A DNA stretch of 40,674 nt from an uncultured Alphaproteobacteria bacterium. Lineage in GTDB: Bacteria > Pseudomonadota > Alphaproteobacteria > SP197. The notes beneath the pieces were generated by a model, which searched no databases, had not been told where the DNA came from, and saw only the letters and a program-made list of their open reading frames with translations. Of this stretch, positions 1 through 40,674 are shown in pieces; within the stretch, counting starts at the first letter, position 1, and each line of letters begins with the position of its first letter. The stretch lies in the NCBI GenBank assembly GCA_938048755.1, contig CALIUG010000067.1:1-40674 (forward strand), given 5' to 3'. A program made the position numbers and the translations under genes.

Positions 1-54
1 GATCCGAACAAGTCTTCTGATTCGTCATGAGAACAAGTGGCCAGCACGAGCCCA

Positions 55-116
55 CTGTGCCTCTGTGTGAATCTCTTGTTCCGTGTTACTCCGCGTCCTC
101 CGCGGCTCCGCGTGCA
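55..116 (-). repeat. Right half of an A/B palindromic element (copy 1)
   Basis: The B' arm (CTGTGCCTCTGTGTGA, 55-70) is followed by the A' arm (CTCCGCGTCCTCCGCGGC onward, 89-116). This is the right-hand order of the complete element at 18026-18288. No left arm is visible; it may lie upstream of the window, or this may be a partial copy. Confidence 0.8.
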
Positions 117-212
117 CCATGTGGCGGAGAGGCACGTGGCACGATCCGAATGTGTGCTCATGAGTCAGATGAGCGCCTCATCAGGCACGGTGCCTGGTGG
201 TGATGCCGGTGC

Positions 213-243
213 ATGGATTCTCCGGTCAAGCCGGAGAATGACT
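213..243. repeat. Type C short hairpin repeat
   Basis: ATTCTCCGG (217-225) and CCGGAGAAT (231-239) form a perfect 9-bp stem with a 5-base loop, followed by GAC. It resembles the common proteobacterial intergenic palindromes ending in GGGATGAC, seen again at 31286 and 39597. It has no T-tract, so it is not a clear terminator. Another small perfect inverted repeat, CAGGCAC-G-GTGCCTG, lies at 182-196. Confidence 0.55.
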
Positions 244-246
244 CGT

Positions 247-270
247 GGGGGGTTGGAGGTTGGGGGTTGG
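247..270 (+). other. G-run tract, possible G-quadruplex
   Basis: Runs of G (6, 2, 2, 5 and 2 bases) are separated by TT or A. The spacing would allow a two-layer quadruplex on the plus strand, about 90 bases upstream of the efflux gene. Function unknown. Nothing else recognisable lies between 117 and 361 apart from the small hairpins at 182-239. Confidence 0.3.
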
Positions 271-361
271 AAGCAAGCCTGGGTTGTCTGGGAAGATGGT
301 CTGCGGGAGACTGGGGTGACCGGGCCGCTTCGGGTGTCGGACCAGCCTTTGATCGGGAAGC

Positions 362-1570
362 ATGTTCAGACAGGAAACCGTGACCTTTGTCCCGGCGGGG
401 CGGCGGCGTGTGGAGCTGGTGGTGATCCTGGGCCTGCTGACGGCCTTTGCGCCGCTATCGATCGATATGTATCTGCCGGCCTTCCCGACACTGACCACGG
501 CGCTGGAGACCGATGCGACCACGGTGCAGCTTTCCCTGGCCGCGTTTTTCATCGCCTTTGCCGCGGGCCAGATCCTGTTCGGGCCACTTTCGGACCGGTT
601 TGGACGGCGCGCGCCGCTGTTCTTCAGCCTGGTCCTGTTTTCGGCGGCCTCGGTCGGCTGTGCCATGGCAGAGAGCATCGAGGCGCTGATCGGCTTCCGT
701 GCGGCCCAGGGTCTGGGGGCCTGTGCGGGCGGCGTGATCTCCCGCGCGGTGGTGCGCGACCTGTTCGAGAAGAACGAGGCCGCGCGCATCTTCTCCGCAC
801 TCATCCTGGTGATGGGGGCTGCCCCCATGTTCGCGCCGCTGTTGGGCGGCCAGCTGCTGATCTGGTCCGACTGGCGCGCGATCTTCTGGTGCCTGGCCGC
901 CATCGGCATGGTGTGCCTGGCCGCGGTGATCTGGCGCATGCCCGAAACCCAAAAAACCGAGCACATCCAGTCGCTGCAACTGGGTCGCATCATGGCGACC
1001 TATCTGCGCCTGCTGCGCGACATGCGGTTTCTGGCCTATGCGCTGATCGGCGGGCTCTCGCTGGGCGGCATGTTTGCCTATATCGCGGGTTCCCCCTTTG
1101 TCTTCATCAACCTCTTCGGCTTTGCGCCGGATGTTTATGCGCTGTTTTTCGGCCTCACGGCGGGCGGCTTTGTCGCCACCGCCCAGGTGAACGGACGCCT
1201 GATTCCCCGCTTCGGCCCCGCGCGACTGCTGAGCGTGGGAACGGCCGTCTTCGCCGTTGGCTCGGCTGCCCTGGTGGTGACGGCGTCGACGGGTTGGGGC
1301 GGGGTCACGGGCTTTGTCATCCCCGTGGTGGCAGCGATTTCGGCCCTGGGCCTGATGCTGCCCAACACCTCGGCCCTGGCCCTGGCCCCCTTCCCCGCCG
1401 TGGCCGGCAGCGCCAGCGCCCTGCTGGGCGCCATCCAGTTCACCTTCGCCGCCATCGCCGCGGCCCTGATGGGCGCCATCCACGCCGAAAGTGCGGTGCC
1501 CGTGGCGCTGATGATCGCCGGTGGCGGCGTGCTGGCGGTGGGTGTGCGGTGGGGGTTGGCGCGGGAGTAG
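362..1570 (+). CDS. Bcr/CflA-type MFS drug efflux transporter
   Basis: This is a 402-residue inner-membrane transporter of the major facilitator superfamily with about 12 hydrophobic segments. The first segment contains LSIDMYLPAFP, typical of the Bcr/CflA drug-resistance branch. The MFS motif A loop GPLSDRFGRR is at about residues 75-84. Members export drugs or metabolites using the proton gradient; the substrate here cannot be read from sequence. ATG 362 has a closely spaced GGGA before it. An in-frame GTG at 380 has AGGA five bases upstream and is an equally good start, giving 396 residues. It stands alone, followed by the DUF4160/DUF2442 pair. Confidence 0.88.
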   Translation: MFRQETVTFVPAGRRRVELVVILGLLTAFAPLSIDMYLPAFPTLTTALETDATTVQLSLAAFFIAFAAGQILFGPLSDRFGRRAPLFFSLVLFSAASVGCAMAESIEALIGFRAAQGLGACAGGVISRAVVRDLFEKNEAARIFSALILVMGAAPMFAPLLGGQLLIWSDWRAIFWCLAAIGMVCLAAVIWRMPETQKTEHIQSLQLGRIMATYLRLLRDMRFLAYALIGGLSLGGMFAYIAGSPFVFINLFGFAPDVYALFFGLTAGGFVATAQVNGRLIPRFGPARLLSVGTAVFAVGSAALVVTASTGWGGVTGFVIPVVAAISALGLMLPNTSALALAPFPAVAGSASALLGAIQFTFAAIAAALMGAIHAESAVPVALMIAGGGVLAVGVRWGLARE

Positions 1571-1644
1571 CTCTGGGCCTCATGACACGACAAGCATGCC
1601 TTGAATCGCTCGACCCAAGCGCTTAGGTATTGTAGAGTAATTCC

Positions 1645-1893
1645 ATGCCGACTGTGCTTCGTCTCGACGGCCTGCGCGTGGTCATCTACCCGAACGACCA
1701 CCGACCCGCGCATGTCCACGTCATCGGAGCCGACGGCGAAGCGGTGTTCAATCTGAACTGCCCGGAGGGGCCAGTTGTGCTCCGCGAGGCCTAAGGTTTC
1801 GGCCTCCCGGCGGTAAACCGAATGCAGACTGCCCTGACTGGTGATCTCTAAACGCTTTGTGAACGATGGGGAGACATCCATGGCCGTGACTGA
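1645..1893 (+). pseudogene. DUF4160 family protein interrupted by two in-frame TAA codons
   Basis: From ATG 1645 the frame reads MPTVLRLDGLRVVIYPNDHR and continues with PAHVHVIG, a typical DUF4160 N-terminus, then stops at TAA 1792-1794 after 49 residues. The same frame continues with GFGLPAVNRM, has a second TAA at 1849-1851, and ends with LCERWGDIHG before TGA 1891-1893. These are the middle and end of the family, so a normal-length gene of about 82 codons carries two nonsense codons and no frameshift. DUF4160 genes commonly precede DUF2442 genes, as here, where the reading frames overlap by 14 bases. A possible promoter is TTGAAT (1601-1606), 17 bases, TAGGTA (1624-1629). The short 49-residue product could still be made. 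Confidence 0.7.
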
Positions 1894-2293
1894 ACAGGAA
1901 TTCGACAAGGCTAAGGCGCGCATGGACGCGCAGCGTGAAGGCGGCCACGCCGTCTCAGCCCGCTACGACGCGAAACGCGCGCGTATTGTTGTCGCACTCG
2001 ACACCGGCGTGGAGGTTGCCTTTCCGGCCGAACGGACCGAAGGGCTGGCCGGAGCGTCACCCGCCGATCTTGCCGAAATCGAAATCAGCCCGTCAGGCCT
2101 TGGCCTGCACTGGCCGCGCCTCGACGCGGACCTCTATCTGCCCGCCCTGCTCCAGGGCATGTTCGGCTCCCGGAACTGGATGGCCGCCCAACTCGGCGCC
2201 ACCGGCGGCCAGTCCCGCAGCGCCGCGAAAGCAGCCGCAGCCCGCAAGAACGGACGCAAAGGCGGGCGGCCCAGGAAGGCGGTGAGCGGATAG
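1880..2293 (+). CDS. DUF2442 domain protein
   Basis: This is a 137-residue protein starting at ATG 1880 (MAVTEQEFDKA). A GTG at 1841 would add 13 residues but lies inside the DUF4160 frame and is less likely; GGGGAG sits about 6 bases before ATG 1880. The core with LGLHWPRLDADLYLPALL at residues 74-91 is characteristic of DUF2442. A basic Ala/Arg/Lys/Gly tail (residues 115-137, ending GRPRK) may contact nucleic acid. DUF2442 and DUF4160 genes often occur as a toxin-antitoxin-like pair, but biochemical function is not established. With its partner interrupted, it may be a surviving solo member. Confidence 0.75.
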   Translation: MAVTEQEFDKAKARMDAQREGGHAVSARYDAKRARIVVALDTGVEVAFPAERTEGLAGASPADLAEIEISPSGLGLHWPRLDADLYLPALLQGMFGSRNWMAAQLGATGGQSRSAAKAAAARKNGRKGGRPRKAVSG

Positions 2294-2700
2294 ATTGTGA
2301 CGAGGGCGTGCTGGCATACGTGGCTGGCAATGAGAGGCAAGCGACCGGAGATAAGTAAACTGACACCGAAACTCGGTAGACGATTTTGTAAGTCCTTAAT
2401 GCAATGAAAAATGGAAATGAATTTTGATGTGTGCCCAGGAATAGAATCTGATACTGGCATTGAATATTCTCAATATTCTTATGGCGCTGTATTCATTCTC
2501 AATGATAGTTTACTTTGTGCTTAAATACAAAGGCGATATCTTTAAAAAGATATAGAAAGATAAATTATATCTAATATGGTGTATTATTGTATTTACATTG
2601 ATTCCATTCAGCATTGTTGTGAATGTTGTGTTATGGTCTTTTTGCCCATGATTGATGAGACTTGTGGAAATGGTCAAAAATCCCATGGCGAATTCTGTTG
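2294..2700. other. AT-rich intergenic island
   Basis: About 400 bases. From roughly 2380 to 2700 the sequence is strikingly AT-rich compared with everything else in the window. It contains perfect small hairpins: GAATATT-CTC-AATATTC (2462-2478) and ATATCTTT-AA-AAAGATAT (2536-2553). One short frame, 2411-2524, would encode 37 residues starting MEMNFDVCPG, with no recognised family and no clear ribosome binding site. The composition and the adjacent transposase tail suggest acquired, decaying DNA. Confidence 0.5.
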
Positions 2701-2871
2701 TCAGCGTATGCCTATTTGCATTGATTCGAACCGACGCGCCCGCTTGGGATGCCCGATGGTCATGATGTGCCAGGACTCATCGACGAGTGTGTTCCATGCC
2801 TGACAACAATGGTCGACGATGTTGCCGTGTGATTTGAAGACGCAATTGGAAATCCAGAAATTTCGGAAATC
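2701..2871 (-). pseudogene. IS630-type transposase, C-terminal remnant
   Basis: The minus strand from about 2871 down to TGA 2701-2703 translates as DFRNFWISNCVFKSHGNIVD followed by HCCQAWNTLVDESWHIMTIG. This matches the conserved end of IS630-type DDE transposases (typically NWLSNRVFKSYDDIVDHCC, then an AWN and a W.IMSIG block). About 57 codons remain; the catalytic domain and N-terminus are absent. An overlapping plus-strand frame at 2576-2803 is a shadow. The remnant ends where the leuA promoter begins, so an old insertion or deletion event shaped this regulatory region. Confidence 0.75.
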
Positions 2872-2900
2872 TTGACACCCTGCCCAATCACCCCTAATTC
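2872..2900 (+). promoter_or_regulatory. Predicted sigma-70 promoter of leuL-leuA
   Basis: TTGACA (2872-2877) is a perfect -35 consensus. It is separated by 17 bases from TAATTC (2895-2900). Transcription would begin near 2906-2908, almost at the leader peptide ATG, so the leader message would be nearly leaderless, as described for the rhizobial trp leader peptide. Confidence 0.7.
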
Positions 2901-2907
2901 TCCGCTC

Positions 2908-2952
2908 ATGATCGCGAACCGGACCTTGGCTCTAGGCCTACTACTCGTCTGA
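2908..2952 (+). CDS. leuL: Leucine-rich leader peptide of leuA
   Basis: ATG ATC ... CTA GGC CTA CTA CTC GTC TGA encodes MIANRTLALGLLLV, 14 residues with five leucines. Three of the five are CTA, a rare codon in this GC-rich sequence. It lies directly downstream of a strong promoter and about 300 bases before leuA. A run of codons for the pathway end product just before a hairpin-rich leader is the signature of transcription attenuation: ribosomes stall on Leu codons when leucyl-tRNA is scarce and favour an antiterminator. No Shine-Dalgarno is needed if the transcript starts at the ATG. Confidence 0.72.
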   Translation: MIANRTLALGLLLV

Positions 2953-2953
2953 T

Positions 2954-3131
2954 CGGCGCCTCGCAGAGAGGTGCCGGCCCTGTTGCCGTGTCCTCTTCAT
3001 CAAAGCGTTTCGATCTCATGTTCCCGATCTTCCATCCCTTCTCCGCCCTGATTGCCGTATCGGTCGTTTGCCGTTACGACCCTCCTGCGCGTTGGCTTGG
3101 CGCCAACGCTTCGGAGGGCGGGCCCTCTTTT
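2954..3131 (+). promoter_or_regulatory. Candidate leuA attenuator leader
   Basis: Three hairpins are visible. CGGCGCCTC (2954-2962) pairs with GAGGTGCCG (2968-2976), just after the leader peptide stop. CCCTCC (3080-3085) plus GCGTTGGC (3089-3096) pairs with GCCAACGC (3102-3109) plus GGAGGG (3113-3118). GAGGG (3114-3118) pairs with CCCTC (3123-3127), followed by TTTT (3128-3131). The last two share GGAGGG and are mutually exclusive, as for an antiterminator and terminator. The roughly 100-base gap between the first hairpin and the terminator is longer than classical attenuators, so the exact switch is inferred. The rest of the gap to leuA has nothing else clear. Confidence 0.5.
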
Positions 3132-3219
3132 CGTGTGTTGGGCGAAGACGGAGTTTTCCGACTATCAAGTCAGTGACCATGCGGGCCAACCGGGTCCGCA
3201 ACAGACAAGAACCCGATGA

Positions 3220-4953
<1,734 letters not shown>

Positions 4954-4970
4954 CGGGGAAGAAGGGGTCG

Positions 4971-5205
4971 CACACAGAGGCAGAGAGAGTTCGGCGCAAG
5001 CTGTGAGAATGGATTGTGCACGCGGAGCCGCGGAGGACGCGGAGTGGTTCGGCGCAGCTTTCGAAATGCTTGCGCTGAACTCTCAATACTTCTGCCGCGC
5101 ATGCGCGGCGACCAACGAGCAGTTCCCGCGTTTGGCACTACGCCCATGACGTCTGACTCCGATACCACCCGCTAAGACTCCGCGTCCTCCGCGGCTCCGC
5201 GTGCA
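4971..5205. repeat. A/B palindromic element, copy 2
   Basis: The B-type arm CACACAGAGGCAGAGA is at 4971-4986 and the A arm (GCACGCGGAGCCGCGG onward) at 5018-5044. The central perfect hairpin GCCGCGC-AT-GCGCGGC is at 5094-5109. The A' arm at 5178-5205 is an exact inverted copy of the A arm. B lies outside A here, unlike copies 4 and 6. The element fills the gap between leuA and the convergent GxxExxY gene and ends 6 bases from that gene's stop codon. Confidence 0.85.
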
Positions 5206-5211
5206 TTTTTC

Positions 5212-5640
5212 CTAACCTTGCTGATTAACACGCAGATGCGTCGTCTCACCCGGCGACAGGTTGTTCACGATACGCCGCAAACCTTCCTTCATGGTCGGTG
5301 CACCAAAGTTGAGAAGCAGGCCGACGGGCAAACCCATCAGACGTAGATAGGTCAGGACCTGCTTGGCGTAGACGGGATGGAAGCTGTCGGTTGATTTGAT
5401 CTCAACAACCACGCGATCCTGAACCAGAAGGTCAATGCGGAAGGCTTCTGCAAAGTGCAGTCCGTCGTAGTCGAAGGATGGCGCGTGCTGGCGGATTACT
5501 CCCAGGCCCCGCCGCTCGAGATCGCGGGCAAGAATCGTTTCGTAGACTGATTCCAGAAGCCCGGGGCCCAACGCACCATGCAGTTTCATGGCTGCATCCA
5601 CGACCTCACCGGTCACATCGTCAAGCGTTCGATCTTGCAT
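5212..5640 (-). CDS. GxxExxY protein (PD-(D/E)XK nuclease-like)
   Basis: This is a 142-residue protein from ATG 5640, which has GGAG 8 bases upstream. GPGLLESVYE contains the family-defining G-x-x-E-x-x-Y (G27, E30, Y33). Residues FRID (D70) and VVEIK (E80, K82) fit the PD-(D/E)XK nuclease pattern, followed by YAKQVLTYLRL (Q94) and LLLNFGAPTMKEG. The family is widespread and lacks an established function; nuclease activity is inferred from the fold. Arm sequence of the A repeat lies on both sides in the same orientation: a full arm at 5178-5205 and a short piece at 5647-5657 that also supplies the Shine-Dalgarno. This suggests the gene is linked to the repeat family. Confidence 0.85.
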   Translation of the reverse strand: MQDRTLDDVTGEVVDAAMKLHGALGPGLLESVYETILARDLERRGLGVIRQHAPSFDYDGLHFAEAFRIDLLVQDRVVVEIKSTDSFHPVYAKQVLTYLRLMGLPVGLLLNFGAPTMKEGLRRIVNNLSPGETTHLRVNQQG

Positions 5641-5646
5641 CACTTG

Positions 5647-5657
5647 TCTCCGCGTGA
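5647..5657 (-). repeat. A-arm fragment upstream of the GxxExxY gene
   Basis: TCTCCGCGTGA on the plus strand reads TCACGCGGAGA on the minus strand, identical to the first bases of the A arm in copies 3 and 7. It contains the GGAG that serves as ribosome binding site for the GxxExxY gene. Eleven bases is short, so chance cannot be excluded. Confidence 0.4.
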
Positions 5658-5669
5658 GTCCTTCTGTCC

Positions 5670-6368
5670 TCACCGCATGCAGGTGTCGCTGGGTTGGCTG
5701 GTGTCCTGGGTGCCGGGCTGGAGGAAACTGGAGAACAGGGCATCGAAGAGGCAGGCGCTGACGCCGGCGAAGGAGGGGGTGGAGCCCGAGCTGGCGACGG
5801 TGCCTTCGTAGGCCGGGTAGAGATCGTCTCCGCTGGAGCGATCGAGGTCGAACATGCGCAGGGTGAAGTGACGGTCGAAGATGGTCTCGGTCACGGTGTG
5901 GTACCCGGTGACGCCATGGACCGGGGGGATGTATTCGGTGGAATGATAGGGCTCGTAGGTTCCCGTGGCCGAGTTGTAGATCAGATCCGTGGTGGTGATG
6001 GTCTGGCCTGGAACCAGGGTTCCGTATTCCTCCACGAGATAGGACTCATCGTGTGCGCCGATGCGGTAGTCGAAGTTCACGAGATAGTCGGCCTGGTCCT
6101 GTGAGTCGACGGCACGCAGGCCCTGCGCGACAAGGTGGGCTTCGATCTCGCGCCGGTACTGGCTGTATTCCGCACTCTGCTTTTGGTGGGCAAGCGGTAT
6201 GACGATGAAGGCCTGGCCGGCGGGGTTGCCGGCAAAATCGGCAAAACGCGTCACGTGAGACGTGACCTGCGGCGGCCCCGGCGCGACGCAGGCGGCGACC
6301 GGCAGCAGGACCAGAACGAGCGCGCAAAGGCGCACGAGGCTGATCGGGGAAACTAACATCCTCTTCAT
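5670..6368 (-). CDS. DUF4136-like lipoprotein
   Basis: This is a 232-residue predicted lipoprotein. From ATG 6368 (GGGAG about 7 bases upstream), MKRMLVSPISLVRLCALVLV is a signal sequence and LPVAAC a lipobox, so the mature protein should start at that Cys. The body has FIVIPLAHQKQSAEYSQYRR and later DYLVNFDYRIG, in line with the DUF4136 pattern of small lipoproteins where a predicted short-lived or redox protein must be computed from a conserved YxF/Y region. Family function is unknown. An upstream in-frame start would add 31 residues before the signal peptide and is unlikely. The gene is divergent from the MFS gene at 6528. The 159-base gap between them has no recognised feature. Confidence 0.65.
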   Translation of the reverse strand: MKRMLVSPISLVRLCALVLVLLPVAACVAPGPPQVTSHVTRFADFAGNPAGQAFIVIPLAHQKQSAEYSQYRREIEAHLVAQGLRAVDSQDQADYLVNFDYRIGAHDESYLVEEYGTLVPGQTITTTDLIYNSATGTYEPYHSTEYIPPVHGVTGYHTVTETIFDRHFTLRMFDLDRSSGDDLYPAYEGTVASSGSTPSFAGVSACLFDALFSSFLQPGTQDTSQPSDTCMR

Positions 6369-6527
6369 AGCGAACTCCCTGCCCCCAGCGATTTCCCCCT
6401 GCACCTGCAGGCTAGGCAAGAAAGAACATAACAGCAACACATGAATCGCCGGGCGCGGCACCGCTTTGTGATTGCAAGCAGCGCGATTGTGGTGCTGTGG
6501 TGACGGCTACACCCGCGCGATGGCGCT

Positions 6528-7715
6528 ATGGCAGATCCGCTCGACCTTTCACGGCCCTGGTTCCTGCGCCCCGGCGCAGCATCCTTCGGCATGATGTTTG
6601 CCACCGGCGCCTTCGGGCGCGCGGTGCTGCTGAGCGTGGTTCCGCTGGAGGCCTATCTGGTGCTGGGGAGCGCCCGCAACGTCTCGATCATGTTCATGAT
6701 CGTGGCTGCGGCGAACCTGCTGCTGTCGTTCGGCATTCCCGCGCTGATCGGACGGTTCCGGCGGCGCAGGGTCTATGTCGGCTGCATCATCCTTTGCGCC
6801 ATGGCACCGGTATTCCTGGCCACGGGCACCATGGCCGGCCTGCCGCTGGGCGCACTGTGCCGGGAGTTCGGCGGCACGGCGCTGTTCATCGCGCAGAACC
6901 TCTACATGATGGACCACATCGCCAAACGCGATTTCGTCAAGGCAGAACCCACGCGCCTGTTCTTTCAGGCGCTGGCATGGGGCATCGGTCCCTATGTCGG
7001 CGTACTGCTGTTTGCCCGGGTCGATCCCTGGGCGGCCTATGGCCTGGCGGCCTGTGCCTCGCTCGCCGAGCTGTTCTACTTCCGCGCCATACGCATCAGC
7101 GACATGAGCCTGCTGGCCACGCGCGCGGCCAAGCCGAAGAACCCATTGCGCTTCATCCGCCGGTTCTTCATCCAGCCGCGCCTGCGCCTAGCCTATACGA
7201 TTGCCGTTGCGCGCTCGACCTGGTGGTCGGTGCTGAACGTCTATGGCCCGATCTACATGGTCAAATCAGGGGCGGGCGAGGAAGCCGGCGGCCTGATCGT
7301 GGGGGCCTGCAACATGCTGCTGCTGATCACACCGGGGATCGGCTGGCTGGCGCGGCGCACGGGCGTGCGCCGGGTGGTGATCGGCGCCTTCGTCTTTTCC
7401 GGCCTCGCGACCTCGACCGTGGCACTGGCCTATCCCGATCCGTGGGCAGGGTTCTGGCTTTTCCTGCTGGCCGGTCTGGGCGTGGTGGCGCTGGATGCCG
7501 TGGGCACGGTGCCGTTTCTGCGTGCGGTGCGGGTCAGCGAACGCGACGAGATGACCATGGTCTTCGTGACCTATGGCCAGGCCGCGCAACTGGGCCCGAT
7601 GATGCTGTTTTCCGTCCTGCTTTCGTTTGTCGATCTGCCGGTCGTCTTTGTCGTGACCGCGATCGTGCTGGTCGCCGCAGCCTGGACCAGCCGCTGGATT
7701 CCCCGCGGAATGTAG
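6528..7715 (+). CDS. MFS transporter, first of a tandem pair
   Basis: This is a 395-residue membrane protein with about 12 hydrophobic segments and a short basic loop RFRRRR (about residues 76-81) in place of a classic motif A. It is clearly paralogous to the next gene: both contain NLYxMDxxAK, then AWGxGPxxGxLLF and PWxAYG at the same positions. Substrate is unknown. ATG 6528 (MADPLDLSRPW) is chosen because upstream in-frame sequence is not membrane-protein-like; the ribosome site is weak. The pair probably arose by local duplication. Confidence 0.8.
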   Translation: MADPLDLSRPWFLRPGAASFGMMFATGAFGRAVLLSVVPLEAYLVLGSARNVSIMFMIVAAANLLLSFGIPALIGRFRRRRVYVGCIILCAMAPVFLATGTMAGLPLGALCREFGGTALFIAQNLYMMDHIAKRDFVKAEPTRLFFQALAWGIGPYVGVLLFARVDPWAAYGLAACASLAELFYFRAIRISDMSLLATRAAKPKNPLRFIRRFFIQPRLRLAYTIAVARSTWWSVLNVYGPIYMVKSGAGEEAGGLIVGACNMLLLITPGIGWLARRTGVRRVVIGAFVFSGLATSTVALAYPDPWAGFWLFLLAGLGVVALDAVGTVPFLRAVRVSERDEMTMVFVTYGQAAQLGPMMLFSVLLSFVDLPVVFVVTAIVLVAAAWTSRWIPRGM

Positions 7716-7739
7716 GTTGCGGCGGTTTTTCTGTTTGTT

Positions 7740-7786
7740 CCCTCAGGCGCCGGGCGTTCGCTCGGCGCCTGAGGCTAAAAGACAAA
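7740..7786. repeat. Type E hairpin element, copy 1
   Basis: CCTCAGGCGCCG (7741-7752) and CGGCGCCTGAGG (7763-7774) form a perfect 12-bp stem. The inner GCG-TT-CGC extends pairing almost to the centre with one G-T. It is followed by CTAAAAGACAA, which recurs after the second copy at 9088. It has no T-tract on the plus strand. Confidence 0.7.
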
Positions 7787-7875
7787 GCGGAGCGAACACG
7801 CAGCGGAATTCTCATTGCCCTGAGGCGGGCACAGTGGTCTGGTGGCCTGGTCACGCGTAAGGTTCGTCCGCCGCC

Positions 7876-9072
7876 ATGCTGGTTCGCCTGCCTCTCAATG
7901 TCCGCCTGCTGGAAGCGCCGGGAACGGTGTCGTTCACGGTGCTTTCGACCGTCGACTGCATGTCGCGCGCGATGCTGATGGCGATCATTCCCCTGCAGGC
8001 CTATGCCACGCTGGGCAACGCGCGCGATCTTTCGATCCTCTATTTTGTCATCGCCTGGGGCGCGTTTGCCGGGCGATTCATTATCCCGAAGATGATCAGC
8101 AAGTTCCGCCGAAGGCGCATGTACAGCGCCGGCCTGCTGATGCTGGCGTTTTCGCCCCTCATGCTGGGGCTCGACACCCTGCCGACCCTGGCGGCGGGCA
8201 TGTTCCTGCGCTCCTTCGGGGCAGCGTGTGTGAACATCACGCTCAACCTCTACATCATGGATTATGTCGCCAAGCAGGAACTGACCCGGATGGAGCCGTT
8301 CAAGTATGCCTTTTCCGGCATCGCCTGGGGCGGCGGCCCGTTGATCGGCATCCTGCTGTTCGAGCATGCGGGTCCCTGGGTCGCCTATGGCATCGCCACG
8401 GGGATCAGCCTGCTGGCCCTGGCATTCTTCTGGTACATGCGCATCAAGGACGACCCCGTTGTCGCCAAGATGACCGCAGCCTCGCCCAAGCCGTTCAGCG
8501 TGCTTTCCTATCTGCCGCGCTTCTTCAAACAGCCGCGCCTGGTGCTGGCCTGGTGCCTGGGTCTGGGGCGCGAGACGTTCTGGGGCGCGCTGATCGTCTA
8601 TGGTCCCGTGCTGATCGTGGCCAAGGGTGGATCCCAGGAACTGGGCGGCATTCTGGTTTCAGCCGCCAACGGCATGATGTTCGCGGCCCTGCTGTTCGGC
8701 TGGATCGGGCGCAAGCACGGCATCCGCCGGGTTCTGATCGGCGGCTTCGCGGCGGCCGGACTGGCGACCCTGGCTGTCGCCTTTGCGCCCGACAACATCA
8801 CCTTTGTGATCGCCCTGCTGCTGCTCGCCTCGATCGGCATCACGGCCTGTGATTCCTGTGCCAACGTCACCTTCATGCGCGCGGTGAAGAAACGCGAGCA
8901 CCCGGAAATGACCATGGTCTATTCGACCTATTCGGACGCCTCCAGCATCCTGCCCGCAGCGGTCTATTCGGGCCTGCTCAGCGTCTTCCCGCTGGTTTCG
9001 GTCTTCCTTTCAACTGGTGCGGCCATGTTCGGCTTTGCCTGGATCGCCCGGAAAGTGCCCAGGAGCATGTAA
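7876..9072 (+). CDS. MFS transporter, second of a tandem pair
   Basis: This is a 398-residue membrane protein paralogous to the preceding MFS gene, with NLYIMDYVAKQEL and IAWGGGPLIGILLF aligning to the partner, and loop KFRRRRMYS near residue 77. About 12 transmembrane segments are expected; substrate unknown. The start ATG 7876 has AAGG about 12 bases upstream, so the start is moderately supported. The gene sits between two copies of the type E hairpin repeat (7740 and 9088), consistent with the repeat having travelled with the duplicated unit. Confidence 0.8.
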   Translation: MLVRLPLNVRLLEAPGTVSFTVLSTVDCMSRAMLMAIIPLQAYATLGNARDLSILYFVIAWGAFAGRFIIPKMISKFRRRRMYSAGLLMLAFSPLMLGLDTLPTLAAGMFLRSFGAACVNITLNLYIMDYVAKQELTRMEPFKYAFSGIAWGGGPLIGILLFEHAGPWVAYGIATGISLLALAFFWYMRIKDDPVVAKMTAASPKPFSVLSYLPRFFKQPRLVLAWCLGLGRETFWGALIVYGPVLIVAKGGSQELGGILVSAANGMMFAALLFGWIGRKHGIRRVLIGGFAAAGLATLAVAFAPDNITFVIALLLLASIGITACDSCANVTFMRAVKKREHPEMTMVYSTYSDASSILPAAVYSGLLSVFPLVSVFLSTGAAMFGFAWIARKVPRSM

Positions 9073-9087
9073 CAGGGATTCGTTGTT

Positions 9088-9124
9088 TAGCCTCAGACGC
9101 CGGCGACTGAGGCTAAAAGACAAT
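9088..9124. repeat. Type E hairpin element, copy 2
   Basis: TAGCCTCAG (9088-9096) and CTGAGGCTA (9107-9115) form a 9-bp stem around the self-complementary GCCGGC. It is followed by AAAGACAA, so CTGAGGCTAAAAGACAA is shared exactly with copy 1. It lies directly after the second MFS gene. A half copy with the 17 bases CCCTCAGGCGCCGGGCG of copy 1 is at 25661-25677. Confidence 0.65.
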
Positions 9125-9193
9125 CGCAGCACACGCCTGTTGCAGGCAAAAGAGCCTTTCCAAGTCCGGTTCGGGCCGCTATGTCGTGGCCCC

Positions 9194-10537
9194 ATGACAG
9201 AACAGAAAAAACCTCTCGATCTGGCGGGCGATCTGGTTGATCGCGCGCTCAAGGCCGGTGCCGACAGTGCCGATGCCGTGGCCTTTTCCGACACCTCGCT
9301 TTCGGTGAACTGGCGCATGGGTGCGCTGGAGGAACTGGAACGCTCTGAATCGACTGATCTGGGCCTGCGGGTCTTCGTGGGCCAGCGCATGGCGATTGTC
9401 TCGACCACCGATCCTTCCGACAGCACGCTGGACGAACTGGTCAATCGCGCCGTGGCGATGGCCAGGATCGCGCCCGAGGACAAGCTGGCAGGGCTGGCAG
9501 AAGCCGAACTGCTGGCCACCGAGTTCCCCGACCTCGACCTCGACGCCAACGACGAGCCCGCGCCCGAACGCCTGATAGCGATGGCCCAGGAAGCAGAGGA
9601 TGCGGCGCGCAGTGTCGAAGGCATCACCAACACCGAAGGCGCCTCGACCGGCTGGCACCGGATTACCTCGGCGCTTGCCGCCAGCAACGGGTTCCAGGGC
9701 AGCCATTCGGGCACGTCCTCGAGCATCTCAGCCGCAGTCATCGCGGGCGAGGGCCTGGGTATGGAACGCGACGGCGAATACCGCATGGCGCGCCACATGG
9801 AAGATCTGCCCTCGCCTGCCGAGATCGGCAAGGAAGCCGCCCGGCGCACCCTGCGCAAGCTGAACCCCAAGAAACTGCCGACCAAGGCGATGCCGATCGT
9901 GTTTGATGATCGCAATGCCAGAAGTCTTCTGGGCCATTTCATCGATGCGATCTCGGGGCCCGCGATCACACGCGGCACCAGCTTCCTCAAAGACAGCATG
10001 GGCAAGGACGTGTTCGGATCAGGCATCACCATTGTCGAGGACCCGCACCGCCAGCGCGGTTTGCGTTCGCGCCCGTTTGACGGTGAAGGCCTGGAGACCC
10101 GGGCCAACGAGCTGATCTCCAAGGGCGAACTGACCACCTGGCTGCTCGATTGCCGCTCGGCCCGTCAGCTGGAGCTCAAGCCCACGGGTCACGCCACACG
10201 CGGAACCTCGGGCTCACCCTCGCCTTCGCCCGCCAACCTGTGGCTGGAGCCCGGCACGGAATCGCCCGAAGCACTGATGGCCGACATTAAGGACGGGCTT
10301 TATGTGACCTATCTGATCGGTTTCGGCGTCAACGGTGTGACCGGTGATTACAGCCGCGGCGCAGCCGGGTTCCGTATCCAGGATGGCGAGATCACCGACA
10401 CGGTGAGCGAGATCACGATCGCAGGCAATCTGAAGGACATGTACGCCAACCTGATCCCCGCCAACGACTTGCAGTTCCTCTTCGGCACCGACAGCCCCAG
10501 CGTGCGCATCGACGGCATGACAGTCGCCGGGGTGTGA
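9194..10537 (+). CDS. pmbA: TldD/PmbA family protein, PmbA (TldE) subunit
   Basis: This is a 447-residue protein of the TldD/TldE protease system, which degrades unfolded peptides and matures some peptide natural products. In characterised TldD/TldE, TldE (PmbA) is the metal-free partner of the metallopeptidase TldD; no TldD gene is in the window. Visible family features are LGLRVFVGQRMAIVSTTD near the N-terminus, GTSFLKDSMGKDVFG in the middle, and RGTSGSPSPSPANLWLEPG followed by GVNGVTGDYSRGAAGF near the C-terminus. ATG 9194 is the first start in the conserved frame. Its stop overlaps the next start (GTGA), implying translational coupling to the cysQ-like gene. Confidence 0.9.
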   Translation: MTEQKKPLDLAGDLVDRALKAGADSADAVAFSDTSLSVNWRMGALEELERSESTDLGLRVFVGQRMAIVSTTDPSDSTLDELVNRAVAMARIAPEDKLAGLAEAELLATEFPDLDLDANDEPAPERLIAMAQEAEDAARSVEGITNTEGASTGWHRITSALAASNGFQGSHSGTSSSISAAVIAGEGLGMERDGEYRMARHMEDLPSPAEIGKEAARRTLRKLNPKKLPTKAMPIVFDDRNARSLLGHFIDAISGPAITRGTSFLKDSMGKDVFGSGITIVEDPHRQRGLRSRPFDGEGLETRANELISKGELTTWLLDCRSARQLELKPTGHATRGTSGSPSPSPANLWLEPGTESPEALMADIKDGLYVTYLIGFGVNGVTGDYSRGAAGFRIQDGEITDTVSEITIAGNLKDMYANLIPANDLQFLFGTDSPSVRIDGMTVAGV

Positions 10538-11322
10538 CGTTGAATCTTGAAGCCGATCACGGGCTGCTGAAGGACGCAACGCGAGAAGCCGGCGCACTGG
10601 CGCTGAGCTTCTTCCGTAACCGGCCCAGGGAATGGACCAAGTGCAAGGGAGATCCCGTCAGCGAGGCCGACATTGCGGTCGATACGCTGCTGAAAGCACG
10701 CCTGATGGAAGCGCGTCCGGACTATGGCTGGCTGTCGGAGGAAACCGAGGATGATTCCGACCGCCTGAACCAGTCCGTGTTGTGGATCGTCGATCCGATC
10801 GACGGGACACGTGCCTTTCTGGAAGAACGCCCGGAATTCACGGTGGCGACCTCCCTGGTGGTCGATGGCCGCCCGGTGAGCGGCTGTGTCTTCAACCCGG
10901 CGACGGACGAGTTCTTCGATGCCTACCGGGACGGCGGCGCGCGGCTGAACGATGAGGCTATCACGGTTTCCGGGCGTGCCGATTTCAACGATGCGCGCCT
11001 GCTGGCCAGCGCCCGCATGATCCAGCGCACGCTGGACGGCATGACGCAGAAACCCGCGACCTATAACGCAGTCAATTCCGTGGCCTACCGCATGGCGCTG
11101 GTCGCCTGCGGCAAGTACGACGCGACCCTGTCCCTGGGGCCCAAGAGCGACTGGGACCTGGCCGGTGCCGATATCATCGTGACCGAAGCCGGCGGCCGTT
11201 GTGGCACCGCCGAGGGCGCACCCTATATCTACAATCTGGAAACTGCCCGCCATCCCACGCTGGCGGCGGCTAACCCTGATCTGCACGATGCCCTGATCGA
11301 CCTGGTGGCGCGGCTCTACTGA
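10534..11322 (+). CDS. Inositol monophosphatase family, CysQ-like 3'(2'),5'-bisphosphate nucleotidase
   Basis: This is a 262-residue Mg-dependent phosphatase. Motifs are GDPVSEAD, WLSEETEDD, IVDPIDGTRAF (about residues 84-94, the metal-binding DPIDGT) and SDWDLAGADIIVTEAGG. The DWDLAGAD form and position favour a CysQ-type nucleotidase that removes phosphate from PAP, though inositol monophosphatase activity is possible. GTG 10534 overlaps the pmbA stop by four bases; a TTG six bases later is an alternative. In alphaproteobacteria this gene commonly lies between a tldD/pmbA gene and lipid A or Kdo genes, as here. Confidence 0.85.
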   Translation: MTLNLEADHGLLKDATREAGALALSFFRNRPREWTKCKGDPVSEADIAVDTLLKARLMEARPDYGWLSEETEDDSDRLNQSVLWIVDPIDGTRAFLEERPEFTVATSLVVDGRPVSGCVFNPATDEFFDAYRDGGARLNDEAITVSGRADFNDARLLASARMIQRTLDGMTQKPATYNAVNSVAYRMALVACGKYDATLSLGPKSDWDLAGADIIVTEAGGRCGTAEGAPYIYNLETARHPTLAAANPDLHDALIDLVARLY

Positions 11323-11417
11323 GTGCAGCCTTCACGCCCGCGATTCCCCATGATCGCAAAATGTTCTAAAACAGATACTTACCCTGAAGGCCGTCCGGCG
11401 GGCCTGCGGAAACCCTG

Positions 11418-13205
11418 ATGAACGAACCCCTTCCTGCTGCGCTGTCGACCAAGGCCATTGTCGGTCGGCTGATGCGCGAGCATATCCGGCCCTACATTCC
11501 CCAGATGCTGCTGGCGGTGGTGTTCATGGCCCTGGTGGCGGCCACCACGGCGGCCTATGCCTGGATGGTCCAGCCGATCCTGGACGAAATCTTCATCGAG
11601 AAGGACCACAGCCGCCTGATGGTGATTACCGTGGCGGTACTGGTGGTGTTTGTGATCAAGGGTCTGGCCGATTATGCCCAGACCGTGATCATGGCGCGGG
11701 TTTCCATGCGCATCGTCGCCGATATCCGCCAGCGTGTGTTTGAAAGCCTGATCCGCGCCGACATGGCGTTTTTCCACGGCGCCTCCACGGGCGAACTGAT
11801 CGCGGGCTGCATGAACAATGTGGACCTGATGCGCGATGCCGTCGCCAACACGCTGACCGCCATGGCCAAGGACGTGCTGACCCTGATCTTCCTGGTCGCG
11901 CTGATGTTCTATCAGGACTGGGCGCTGGCGCTGGTCGCGTTTTTTGTCTTTCCGCTGGCGTTTTTCCCGGTCTCTGCGATCGGGCGCAAGGTGCGCAAGC
12001 GCGCCACCCGCGCCTGGGCGGAACTGGAGACGGTGACCGGATTCATGTCCGAGACCTTCCGGGGCGTGCGCCACATCAAGGCCTATGGCCAGGAAGACCA
12101 CGAGATCGAACGGGCGCGCGAACGCATCGACACGCTGTTCATGAAGATCTTCAAGACCATGCGGGCCAAGGCGGCGATCTCGCCGATCATGGAAACGCTG
12201 GCCGGCGTGGCGATTGCCGTGATTATCGTTTACGGCGGCGATCAGGTGATCGCAGGCACGACCACGGCGGGCGCATTTTTCAGCTTCATCACCGCGCTGC
12301 TGCTGGCCTATCAACCGCTGAAGAACTTCGCCAAGCTCAACAACCATCTGCAGGAAGGCCTGGCCGCGGCCCAGCGCGTGCTGGCCCTGGTCGATCTGGA
12401 GCCGACCATCCGCGATCGGGAGCATGCCGGCGCCCTGAAGATCGATGGCGGACACCTGACCTTTATCGATGTCACCTTTTCCTATGGCGACGTGCCGGCG
12501 ATCAACGGCATCTCGCTGGAGGTGCCCGCGGGCAAGACGGCCGCGCTGGTCGGTGCCTCGGGTGCCGGCAAATCGACCGTGCTGAATCTGATCCCGCGCT
12601 TCTATGACATCGATTCCGGCGTGGTTGCGGTGGACGGCACCGATATCCGCGATGTCACCCTGGCCAGCCTGCGCTCGAACATTGCCCTGGTGAGCCAGGA
12701 GGTCGCACTGTTCAACGACACGGTCGGGGCCAACATCGCCTATGGCCGCATGGAGGCGAGCCAGGCCGAGATCGAAGCTGCCGCGCGCGATGCCGCGGCC
12801 CATGACTTCATCATGGAGATGCCGCTGGGCTACGACACGGTGGTGGGCGAATCCGGCATCAAGCTTTCGGGTGGCCAGCGCCAGCGCCTTTCGATTGCCC
12901 GGGCGATCCTGCGTGATGCGCCGATCCTGCTGCTGGACGAAGCAACGAGCGCACTCGATTCCCATTCCGAGCGTCAGGTCCAGGAAGCTCTTGCGCGCCT
13001 GGCCGAAGGCCGAACGACCCTGGTGGTGGCCCACAGGCTTTCCACCATCGCCGATGCCGACGTGATCTATGTCATGAGCGAGGGCCGGATTGCCGAAAGC
13101 GGCACCCATACCGAACTGCTGGCACGGGGCGGGCTCTATGCCGGCCTGCAGAACCTGCAGATCACCGACGAAGCCGTGGCGCCGAAGACCGCCGCAGAGG
13201 CCTGA
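11418..13205 (+). CDS. msbA: ABC transporter, MsbA-like lipid A flippase
   Basis: This is a 595-residue fused half-transporter: a six-helix membrane domain (about residues 20-330) and an ATPase domain (about 345-580). Motifs are Walker A GASGAGKS (about 379-386), ABC signature LSGGQ (483-487) and Walker B ILLLDEATSALD (about 503), followed by the H-loop HRLST. Position at the head of waaA, lpxK and lpxL points to flipping lipid A core across the inner membrane. The family also includes general lipid and multidrug exporters, so substrate is inferred from context. ATG 11418 begins MNEPLPAAL. The gap to waaA is only 12 bases. Confidence 0.88.
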   Translation: MNEPLPAALSTKAIVGRLMREHIRPYIPQMLLAVVFMALVAATTAAYAWMVQPILDEIFIEKDHSRLMVITVAVLVVFVIKGLADYAQTVIMARVSMRIVADIRQRVFESLIRADMAFFHGASTGELIAGCMNNVDLMRDAVANTLTAMAKDVLTLIFLVALMFYQDWALALVAFFVFPLAFFPVSAIGRKVRKRATRAWAELETVTGFMSETFRGVRHIKAYGQEDHEIERARERIDTLFMKIFKTMRAKAAISPIMETLAGVAIAVIIVYGGDQVIAGTTTAGAFFSFITALLLAYQPLKNFAKLNNHLQEGLAAAQRVLALVDLEPTIRDREHAGALKIDGGHLTFIDVTFSYGDVPAINGISLEVPAGKTAALVGASGAGKSTVLNLIPRFYDIDSGVVAVDGTDIRDVTLASLRSNIALVSQEVALFNDTVGANIAYGRMEASQAEIEAAARDAAAHDFIMEMPLGYDTVVGESGIKLSGGQRQRLSIARAILRDAPILLLDEATSALDSHSERQVQEALARLAEGRTTLVVAHRLSTIADADVIYVMSEGRIAESGTHTELLARGGLYAGLQNLQITDEAVAPKTAAEA

Positions 13206-13217
13206 CGGGGCCGCCCG

Positions 13218-14486
13218 GTGCTTGCAGGACTGTATCGTCTGTCGACCCATGTGGCCGAACCGGCCATGCCGCTGTTGCTGCGCCTGCGCCTGTGGCGCGG
13301 CAAGGAAGACGCTGCACGCATGGACGAAAAGCTGGGCCGTGGTGTGGGCCAGCGCCCCGAAGGGCGCCTGCTGTGGATCCATGCGGCCAGCGTTGGGGAA
13401 TCCCTTTCTGCGCTGCCCCTGATCGATCGCCTGAGCACCCGTCCCGACGTCACCATTCTGGTCACGACCGGCACCATGACCTCTGCCGGGATCATGGCGC
13501 GACGCCTGCCCGACAACGCCTTCCACCAGTACGCGCCGCTCGATGGGCCCCGCGCGGTGACCCGCTTTCTGGACCGCTGGCAGCCCGACTCCGCGCTATG
13601 GGTCGAATCCGAACTCTGGCCCAACCTGCTGGTCGAAACGCGACGGCGCGGTATTCCCACCGCGCTGATCAACGGGCGCATGTCGCCACGATCCTTCGCC
13701 CGGTGGCGGCGCGCGCCGTCCCTGGCTCATGCCATGATCGCCGGGTTCGACGTGGTCCTGGCCCAGAGCGAAGCCGATGGCGCCCGCCTGACCGCGCTGG
13801 GCGCACGCAACGTCATCACGGCCGGTGACATGAAGGCCGCCGCTCCGGCCCTGGAAGCCGATCCCGAAAGTCTGCAACGGGTCCAGGACGCGATTGGTGA
13901 CCGGCCCGTCTGGGTGGCCGCCAGCACCCATCCCGGTGATGAAGTCATGGTGGCCGGTGTGCATCGCCAGATCGCACCCGCCCATCCCGGCCTGCTGACC
14001 GTGATTGTGCCGCGCCATGCCGACCGGGGTGATGCCCTGATGACCGAACTGACCGATCTGGGATTCCGGGTTGCACGGCGCGGGCGCAACGAACTTCCCG
14101 AAGCTCGAACCGATCTCTTCCTGGGTGACAGCATGGGCGAGATGGGCCTTTACCTGCGCCTGGGCAATCCGGTGTTCATGGGCAAGTCCATGCTGCATGT
14201 CGGCGGTCACAACCCGCGCGAGCCCGCATTGCTGGGCCGGGCGGTCCTGTTTGGTCCCCATATGGAAAATGTCGGCCAGGCGGCAAAAGCCCTGCTGCAG
14301 GCAGGCGGTGCCATCGAGGTGGCCGACCCGGCAACCCTGGCTGCCATCGTATCGCGGCTACTCTCCCAACCCGAAGCCCTGGAGCAGATCGGAAGCCGTG
14401 GACAACAGCGCGCGCTTGCTGATGCCGCCGGCATTGTCGATGCCGCGCTGGACGCCCTGGCGCCCGTTCTGGAGCCACGCTCATGA
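13218..14486 (+). CDS. waaA: 3-deoxy-D-manno-octulosonic acid (Kdo) transferase
   Basis: This is a 422-residue glycosyltransferase that adds Kdo to the lipid A precursor at the cytoplasmic face of the inner membrane. HAASVGES with E61 corresponds to the catalytic Glu of the N-terminal Rossmann domain. WVESELWPNLL and the C-terminal nucleotide-binding AASTHPGDE and PRHADRG are typical. The hydrophobic N-terminus probably anchors it to the membrane. The start is GTG 13218 with a weak ribosome site; no better start gives the full N-terminus. The stop overlaps the lpxK start (ATGA). Confidence 0.93.
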   Translation: MLAGLYRLSTHVAEPAMPLLLRLRLWRGKEDAARMDEKLGRGVGQRPEGRLLWIHAASVGESLSALPLIDRLSTRPDVTILVTTGTMTSAGIMARRLPDNAFHQYAPLDGPRAVTRFLDRWQPDSALWVESELWPNLLVETRRRGIPTALINGRMSPRSFARWRRAPSLAHAMIAGFDVVLAQSEADGARLTALGARNVITAGDMKAAAPALEADPESLQRVQDAIGDRPVWVAASTHPGDEVMVAGVHRQIAPAHPGLLTVIVPRHADRGDALMTELTDLGFRVARRGRNELPEARTDLFLGDSMGEMGLYLRLGNPVFMGKSMLHVGGHNPREPALLGRAVLFGPHMENVGQAAKALLQAGGAIEVADPATLAAIVSRLLSQPEALEQIGSRGQQRALADAAGIVDAALDALAPVLEPRS

Positions 14487-15469
14487 TGCGCGCACCCGGC
14501 TTCTGGGAAACCGGCGGCGTGCTGGCCTGGGCTTTAGGTCCAGCCGCGGCGATCTGGACTGCGGTCGTGCGCTGGCGGCGCGCCACCCAGCCACCCGAAC
14601 ATATCCGCATACCGGTTGTGTGCATCGGCAACGTCACCGTGGGCGGGGCCGGCAAGACGCCGACCACCATCGCCATCACCAACCGGCTGGCCGCCCAGGG
14701 CTGGTGGCCCGACATTCTCTCGCGGGGCTATGGCGGCAGGGAAACCGGGCCGCTTAAGGTTGATCCCGAAGTGCACGGGGCGGCCGATGTGGGGGACGAA
14801 CCGCTGTTACTGGCGCGCCATGCCGATGTATGGGTCGGTGCTGACCGGATGGCGAGCGCCGTGCGCGCCCTGGCCGACGAAGCCGACATTCTGATCATGG
14901 ATGACGGCCTGCAGCACCTCTCGCTGAAACAGGATCTTTCGATCCTGGTCATCGATGGCCCCTGGGGTCTGGGCAACGGGCGGGTGATGCCTGCCGGTCC
15001 CCTGCGCGAACCCCTGGATGATGCCCTGGAGCGGTGCAAAGCCGTGGTCATCATCGGGGAGGATCGCCACGGCATAGCCGAGCGGATCGCCGGGCATGGT
15101 GTGACCGTGCTGCATGCTGACCTCAACCCCAGGCCCGAAACCATGGCGCTGGAGGGCGTGCCGGTGCATGCCTTTGCCGGCATCGCCCGGCCCGAAAAGT
15201 TCTTCGAGACCCTGCGCCAGGTCGGTGCCGTGGTCCAGCAGACCCGGAGCTTTCCCGATCACCAGACGCTCGACCCCATGGTCGTGATGGAGATGCTGGA
15301 AGCAGCGACCCGGGACGGCGCGCGTCTGGTCACCACGGAAAAGGACTGGGTGCGCCTGGACGCCGATACACGCACCCTGGCCGAACCGGTCGGGGTTGAG
15401 CTTGTCTTCCGTGATTGGGATAAGCTTGATGACCTTCTGTTCTCCCTGCGAAGCCATCCGGGCCTATGA
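14483..15469 (+). CDS. lpxK: Tetraacyldisaccharide 4'-kinase
   Basis: LpxK phosphorylates the 4' position of the lipid A disaccharide, a step before Kdo addition. The 328-residue length is normal. The P-loop is unusual for the kinase class but typical of LpxK: GNVTVGGAGKT at residues 49-59. ILSRGYGG, DDGLQHLSL and TTEKDWVRL are conserved blocks. ATG 14483 overlaps the waaA stop by four bases (an ATG three bases later is possible), and its own stop overlaps lpxL by four bases. Confidence 0.94.
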   Translation: MMRAPGFWETGGVLAWALGPAAAIWTAVVRWRRATQPPEHIRIPVVCIGNVTVGGAGKTPTTIAITNRLAAQGWWPDILSRGYGGRETGPLKVDPEVHGAADVGDEPLLLARHADVWVGADRMASAVRALADEADILIMDDGLQHLSLKQDLSILVIDGPWGLGNGRVMPAGPLREPLDDALERCKAVVIIGEDRHGIAERIAGHGVTVLHADLNPRPETMALEGVPVHAFAGIARPEKFFETLRQVGAVVQQTRSFPDHQTLDPMVVMEMLEAATRDGARLVTTEKDWVRLDADTRTLAEPVGVELVFRDWDKLDDLLFSLRSHPGL

Positions 15470-16338
15470 AAACCCTGCGTTACCTTTTTGAAGCTGGCCT
15501 GTTGTGGCTGGTCTTTGCCTCTCTCTCGCTGCTTCCGATCGAGCGTGCCTCGGCTGTGGGCGGGTTCCTGGGGCGCGGCCTGGGCCGGATCATGACGCGT
15601 AAGAACGCTATCGCGCGGGCCAACATCAAGGCGAGCCTGCCAGAGCTGGACGAAGCCCAAACCGATGAGGTCATCCGGGGCATGTGGGACAATCTGGGCC
15701 GCTTTGTTGGCGAGACACCCCATCTGCACAAAATCGACGTCTATCACGGCGACCGGGTGAGCGTGACGGCCGATGTCGACCTCAGCAATCCTGCGACAAC
15801 GCCGATGCCGGCGATTTTCTTCAACGCCCATTTCGGGAACTTCGAAGTCTCGTCCCTGCTGGCGATCCAACGCGGCCTGGAGCTGACCATCGTCTATCGC
15901 GAAGCGAGCAATCCCTGGTCCGAGAAGATCATTCAGCATTGGCGCAACAAACGCGGCGGTACCTGGGTGCCCAAGGGGCGCGATGGCGCGCGTGCCCTGC
16001 TGGCATCGATCCGCAACAAGGGCGCGATCGCCATTCTGGCCGACCAGAAGTTCAACGAAGGCGTGGCCGTGCCGTTCTTCGGCCGTGACGCCATGACCGC
16101 GCCCGCCATTGCCGAACTGGCGCTGAAGTATGACGTGCCGCTGGTCCCGGTGCGCGTGCGGCGCCTGCCGAATGCGCATTTCAACGCCCATGTCTTCAAG
16201 CCCATCGACATTCCGCGCACCGGCGACAAGGCGGCCGATGTGCGCGCCATCCTGCTGGCGGTCAACCAGACCTTCGAATCCTGGATCCGCGAGAACCCCG
16301 ATCACTGGCTGTGGATTCACCGCCGCTGGCCCGATTGA
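15466..16338 (+). CDS. lpxL: Lipid A lauroyl-type acyltransferase (LpxL/HtrB family)
   Basis: This is a 290-residue membrane-associated acyltransferase adding a secondary acyl chain to lipid A. The family active-site pattern H-x4-D/E is present as H122 to E127 in FNAHFGNFEVSS. KGRDGARALL and LADQKFNEGVAVPFFG are also typical, with the conserved ending WLWIHRRW. A hydrophobic N-terminal helix (about residues 10-25) fits membrane attachment. ATG 15466 overlaps the lpxK stop. It is the last gene of the msbA-waaA-lpxK-lpxL run. Acyl-chain specificity (LpxL versus LpxM) cannot be told from sequence alone. Confidence 0.88.
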   Translation: MKTLRYLFEAGLLWLVFASLSLLPIERASAVGGFLGRGLGRIMTRKNAIARANIKASLPELDEAQTDEVIRGMWDNLGRFVGETPHLHKIDVYHGDRVSVTADVDLSNPATTPMPAIFFNAHFGNFEVSSLLAIQRGLELTIVYREASNPWSEKIIQHWRNKRGGTWVPKGRDGARALLASIRNKGAIAILADQKFNEGVAVPFFGRDAMTAPAIAELALKYDVPLVPVRVRRLPNAHFNAHVFKPIDIPRTGDKAADVRAILLAVNQTFESWIRENPDHWLWIHRRWPD

Positions 16339-16373
16339 GGTGCCGAACTGGCAGAGGAACCAAAAGGTTTTGT

Positions 16374-16578
16374 CACGCGGAGACGCGGAGGACGCGGAGG
16401 ACGCGGAGTTTGAAGTGGCCGATGCGTCGTTGATGAACGCATCTTCTGCTCTCGGCGCAAGGTTTGGTGGTTTCACTGCCGCGCTTTGCGCGGCGAAATG
16501 CTTGAGACCTCACAACGTGCAACGAACGCAGGCATGCTCTGGGTTACGCAAACTCCGCGTCCTCCGCGTCTCCGCGTG
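16374..16578. repeat. A/A' palindromic element, copy 3
   Basis: The A arm at 16374-16408 is expanded by one extra GACGCGGAG unit. The central hairpin GCCGCGC-TTT-GCGCGGC is at 16478-16494 and the A' arm at 16553-16578. No B arms. The element occupies most of the 369-base gap between lpxL and the aminotransferase, both transcribed rightward. The rest of the gap (16579-16707) shows only the aminotransferase ribosome binding site. Confidence 0.85.
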
Positions 16579-16707
16579 TCCATCCCGTCTATTGGTTCTT
16601 TCGTCTCTGCGAGAAACATGCGGAGTGAGCTGTTCATGCGAAACCAATACGTTGCGTCTCTGTCATGACAGTTCGATAGTGTCGTGCAGGCACGAAGGAG
16701 AGAGATG

Positions 16708-18000
16708 ATGCCCCAGGATACCGCACGACTGATCGAACGCCGTCGTGAACTGTTGGGGCCGAACCTGCCGACGTTTTATGACGAGCCGGTGCATCTGGTG
16801 AAGGGCGAAGGTGTGTGGCTGTGGGATGCCGACGGACGCAAGTATCTCGACTGCTACAACAACGTGCCCCATGTCGGCCATTGCCACCCGCATGTGGTCG
16901 AGGCGATCACGCGCCAGGCTTCCACGCTGAACACCCACACGCGTTATCTGCACGACAACATCCTGGACTATGTCGAACGCTTGACCGGGCATCTGGGCAA
17001 CGATCTCTCGACCGCGATCCTGACCTGCACGGGGAGCGAGGCCAACGACATTGCCCTGCGCATGGCCCAGGCCGCGACCGGCAAGATGGGCATCATTGCG
17101 ACCGACGACACCTATCATGGCAACACCTGGCTGGTATCCCAGGTGACGCGCCACCGCGAACCCATCGGCGGGCGGGCCGAGTGGATCCGCTTTGTGCCCG
17201 CCCCCGACAGCTACCGCCCCCTGGGCGAGGCCGAAGGCAAGGGATTTGCCGAGACCTTCACGGCCCATGTGGAGAAGGCCATTGCCGAGCTTGAGGAAGC
17301 AGGCCACGGCGTCGCCTGTTTTATCCTGGACCCCTATTTCGCCAACGAGGGCTTTCCGACCTTGCCATCGGGCTTCCTGGACGGCGCCGCCAAAGCCGTG
17401 CGTGCGGCTGGTGGCATCATGATCGCCGACGAGGTCCAGCCGGGCTTCGGGCGCACGGGAACCCATATGTGGGGCCACGAAAAGGTCGGCCTGGCGCCCG
17501 AGATCGTGACCACCGGCAAGCCCATGGCCAACGGGCACCCCGTGGGCAGCGTCATCAGTTCGCCCGAGATCCTAGCGGCCTTCCGCGAGACGACGGGATA
17601 CTTCAACACTTTCGGCGGCAACCCGGTGTCCTGTGCCGCTGCCATCGCAACGCTGGATGTGCTGGAGAACGAAAACCTGATGGCCAATGCCGATGACGCC
17701 GGGAGTTACGCCCGCGAGCGCATGGATGCCCTGGCGCAGCGTTATGAAGCGATCGGCAATGTGCGCGGGTCCGGTCTGTTCTTCGGCGCCGAGCTGGTGA
17801 AAGACCGCAAGACCCGCGAGCCCGACGCCGATCTTGCCGAAAAGGTCTCCAACGCAATGCGCCACGAGGGCGTTCTGCTCAACCGCGCGAGCATCCATCA
17901 CAACACCCTGAAGGTGCGCCCGCCCATGCCCTTCGGCCGCGCCGAGGCCGACTTTCTGGTCGAGAAACTCGACAAGGTGATGGGCGATTTGACGGGGTGA
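16708..18000 (+). CDS. Class III PLP-dependent aminotransferase (AGXT2-like)
   Basis: This is a 430-residue fold-type I aminotransferase. Visible are YNNVPHVGHCHPHVVEAI, CTGSEANDIALRMA (cofactor phosphate site), IMIADEVQPGFGRTG (Asp contacting the PLP nitrogen) and TTGKPMANGHPVG with the PLP lysine near residue 271. The closest family feel is AGXT2-like enzymes (alanine-glyoxylate aminotransferase 2 or ethanolamine-phosphate lyase group); the substrate is not determinable. ATG 16708 is preferred over ATG 16705 because AAGGAG (16695-16700) is 7 bases upstream. It is flanked on both sides by palindromic elements and has no operon partner. Confidence 0.85.
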   Translation: MPQDTARLIERRRELLGPNLPTFYDEPVHLVKGEGVWLWDADGRKYLDCYNNVPHVGHCHPHVVEAITRQASTLNTHTRYLHDNILDYVERLTGHLGNDLSTAILTCTGSEANDIALRMAQAATGKMGIIATDDTYHGNTWLVSQVTRHREPIGGRAEWIRFVPAPDSYRPLGEAEGKGFAETFTAHVEKAIAELEEAGHGVACFILDPYFANEGFPTLPSGFLDGAAKAVRAAGGIMIADEVQPGFGRTGTHMWGHEKVGLAPEIVTTGKPMANGHPVGSVISSPEILAAFRETTGYFNTFGGNPVSCAAAIATLDVLENENLMANADDAGSYARERMDALAQRYEAIGNVRGSGLFFGAELVKDRKTREPDADLAEKVSNAMRHEGVLLNRASIHHNTLKVRPPMPFGRAEADFLVEKLDKVMGDLTG

Positions 18001-18025
18001 GACTGCGTTCCCGCAAGGGATGATT

Positions 18026-18288
18026 CACGCGGAGCCGCGGAGGACGCGGAGAAACAAACCAAAAAAGAGTACGCACACAGAGGCACAGAGACACAGAGGC
18101 GTTCAGATCGGCTCTAGTTCATGACTGAGTGTCGCGGGGCAATTGGAATGACCTGAATGGATCGCTTTGCGATCCGCTTGCCAGCTTGCTGCACGATACG
18201 CAAACCACGCCCAACCCATCTCTGTGTCTCTGTGCCTCTGTGTGAAACCCTTTTTCTTGTTCCTCCGCGTCCTCCGCGGCTCCGCGTG
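18026..18288. repeat. A/B palindromic element, copy 4 (most complete)
   Basis: The nested arms run in order: A 18026-18051, B 18074-18099, centre, B' 18221-18244, A' 18263-18288. The centre is the perfect hairpin GGATCGC-TTT-GCGATCC (18159-18175). A and A' are exact inverted copies over 26 bases. The element lies between the convergent aminotransferase and xseA genes; the xseA stop is 29 bases beyond. The 316-base gap holds nothing else. Confidence 0.9.
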
Positions 18289-18316
18289 CCCAATTGCTTC
18301 TCAAGAAGCGCACAGA

Positions 18317-19834
18317 TCAGAACAGATCACCCTGCTTTGTGGGTGCAGGGTCAGGGGCTTTGGGTTTGGCTTTTGGCTTGCCTGCCTTGGGAGGCGAAGG
18401 CGGTGGTGCGCCTTCGCCGGCGGTGGCGGCGACGGGGCCGTCGGCGAATTCGATAGCGAGGGCGGCGCCATGGGTAACATCGGCGGCGCGTGACAGAGGC
18501 GTGCCGTCTTGGCCGCGCACGACGGCATAACCGCGCTGGAGAACGCCCTTGTAACTCAGGCTCTCGAGCAGCTTGGTGAGTTGTCCCAGGCGCTGCTGCG
18601 GCTCGGACATGCGCTGATCGAAGGCACGGGCGAGATCACTTCCTGTTCGACTCAAGTGAAGTGACGACCGCTGAAGCATTCCATCCAAGGTGCGAGAACT
18701 CAGACCAATTTCGGCAAGGGCGACTTGCTTTTTGGCTATCGTTTCCTCGGGGCGCCGCAAATTTTGAGCTAGATCACGAACATCTCCATGGCGCTTGTTT
18801 AGGGCAAGCGTCATGACGCGGCGCAGCGTTTCGGCGAGGTTGTCTAGGTCCTGGGTTTTCTGTTCGATCACGCGGGTGGGATGGGGCAGGCCACGGCTGA
18901 GGCCACGCACGTCGTTGCGCATACGTTCGAGCAGGCGCGCGGCACCACCGATCAGACGGCTCTCGGCATCAAGCACGCGGCTCTCCAGCTCGGCCCGCAC
19001 GGGCACGGCCATCTCGGCAGCCGCCGTGGGCGTGGGTGCGCGGCGGTCCGAGGCATAGTCGATCAGGGTGGTATCGGTCTCGTGACCGACGGCAGAGATG
19101 AGCGGGATATCGCTTTCGGCCGCCGCACGCACAACGACTTCCTCGTTGTAGGCCCAGAGGTCTTCGACACTGCCGCCGCCGCGCGCGACGATCAGCAGGT
19201 CCGGGCGCGGCACGGGGCCATCGGCGATCATGGCATTGAAGCCGCGGATTGCCGTGGCAATCTGGTCGGCAGCGGCATCCCCCTGGACGACGACGGGCCA
19301 GAGCAGTACGTGGCGCGGGAAGCGGTCGCGCAGGCGATGCATGATGTCGCGGATCACCGCACCGGTCGGCGAAGTGACGATGCCGATGACCCCGGGCAGG
19401 TAGGGCAGCGGCTTCTTGCGCTCCTCGGCAAACAGGCCCTCGGCGGCGAGCTGCTTGCGGCGCTGTTCCAGCAGGGCCATGAGCGCACCGACCCCGGCCG
19501 GCTCGATGCTCTCGATGATGAGCTGATAGGCCGAACGTCCGGGATAGGTCGTCATGCGCCCGGTCGCGACCATCTCCAGGCCCTGTTCGGGCATGTGCGT
19601 GAAGCGGTTGACCGTGCCGCGCCAGGCAACGCAATCAAGCACCGCGTTGTCGTCTTTCATGGAAAGATACATGTGGCCGGAGCCGGCCACGGTGACACGC
19701 CCGATCTCGCCACGGATTCGGACGCGGTCAAAGGCTTGCTCGACCGTGCGTTTGACCGCCTGGGCGATCTCGCCGACGGAGAATTCCGGCAGGTTATCCG
19801 CAGGCGTGTTGGCTGGGCTGGCTGTGTCCGACAT
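18317..19834 (-). CDS. xseA: Exodeoxyribonuclease VII large subunit
   Basis: XseA with XseB forms exonuclease VII, which degrades single-stranded DNA from both ends. The 505-residue product has an N-terminal OB-fold starting FSVGEIAQAVKR and including GHMYLSMKDDNAVLDCVAWR. The catalytic domain contains VARGGGSVEDLWAYNEE and SAVGHETDTTLIDYASD, followed by a long coiled-coil region (about residues 260-420). A Pro/Lys/Ala-rich tail (about 460-500) precedes the end. ATG 19834 begins MSDTASPAN; it has only a weak ribosome site, but upstream codons do not look like the family. It is divergent from purD, 47 bases away. Confidence 0.93.
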   Translation of the reverse strand: MSDTASPANTPADNLPEFSVGEIAQAVKRTVEQAFDRVRIRGEIGRVTVAGSGHMYLSMKDDNAVLDCVAWRGTVNRFTHMPEQGLEMVATGRMTTYPGRSAYQLIIESIEPAGVGALMALLEQRRKQLAAEGLFAEERKKPLPYLPGVIGIVTSPTGAVIRDIMHRLRDRFPRHVLLWPVVVQGDAAADQIATAIRGFNAMIADGPVPRPDLLIVARGGGSVEDLWAYNEEVVVRAAAESDIPLISAVGHETDTTLIDYASDRRAPTPTAAAEMAVPVRAELESRVLDAESRLIGGAARLLERMRNDVRGLSRGLPHPTRVIEQKTQDLDNLAETLRRVMTLALNKRHGDVRDLAQNLRRPEETIAKKQVALAEIGLSSRTLDGMLQRSSLHLSRTGSDLARAFDQRMSEPQQRLGQLTKLLESLSYKGVLQRGYAVVRGQDGTPLSRAADVTHGAALAIEFADGPVAATAGEGAPPPSPPKAGKPKAKPKAPDPAPTKQGDLF

Positions 19835-19881
19835 GCGCCCATGATACAAGCCCGGGCGGCGATCACAACGCGAGGTAGACG

Positions 19882-21153
19882 ATGAAAGTGTTGGTAATCG
19901 GGAGCGGCGGACGCGAACACGCATTGTGCTGGGCCATCGCGAATTCGCCGTTGGTGACGGAACTGTTTGCTGCACCCGGCAATGGCGGCATGGCCTCTGT
20001 CGCGACGCTGGTCGATTGCAAGGCCGAGGACGTTGATGGTCTCGTCGCCTGGGCCAGGGAGAACGCCGTGGATTTCTGCGTGCCCGGACCTGAAGCGCCC
20101 TTGGTGGCCGGCATCGTGGATGCCATGGAAGCCGCCGGGATTGCCTGTTTCGGCCCCAGTGCAGCAGCGGCGCAACTGGAAGGCTCCAAGACCTTCATGA
20201 AGGAAGTGGCCGACGCTGCCGGGGTTCCGACCGCAGGCTGGGCGCGCTTCACCGATGCCGAGGCCGCAAAATCCCATGTCACGCAACAGGGCGCTCCGAT
20301 TGTCGTGAAGGCCGATGGCCTGGCCGCAGGCAAGGGTGTCACCGTCGCCATGAGTGTGGCGCAAGCCCATGGCGCCATCAACGATGCCCTCGTCGGCAAT
20401 GTCTTCGGCGAGGCCGGTTCCAGCGTCGTGATCGAGGAATTCATGGACGGCGAGGAAGTGAGCTTTCACGTGCTGGTCGATGGCGAATCCGTACTGCCTC
20501 TGGCTACGGCGCAGGACCACAAGCGGGTCGGCGACGGCGATACCGGACCCAATACCGGTGGCATGGGCTGTTATTCGCCCACACCGATCGTCACCGATGC
20601 GGTCGAGGAGACCATTCTGGAGACCATCATCCGCCCCAGCGTGGCCGAAATGGCCCGCCGCGGCTGTCCGTTCCGCGGCGTCCTGTTTGCCGGTCTGATG
20701 ATGACGCCTGCAGGGCCGAAGCTGCTGGAATTCAATGTGCGCTTCGGCGATCCCGAATGCCAGGTGATGATGGCACGCCTGATGTCGGATCTGATGCCCG
20801 CCCTGATGGCCACCCGGAGCAGCGAACTCCACCACACCTCCCTGCGCTGGTGGCCCAAGGCCGCCCTGAGCGTCGTGATGGCGACGGAAGGCTATCCGGC
20901 AAGCTATCCCAAGGACACGCCCATCCACGGCCTGGAAGCCGCCGATGCCATGGAGGACGTCACCGTTTTCCACGCCAGCACCCGCCGCGACGGCGACCAG
21001 TGGCTCTCGACCGGCGGGCGCGTCCTGGGCGTCACGGCCCTGGGCGAAACCATCGAAGATGCCCAGACCCGCGCCTATGAAGCGGTCGATGCCATCGACT
21101 GGCCCCAGGGTTTCTGCCGCCGCGACATCGGCTGGCGCGCGGTGGGGAAGTAA
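19882..21153 (+). CDS. purD: Phosphoribosylamine-glycine ligase
   Basis: PurD joins glycine to phosphoribosylamine with ATP in purine synthesis. The 423-residue length is normal. The N-terminal MKVLVIGSGGREHAL, the ATP-grasp blocks IVVKADGLAAGKGV and QDHKRVGDGDTGPNTGGMG, and EFNVRFGDPECQ (metal-binding Glu and Asn) identify it. ATG 19882 has GAGG about 7 bases upstream. It is divergent from xseA and convergent with the HNH gene, 12 bases beyond its stop. Confidence 0.96.
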   Translation: MKVLVIGSGGREHALCWAIANSPLVTELFAAPGNGGMASVATLVDCKAEDVDGLVAWARENAVDFCVPGPEAPLVAGIVDAMEAAGIACFGPSAAAAQLEGSKTFMKEVADAAGVPTAGWARFTDAEAAKSHVTQQGAPIVVKADGLAAGKGVTVAMSVAQAHGAINDALVGNVFGEAGSSVVIEEFMDGEEVSFHVLVDGESVLPLATAQDHKRVGDGDTGPNTGGMGCYSPTPIVTDAVEETILETIIRPSVAEMARRGCPFRGVLFAGLMMTPAGPKLLEFNVRFGDPECQVMMARLMSDLMPALMATRSSELHHTSLRWWPKAALSVVMATEGYPASYPKDTPIHGLEAADAMEDVTVFHASTRRDGDQWLSTGGRVLGVTALGETIEDAQTRAYEAVDAIDWPQGFCRRDIGWRAVGK

Positions 21154-21165
21154 GGGGAAACCTTC

Positions 21166-22134
21166 CTACGACAGAATCTGGAAGCGACCGTATTCCTCCT
21201 CGAACATCGCGCGGTGATAGGCGAGGTGAACCGGACTTGGCCGATCCTGGGTTCGGTCAGGCAAGCGAATCATGCCGTCGGACCTTAGCAGCGGCTTGAG
21301 TTGATCAGGCATTCGGCCCGGTGACTCCAGGATCTCATAGTCGTTGCTGACCGCCACAATGCCGCGATCAAACAACCAGTGCACCGTCTTGCTCAGCGCA
21401 AGCCCGTTACGCACACTGTCGTTGCCTCGATGGTTGTCGCCGACAGGGCGGATGTGCGCTGCATCGACTTCAGCCCTCTGCCGACCATTGATGATCTTGA
21501 GATCGGTGAAGGCACAGGCCGAATCGTAAGCACCCAAAACCGCGATCCGGAACGCCGAGTCACGCAGTTTTCGATTCACCAGTTGCTGAACCACTGGACG
21601 CTCATAAGGCATCTGCTCTTCGGCCAGGCCAGAGAGCTCGGATTCTTCCTGCAATGCCGCATCAGCGCCCTCCATGGCAGCGAGCCAAATTGCAGCAAAG
21701 TCCCGATCATCTATTCTCCGAACCGCTCGTTGCCGCGTTCCGCCATTTATCGAGCCATCTGATTTCTCAAGGCCACTTTCGAACAGATGTCCGTCGTTCT
21801 TCCAAAGGCCCACTGGCGCTGGAAACTGAACGTACTCGTCAAGATGAGCGTATGAATGATCCGGTAGTCGGGCATCAGGCACAACCGAGACAACACGTGC
21901 TGCCGCGAAGTAAACCTGCCGACCATTCCCGCTCAAAGGCTCGTGAAAAATGACCCAATCACCGACTGCTTCCACCATGGGTTTCAGATATGCCCGGTTG
22001 GGAAAGTGGTAGTATTGGTCCAGGCGATCATCGTAAGGGGAACTCGCCTTGTGGAGCAGTACAACTTTGGTCAACAGGTTGCCCCGATTTGTGCAACGCC
22101 AGGATGCCTGCCCTACTCTGCGTTCACAAGCCAT
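21166..22134 (-). CDS. HNH endonuclease with EVE/PUA-like N-terminal domain (candidate modification-dependent nuclease)
   Basis: The C-terminal HNH domain is clear: YDSACAFTD, then AEVDAAHIRPVGDNHRGND, then RNGLALSKTVHWLFDRG, giving the H...N...H catalytic and metal pattern. The N-terminal region KVVLLHKASSPYDD, YYHFPNRAYL and GDWVIFHEP...GRQVYFAAARV looks like an EVE/PUA-type domain. Known fusions of such domains to HNH act as modification-dependent (type IV) restriction enzymes, so that role is inferred. ATG 22134 gives 322 residues. A TTG at 22074 with GGGG upstream starts exactly at the conserved domain (302 residues) and may be the true start. No methyltransferase is adjacent. Confidence 0.75.
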   Translation of the reverse strand: MACERRVGQASWRCTNRGNLLTKVVLLHKASSPYDDRLDQYYHFPNRAYLKPMVEAVGDWVIFHEPLSGNGRQVYFAAARVVSVVPDARLPDHSYAHLDEYVQFPAPVGLWKNDGHLFESGLEKSDGSINGGTRQRAVRRIDDRDFAAIWLAAMEGADAALQEESELSGLAEEQMPYERPVVQQLVNRKLRDSAFRIAVLGAYDSACAFTDLKIINGRQRAEVDAAHIRPVGDNHRGNDSVRNGLALSKTVHWLFDRGIVAVSNDYEILESPGRMPDQLKPLLRSDGMIRLPDRTQDRPSPVHLAYHRAMFEEEYGRFQILS

Positions 22135-22157
22135 CGTAGCAATGGATGAATGATTAG

Positions 22158-22625
22158 ATGACGAGCAAAAAGAAGACCGCAGGCGTCATTGCGCCGCCGC
22201 CGATCATCGTACTGGCGCTGTTGCTTGCAGGCGTGGAGCTGGATGTTCTGGTACCTGCGCCGTTTCTGGGCGGGACCGTGCAGACGATCCTGGGGGTGGG
22301 CCTGACCGTGCCGGCGCTCGGGCTGATTGGTTGGTGTGCGTGGTTGTTCCGCAAGTCGGGCACCAATGTGGAGACCTGGCAGCCGACGTTGAAGCTGGTC
22401 GACAGCGGGCCCTATGGGCTGACACGCAATCCCATCTATCTCGCCATGGTGGTGGGCTTTCTGGGTGCAGCCTGTGCCGTGGACACACTGTGGCTCATGA
22501 TGTTGTGGCCCCTGCTGATTGCGACCCTGCACTGGGGTGTCATCCGGCGCGAGGAGCGTTATCTGGCTGATCTCTTCGGCGAAGCCTATATCGCGTACTG
22601 CCGGAAGGTACGGCGCTGGGTCTAG
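22158..22625 (+). CDS. ICMT-like (isoprenylcysteine carboxyl methyltransferase family) membrane protein
   Basis: This is a 155-residue integral membrane protein with four hydrophobic segments (about residues 12-30, 43-62, 92-110 and 113-128). The conserved GPYGLTRNPIYLAMVVGFLG and the C-terminal EERYLADLFGEAYIAYCRKV are the SAM- and substrate-binding signature of the ICMT/PEMT methyltransferase fold. Bacterial members have mostly unknown substrates. The start ATG 22158 lies 23 bases from the divergent HNH gene, and the stop is 12 bases from the convergent nitroreductase gene. Confidence 0.8.
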   Translation: MTSKKKTAGVIAPPPIIVLALLLAGVELDVLVPAPFLGGTVQTILGVGLTVPALGLIGWCAWLFRKSGTNVETWQPTLKLVDSGPYGLTRNPIYLAMVVGFLGAACAVDTLWLMMLWPLLIATLHWGVIRREERYLADLFGEAYIAYCRKVRRWV

Positions 22626-22637
22626 GCTGGCAAACGA

Positions 22638-23327
22638 TCAGAACCAGCTGGTAACGGCATCCAGGGGTTTGTGGGTGATAGCGGGGACTTCGCAGTTGCG
22701 GGCGGGGTGGCCCGCGGCGATCAGCAAATAGGGCTTCTCGTGTTCCGGGCGCTCGAGAATCCCGTTGAGAAATCCCATGGGGCTTGGTGTGTGGGTCAGG
22801 GTGGCAAGGCCTGCATGATGGAGTGCGCAAAGCAGGAAGCCTGACGCCAGGCATACGCTTTCAGGCACGTAGTAGTGCTTGTGGCGTGCGCCGTCCGGGC
22901 CCGTACTGTGGCGCGCACCAAACACGGCAATGAGCCAGGGCGCGGTCTCGAGGAACGGCTTCTTCCAGTCTGTTCCCAGTGGCGCCAGGGCCTGGAGCCA
23001 TTCCCGGGGTGCACGCTCACGGTAGAAGACCTGCTCCTCTTCCTCGGCAGCCGCGCGAATGCGTTTCCTGATGGATCCTTTGCCGATAACCGCAAAATGC
23101 CACGGCTGCTGGTTTGCTCCTGAAGGTGCGCGATGCGCAGCCGCCAGACAGGTCTCGATGACAGCCCGGGGAACCGGACGGTCAGAGAAATCGCGCACGG
23201 TGCGTCGTGTCGCCATGGCGGCACGGAAGGTTTCAGCCGCCAGCGCCACGGCGGCATCGTCACGTTCGGGATATCCGGTCAGGGATTCGGTGACGGCGGG
23301 TGGAAGCCCGACCAGGTCGTCATGCAT
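22638..23327 (-). CDS. Nitroreductase family flavoprotein
   Basis: This is a 229-residue FMN-dependent oxidoreductase. TRRTVRDFSDRPVP and HRAPSGANQQPWHFAVIG are the N-terminal FMN-binding blocks; GFLLCALHHAGLATLTHTPSPMGFL and AGHPA are the C-terminal ones. The CxxxxRxx(F)S arrangement and the Pro-Ser-Gly-Ala-Asn loop are typical of the BluB/iodotyrosine deiodinase-like branch. The substrate is unknown. It lies 9 bases downstream of tadA on the same strand and may be co-transcribed. Confidence 0.85.
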   Translation of the reverse strand: MHDDLVGLPPAVTESLTGYPERDDAAVALAAETFRAAMATRRTVRDFSDRPVPRAVIETCLAAAHRAPSGANQQPWHFAVIGKGSIRKRIRAAAEEEEQVFYRERAPREWLQALAPLGTDWKKPFLETAPWLIAVFGARHSTGPDGARHKHYYVPESVCLASGFLLCALHHAGLATLTHTPSPMGFLNGILERPEHEKPYLLIAAGHPARNCEVPAITHKPLDAVTSWF

Positions 23328-23336
23328 GCTGGGTTC

Positions 23337-23777
23337 CTAGGTCCGAAGCCCGGCAAAGAACGCGCGCAACAAGGCAGCACAGCGGGTTTCGTCGATGCCG
23401 CCGTAGACTTCCGGGTGGTGGTGGCAGGTGGGCTGGTTGAAGAGGCAGGGACCGTGGTCGACGCCCCCGCCTTTCGGGTCACCCGCGCCATAATAGAGCC
23501 GCGCGATGCGGGCTTCGGCAATGGCGCCGGCGCACATGGCACAGGGTTCCAGCGTGACATGGAGATCGAAACTATCGAGCCGCTGGCGGCCCAGATCAGC
23601 GCAGGCCTGGCGGATGACGAGGATTTCGGCATGGGCGGTGGGATCGTTCAGCTCGCGCATGCGGTTGCCTGCCGAAGCGATCATCTCGCCATCGCGCATG
23701 ATGACCGCGCCGATCGGGGTTTCACCACGATCGGCGGCGGCGCGGGCTTCTTCGAGCGCGCGTTCCATGGGGGTCAT
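23337..23777 (-). CDS. tadA: tRNA-specific adenosine deaminase
   Basis: TadA converts adenosine 34 to inosine in tRNA-Arg(ACG). The 146-residue protein has the zinc deaminase motif HAE (H49, E51) and PCAMC (C79, C82), with E51 as proton shuttle. ATG 23777 is preferred because GAGG lies 6 bases upstream; a start seven codons earlier is possible but has no clear site. The short GC-rich gap to the divergent PuuD-like gene is 99 bases. Confidence 0.92.
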   Translation of the reverse strand: MTPMERALEEARAAADRGETPIGAVIMRDGEMIASAGNRMRELNDPTAHAEILVIRQACADLGRQRLDSFDLHVTLEPCAMCAGAIAEARIARLYYGAGDPKGGGVDHGPCLFNQPTCHHHPEVYGGIDETRCAALLRAFFAGLRT

Positions 23778-23876
23778 TGTCTGCCTCATCTCGGACAATC
23801 TTGCATGGTCTCCTGCGTGTCGCTACACCGCACGTGAAGTCTGATAAACTCCGCTGCCCCAACGGGAATCCGGACC

Positions 23877-24602
23877 ATGTCCAAGCAACGCAGCCGCCCC
23901 CTGATCGGCCTGACACTCGATTCCGAGGAGCCCGGCAACTATTCCAACATGCCCTGGTATGCGATTCGCCAGAACTATATGGCGTCGGTGGTTGCGGCCG
24001 GCGGGCTGCCCGTGGCGATCAGCCATGAGGTTGATCTGGCACAGGCCTATCTCGATGAACTCGACGGTATCGTGGTGACCGGCGGCGCGTTCGACGTCGA
24101 TCCCGCGCTGTTTGGTGCCGAGAGCCGCCACGACACGGTAACGACCAAGGACCGGCGCACCCGGTTCGAGTGGGACGTGACCGACGGTGCGCTGAAACGC
24201 GATCTGCCGGTCCTGGGCATCTGTGGCGGCCAGCAGCTGATGAACGTGGTGCTGGGCGGCACGCTGATCCAGCACATCCCCGATGCCGTGGCCGATTGCC
24301 TGGCCCATGAACAGCCCAATCCGCGCACGGAGGCCGGGCACAACGTGGCCGTGGCCGAGGGATCGCTGCTGCACCGGATCGTGGGAACCTCCGAACTGCC
24401 GGTCAACAGCGCCCATCACCAGGCGGCCGATGCCGTGGGGGATCGCGTGCTGGTCAATGCCACTGCGCCCGATGGCGTGATCGAGGGCATCGAGCACCCG
24501 GGCTACCGGTTCTGTCTGGGCGTGCAGTGGCATCCCGAATATCACATCAGCCAGGGCGACCAGCAGATCTTCGATGCCTTCCTTGCCGCGTGCAGAGGGT
24601 GA
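23877..24602 (+). CDS. Class I glutamine amidotransferase-like hydrolase, PuuD/peptidase C26 family
   Basis: This is a 241-residue protein of the gamma-glutamyl-gamma-aminobutyrate hydrolase group. The catalytic triad is visible: the nucleophile C116 in LGICGGQQ, and H219 and E221 in GVQWHPEY. VVTGGAFDVDPALFGA and NSAHHQAAD are typical of the family, which cleaves gamma-glutamyl amides in polyamine catabolism. No other putrescine genes are nearby, so the substrate is uncertain. ATG 23877 is the only good start; MSKQRSRP leads directly into the conserved LIGLTLD. Confidence 0.88.
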   Translation: MSKQRSRPLIGLTLDSEEPGNYSNMPWYAIRQNYMASVVAAGGLPVAISHEVDLAQAYLDELDGIVVTGGAFDVDPALFGAESRHDTVTTKDRRTRFEWDVTDGALKRDLPVLGICGGQQLMNVVLGGTLIQHIPDAVADCLAHEQPNPRTEAGHNVAVAEGSLLHRIVGTSELPVNSAHHQAADAVGDRVLVNATAPDGVIEGIEHPGYRFCLGVQWHPEYHISQGDQQIFDAFLAACRG

Positions 24603-24640
24603 CGGGCGTGACCGTGGTTTCCAGAGATTCGCCCTCTGTG

Positions 24641-24767
24641 TTCCTTCCCCCCTTGAGGGGGAAGGTTAGGATGGGGGGTGTGCGGCGCAAGCCGCATCAA
24701 AGCCCGGTGCGAGAAGACCGCTACGCGGTCCCCCCCACCCTGACCCTCCCCCTCGCTGGGGGGAGGG
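24641..24767. repeat. Type D palindromic element
   Basis: It contains four hairpins: CCTTCCCCC/GGGGGAAGG (24643-24665), TGCGGC-GCAA-GCCGCA (24681-24696), GACCGC-TAC-GCGGTC (24716-24730) and CCCTCCCCC/GGGGGGAGGG (24744-24767). GGTTAGGATGGGGGG and CCCCCCACCCTGACC form an outer near-perfect inverted repeat, 13 of 15. This general type of C-rich intergenic palindrome is common in proteobacterial genomes. It fills most of the gap before rluB. Confidence 0.7.
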
Positions 24768-24809
24768 AAAGTCAAGCTTCGTCTGACTGCGAACCTGGAC
24801 GGGTGTTCC

Positions 24810-25562
24810 ATGGCTGAGCGTATCGCCAAGCGGCTGGCCCATGCCGGGATCGCATCCAGGCGCGAAGCCGAAAAACTGATCACCGACGGGCGCATCGCGG
24901 TCAACGGCACGACGCTGACCACGCCTGCCTTCACGGTCGAACCCGACGACGTCATCACCTTTGACGGCGAGCGGATCGGCGAGAAACCCTCCCTGCGGCT
25001 GTGGCGCTTCTACAAGCCCGAGGGTGCGCTGGTCACCAACAAGGACGACCGTAACCGCACGACCATCTTCGACCTGCTGCCCGATACCATGCCCCATGTC
25101 GTGGCCGTGGGCCGGCTCGATATGAACTCCGAAGGTCTGTTGCTGCTCACCAACGACGGCGAGCTGGCGCGCTGGCTGGAACTGCCCAAAACCGGCTGGG
25201 CGCGGCGTTACCGGGTGCGGGTCTATGGCACGCCGACCAAGGAGATGATTGCCAGGCTGAAGGCCGGCATGACGGTCGACGGCGTGAAGTACGGTCCCAT
25301 CGAAGCGACCATCGACACCCAGAACGGCGCCAATGCCTGGATGACCATGAGCCTGCATGAAGGCAAGAACCGGGAAATCCGCAAGGTGCTGGCCGCGCTG
25401 GAGCTGAACGTGAACCGGCTGCTGCGCGTCTCCTATGGTCCGTTCCAACTGGGTCAGCTCAAACGCGGCCATGTCGACGAGATGACCGGCAAGGCTATCC
25501 GCGAACAACTGGGCGGCCAGTGGGCCGAACGTGTGCATGCGCATCGCCGCCGGAAAACTTAA
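24810..25562 (+). CDS. rluB: 23S rRNA pseudouridine synthase, RluB/RsuA family
   Basis: This is a 250-residue enzyme with an N-terminal S4 RNA-binding domain (residues 3-60, RIAKRLAHAGIASRREAEKL) and a catalytic domain. D104 in the motif GRLDMNSEGLLLLTNDG is the catalytic Asp. EGKNREIRKVLAAL is the conserved C-terminal block. It probably modifies 23S rRNA near position 2605, but RluB, RluE and RsuA are hard to separate by eye. It precedes rsmD, another rRNA modification enzyme, with the duplicated rsmD start between them. Confidence 0.88.
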   Translation: MAERIAKRLAHAGIASRREAEKLITDGRIAVNGTTLTTPAFTVEPDDVITFDGERIGEKPSLRLWRFYKPEGALVTNKDDRNRTTIFDLLPDTMPHVVAVGRLDMNSEGLLLLTNDGELARWLELPKTGWARRYRVRVYGTPTKEMIARLKAGMTVDGVKYGPIEATIDTQNGANAWMTMSLHEGKNREIRKVLAALELNVNRLLRVSYGPFQLGQLKRGHVDEMTGKAIREQLGGQWAERVHAHRRRKT

Positions 25563-25566
25563 AGTC

Positions 25567-25649
25567 CGCAGGCCGACGCCTGATGGCATCAGGAGCACGA
25601 TCTGATGCGCATCGTTGCTGGAAAACACAGGGGTCGCAGGCTGGTCGCG
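25567..25649 (+). pseudogene. Partial duplicate of the rsmD start region
   Basis: These 83 bases match 25737-25819 with 10 differences. They include the ATG (25605) and the first 15 codons of rsmD (MRIVAGKHRGRRLVA). All three coding differences are synonymous third-base changes. The copy is followed by an 87-base insert beginning with a half type E repeat. The frame from ATG 25605 runs 56 codons and stops at TGA 25773-25775, overlapping the real rsmD ATG as TGATG. It could be translated and couple to rsmD. Confidence 0.7.
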
Positions 25650-25660
25650 GGCTGTCCTGG

Positions 25661-25677
25661 CCCTCAGGCGCCGGGCG
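25661..25677. repeat. Half type E repeat within the rsmD duplication insert
   Basis: CCCTCAGGCGCCGGGCG is identical to 7740-7756, the left half of type E copy 1. The right half is missing, and the following bases diverge into GC-rich sequence. Confidence 0.5.
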
Positions 25678-25774
25678 CGCGCTCCACGCGCTTGGCTTAC
25701 GCCGCAGGGGCGGCGACGCACGGTCGTGCGCTTGGGCGCAGGCCGATGCCTGATCACATCAGAGGTACGACCTG

Positions 25775-26329
25775 ATGCGCATCGTCGCGGGGAAACACAG
25801 GGGTCGCAGGCTGGTCGCGCCCCAGGGTCACGATATCCGGCCGACCAGCGACCGGGTGCGTGAAGCGCTTTTCAACCTGCTGGCCCACAGCCTGGACTGG
25901 TCCGGGCTGGAGGAGGCCTGGGTTGCCGACATCTTCTGCGGCACCGGTGCCGTCGGCCTGGAGGCGCTGTCACGCGGCGCGGCCCATGCCACCCTGGTCG
26001 ACAACGGCCAGCCCGCCTTTGCCGCGACACGTCAGAACATCGCCACGCTGGGTGAGGAGCAACGCACAAGCTTCCTGCGCAACGACGCCACGAAGCCGAT
26101 GCCGCGCCCTGCCCGGCCCATCGACTTTGCCTATCTCGACCCGCCCTATCGCCTGGAGGTCACCGCCGAAGTGCTGACCAACCTGCTGGATTCAGGGTGG
26201 CTGGCTCCCGATGCGCTTTCCTGCGTCGAACTCCACCGCAAGGCGGCGTTCGAGGCACCAGACGGGTTTGCCGTGGAAGACGAGCGCATCTATGGCGACA
26301 CACGGCTGGTGTTCCTGAAGCTGACCTGA
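25775..26329 (+). CDS. rsmD: 16S rRNA (guanine966-N2)-methyltransferase
   Basis: This is a 184-residue SAM-dependent methyltransferase acting on 16S rRNA in the assembled small subunit. It has RPTSDRVREALFN near the N-terminus, DIFCGTGAVGLEALSRGA (from residue 52, SAM-binding) and the catalytic DPPY at residues 122-125. The start ATG 25775 is preceded by the duplicated 5' region at 25567. It is convergent with mutL, with two palindromic elements between. Confidence 0.93.
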   Translation: MRIVAGKHRGRRLVAPQGHDIRPTSDRVREALFNLLAHSLDWSGLEEAWVADIFCGTGAVGLEALSRGAAHATLVDNGQPAFAATRQNIATLGEEQRTSFLRNDATKPMPRPARPIDFAYLDPPYRLEVTAEVLTNLLDSGWLAPDALSCVELHRKAAFEAPDGFAVEDERIYGDTRLVFLKLT

Positions 26330-26340
26330 ACCAAGATTGT

Positions 26341-26545
26341 CACGCGGAGCCGCGGAGAACGCGGAGTCATGAGCGTGTTGGACGGTCGTTATCAAATGAT
26401 CGACCGGATCACGTGGCGACAGGGGGAAATGGCTGGCCGCGCACGCGCGGCGATTCAACATGAATGGCCGACCAACGCTGCAAGTGCGTTCGTCTTGGCC
26501 GCCAAGACTTGACTGAACCCTCCGCGTTCTCCGCGTCTCCGCGTG
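26341..26545. repeat. A/A' palindromic element, copy 5
   Basis: A arm 26341-26366 and A' arm 26520-26545. The central hairpin GCCGCGC-AC-GCGCGGC (26436-26451) is the same class as copies 2 and 3. The flanks add GATTGT on the left and AATCAATCC on the right, so the inverted repeat extends loosely beyond the arms. It starts 11 bases after the rsmD stop. Confidence 0.85.
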
Positions 26546-26634
26546 AATCAATCCGCCCTACTCATGACTCGGTTGCCCGATCTGGCCCCAAGGTGCCGCT
26601 CTTCGAGCCTGAGGCTAGCACCCCAAAGGTATGG

Positions 26635-26849
26635 CACGCAGAGACGCAGAGGCGCAGAGAAACAAGGAAAAGAAGGAAGGCGATGCACACAGAGGCACAG
26701 AGCCACAGAAGCATTTCAATTGCGCCGAGGACGCGAAGGGAAAACCGTTCAGACCCAACGTGGATCTCGGAACGTCGTGAGATAAGCGACCTCTCCGTGT
26801 CTCTGTGCCTCTGTGTGATTACTTTCTTGTTTCTCTGCGTCTCTGCGTG
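26635..26849. repeat. A/B palindromic element, copy 6 (variant arms)
   Basis: The arms are diverged. A reads CACGCAGAGACGCAGAGG onward (26635-26659), B is 26686-26709, B' 26793-26817 and A' 26833-26849 (CTCTGCGTCTCTGCGTG). The arm uses CGCAGAG instead of CGCGGAG. No strong central hairpin is visible. The element ends six bases before the mutL stop codon. Copies 5 and 6 lie in tandem and fill the 526-base gap between the convergent rsmD and mutL genes; 26546-26634 holds nothing else. Confidence 0.8.
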
Positions 26850-26855
26850 AGAACC

Positions 26856-28679
26856 CTACCTGCGGCCGAAGAGGCGTTCGATGTCCGACAGTTTGAGTTC
26901 GACATAGGTCGGACGGCCGTGGTTGCACTGGCCGGAATTGGGCGTGGATTCCATTTCGCGCAGCAGGGCGTTCATCTCGCTGGGGTTGAGGCGACGGCCG
27001 GCACGGACGCTGCCGTGACAGGCCATGGTGCCGCAGACATGTTCCAGCCGCTCCTTGAGCGACAGGGCCTGATCGAATTCGGCCAGTTCCTCAGCGAGGT
27101 CGGTGATGAGACCCCTGATGTCGGTTTCGCCCAGCAGCGCCGGGGTTTCGCGCACAACGACCGCGCCGGGTCCGAAGCGTTCAAGCGTGAGGCCCAGTTC
27201 GGCCAGTTCGTCGGCACGGGTAACAAGACGGTCGGCGGCTTCCTCTTCCAATTCCACCACTTCGGGCAGGAGCAGGAGCTGGCGGCCCACACCCTGATCG
27301 GCGATCTGGGCCTTCATGCGTTCATAGACCAGGCGTTCATGCGCTGCATGCTGGTCGACAATGACGATGCCGTCGTCGGTCTGGGCCACGACATAGGTCT
27401 CGTGGAGCTGGCCGCGTGCCGCACCCAGCGGATAGCTGACGGGATCGGCATGCGCTGGTGCTTCACCTTGCGGCGTGGCGTCTGACGGGTCGATGCGCCC
27501 GACCGGCGCGTAGTCGGTCTGCAGCGGGGCGTGATAGGCCGCGGCGGCTTCGGCCATGCCGCTGTGAAACGACGGACGGCGTTGCGAAAAGAGATGATCG
27601 ACCGGCTGATACGGTTCGGCGCCACCGGGACGCAGCTTGGAGAGCGTGTCCTGTGCGACAGTGGTCGAGGCCATGTGGCCAGCCTGCTCGAGCGCATGGC
27701 GCAGGGCCGAGACGATGAGCCCGCGCACAAGCTGGCTGTCGCGGAACCGAACCTCCGCCTTGGCCGGGTGCACGTTGACATCGACACGCCGTGACGGAAG
27801 TTCCACAAACAGCGCCAGCATGGGGTGGCGGTTCGATGCCAGGACATCCTGATAGGCTCCGCGTACGGCACCCAGAAGCAGGCGATCCTTCACGGGACGT
27901 CCGTTCACGAAGAGGAACTGGCCCTGGCTGGTCGGCCGATTGAGGGTGGGAAGGCCGGCATATCCGGTCAGGCGAACATCTTCGCGCAGGGCATCGACCG
28001 GAACGGCATTGTCCTGGAAGGGCCGTCCCATGACGGCACCCAGACGCTTGAGCCGGGCATCGAAAAGGTCGCCGGCCTCGGCCTGATAGGCGAGACTCTT
28101 GCGCCCGTCATAGGAGACCATGAAGCCGATTTCGGGATGGGCCATGGCCAGGCGCTTCACGACATCGCTGACAGCGCCGTTCTCGGAGCGTTCGGTCTTC
28201 AGGAACTTGAGGCGCGCGGGCGTGGCAAAGAAAAGGTCGGCGACCTCCACCGTGGTGCCCGGGCCACGCGAAGCAGGCACGGCGGCATGGACCGTGCCGC
28301 CCTCGACCCTGATCTCCCAGCCGGCATCGGCGTTGTACTGGCGGGTGACGATACGCAATCGCGCGACCGCACCGATGGAGGGCAACGCCTCGCCCCGGAA
28401 TCCCAGGGTGGCGATTTCGGTCAGGTCGTCGTCGGAAAGCTTGGAGGTGGCATGGCGTTCGACCGCAAGCGCCAGATCCTCTGACGTCATGCCGACGCCG
28501 TCATCGGCGACACCGATGAAGCTGCGACCACCACCGTTCACGGTGATCTCGATGCGGGTTGCCCCGGCATCGATGGCATTCTCCACCAGTTCCTTGACCA
28601 CCGATGCCGGCCGTTCGATCACCTCACCGGCCGCGATGCGGTTGACCGTGGTTTCGGACAGGCGGCGGATCACGCTCAT
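26856..28679 (-). CDS. mutL: DNA mismatch repair protein MutL (endonuclease-type)
   Basis: MutL couples mismatch recognition by MutS to strand incision. The 607-residue protein has the GHKL ATPase domain ([10 protein letters not shown] near residue 31, DDGVGM near 59, ATSKL and [12 protein letters not shown]) and a linker of about 340-425. The C-terminal endonuclease domain has DQHA at 442-445 with E448 and E453, then [10 protein letters not shown] (553-562) and GQCNHGRPT with C585 and H587. This motif set indicates an active nicking MutL, as expected in a bacterium without MutH. ATG 28679 overlaps the pgi stop by four bases (ATGA), so pgi and mutL are probably translationally coupled. Confidence 0.95.
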
Positions 28680-29914
28680 GTCTGCAGGGCGCTCAGCCTG
28701 TCACGGGCACGCTGTTTTCCGTCTTCCACGGCGGGCTGACCGAACGGTTCGACATCCATGATGTGCGCGACCAGGATCGTCTCGATCATGAAATGGGCAA
28801 AGAGTGCACCCATGGTTTCCTCATCCACCCGCTCGAGATCGAAACGCCGCAGGGGAACGCCGGCATCAATCAGGGTCTCGCAGGTCGCTTCCTGCTCGGC
28901 ATGGAACAGCTCGCCCATGGTGCGGCCGTTGAGATAGGCAAGTTCGGGATCGCCGGTCGCCATGGGGCCGGTATCAAGGGGCAGTTTCATAGCAAGCATG
29001 GTCACCATGTGCCGATGGGTGCCGTCACGCCAGAGCTGAAGCTGGCTGTGCTGGTCCGTCACGCCAACCGTCGCAAGAGGCGTGGAACCCTGACCGTCCT
29101 TGCCCAGGCTCTCTCCCCAGAGCTGGACCCACCAGCGGGCGAGCGGGCGCAGAACATCGCCATAGGGCATCAGCACCTGGACGCCGACCTGGCCCTGTTC
29201 ATGGCAGGCGATGGCACGCGCGCCCCTGGCCGGCGCGCTTGCGACGCCCGATTGTGCGAGATCATCCAGCACGGAGACTGCGCCCCTGCGAACGGCAGCG
29301 GCATCAAGGCCTGCCAGGAGTGCCGGAAGCAGGCCTACCAGCGAAAGTGCGGCGAACCGCCCGCTAATCCCCGGGGGATGTTCCAGCACCGGCAGGTCGT
29401 GCTGCTCGGCAAGGGTACGCAGCGGGCTGGGACCGGGCTGAATCACGACGGTGACGCAATCGCGGGGCGTTTGTCCTGCAGAGGTCACCATGTCGAGCGC
29501 AAGAAGACATTGGGCAAGGGTTTCGGCCGTGCCGCCGGATTTGGAGATCACCAAAAAGCGGGCTGTGGTGAGGTCACCGTCGCGGAACGCGTTGTGCCAG
29601 GTCACGGGATCGATGTTGTTGAGAAACCGGATCGTGACATCGCCGGGAGCATCATTCCGCAGGGAAACCAGCGCCCGACCCGCAAGGCTGGAACCACCCA
29701 TGCCCAGCACGAAAATCTCCCTGGCACCGCCCAGAATGCGCGTCGCGTGATCCCCCATCGTCGCAAGGTCGGCCGATTCGCCGGCGATCGAAAGGGCGTG
29801 CAGATCACCCTTGGCGAGATCGGCCGAAAAGGACGCAACGGCAGCCGCCAGCGCATCATCAAGTGCCGCGGCGTTCGTAGCCGGTTCGGGATCATGGGTG
29901 AGGTGGTAGGTCAT
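28676..29914 (-). CDS. pgi: Glucose-6-phosphate isomerase
   Basis: This is a 412-residue enzyme interconverting glucose 6-phosphate and fructose 6-phosphate. Two SIS domains are visible: [17 protein letters not shown] (phosphate-binding) and [15 protein letters not shown] in the first, and [15 protein letters not shown] with the catalytic Glu in the second. [14 protein letters not shown] and [11 protein letters not shown] follow. It is shorter than enterobacterial Pgi (about 549) and fits the short alphaproteobacterial type. The ATG at 29914 (MTYHLTH) is chosen; a TTG nine codons earlier is less likely. It overlaps mutL and lies 46 bases beyond the M16 gene stop, so it may be the middle of one minus-strand transcript. 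Confidence 0.9.
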
Positions 29915-29960
29915 CAAATCTTCATGCCGTTGGGCATGCAACCTAACAGTCTTGGGCGCC

Positions 29961-31292
29961 TCAATCGACGGTCGTGCTGGCAGTTATCCCCTCGGGACTA
30001 CCCGCGACCACGACCAGCAGATCATCGGCCCTGAGCAGGCGTTCGGCGATGCGCTGCACGTCTTGCGGAGTCACGGCATCGATATAGCTGTTGCGCATCT
30101 CGATGTAGTCCTGGCCCAGGTCGTCCATCTGGATCGAGAGCAGCATGCCGGCGATGGCGTCGTTGCTGTCGAGCCGCAGCGGGAACGATCCGGTGAGATA
30201 ATCACGGGCATCGTCAAGCTCGGCCTGGCTGATGCCGTTTTCGGCAACATCGCGCAGGATATCGCGCACGACATCCAGGGTTTCCCCGGCACGGGCATTC
30301 TGCGTGCCCGTTGCGCCAAGCCAAAGTCCGGCATGGTCATAGGCATAAACAAAGGACGAGGCCGAATAGGCCAGGCCCCGCGCCTTGCGGATTTCCTCGA
30401 AGAACCGGTTGTTGAGGCCGCCGCCTCCCAGGGCCTTGTTGAGGACATAGGCGGCATAGAAATCTGGATCATCGCGTGTGAGGCCCGGCAAGCCGAAGAC
30501 AATGGCACTCTGGGGTACATCCATCTCGACCACGATGGTCTCGCCCGTGGCGGGCACCACATCAGGAATCTCGATGGCGGCACCGGCAGCAGGCAGATCG
30601 GCGAACATCACATCGACCAGCGCCATGGTGCGTTCGGCACTGATATCGCCCACGACCGCGATGACCAGACGGTCACGCGTGAAGTTGCCGGTCACAAAGT
30701 CGATGAGGTCCTGCTGCGTGATGGATTCCACGGATTCGGCGGTGCCATCGGTCGGTCGGCCATAGACGTGATCCGGGAAGGCCGCTTCGCTCCAGGCGCG
30801 CCAGGCACGGGCGTTGGGATCTTCGGCCTCGCGCAGCAGGCCGACGAGGATCTGCCCGCGGATACGTTCAACCGGTTCGGGGTCGAAGGTCGGCGCGGCA
30901 AGGGCCAGGTGAAAGAGATCCGCGGCATCATCCAGTCCGGCCTTCAACGTGGTGAGCGAGCCGTAAAAGGCATCACGACCGATATCGAAGCTCATGCGGA
31001 TCGAGAGTTCATCCAGACGCTCCTGAAACGCCTGGCTGTCGAGCTCCCCGGCACCTTCGTCGAGCAGGCCGCTCACCATGTTGGCGAGGCCTTCCTTGCC
31101 CTGGGGATCGAGCGAAGCACCGCCACGGAAGGCAATGTTGAACGACACAATGGGAATGGAGGGTTCTTCCTTCAGCCAGACCTCGATGCCCGCAGGCGTC
31201 GTGAGGACCTGAATGTCGCTGTCCTGGGCACTGGCTGGCTGGAGCGCGAAAAGGGTGACGGCAAGGAGGACCAAGCCAAAAAGGCGTGTCAT
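29961..31292 (-). CDS. M16 family peptidase, inactive-type subunit
   Basis: This is a 443-residue predicted periplasmic protein. MTRLFGLVLLAVTLFALQPA followed by SAQ is a signal peptide. M16 fold markers include SFNIAFRGGASLDPQGKEGL and NKALGGGGLNNRFFEEIRKA. The zinc motif HXXEH is missing: the corresponding stretch reads NMVSGLLDEG. In paired bacterial M16 operons one subunit keeps the zinc site and the partner supplies substrate-binding residues; the upstream gene has HFLEH, so this is probably the non-catalytic partner. Its apparent ATG (31292) lies inside the terminal repeat of a type C element and has no good ribosome site; the true start could also be an in-frame TTG seven codons later. 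Confidence 0.85.
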   Translation of the reverse strand: MTRLFGLVLLAVTLFALQPASAQDSDIQVLTTPAGIEVWLKEEPSIPIVSFNIAFRGGASLDPQGKEGLANMVSGLLDEGAGELDSQAFQERLDELSIRMSFDIGRDAFYGSLTTLKAGLDDAADLFHLALAAPTFDPEPVERIRGQILVGLLREAEDPNARAWRAWSEAAFPDHVYGRPTDGTAESVESITQQDLIDFVTGNFTRDRLVIAVVGDISAERTMALVDVMFADLPAAGAAIEIPDVVPATGETIVVEMDVPQSAIVFGLPGLTRDDPDFYAAYVLNKALGGGGLNNRFFEEIRKARGLAYSASSFVYAYDHAGLWLGATGTQNARAGETLDVVRDILRDVAENGISQAELDDARDYLTGSFPLRLDSNDAIAGMLLSIQMDDLGQDYIEMRNSYIDAVTPQDVQRIAERLLRADDLLVVVAGSPEGITASTTVD

Positions 31293-31398
31293 CCCGGCCA
31301 AGTGAGCGGAGCAAACGCGAGCCGGGATCTCGACAGGGTGGCACCGAACTCTCGAGGCCCCGGATCGGCGGTGCAAAGCACCTTGTCCGGGGTGACAC
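31286..31398. repeat. Type C palindromic element between the two M16 genes
   Basis: GTGTCATCCCGG (31286-31297) and CCGGGGTGACAC (31387-31398) are near-perfect inverted ends, 11 of 12. Inside are ATCCCGGC/GCCGGGAT and CCCCGGA...GGTGC-AAA-GCACC...TCCGGGG. The left terminal repeat contains the ATG of the downstream M16 gene. It resembles the repeat at 39597-39661 and the short hairpin at 213. Confidence 0.75.
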
Positions 31399-31419
31399 AC
31401 GTTGGTGGTGAGCATGGGA

Positions 31420-32781
31420 TCACATTGCATCGGAGGTCTCCTCGGGCAGGAGGATGCCGACGACTTCGGTCGGTTTGACCAGGATGGCACGGGCCGCGGC
31501 GTTGACGTCACCCACGGTGACCTGCTCGATCCGCGATGGCCAGGCCTCGATCTCCTCAATGGTCAGGCCGACAGCCAGTAGAGCACCGTACCAGCGCGCG
31601 ATGGAAGCAACACTGTCGCGGGCATAGATGAGGTCTGCAGCCATGCGGGTCTTGACCCGCTCGACTTCGGCCTGCGTCACGCCTTCTTCCAGAAGAACAG
31701 CGATCTCGGCGCGCAGGGCGGCTTCGGCCTCTTCGATGGTGACATCCAGCGTCGGCGCAATCCAGAAACCGAAACGCGAACGATCCATGGAACTCCCGTC
31801 GTACCAGGCGCCCGCGGAAACCGCGACCTTCTGGTCGACCACCAGGTTGCGGTAGAGGCGGCTGGTGGTGGAGCCCGAGAGAACTTCGGCCAGCACCTCA
31901 AGCGCATAGGCCTGATCGGAGGGCCCCGAGGCGACCGTGGGTGCGAGGTAGAGCATCTGCAGGCTGGGCTGCGCGGCACGGGGGTCGACATAGACGACAC
32001 GACGGCTGGCAAGCTGAGGCGGTTCCTGTGGGCGGATACGCTCGGGAAGTTCGACCGGGGGAATGGAACCATAGATGCGCTCGGCCAGCGGGCGTAGTTC
32101 CTCGACCGTGATGTCACCGGCAACCACCAGGATGGCGTTGTTGGGCGCGTAGTGGCGGCGATAAAACGCCATGACGGCATCACGCTCGAGCGCCTCGATC
32201 TCATGCTGCCAGCCGATCACGGGCCAGCCATAGGGATGGATGAAGAACTGGGCCGAGCGGAGCTGTTCGGAGAGAATGGCACCGGGATCGTTGTCGGTAC
32301 GCATGCGCCGTTCCTCGATCACGACCTCGCGTTCGGTTGCGACCTCTTCATCGGTGATGAGGAGTCCCGTCATGCGGTCGGCCTCAAGCTCCATCACAAG
32401 TTCCAGGTGCTCGCGCGCGACGTTCTGGAAATAGGCCGTGTAGTCGTAACTGGTGAAGGCGTTTTCCGAACCCCCGTTGCGCGCCACGATATAGGAGAAC
32501 GCACCATCGGGGTTGGCTTCCGTGCCCTTGAACATGAGGTGTTCGAGAAAATGCGCGATGCCCGAGCGGCCGGGCTCTTCATCGGCCGAGCCGACCTTGT
32601 ACCAGACCATCTGGGTGACGACCGGCGCACGGTGGTCGGGAATGACCACGACCTGCATGCCGTTGTCGAGCATGAAACTTTCAGCACCAAAAAGCGTGTC
32701 ATCGTCCCCGCGTAGCGGCGCGGCAAACAGGACAAGGATGGCAAGAACGGGAAAAAATCTGAGAACAGTCACGATCAACAT
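31420..32781 (-). CDS. M16 family zinc peptidase, catalytic subunit
   Basis: This is a 453-residue predicted secreted peptidase. A signal peptide (RFFPVLAILVLFAAP) is followed by an M16 domain with HFLEH (H77, E80, H81), the HXXEH zinc-binding and catalytic motif. Third-ligand Glu residues lie around 150-157 (TEREVVIEE). FAFTSYDYTAYFQ-like text (AFTSYDYTAYFQN) and SGSTTSRLYRNLV are typical of YmxG/PqqL-type proteases. ATG 32781 is taken as start; a GTG at 32769 is an alternative. The stop lies 128 bases from the start of the partner M16 gene, with the type C element in the gap. Confidence 0.92.
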   Translation of the reverse strand: MLIVTVLRFFPVLAILVLFAAPLRGDDDTLFGAESFMLDNGMQVVVIPDHRAPVVTQMVWYKVGSADEEPGRSGIAHFLEHLMFKGTEANPDGAFSYIVARNGGSENAFTSYDYTAYFQNVAREHLELVMELEADRMTGLLITDEEVATEREVVIEERRMRTDNDPGAILSEQLRSAQFFIHPYGWPVIGWQHEIEALERDAVMAFYRRHYAPNNAILVVAGDITVEELRPLAERIYGSIPPVELPERIRPQEPPQLASRRVVYVDPRAAQPSLQMLYLAPTVASGPSDQAYALEVLAEVLSGSTTSRLYRNLVVDQKVAVSAGAWYDGSSMDRSRFGFWIAPTLDVTIEEAEAALRAEIAVLLEEGVTQAEVERVKTRMAADLIYARDSVASIARWYGALLAVGLTIEEIEAWPSRIEQVTVGDVNAAARAILVKPTEVVGILLPEETSDAM

Positions 32782-32871
32782 CCGGTCAGAGGAACAGCCC
32801 GCATCCGAGCTAGAGGCCGATTGCGGCAAAGACAAGGCGCATGACGGGAGTGTGATCGACCGGGTCGTGTA

Positions 32872-33417
32872 CTACTGACCCAGGCTATCCCAGGCATCGT
32901 CGAACCAGGAGCTGTCATCGTCGTCCTGCTCGATCACGATATCCGAAGCAGCCTGCGTGTCCTGTTCGATCTCGACATCATAATTGCCCTGGATGACGTC
33001 ACCCGCGCCTCCCGTGGGGAAGTTGCCAAAGAGCAGTTCATCGACAAACTCCGGCTGGCCCACGAGAAGGGCATTTTCGCGGTTGAGCTTGGCGCGCACC
33101 AGAGGGTCGGCTTCCAGTGCGCCCGAGCGTTGCAGCAAAAGCTGTTCACCCATGGTTGCGTTGAGCGACGCGACAGTGAGCACATCGGTCTCGCGCTGAT
33201 CGATGACGGTACCGCCGGCAACCACTTCGGCTTCCTCGCTGCCATCGGGGCGCTCGCCATAGCCGGGCGGAATCGTGAGCGGAATGGTGCGCTGCACCGT
33301 GACCTGGCTGTAAGGCTGATTGCCGATGCCGGCCAGGGGCTCATCACCACTGCAGGCAGCCAGAAGCAGGGAGCCGCAGCCCGCGACAAGGCAGATAAGG
33401 CGTTGTTGCATCACCAT
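32872..33417 (-). CDS. Lipoprotein related to DUF3035, second copy
   Basis: This is a 181-residue predicted lipoprotein with signal ICLVAGCGSLLLAACSG and the lipid-attached Cys in LLAAC. VTVQRTIPLTIPPGYGERP resembles the RAPLRLPPDLEDLP motif of the neighbouring DUF3035 gene, so the two may be diverged paralogs. The C-terminus is very acidic (about residues 145-178). Function is unknown. ATG 33417 lies four bases after the DUF3035 stop, suggesting co-transcription. The 90 bases to the M16 gene hold nothing recognised. Confidence 0.6.
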   Translation of the reverse strand: MVMQQRLICLVAGCGSLLLAACSGDEPLAGIGNQPYSQVTVQRTIPLTIPPGYGERPDGSEEAEVVAGGTVIDQRETDVLTVASLNATMGEQLLLQRSGALEADPLVRAKLNRENALLVGQPEFVDELLFGNFPTGGAGDVIQGNYDVEIEQDTQAASDIVIEQDDDDSSWFDDAWDSLGQ

Positions 33418-33420
33418 GGC

Positions 33421-34020
33421 CTAGAACAGATCCTCAAGCAGGGCTTTTTCTTCTTCGACGACAATAACGCCCTCGAATTCGCCGGGGTTGGCAGGAAGAC
33501 CCAGAGCAGCGTTGTTCTGAAGCCGTTCGCGCTCCTTGTTGACGTCGATCAGCACCTCTGTGGGATCTCCCCGATCGACGACCGGATTGATGTCCTCGAT
33601 CCAGGTGGAGTCATTGAGGATGTAGAGGTGTTCGTCGTCCACGATGCCGCGGATGTTGGGGTCGATGACCAGCTGTTCGCTTTGGGCGAGCGCGTTGGTG
33701 GTTGCCTGGGCCGTGAGCAGTTCTTCGCCCACGGAGGGGTTGCCTTGCGGCAGAGCCGATCCGAACAGCGCGACCTGTGCCTGTTCGGAGGGCTGGAGTT
33801 CCTGGGGCCGCGCAAGACCAGGCTGGGGTTCGGGCAGATCTTCAAGATCAGGCGGCAGGCGCAGGGGCGCACGGGTCACGACGTTGAACTCGTCCGGCGC
33901 AGTACGGATCGAACCCAGGGACTCACGAATGTTGGTGCAGCCGCCCACGACCAGGGCAGACGCAAGCAGCGTGAGGGCGACCATCATGTGGCCGGACCGT
34001 GGAAACGAACCGTTGCTCAT
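33421..34020 (-). CDS. DUF3035 family lipoprotein
   Basis: This is a 199-residue lipoprotein. After a signal sequence, ALVVGGC gives the lipidated Cys. TAPDEFNVVTRAPLRLPPDL is the hallmark of DUF3035, an alphaproteobacterial family often next to lspA, of unknown role. The rest is Gln/Glu-rich with a long IDPNIRGIVDDE region. ATG 34020 overlaps the lspA stop by three bases (ATGA), so it is coupled to lspA, fitting because signal peptidase II processes lipoproteins. Confidence 0.82.
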   Translation of the reverse strand: MSNGSFPRSGHMMVALTLLASALVVGGCTNIRESLGSIRTAPDEFNVVTRAPLRLPPDLEDLPEPQPGLARPQELQPSEQAQVALFGSALPQGNPSVGEELLTAQATTNALAQSEQLVIDPNIRGIVDDEHLYILNDSTWIEDINPVVDRGDPTEVLIDVNKERERLQNNAALGLPANPGEFEGVIVVEEEKALLEDLF

Positions 34021-34514
34021 GTCTCTACCTTAGAGTCGGATTTGGGCGTCAACAAGGCATCGACGACCAGCAGAATGACGCCCACGGTGATGGCGGAATC
34101 CGCGATGTTGAAGGCTGGCCAGCTGTAACCGGCAACATGAACATCAAAGAAATCGGCAACCGCTCCATAAACAATGCGATCCACGGCATTGCCGACCGCT
34201 CCGCCCACGACAAGGCCCAGGGCCACAACAGCCATGGTCTTGGTCTGTTTGGTCATCCAGATGACCAGGCCGATGGAAACGACAAAGGCAAAAATCGTAA
34301 GCAGCCAGCGGGTGAGTTCCTCACCGCTGCCAAAGAGGCCAAAACTGACACCGCGATTCCACACCATCACGATGTTGAAGAACCCGGTGATGCGGATCGG
34401 CTCGAAGTTCATCCCGTTGAGGAACTCGATCAGGACCATCTTGGAAACCTGGTCGAACGCAAAGACAACGAGTGCGATGCCAAGGCCGATGCATAGTTTG
34501 CGTTTGGAGGTCAG
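34017..34514 (-). CDS. lspA: Lipoprotein signal peptidase II
   Basis: LspA cleaves the signal peptides of prolipoproteins in the inner membrane. Four hydrophobic helices and both catalytic aspartates are present: D112 in GNAVDRIVYG and D139 in AFNIADSAI. The start is unusual. No ATG, GTG or TTG occurs in frame at the expected place; CTG 34514, overlapping the ileS stop, has GGAGG exactly 7 bases upstream and gives a normal 165-residue protein. The nearest in-frame alternative, GTG 34562, adds 16 Arg-rich residues antiparallel to no known LspA feature. Numbering here uses the CTG start. Confidence 0.88.
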   Translation of the reverse strand: MTSKRKLCIGLGIALVVFAFDQVSKMVLIEFLNGMNFEPIRITGFFNIVMVWNRGVSFGLFGSGEELTRWLLTIFAFVVSIGLVIWMTKQTKTMAVVALGLVVGGAVGNAVDRIVYGAVADFFDVHVAGYSWPAFNIADSAITVGVILLVVDALLTPKSDSKVET

Positions 34515-37360
34515 CTTCCGACCTCCGTCACATCGGCCACTTCGGCGACCGCGCCGGCACACCGCAGACAGAGATCTTCCATGGTGGGATCGCTGCCGAC
34601 CTCTTCGAGCACCATCCAGCATCGTTCACAGCGCGCGCCGTCCGAGAGTTTCACGACAACGCTGATGCCCGGCACATCGTCCAGCCGGAAGGCATCGGCG
34701 GGACCTTCGCCCTCCTGCAGGGTTGCGGTCGAGGCGATAGCGATTTCGGCGAGATCAAGCCCGTCGAGTGCAGCAATATCGGCTGCCGTGGCATGGACCA
34801 CCGGATGGGCCTGCAGGCTGGCGCCGATGCGCTTCTCGCGCCGCTCGACTTCCAGGGCGCCGGTGACGACACGGCGCAGGCGACGGATGGTCTGCCACTT
34901 TGCCGCCAGGGCATCGTCGCGCCAGGCATCGGGGATGTCCGGAAAAGTGCGGCGGTGCACGCTCTCGGTCTCGCCGGGGAAACGCTCCAGCCAGGCTTCC
35001 TCTGCGGTGAAACACAGGATGGGTGCGAGCCATGCCGTGAGGCAGGAGAACAGCGTGTCGAGCACGGTGCGCGCAGCACGGCGGCGCGGCGAATTGGCAG
35101 CATCGCAGTAGAGCGCATCCTTGCGGATATCGAAGTAGAAGGCCGAAAGCTCCGTCGCACAGAAGTTGTGGAGCGCGACGAACAGACCATGGAAATCAAA
35201 ATCGTCGCAGGCCTTGCGAATCAAACGGTCGTGATGCCAAAGGCGGTGCAGGACCCAGCGTTCCAGTTCCGGCATGTCCTCGGGCGCGACCCGTTCCTCG
35301 TCGCTGAAGCCGGCGAGGTTGCCCAGCAGGTAACGCAGGGTGTTGCGCAGACGTCGGTAGCTGTCGGCCTGGTATTTGAGGATCTCATCAGAGATGCGCA
35401 GGTCTTCGGAATAGTCCGCGCTGACGACCCAGATACGCAGGATGTCGGCGCCGTATTGTTCGATGACCTTCTGAGGCGCAACGACATTGCCCAGGGACTT
35501 CGACATCTTGCGCCCCTCGCCGTCCATGACAAAGCCGTGCGTCAGCACCGCGTCATAGGGCGCGCGGCCACGGGTGCCGCAGCTTTCCAGCAGCGAGGAA
35601 TGGAACCAGCCGCGATGCTGGTCCGACCCTTCGAGATAAAGCGAAGCGGGCCAGGCGAGATCCTCGCGCTGTTCAAGGCAGAAGGCGTGGGTCGAGCCGG
35701 AATCGAACCAGACATCGAGAATGTCGGTGACCTGCTCGTAGTCTTCCGCCCGGCGGTCGTTACCCAGGAACCGCTGGGGATCGCTGGCGAACCAGGCATC
35801 GGCTCCCTCTTCTTCCACGGCCTCTGCAATGCGGTCGATCACGGTCTGATCGCGCAGCACCTTGCCTGTTTCCTTATTCACGAAGACGGCAATGGGCACG
35901 CCCCAGGCGCGCTGGCGGCTGAGAACCCAGTCGGGCCGGGTTTCAATCATGCCGCGGATGCGCGTTTCGCCCGAGGACGGGACCCAGCGCGTGTCGTCGA
36001 TGGCTTTCAGTGCCGTGTCGCGTAGCCCACCGGATTCCATCGACACGAACCACTGGCTGGTGTTGCGGAAGATGAGCGGGGCTTTCGAGCGCCACGAATG
36101 GGGATAGCTGTGGCGCAGCGAACCCTTGGCGATAAGGCAGCCCGATTCGATCAGCGCCTTGATCAGACGGCCGTTGGCATCACCGTCCTTGCCGTCGTCG
36201 GTCAGCACACGCGCGCCGGCAAAGAGCGGTACATGGTCGAAGTAGCTACCGTCCTCACCCACGGTATGGGGGACCTCGATGCCGTGGTCCATGCCCAGAA
36301 CCCAGTCCTCGGCTCCGTGGCCGGGCGCGATATGGACAAAGCCGGTGCCCGCTTCGGTGGTGACATGATCGCCGGGCAGCAGGGGCACATCGAAATCGTA
36401 ACCCTGGCCGCGGAAGGGGTGGGCGCAGATCGTCCCGGCGAAGTCATCGCCCTTGAACTGCTTCAGCTTGGTATGGCCGGTGATGTCGGCACGCGCCATG
36501 GCTTCGCCCATCAGCTCGGCGACAAAAACCAGCTTCTGGCCGACGGCCACGCGGGCCTTTTCACCGGTCTCGGTGACTTCGATCAGGCGGTAGTCGAAGT
36601 CGCGGCCATAGGCGATGGCGCGGTTGCCGGGGATGGTCCAGGGCGTGGTCGTCCAGATGACCACGCCGGCCCCCTCCAGCTCGGGCTGCGAGGCCGTGAC
36701 GACGGGAAATGCGATGTCGATGGTGGGCGACTTGTGCTCGTGATACTCAACCTCGGCCTCGGCCAGCGCGGTCTTTTCGACACACGACCACATGACCGGC
36801 TTGGAGCCGCGGTAGAGCTCGCCCGACATGACAAACTTGCCCAGTTCGCGCACGATCTGCGCCTCGGCGGCATAGGCCATGGTGAGGTAAGGGTTTTCCC
36901 AGTCGCCGATCACGCCCAGGCGCTTGAACTCCTCGCGCTGCACGTTGATCCAGTGGTCGGCGAACTCGCGGCATTCGCGGCGGAACTCCACGATATCGAC
37001 CGCATCCTTGTCCTTGCCTGCGGCGCGGTACTGCTCTTCGATCTTCCATTCGATGGGCAGGCCGTGACAGTCCCAGCCCGGCACATAGTTGGCATCCTTG
37101 CCCAGCATCTGCTGGGAACGGTTGATGACGTCTTTGAGGATCTTGTTGAGCGCATGGCCGATATGGAGATGGCCGTTCGCATAGGGCGGGCCGTCATGGA
37201 GGATGAACTTCTCGCGCCCTTTGGAATCGGCGCGCAGGGTGTTGTAGAGGTCGTTTTTCTCCCAGCGTTCCAGCACGTCGGGCTCACGCTTGGGCAGGCC
37301 CGCACGCATGGGAAACTCGGTCTGGGGCAGAAACAGGGTCGACTTGTAGTCGGCGGTCAT
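34511..37360 (-). CDS. ileS: Isoleucine-tRNA ligase
   Basis: This is a 949-residue class I synthetase charging tRNA-Ile. The ATP-binding HIGH is at 66-69 in GPPYANGHLHIGHAL and KMSKS at 618-622. The editing (CP1) domain includes WTTTPWTIPGNRAIAYG. The C-terminal zinc site contains CERCWMV and LCLRC. Length and layout fit the eubacterial type. ATG 37360 begins MTADYKSTLFLP. It is followed by lspA in overlapping frames. A hairpin with a T-tract lies about 46 bases upstream and might control it. Confidence 0.96.
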   Translation of the reverse strand: MTADYKSTLFLPQTEFPMRAGLPKREPDVLERWEKNDLYNTLRADSKGREKFILHDGPPYANGHLHIGHALNKILKDVINRSQQMLGKDANYVPGWDCHGLPIEWKIEEQYRAAGKDKDAVDIVEFRRECREFADHWINVQREEFKRLGVIGDWENPYLTMAYAAEAQIVRELGKFVMSGELYRGSKPVMWSCVEKTALAEAEVEYHEHKSPTIDIAFPVVTASQPELEGAGVVIWTTTPWTIPGNRAIAYGRDFDYRLIEVTETGEKARVAVGQKLVFVAELMGEAMARADITGHTKLKQFKGDDFAGTICAHPFRGQGYDFDVPLLPGDHVTTEAGTGFVHIAPGHGAEDWVLGMDHGIEVPHTVGEDGSYFDHVPLFAGARVLTDDGKDGDANGRLIKALIESGCLIAKGSLRHSYPHSWRSKAPLIFRNTSQWFVSMESGGLRDTALKAIDDTRWVPSSGETRIRGMIETRPDWVLSRQRAWGVPIAVFVNKETGKVLRDQTVIDRIAEAVEEEGADAWFASDPQRFLGNDRRAEDYEQVTDILDVWFDSGSTHAFCLEQREDLAWPASLYLEGSDQHRGWFHSSLLESCGTRGRAPYDAVLTHGFVMDGEGRKMSKSLGNVVAPQKVIEQYGADILRIWVVSADYSEDLRISDEILKYQADSYRRLRNTLRYLLGNLAGFSDEERVAPEDMPELERWVLHRLWHHDRLIRKACDDFDFHGLFVALHNFCATELSAFYFDIRKDALYCDAANSPRRRAARTVLDTLFSCLTAWLAPILCFTAEEAWLERFPGETESVHRRTFPDIPDAWRDDALAAKWQTIRRLRRVVTGALEVERREKRIGASLQAHPVVHATAADIAALDGLDLAEIAIASTATLQEGEGPADAFRLDDVPGISVVVKLSDGARCERCWMVLEEVGSDPTMEDLCLRCAGAVAEVADVTEVGS

Positions 37361-37405
37361 GTCACGAAATCCGATGGTCGTTGCGCAATCTGGATGGAAG
37401 TACGG

Positions 37406-37435
37406 AAAAGCCCGGCTCTCACCTAGAGAACCGGG
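37406..37435 (-). terminator. Terminator-like hairpin in the ileS leader
   Basis: Read on the minus strand, CCCGG-TT-CTCT-AGGTG-AGAG-CCGGG (37435-37411) is a GC-rich stem with a bulge, followed by CTTTTCC. It lies between any upstream promoter and the ileS start (46 bases away). It could terminate transcription from upstream or act as an attenuator; no leader peptide was identified with it. Confidence 0.4.
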
Positions 37436-37845
37436 TCCGTAATTCGCGGTATGGCCGCAAAGAAGCGCCTCTTCGACATGGCGCGGTGTTTAGCATCGGG
37501 GGCTGGGGGTGTCGAGGTGGGGCTTCAGGCGCACAATTTCGAGCACATTATAGAGCCACGGGCGCAGACAGCCGATGCTTTGTCAACGTCAACGATTGTT
37601 TGCAGTATTCGAGGGGTGCCTTCGGTGTAAAGCGTCGCATGACTACGATTCAGCTCGCTTCCGAAGTTTGGTCCGAAGAAGGAAATGTCCAAATTCCTTC
37701 AACGGCTTTTGAAGGCAAGGGTGATCAAGCTTAAAGTCACGATCACCCTAACCATCAAGTAGCTGTAAGGGGGAGGTTCTGGGACTCAATCTGGAGCCTC
37801 CCCCGCCGGGTACAAATATCGGCCCATTTGAGGGGGATCTCAACC
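37436..37845. other. Intergenic region with small hairpin and unassigned short frame
   Basis: A strong hairpin, GGGGGAGG (37769-37776) with CCTCCCCC (37797-37804), lies just before the HTH gene. A 31-codon frame (37639-37734, beginning MTTIQLASEV) has no recognised family or clear ribosome site. No other gene is supported here. The sequence from about 37540 is less GC-rich than the rest of the window. Confidence 0.4.
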
Positions 37846-38031
37846 ATGACGGCACAAGAATTTACCGACTGGCAGGCCCGCATGGGGTGAGGCCAGGTTC
37901 ACACGGCCCGCGAGTTAGATGTGGATCGAAAGTCTGTCTACAACTGGCGGAGCGGAAACAACGCAATCCCGAAGGTGGTTGAACTGGCCTGCCGCTATCT
38001 GGAGCATGTAGGAGCCTCCAACGAAGGCTAG
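37846..38031 (+). pseudogene. Small helix-turn-helix protein interrupted by a single TGA
   Basis: ATG 37846 reads MTAQEFTDWQARMG, then TGA 37888-37890, then GQVHTARELDVDRKSVYNWR and SGNNAIPKVVELACRYLE in the same frame to TAG 38029. This matches small Cro/YdaS-like HTH proteins, where the interrupted position is normally Trp in RMGWTQ, so TGG probably mutated to TGA. The full frame would be 60 residues. A Shine-Dalgarno-like GAGGGGG precedes the start by about 9 bases. Truncation would remove the DNA-binding helices. Convergent with the DddP-like gene. Confidence 0.7.
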
Positions 38032-38079
38032 ACTCGTTACGATTTGGCACCTTTCGGATGCCAACAACCCATCCACGCT

Positions 38080-39330
38080 TCAAACCTCTTCCCACGGAAA
38101 ACTGTCGAGCCGTTCCGGGCCATCAGCCGTGATCAGGACCTGGGTTTCGAGTTTGATGCTTTCGGTGCCTTCCTCGGCCATCAGGCTTTCGACGCACACG
38201 ACCATGCCTTCCTCGAACTCGCCGTCATAGGCGTTTTCCTCGTTGATGTGGTGGAGGTAGACGACGGGCCATTCGTCGGCCATGCCGACGCCGTGGAGGG
38301 CGATGCCGTAGGAGTAGGCCTGGCTGGCTTCGGGGATGCGCCAGGACTTGGCGTTGTATTCGGCAAAGCTCATGCCGGGGGCAAGTAACGCGGTGTTGTG
38401 GGTGACCTGGTCGAGGGCCTGGGCGTACATGCGTTTCTGGGTGTTGGTCATCGCCGTGTAGCCGCAGGTCCAGGAGCGTGAGAGATCGGCGCAATAGCCA
38501 TAGGGCCCGATGAGGTCGGTATCGAGCGAGATCATCTCGCCTTCGCGGCACACGGTGTCGTCGCACTCGTGATACCAGGGATTGGTGTTGGCGCCGCAGG
38601 CGAGCAGGCGCGTTTCCAGCCATTCGCCGCCCGAGCGGGCGTTTTCATAAGACATCTCCGCCCAGAGTTCCTGCTCGGTCCGACCGGGCAGCGAGTTCTC
38701 GTAGATGCGCGCCATGGCGGCTTCGCAGACACGGATGGTCCAGCGCATGAGCGTCATTTCGTCCGCGCTTTTGATGGCGCGCGCGCGTTCGGTGAGTTCC
38801 AGGCCGTCCAGAATATCGAAGCCGCGGTCCCTGAGGGCAAACGCACCGGCTGGTTCGCACTTGTCGATGGCGATGCGCGTGTTGCCGCCGCCATGGGTGC
38901 GAACGAGATCAGCGATTTCGTCGGCCCACTTCTTCAGAAACTCTTCCGCGCGGTCGCCTGTCACCATGTAGAGCCAGGGCGTGGCGATGCGCAGGTCGTC
39001 GACGGCATCGACCCCTTCCCACAACGGCAGCCCGGCGACGGTTTCGAACATGACCGAAGGGCCGTCGGCCAGCAGCAGGGCGTAGCGGACCGCGTTGTGG
39101 GCCGTCCAGACCTGCATGTTGGTGACGTCGAAGGCGTAGCGGATGTTGATGGGATCGTAGAGCAGCAGGGCAGCGCAATCATGCTCGGCCATCTTCTGGC
39201 GCAGGCGGCCCATGCGGTAGGCACGCGCGGCCTCGACGACGCTTGGCGCGATGGGACTTTTCAGCGGCCGGTCGGCCCCCTCCTGATTGAGAAAGGCTTC
39301 CTTGCGTGCGTCCTTGAAGACCTGAACCAT
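38080..39330 (-). CDS. DddP-like M24 family enzyme (candidate DMSP lyase)
   Basis: This is a 416-residue protein of the M24 (pita-bread) fold. Blocks LLYDPINIRYAFDVTNMQVW, GGEWLETRLLACGANTNPW, ISLDTDLIGPYGYCADLSRSW (split) and ALHGVGMADEWPVV match DddP, the iron-dependent DMSP lyase that releases dimethyl sulfide. Metal-ligand residues D270, D272, D282, H346 and E381 and the proposed catalytic D352 keep the same spacing as in characterised DddP; E395 is one residue closer. The family also contains dipeptidases, so lyase activity is inferred. ATG 39330 has GGAG about 9 bases upstream; ATG 39357 would add nine residues. It lies between ribF and ileS. Confidence 0.75.
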   Translation of the reverse strand: MVQVFKDARKEAFLNQEGADRPLKSPIAPSVVEAARAYRMGRLRQKMAEHDCAALLLYDPINIRYAFDVTNMQVWTAHNAVRYALLLADGPSVMFETVAGLPLWEGVDAVDDLRIATPWLYMVTGDRAEEFLKKWADEIADLVRTHGGGNTRIAIDKCEPAGAFALRDRGFDILDGLELTERARAIKSADEMTLMRWTIRVCEAAMARIYENSLPGRTEQELWAEMSYENARSGGEWLETRLLACGANTNPWYHECDDTVCREGEMISLDTDLIGPYGYCADLSRSWTCGYTAMTNTQKRMYAQALDQVTHNTALLAPGMSFAEYNAKSWRIPEASQAYSYGIALHGVGMADEWPVVYLHHINEENAYDGEFEEGMVVCVESLMAEEGTESIKLETQVLITADGPERLDSFPWEEV

Positions 39331-39413
39331 GGCACCTGCTCCCCGAGCGACGATCATGTTGCTGGGACCTTAACGGAAACGTCAGACAGTGCAGCAGTGA
39401 AAAAGAAGATGAT

Positions 39414-39578
39414 CACGCGGAGACGCGGAGGTCGCGGAGGGAGCCTGCGCAAGGTCGTAGAGCGTACGAACAATCTGTGTTCTGGAGAACGGGTTGGGAT
39501 CGCTTTGCGATCCCGATGCGATAGTCTCGAAGTCCGCAGCCCACTCTCAGGAACGCTGCACTCCGCGTTCTCCGCGTG
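39414..39578. repeat. A/A' palindromic element, copy 7
   Basis: A arm 39414-39439 (with GTCGCGGAG in its last unit) and shorter A' arm 39561-39578. The central hairpin GGGATCGC-TTT-GCGATCCC (39496-39514) is the same class as copy 4. It sits between the DddP-like gene start and the ribF end. The right arm is directly followed by a type C repeat. Confidence 0.82.
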
Positions 39579-39596
39579 CCAATCCCTTTTTTGGTC

Positions 39597-39661
39597 TCAT
39601 CCCGGGCGGCGCCGAACGCTGGATCGTCGCAGGACGAGAACCCGGCTCAAGGCCGGGATGA
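39597..39661. repeat. Type C palindromic repeat before the ribF stop
   Basis: TCATCCCGG (39597-39605) and CCGGGATGA (39653-39661) are perfect inverted 9-base ends. CCGGC-TCAA-GGCCGG lies inside. Same general type as 31286-31398. It ends 11 bases from the ribF stop codon. Confidence 0.7.
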
Positions 39662-39671
39662 CACGTTTCTT

Positions 39672-40652
39672 CTAGACAGCGGGCAATGTGCCGCAAGATT
39701 GGGGGCTGGCGTTCTGGAGCGTGGCCAGCACCTCGCGGGAACGGTCGCAGTCCTGGGCCATCTGGATGGCAAGAGCGTCCATGCCGCGGAAGGTCATGTC
39801 CTTGCGCACACGTTCGACAAAGGCAACGCGCAGGCGTTTGCCGTAGAGGTCGCCGGAGAAGTCGAGCAGGTTGGTTTCCAGCAGCACGGTCTCGCCGTCG
39901 AAGGTGGGGCGGGTGCCGATATAGGCCGCACCGTCGTGCCAGGTGGTGGCGCCGCTCTCGATGACACCGGCGCGCACGGCATAAATGCCGGGGCCTGGAT
40001 GCAGCAGGCCATCAAGGGCCAGGTTGGCGGTGGGAAAGCCCATCTGGCGACCGCGCTTCTCGCCATGCTGGACATGGCCCTCGGTCTCCCAGAAATGACC
40101 CAGAAGCCGGGCAGCCTGATCGACCAGACCACGCCGCAACATGACACGGATTTCGGTCGAGGAAACCTTCTGTCCCTTGAGCTCGAAGAACGGCGCCTCG
40201 GTGTATCCAAAGCCTTCCATGCGGGCCATCTGACCCAGAATGTAGCCGTTGCCGTGGCGGCCCTTGCCGAACACGAAACCGGGGCCGGTGACGAGATGAC
40301 GGATGCCCAGGCCATCGAGCAGATGACCCTTCACGAAATCCTGGGCCAGGCAGCCCGCCATGTCGGGGTTGAAGGCAAGGTTGACCATGAGGTCGAGGTC
40401 GAGTTCTGCCAGCACGCGGGCCTTCTGACGGAAGGGTGTCAGACGGAAGGGTACGGAGCTGCCCTGGAAGAAACTGCGGGGATGGGGCTCGAAGGTCACG
40501 ACCCCCAGCGGCGCGCCTGCCTGTGACGCCAGGTCACGCGCCACATCGATGACACTGCGATGGCCGCGATGCACACCATCGAAGTTGCCCAACGCCACGA
40601 CGGCGCCGCGCAGGTCGGCAGGCGTGTGGGAGGTATGGCGCAGAATTCTCAT
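39672..40652 (-). CDS. ribF: Bifunctional riboflavin kinase/FMN adenylyltransferase
   Basis: RibF makes FMN and FAD from riboflavin. The 326-residue protein has the N-terminal nucleotidyl-transferase site GNFDGVHRGHRSVI (residues 22-35) and the C-terminal kinase block KRGRQMGFPTANL with later GTRPTF. The full gene is present; the window ends 22 bases upstream of its ATG 40652. In many alphaproteobacteria ribF directly precedes ileS; here the HTH gene, the DddP-like gene and repeats lie between them. Confidence 0.95.
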   Translation of the reverse strand: MRILRHTSHTPADLRGAVVALGNFDGVHRGHRSVIDVARDLASQAGAPLGVVTFEPHPRSFFQGSSVPFRLTPFRQKARVLAELDLDLMVNLAFNPDMAGCLAQDFVKGHLLDGLGIRHLVTGPGFVFGKGRHGNGYILGQMARMEGFGYTEAPFFELKGQKVSSTEIRVMLRRGLVDQAARLLGHFWETEGHVQHGEKRGRQMGFPTANLALDGLLHPGPGIYAVRAGVIESGATTWHDGAAYIGTRPTFDGETVLLETNLLDFSGDLYGKRLRVAFVERVRKDMTFRGMDALAIQMAQDCDRSREVLATLQNASPQSCGTLPAV

Positions 40653-40674
40653 GGCGGCGTTGGTAGTGGGTTTT

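What the first reader, a model, noticed from the sequence alone, without database searches (positions are those of the whole stretch)
4971..39578. Family of long palindromic intergenic elements with A and B arms
Seen directly: six complete inverted-repeat elements (4971, 16374, 18026, 26341, 26635, 39414) plus a half element (55). Each has arms of about 26 bases built on repeated CGCGGAG units; some have nested second arms built on CACACAGAGG. Arm flanks often extend as GGATTGT on the left and CAATCC on the right. All lie between genes and fill the convergent gaps leuA/GxxExxY, aminotransferase/xseA and rsmD/mutL. Inference: a mobile or transcript-end structured repeat family, much longer than classical REP sequences.
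Basis: partly seen in the sequence, partly recalled or inferred. Interest (0 to 1): 0.7.

Follow-up and report, generated by a model that had tools for sequence, protein, structure and literature searches.

The report
Nuclease cassette with gene-less palindromic satellites
The long palindromes between genes here belong to a widespread bacterial DNA family whose full-length members carry a small nuclease gene between the same kind of repeated arms, which looks like an undescribed kind of mobile element.

Summary
The palindromes are real: inverted pairs of 26-nt arms (three CGCGGAG units); 32 arms in the host genome, control 0. The same arms occur in many phyla. New is their partner. Such arms flank, head to head, a gene for a small PD-(D/E)XK nuclease (PF13366/TIGR04256, "GxxExxY"): 45 of 77 genes examined have correctly oriented arms on both sides, against 0 of 2057 control windows. 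Arm motif follows nuclease clade at the minimum number of changes, though six genomes hold more than one class. In Sphingomonadaceae one fabD-fabG site is found empty, full, or with a lone arm, and arms plus gene pass between species as a cassette while the flanks do not. The two arms often change together. The window's PDDEXK_3 gene (5212-5673) adjoins the 5019-5203 palindrome, but lacks an intact flanking pair. I read the palindromes as gene-less relatives of this cassette. That the Cas4/lambda-exonuclease-like enzyme moves or rewrites them is inferred, not shown. My searches of an open-licence library found no account of it.

The parts
89..114 (-). CGCGGAG arm (right-hand type) of a half element at the contig end
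   Evidence: contig C2 begins with a 108-of-111 match to this stretch
55..69 (-). CACAGAG-type arm remnant of the half element
4971..4989 (+). unpaired CACAGAG-type arm remnant
5019..5044 (+). left arm, CACGCGGAGCCGCGGAGGACGCGGAG
5178..5203 (-). right arm, exact reverse complement of 5019-5044; 8 nt from the GxxExxY gene
5212..5673 (-). GxxExxY / PDDEXK_3 nuclease gene (likely start at 5640, my choice), adjoining the 5019-5203 palindrome
   Evidence: PF13366 E 7.6e-35; TIGR04256 E 7.4e-36
5642..5658 (-). single-unit arm remnant ACTTGTCTCCGCGTGAG at the upstream end of the GxxExxY gene
16374..16408 (+). left arm, four CGCGGAG units
16553..16578 (-). right arm, three units
18026..18051 (+). outer left arm (CGCGGAG)
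18074..18098 (+). inner left arm (CACAGAG)
18220..18244 (-). inner right arm (CACAGAG)
18263..18288 (-). outer right arm (CGCGGAG)
26341..26366 (+). left arm, 11 nt after the rsmD stop codon
26520..26545 (-). right arm
26635..26659 (+). outer left arm (CGCAGAG)
26686..26709 (+). inner left arm (CACAGAG)
26793..26817 (-). inner right arm (CACGGAG/CACAGAG)
26833..26849 (-). outer right arm (CGCAGAG, two units), 6 nt from the mutL stop codon
39414..39439 (+). left arm
39561..39578 (-). right arm, two units

Best explanation
The palindromes are gene-less satellites of a small mobile cassette. The full cassette is: inverted arm (2-3 tandem copies of an 8-10 nt unit; CRCNRAG in the clade of this window), then a roughly 125-residue GxxExxY nuclease with a predicted Cas4/lambda-exonuclease-like fold, then the inverted arm at the stop codon. 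Shown: the architecture, the link between arm motif and nuclease clade, presence/absence and horizontal exchange of the whole cassette at one site, and concerted change of the two arms at a number of sites. Inferred: the nuclease acts on DNA at its own class of arm. My preferred steps are that it resects or nicks at an arm, the inverted arms fold or anneal, one arm is copied from the other (or from another copy) during repair, and the same process occasionally inserts or replaces a cassette or a gene-less arm pair. Gene-less pairs persist as substrates supplied in trans.
For: (1) 45 of 77 GxxExxY genes have a '>' arm at the left and a '<' arm at the right within 150 nt; 0 of 2057 control windows in the same loci do; the opposite orientation on both sides occurs in 1 of 77. 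Of the 77, 48 come from the phylum draw, which did not depend on arms (28 of 48 positive), 28 from genomes picked mostly because they have arms (17 of 28), and one is the window's own (negative). In G570 the only two arms matched in the genome flank its gene. (2) Of the 32 genes without this, several have inverted arms of other unit types. Arm class needs 3 changes on the nuclease tree, the minimum possible (shuffled mean 18.7, 0 of 200 as low; 83 of 110 genes classed), and G246, G250, G267, G393, G418 and G432 each hold more than one class. (3) Of 118 arm-pair interiors, the 4 of 350-399 nt all hold an open GxxExxY frame. (4) At fabD-fabG: 8 empty sites (23-51 nt), 5 full cassettes, and a lone arm in G206, out of 32 loci looked at, 13 of which did not parse; cassette and flank trees conflict (AU p 0.0026, 4e-65, 2e-6 on flank data; 5e-8, 4e-54 on cassette data; groups were named after seeing the trees); gene identity is 0.83-0.93 within an arm type and 0.68-0.76 between types while flanks stay 0.82-0.96 (9 species). 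(5) Arms change together: spacer bases match in 22 of 57 pairs (shuffled mean 6.0, max 14), and G209 carries the same odd sequence in both arms across the gene (by eye). (6) Fold: best PDB matches are Cas4 SSO0001, LHK-Exo and a phage-related exonuclease, with lambda exonuclease at rank 8; E30, Y33, K82, Q94 invariant and D70, E80, Y98 nearly so in 50 rows.
Against: The window's own gene has no intact flanking pair, only a palindrome on one side and a one-unit remnant on the other. None of 114 shorter interiors shows a gene remnant in a profile search. In the phylum draw 26 of 65 arm-positive genomes have no PF13366 match and 25 of 64 gene-positive genomes have no exact arm triplet; G010 and G014 of the window's family also have arms and no PF13366. 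Within family f77 arms and gene are not associated (26, 12, 19, 17; p 0.23). Arm change is not always matched: in the 15 usable comparisons, 31 changes are the same in both arms, 11 are in the left arm only and 17 in the right arm only. No target-site duplication and no recent jump to a new site was seen; most copies examined stay at orthologous sites, and allele exchange could be ordinary homologous recombination. Relatives of the window's enzyme are rare on plasmids (6 of 72,556 records), not found in 50,697 phage records (one-protein tblastn, so distant clades may be missed) and rare in viral contigs (4 loci). Some arm shells cross rather than nest (L120, L168, C194). The Foldseek matches are modest (TM 0.3-0.5 by query length for the best ones, none below E 0.001).
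Confidence: 0.5

Rival explanations
1. The nuclease gene is a defence or toxin module whose expression is controlled by the arms as an RNA hairpin (the left arm's GGAG/GAAG could serve as ribosome-binding site and the right arm often carries the stop codon). Alleles are exchanged by homologous recombination under diversifying selection, and gene-less palindromes are orphaned regulatory RNA.
For: In many loci the arms sit next to the start codon and at the stop codon (by eye); in four annotated plasmid records the gene lies co-directionally between two other genes, fabD and fabG in one; alleles behave as exchanged cassettes; weak PADLOC hits to an RT-associated PDDEXK and Cas4 (E 0.001-0.05).
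Against: Gene-less pairs far outnumber gene-bearing ones in the sample (114 of 118 interiors) and lie in many unrelated intergenic sites; regulation alone does not explain arms of the same class spread over a genome, or empty and lone-arm sites.
Confidence: 0.2
2. The palindromes are passive. Inverted arms are kept alike by replication template switching and slippage, and GxxExxY merely tends to insert or survive inside them.
For: Unit-number changes (2 to about 11 units) and the same odd sequence in both arms of G209 are what slippage and strand switching give.
Against: It does not explain why arm motif follows nuclease clade, also inside one genome, nor gene placement in 45 of 77 cases against 0 of 2057 windows, nor the spread of the same units across phyla.
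Confidence: 0.15
3. They are REP/REPIN-type elements moved by a RAYT (IS200/IS605-like) transposase.
For: Inverted pairs with variable loops, intergenic, tens of copies per genome.
Against: Y1_Tnp (PF01797) was found in 0 of the 5 arm-bearing genomes of the family and in 1 of 16 genomes in all, an arm-less one; no GTAG tag seen in the arms.
Confidence: 0.03
4. They are bidirectional transcription terminators or mRNA-end stabilisers without a mobile partner.
For: 4 of 6 window elements lie between convergent genes, and the elements fold strongly.
Against: Loops of mostly 50-200 nt; sequence-specific arms shared across phyla; one Sphingomonas element lies beyond what looks like a separate intrinsic terminator (by eye); arms enclose genes.
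Confidence: 0.07

Closest known systems
REPIN / RAYT (Pseudomonas and others)
   Same: Short inverted repeats with variable loop, intergenic, tens of copies, paired with one dedicated gene
   Different: Arms are tandem 8-10 nt units with no GTAG tag seen; partner is a PD-(D/E)XK Cas4-like nuclease, not an HUH transposase; PF01797 not found in the 5 arm-bearing genomes of the family
IS element / MITE pairs
   Same: Copy with one gene between terminal inverted repeats, gene-less miniature copies
   Different: No transposase of a known class seen inside, no target-site duplication found, interiors of gene-less copies differ from site to site (by eye), arms change together
Free-standing homing endonuclease genes
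   Same: Small nuclease gene present, absent or replaced at one site against the tree of its flanks
   Different: Carries its own inverted arm repeats and has gene-less satellites elsewhere in the genome
GxxExxY protein family (TIGR04256, PF13366)
   Same: The nuclease is a member by curated model
   Different: Known as a protein family only; its flanking inverted repeats and satellites are not described in the papers I found
Cas4 / lambda exonuclease (QxxxY PD-(D/E)XK)
   Same: Predicted fold and catalytic pattern
   Different: About 125 residues, no convincing PDB relative by sequence (best E 0.65), not in a CRISPR or phage setting in the loci seen

Membership tests
GxxExxY / PDDEXK_3 | match above curated cut-off | tested here: met
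   PF13366 120.2 bits against cut-off 22; TIGR04256 123 bits against 35
GxxExxY / PDDEXK_3 | PD-(D/E)XK catalytic residues and GxxExxY motif | tested here: met
   G27, E30, Y33, K82, Q94 invariant in 50 rows; D70, E80, Y98 in at least 90%
REPIN / RAYT | cognate Y1/RAYT transposase in the genome | tested here: not met
   0 of 5 arm-bearing genomes of the family
REPIN / RAYT | GTAG or CGTC tag with short stem in each arm | tested here: not met
   arms read CACGCGGAG..., no tag by inspection; tag definition from PMC3733652, abstract start and passages seen
MITE / IS | terminal inverted repeats shared by gene-bearing and gene-less copies | tested here: met
MITE / IS | target-site duplication | tested here: inconclusive
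   sites without an element too diverged to read
MITE / IS | known transposase class | tested here: inconclusive
   only GxxExxY was found inside arm pairs, but interiors were searched only with the GxxExxY profile and other transposases were not sought beyond PF01797
Homing endonuclease gene | gene moves into the same site against the flank phylogeny | tested here: met
   AU tests; identity contrast; active homing not shown
Homing endonuclease gene | cleaves the empty allele | not testable with these tools
   needs enzyme assay
Rfam RNA families | match at gathering score | tested here: not met
   0 in the window

The most novel reading that the evidence does not exclude
A pan-bacterial class of selfish DNA driven by a minimal Cas4/lambda-exonuclease-like nuclease. 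The enzyme recognises inverted arms of tandem 8-10 nt units, each nuclease clade with its own unit, spreads its cassette into fixed operon sites, and rewrites both arms of dispersed gene-less palindromes in trans so that they come to match, which would make many of the anonymous CTCTGTG/CTCCGCG/ATCTGTG-type intergenic repeats of bacterial genomes one system.
Probability: 0.35. Interest if true: 0.95.

Novelty: categorically new. Interest (0 to 1): 0.85.

Why it matters
Repeats of this look are scattered through genomes of many phyla and I found no name for them in print, while GxxExxY proteins are annotated by motif. Joining the two gives each an explanation to test: a one-gene nuclease cassette with its recognition repeats and non-autonomous satellites. 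If the nuclease works on its arms, it would be a mobile or gene-converting system with no known transposase, and the clade-specific arm units would be a ready-made set of enzyme-site pairs.

Tried and rejected
RAYT/IS200 as mobiliser: PF01797 found in 1 of 16 family genomes, none of the 5 with arms. Rfam: no match in the window. Literature by arm sequence: none relevant. Copies with another gene between arms were not searched for systematically; none was noticed. Gene remnants in short interiors: none beyond the level of the reversed control. Exact insertion boundary or target-site duplication: not resolvable at rsmD/mutL, the G208 site or fabD-fabG. The idea that gene-less arms follow the type of the resident nuclease in Sphingomonas G061/G139/G148 fits some sites (L269/L292/L306, L271/L300, L278/L299/L313, L282/L304), but CGCGAAG and CGCGGAG arms coexist in all three genomes, so I keep it as a suggestion; 6 of 26 chosen comparisons had no three-unit pair in both species, and 5 of the other 20 (L270-L291, L270-L305, L283-L290, L283-L307, L301-L312) pair different shells and are not used. 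One search is not corrected for phylogeny; its handle lists were copied by hand, and its pattern is strict (it misses 9-nt periods, as in G500, whose gene does have arms). Three genomes with tandem-only pattern hits (G528, G569, G230) were dropped from the counts at three or more arms. G076 (control higher than the count) was judged false. In one search own-genome loci L032 and L038 were not used, and shuffles mix genomes, so composition adds to the difference. In one search, 27 of 110 genes were left out because their inverted repeat scored under 12 or had fewer than two units. L377 could not be parsed.
Full report
OBSERVATION. The window holds six complete inverted-arm elements and one half element, as listed under parts. 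The arm is CACGCGGAG-n-CGCGGAG-nn-CGCGGAG; some elements carry a second shell of CACAGAG or CGCAGAG arms. The own genome (4.16 Mb, 301 contigs) has 32 CGCGGAG arms with up to 3 mismatches, control 0, plus other-type arms (38 matches with 1 mismatch allowed, overlapping ones included, control 10). Most sit in inverted pairs with 100-400 nt between the arms. The six elements fold 4.0 to 13.2 s.d. below shuffles. ARAGORN and Rfam find nothing in the window.

GENE CONTEXT. By Pfam: leuA / PDDEXK_3 (convergent), lipid A acyltransferase / aminotransferase (tandem), aminotransferase / xseA (convergent), rsmD / mutL (convergent, two elements), M24 peptidase / ribF (tandem). The rsmD-mutL order was found in 8 other genomes of the family. 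The gap is 526 nt with two elements here and about 65-215 nt without arms in G005, G003, G001, G006 and G004; G014, G008 and G009 have 0.8-1 kb of other sequence there with at most two single units. So these two elements are lineage-specific. G002, another arm-bearing genome of the genus, gave no MutL match and could not be compared.

DISTRIBUTION. CGCGGAG triplets occur in 6 of 61 relatives (3 of 10 in the genus, the window's genome included in both), control 0. With a general unit CRCNRAG x3 at 8-nt period, 65 of 398 genomes of the phylum have a match, a few of them plain tandem runs, and 18 of 20 genomes behind named loci, one of them (G076) judged false. Occurrence is patchy within genera, though the pattern misses 9-nt periods.

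THE TWO ARMS EVOLVE TOGETHER. In 88 arm pairs (window, 12 of 14 own-genome loci, L104-L183), unit type agrees in 62 (shuffled mean 42.6, max 53), spacer bases are identical in 22 of 57 (mean 6.0, max 14), and sequence just outside and inside the arms is complementary within an element more than between elements (7.30 against 5.65, n 86; 6.21 against 4.92, n 75; 0 of 2000 permutations as high) (shuffles mix genomes, so composition contributes). At orthologous Sphingomonas sites, L269/L292, L277/L302, L278/L299 and L282/L304 have CGCGAAG arms in one species and CGCGGAG arms in the other: 4-6 of 23 positions change in each arm, and 4-6 of those changes are the same in both arms. Interior identity there is 0.77, 0.67, 0.43 (40 against 76 nt) and 0.69; at sites with little or no arm change it is 0.68-0.82 (L272/L298, L275/L289, L276/L309, L280/L303). 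So at three of the four switched sites the interior was not replaced. Over the 15 usable comparisons, 31 changes are the same in both arms, 11 in the left only, 17 in the right only; L272/L298, L280/L303, L276/L309 and L299/L313 have unmatched changes only. G209 shows one odd sequence in both arms across the gene (by eye). Unit numbers vary from 2 to about 11, which points to slippage.

THE PARTNER GENE. In L285/L297/L317 the arms enclose an orthologous GxxExxY (PDDEXK_3) gene with three arm types in three species. PF13366 is present in 64 of 398 genomes of the phylum. Arms and gene together 39, arms only 26, gene only 25, neither 308 (odds ratio 18, p 3e-20; not phylogenetically corrected). 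With at least three arms and outside family f77: 6, 4, 13, 301 (odds ratio 35, p 3e-6); within f77: 26, 12, 19, 17 (p 0.23). Position is the stronger evidence: 45 of 77 GxxExxY genes have correctly oriented arms at both sides within 150 nt, 0 of 2057 control windows do; in the 48 genes from the phylum draw the figure is 28. The 77 include about 14 orthologues from Sphingomonas and its kin, so they are not all independent. In many loci the left arm ends shortly before the start codon and the right arm carries the stop codon (by eye). Of the 32 genes lacking such arms, several have arms of other units: CACAGATnAA, ACGCGGATGA, CACGGAA, CACGAATGAA, CACGGAC..., AGGGATnA; others have none that I can see. 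Over 110 genes the best inverted repeat across the gene has median score 19.25, and 45 reach the 99% level (21.5) of 400 between-locus pairs, a conservative null because loci share units. On a tree of 83 nucleases the class of the unit (last base G 63, T 16, A 3, C 1) needs 3 changes, the minimum (shuffled mean 18.7, 0 of 200; near-copies help), and genomes G246, G250, G267, G393, G418 and G432 hold more than one class. Five named plasmid records: inward-facing arms flank the gene in Bacteroides finegoldii, weaker ones in Bernardetia and a single unit each side in Sphingomonas parapaucimobilis; in Gemmatirosa an inverted pair of CGCAGAG arms faces outward, the wrong way round; in a Fusobacteria plasmid nothing was found.

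MOBILITY. At fabD-fabG (names from the annotated record) in Sphingomonadaceae, 294 of 298 genomes matched the joined flanks. I looked at 32 loci, 14 of the 30 and the 18: 8 parsed as empty (23-51 nt between landmarks), 5 as full cassettes (484-514 nt), 2 loci of one genome (G206) as a lone arm, 4 with other inserts, and 13 did not parse. Among 13 species the cassette tree groups species by arm type against the flank tree, and in 9 of them gene identity follows arm type while flank identity does not (G148, with mixed CGCAGAG arms, stands apart at 0.69-0.73). At another site (trpD-trpC by recall, not tested) L326/L339/L332 have flanks 80-94% alike that do not align through the GxxExxY gene in that listing, which was cut at 78% identity. 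This is horizontal replacement of a cassette bounded by its arms. It does not by itself show self-mobility.

ENZYME. AlphaFold2 model of the window protein: mean pLDDT 91.8, pTM 0.84. Foldseek best PDB matches: SSO0001 (that it is a Cas4 is recalled; E 1.4e-3, probability 0.99), then LHK-Exo, a phage-related exonuclease, MGME1 and lambda exonuclease; none below E 0.001, and TM by query length about 0.3-0.5 for these. No convincing PDB relative by sequence (best E 0.65). Conserved D, E-x-K and QxxxY (the naming of these motifs is recalled).

MECHANISM. Shown: architecture, co-segregation of arm unit and nuclease clade, cassette exchange, empty and lone-arm sites, concerted arms at a number of sites. 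Inferred: the exonuclease-like enzyme acts at its arms, and repair by foldback or annealing copies one arm from the other and occasionally installs a cassette or a gene-less pair. I put the gene-less-relative reading at about 0.75 and enzyme action on the arms at about 0.45.

LITERATURE. Searches by arm sequence, by REP/REPIN terms, by GxxExxY and by PF13366/PDDEXK_3/TIGR04256 found no account of this pairing. Passages seen: PMC8934634 (a GxxExxY domain reported next to an RT where another tool found cas4), PMC12085832 (a viral gene table), PMC9756366 (PF13366 in Arctic algae), PMC3733652 (REP superfamilies). Search listing with abstract openings only: PMC3116915, PMC8049555. The library holds open-licence papers only.

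Noticed in passing
window 25567-25649 and 25737-25819: An 83-nt direct repeat (88% alike, 170 nt apart) around the start of rsmD, as if the gene's start region were duplicated.
   Followed up: no
interiors of window elements and L031-L041: Many gene-less interiors hold a short central hairpin of varying sequence (GGATCGCTTTGCGATCC, GAGCGGCCTTGCCGCTC, GCCGCGC..GCGCGGC) near the middle (by eye). Role unknown.
   Followed up: partly
L120, L168; G000 C194:21663-22118 (L037): Arm shells in crossed order (A M G ... M' G' A'; M A ... M' A'), so they cannot all pair at once.
   Followed up: partly
L304 (G139:C12:89991-90193): Right arm expanded to about 11 CGCGGAG units opposite about 5 on the left.
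   Followed up: no
L318 (G432:C48): GxxExxY frame runs through its right arm into a downstream protein, giving a 382-residue open frame; the downstream part looks like CobH (recalled, not tested).
   Followed up: no
window 1-115 and G000 C2:1-111: Contig C2 begins with a 108-of-111 match in reverse to the window start: either the neighbouring contig or a second copy.
   Followed up: partly
G010, G014, G440, G566, G374: Genomes with many arms but no PF13366 match: lost gene, missing contigs, or another enzyme.
   Followed up: no
L482-L485: Four viral contigs encode GxxExxY relatives; all four have inverted repeats of unit-like sequence across the gene (scores 16.5-26, gene limits set by hand).
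   Followed up: partly
L487 (Gemmatirosa kalamazoonensis plasmid): GxxExxY gene between arms that face outward instead of inward, 32-nt perfect inverted repeat.
   Followed up: no
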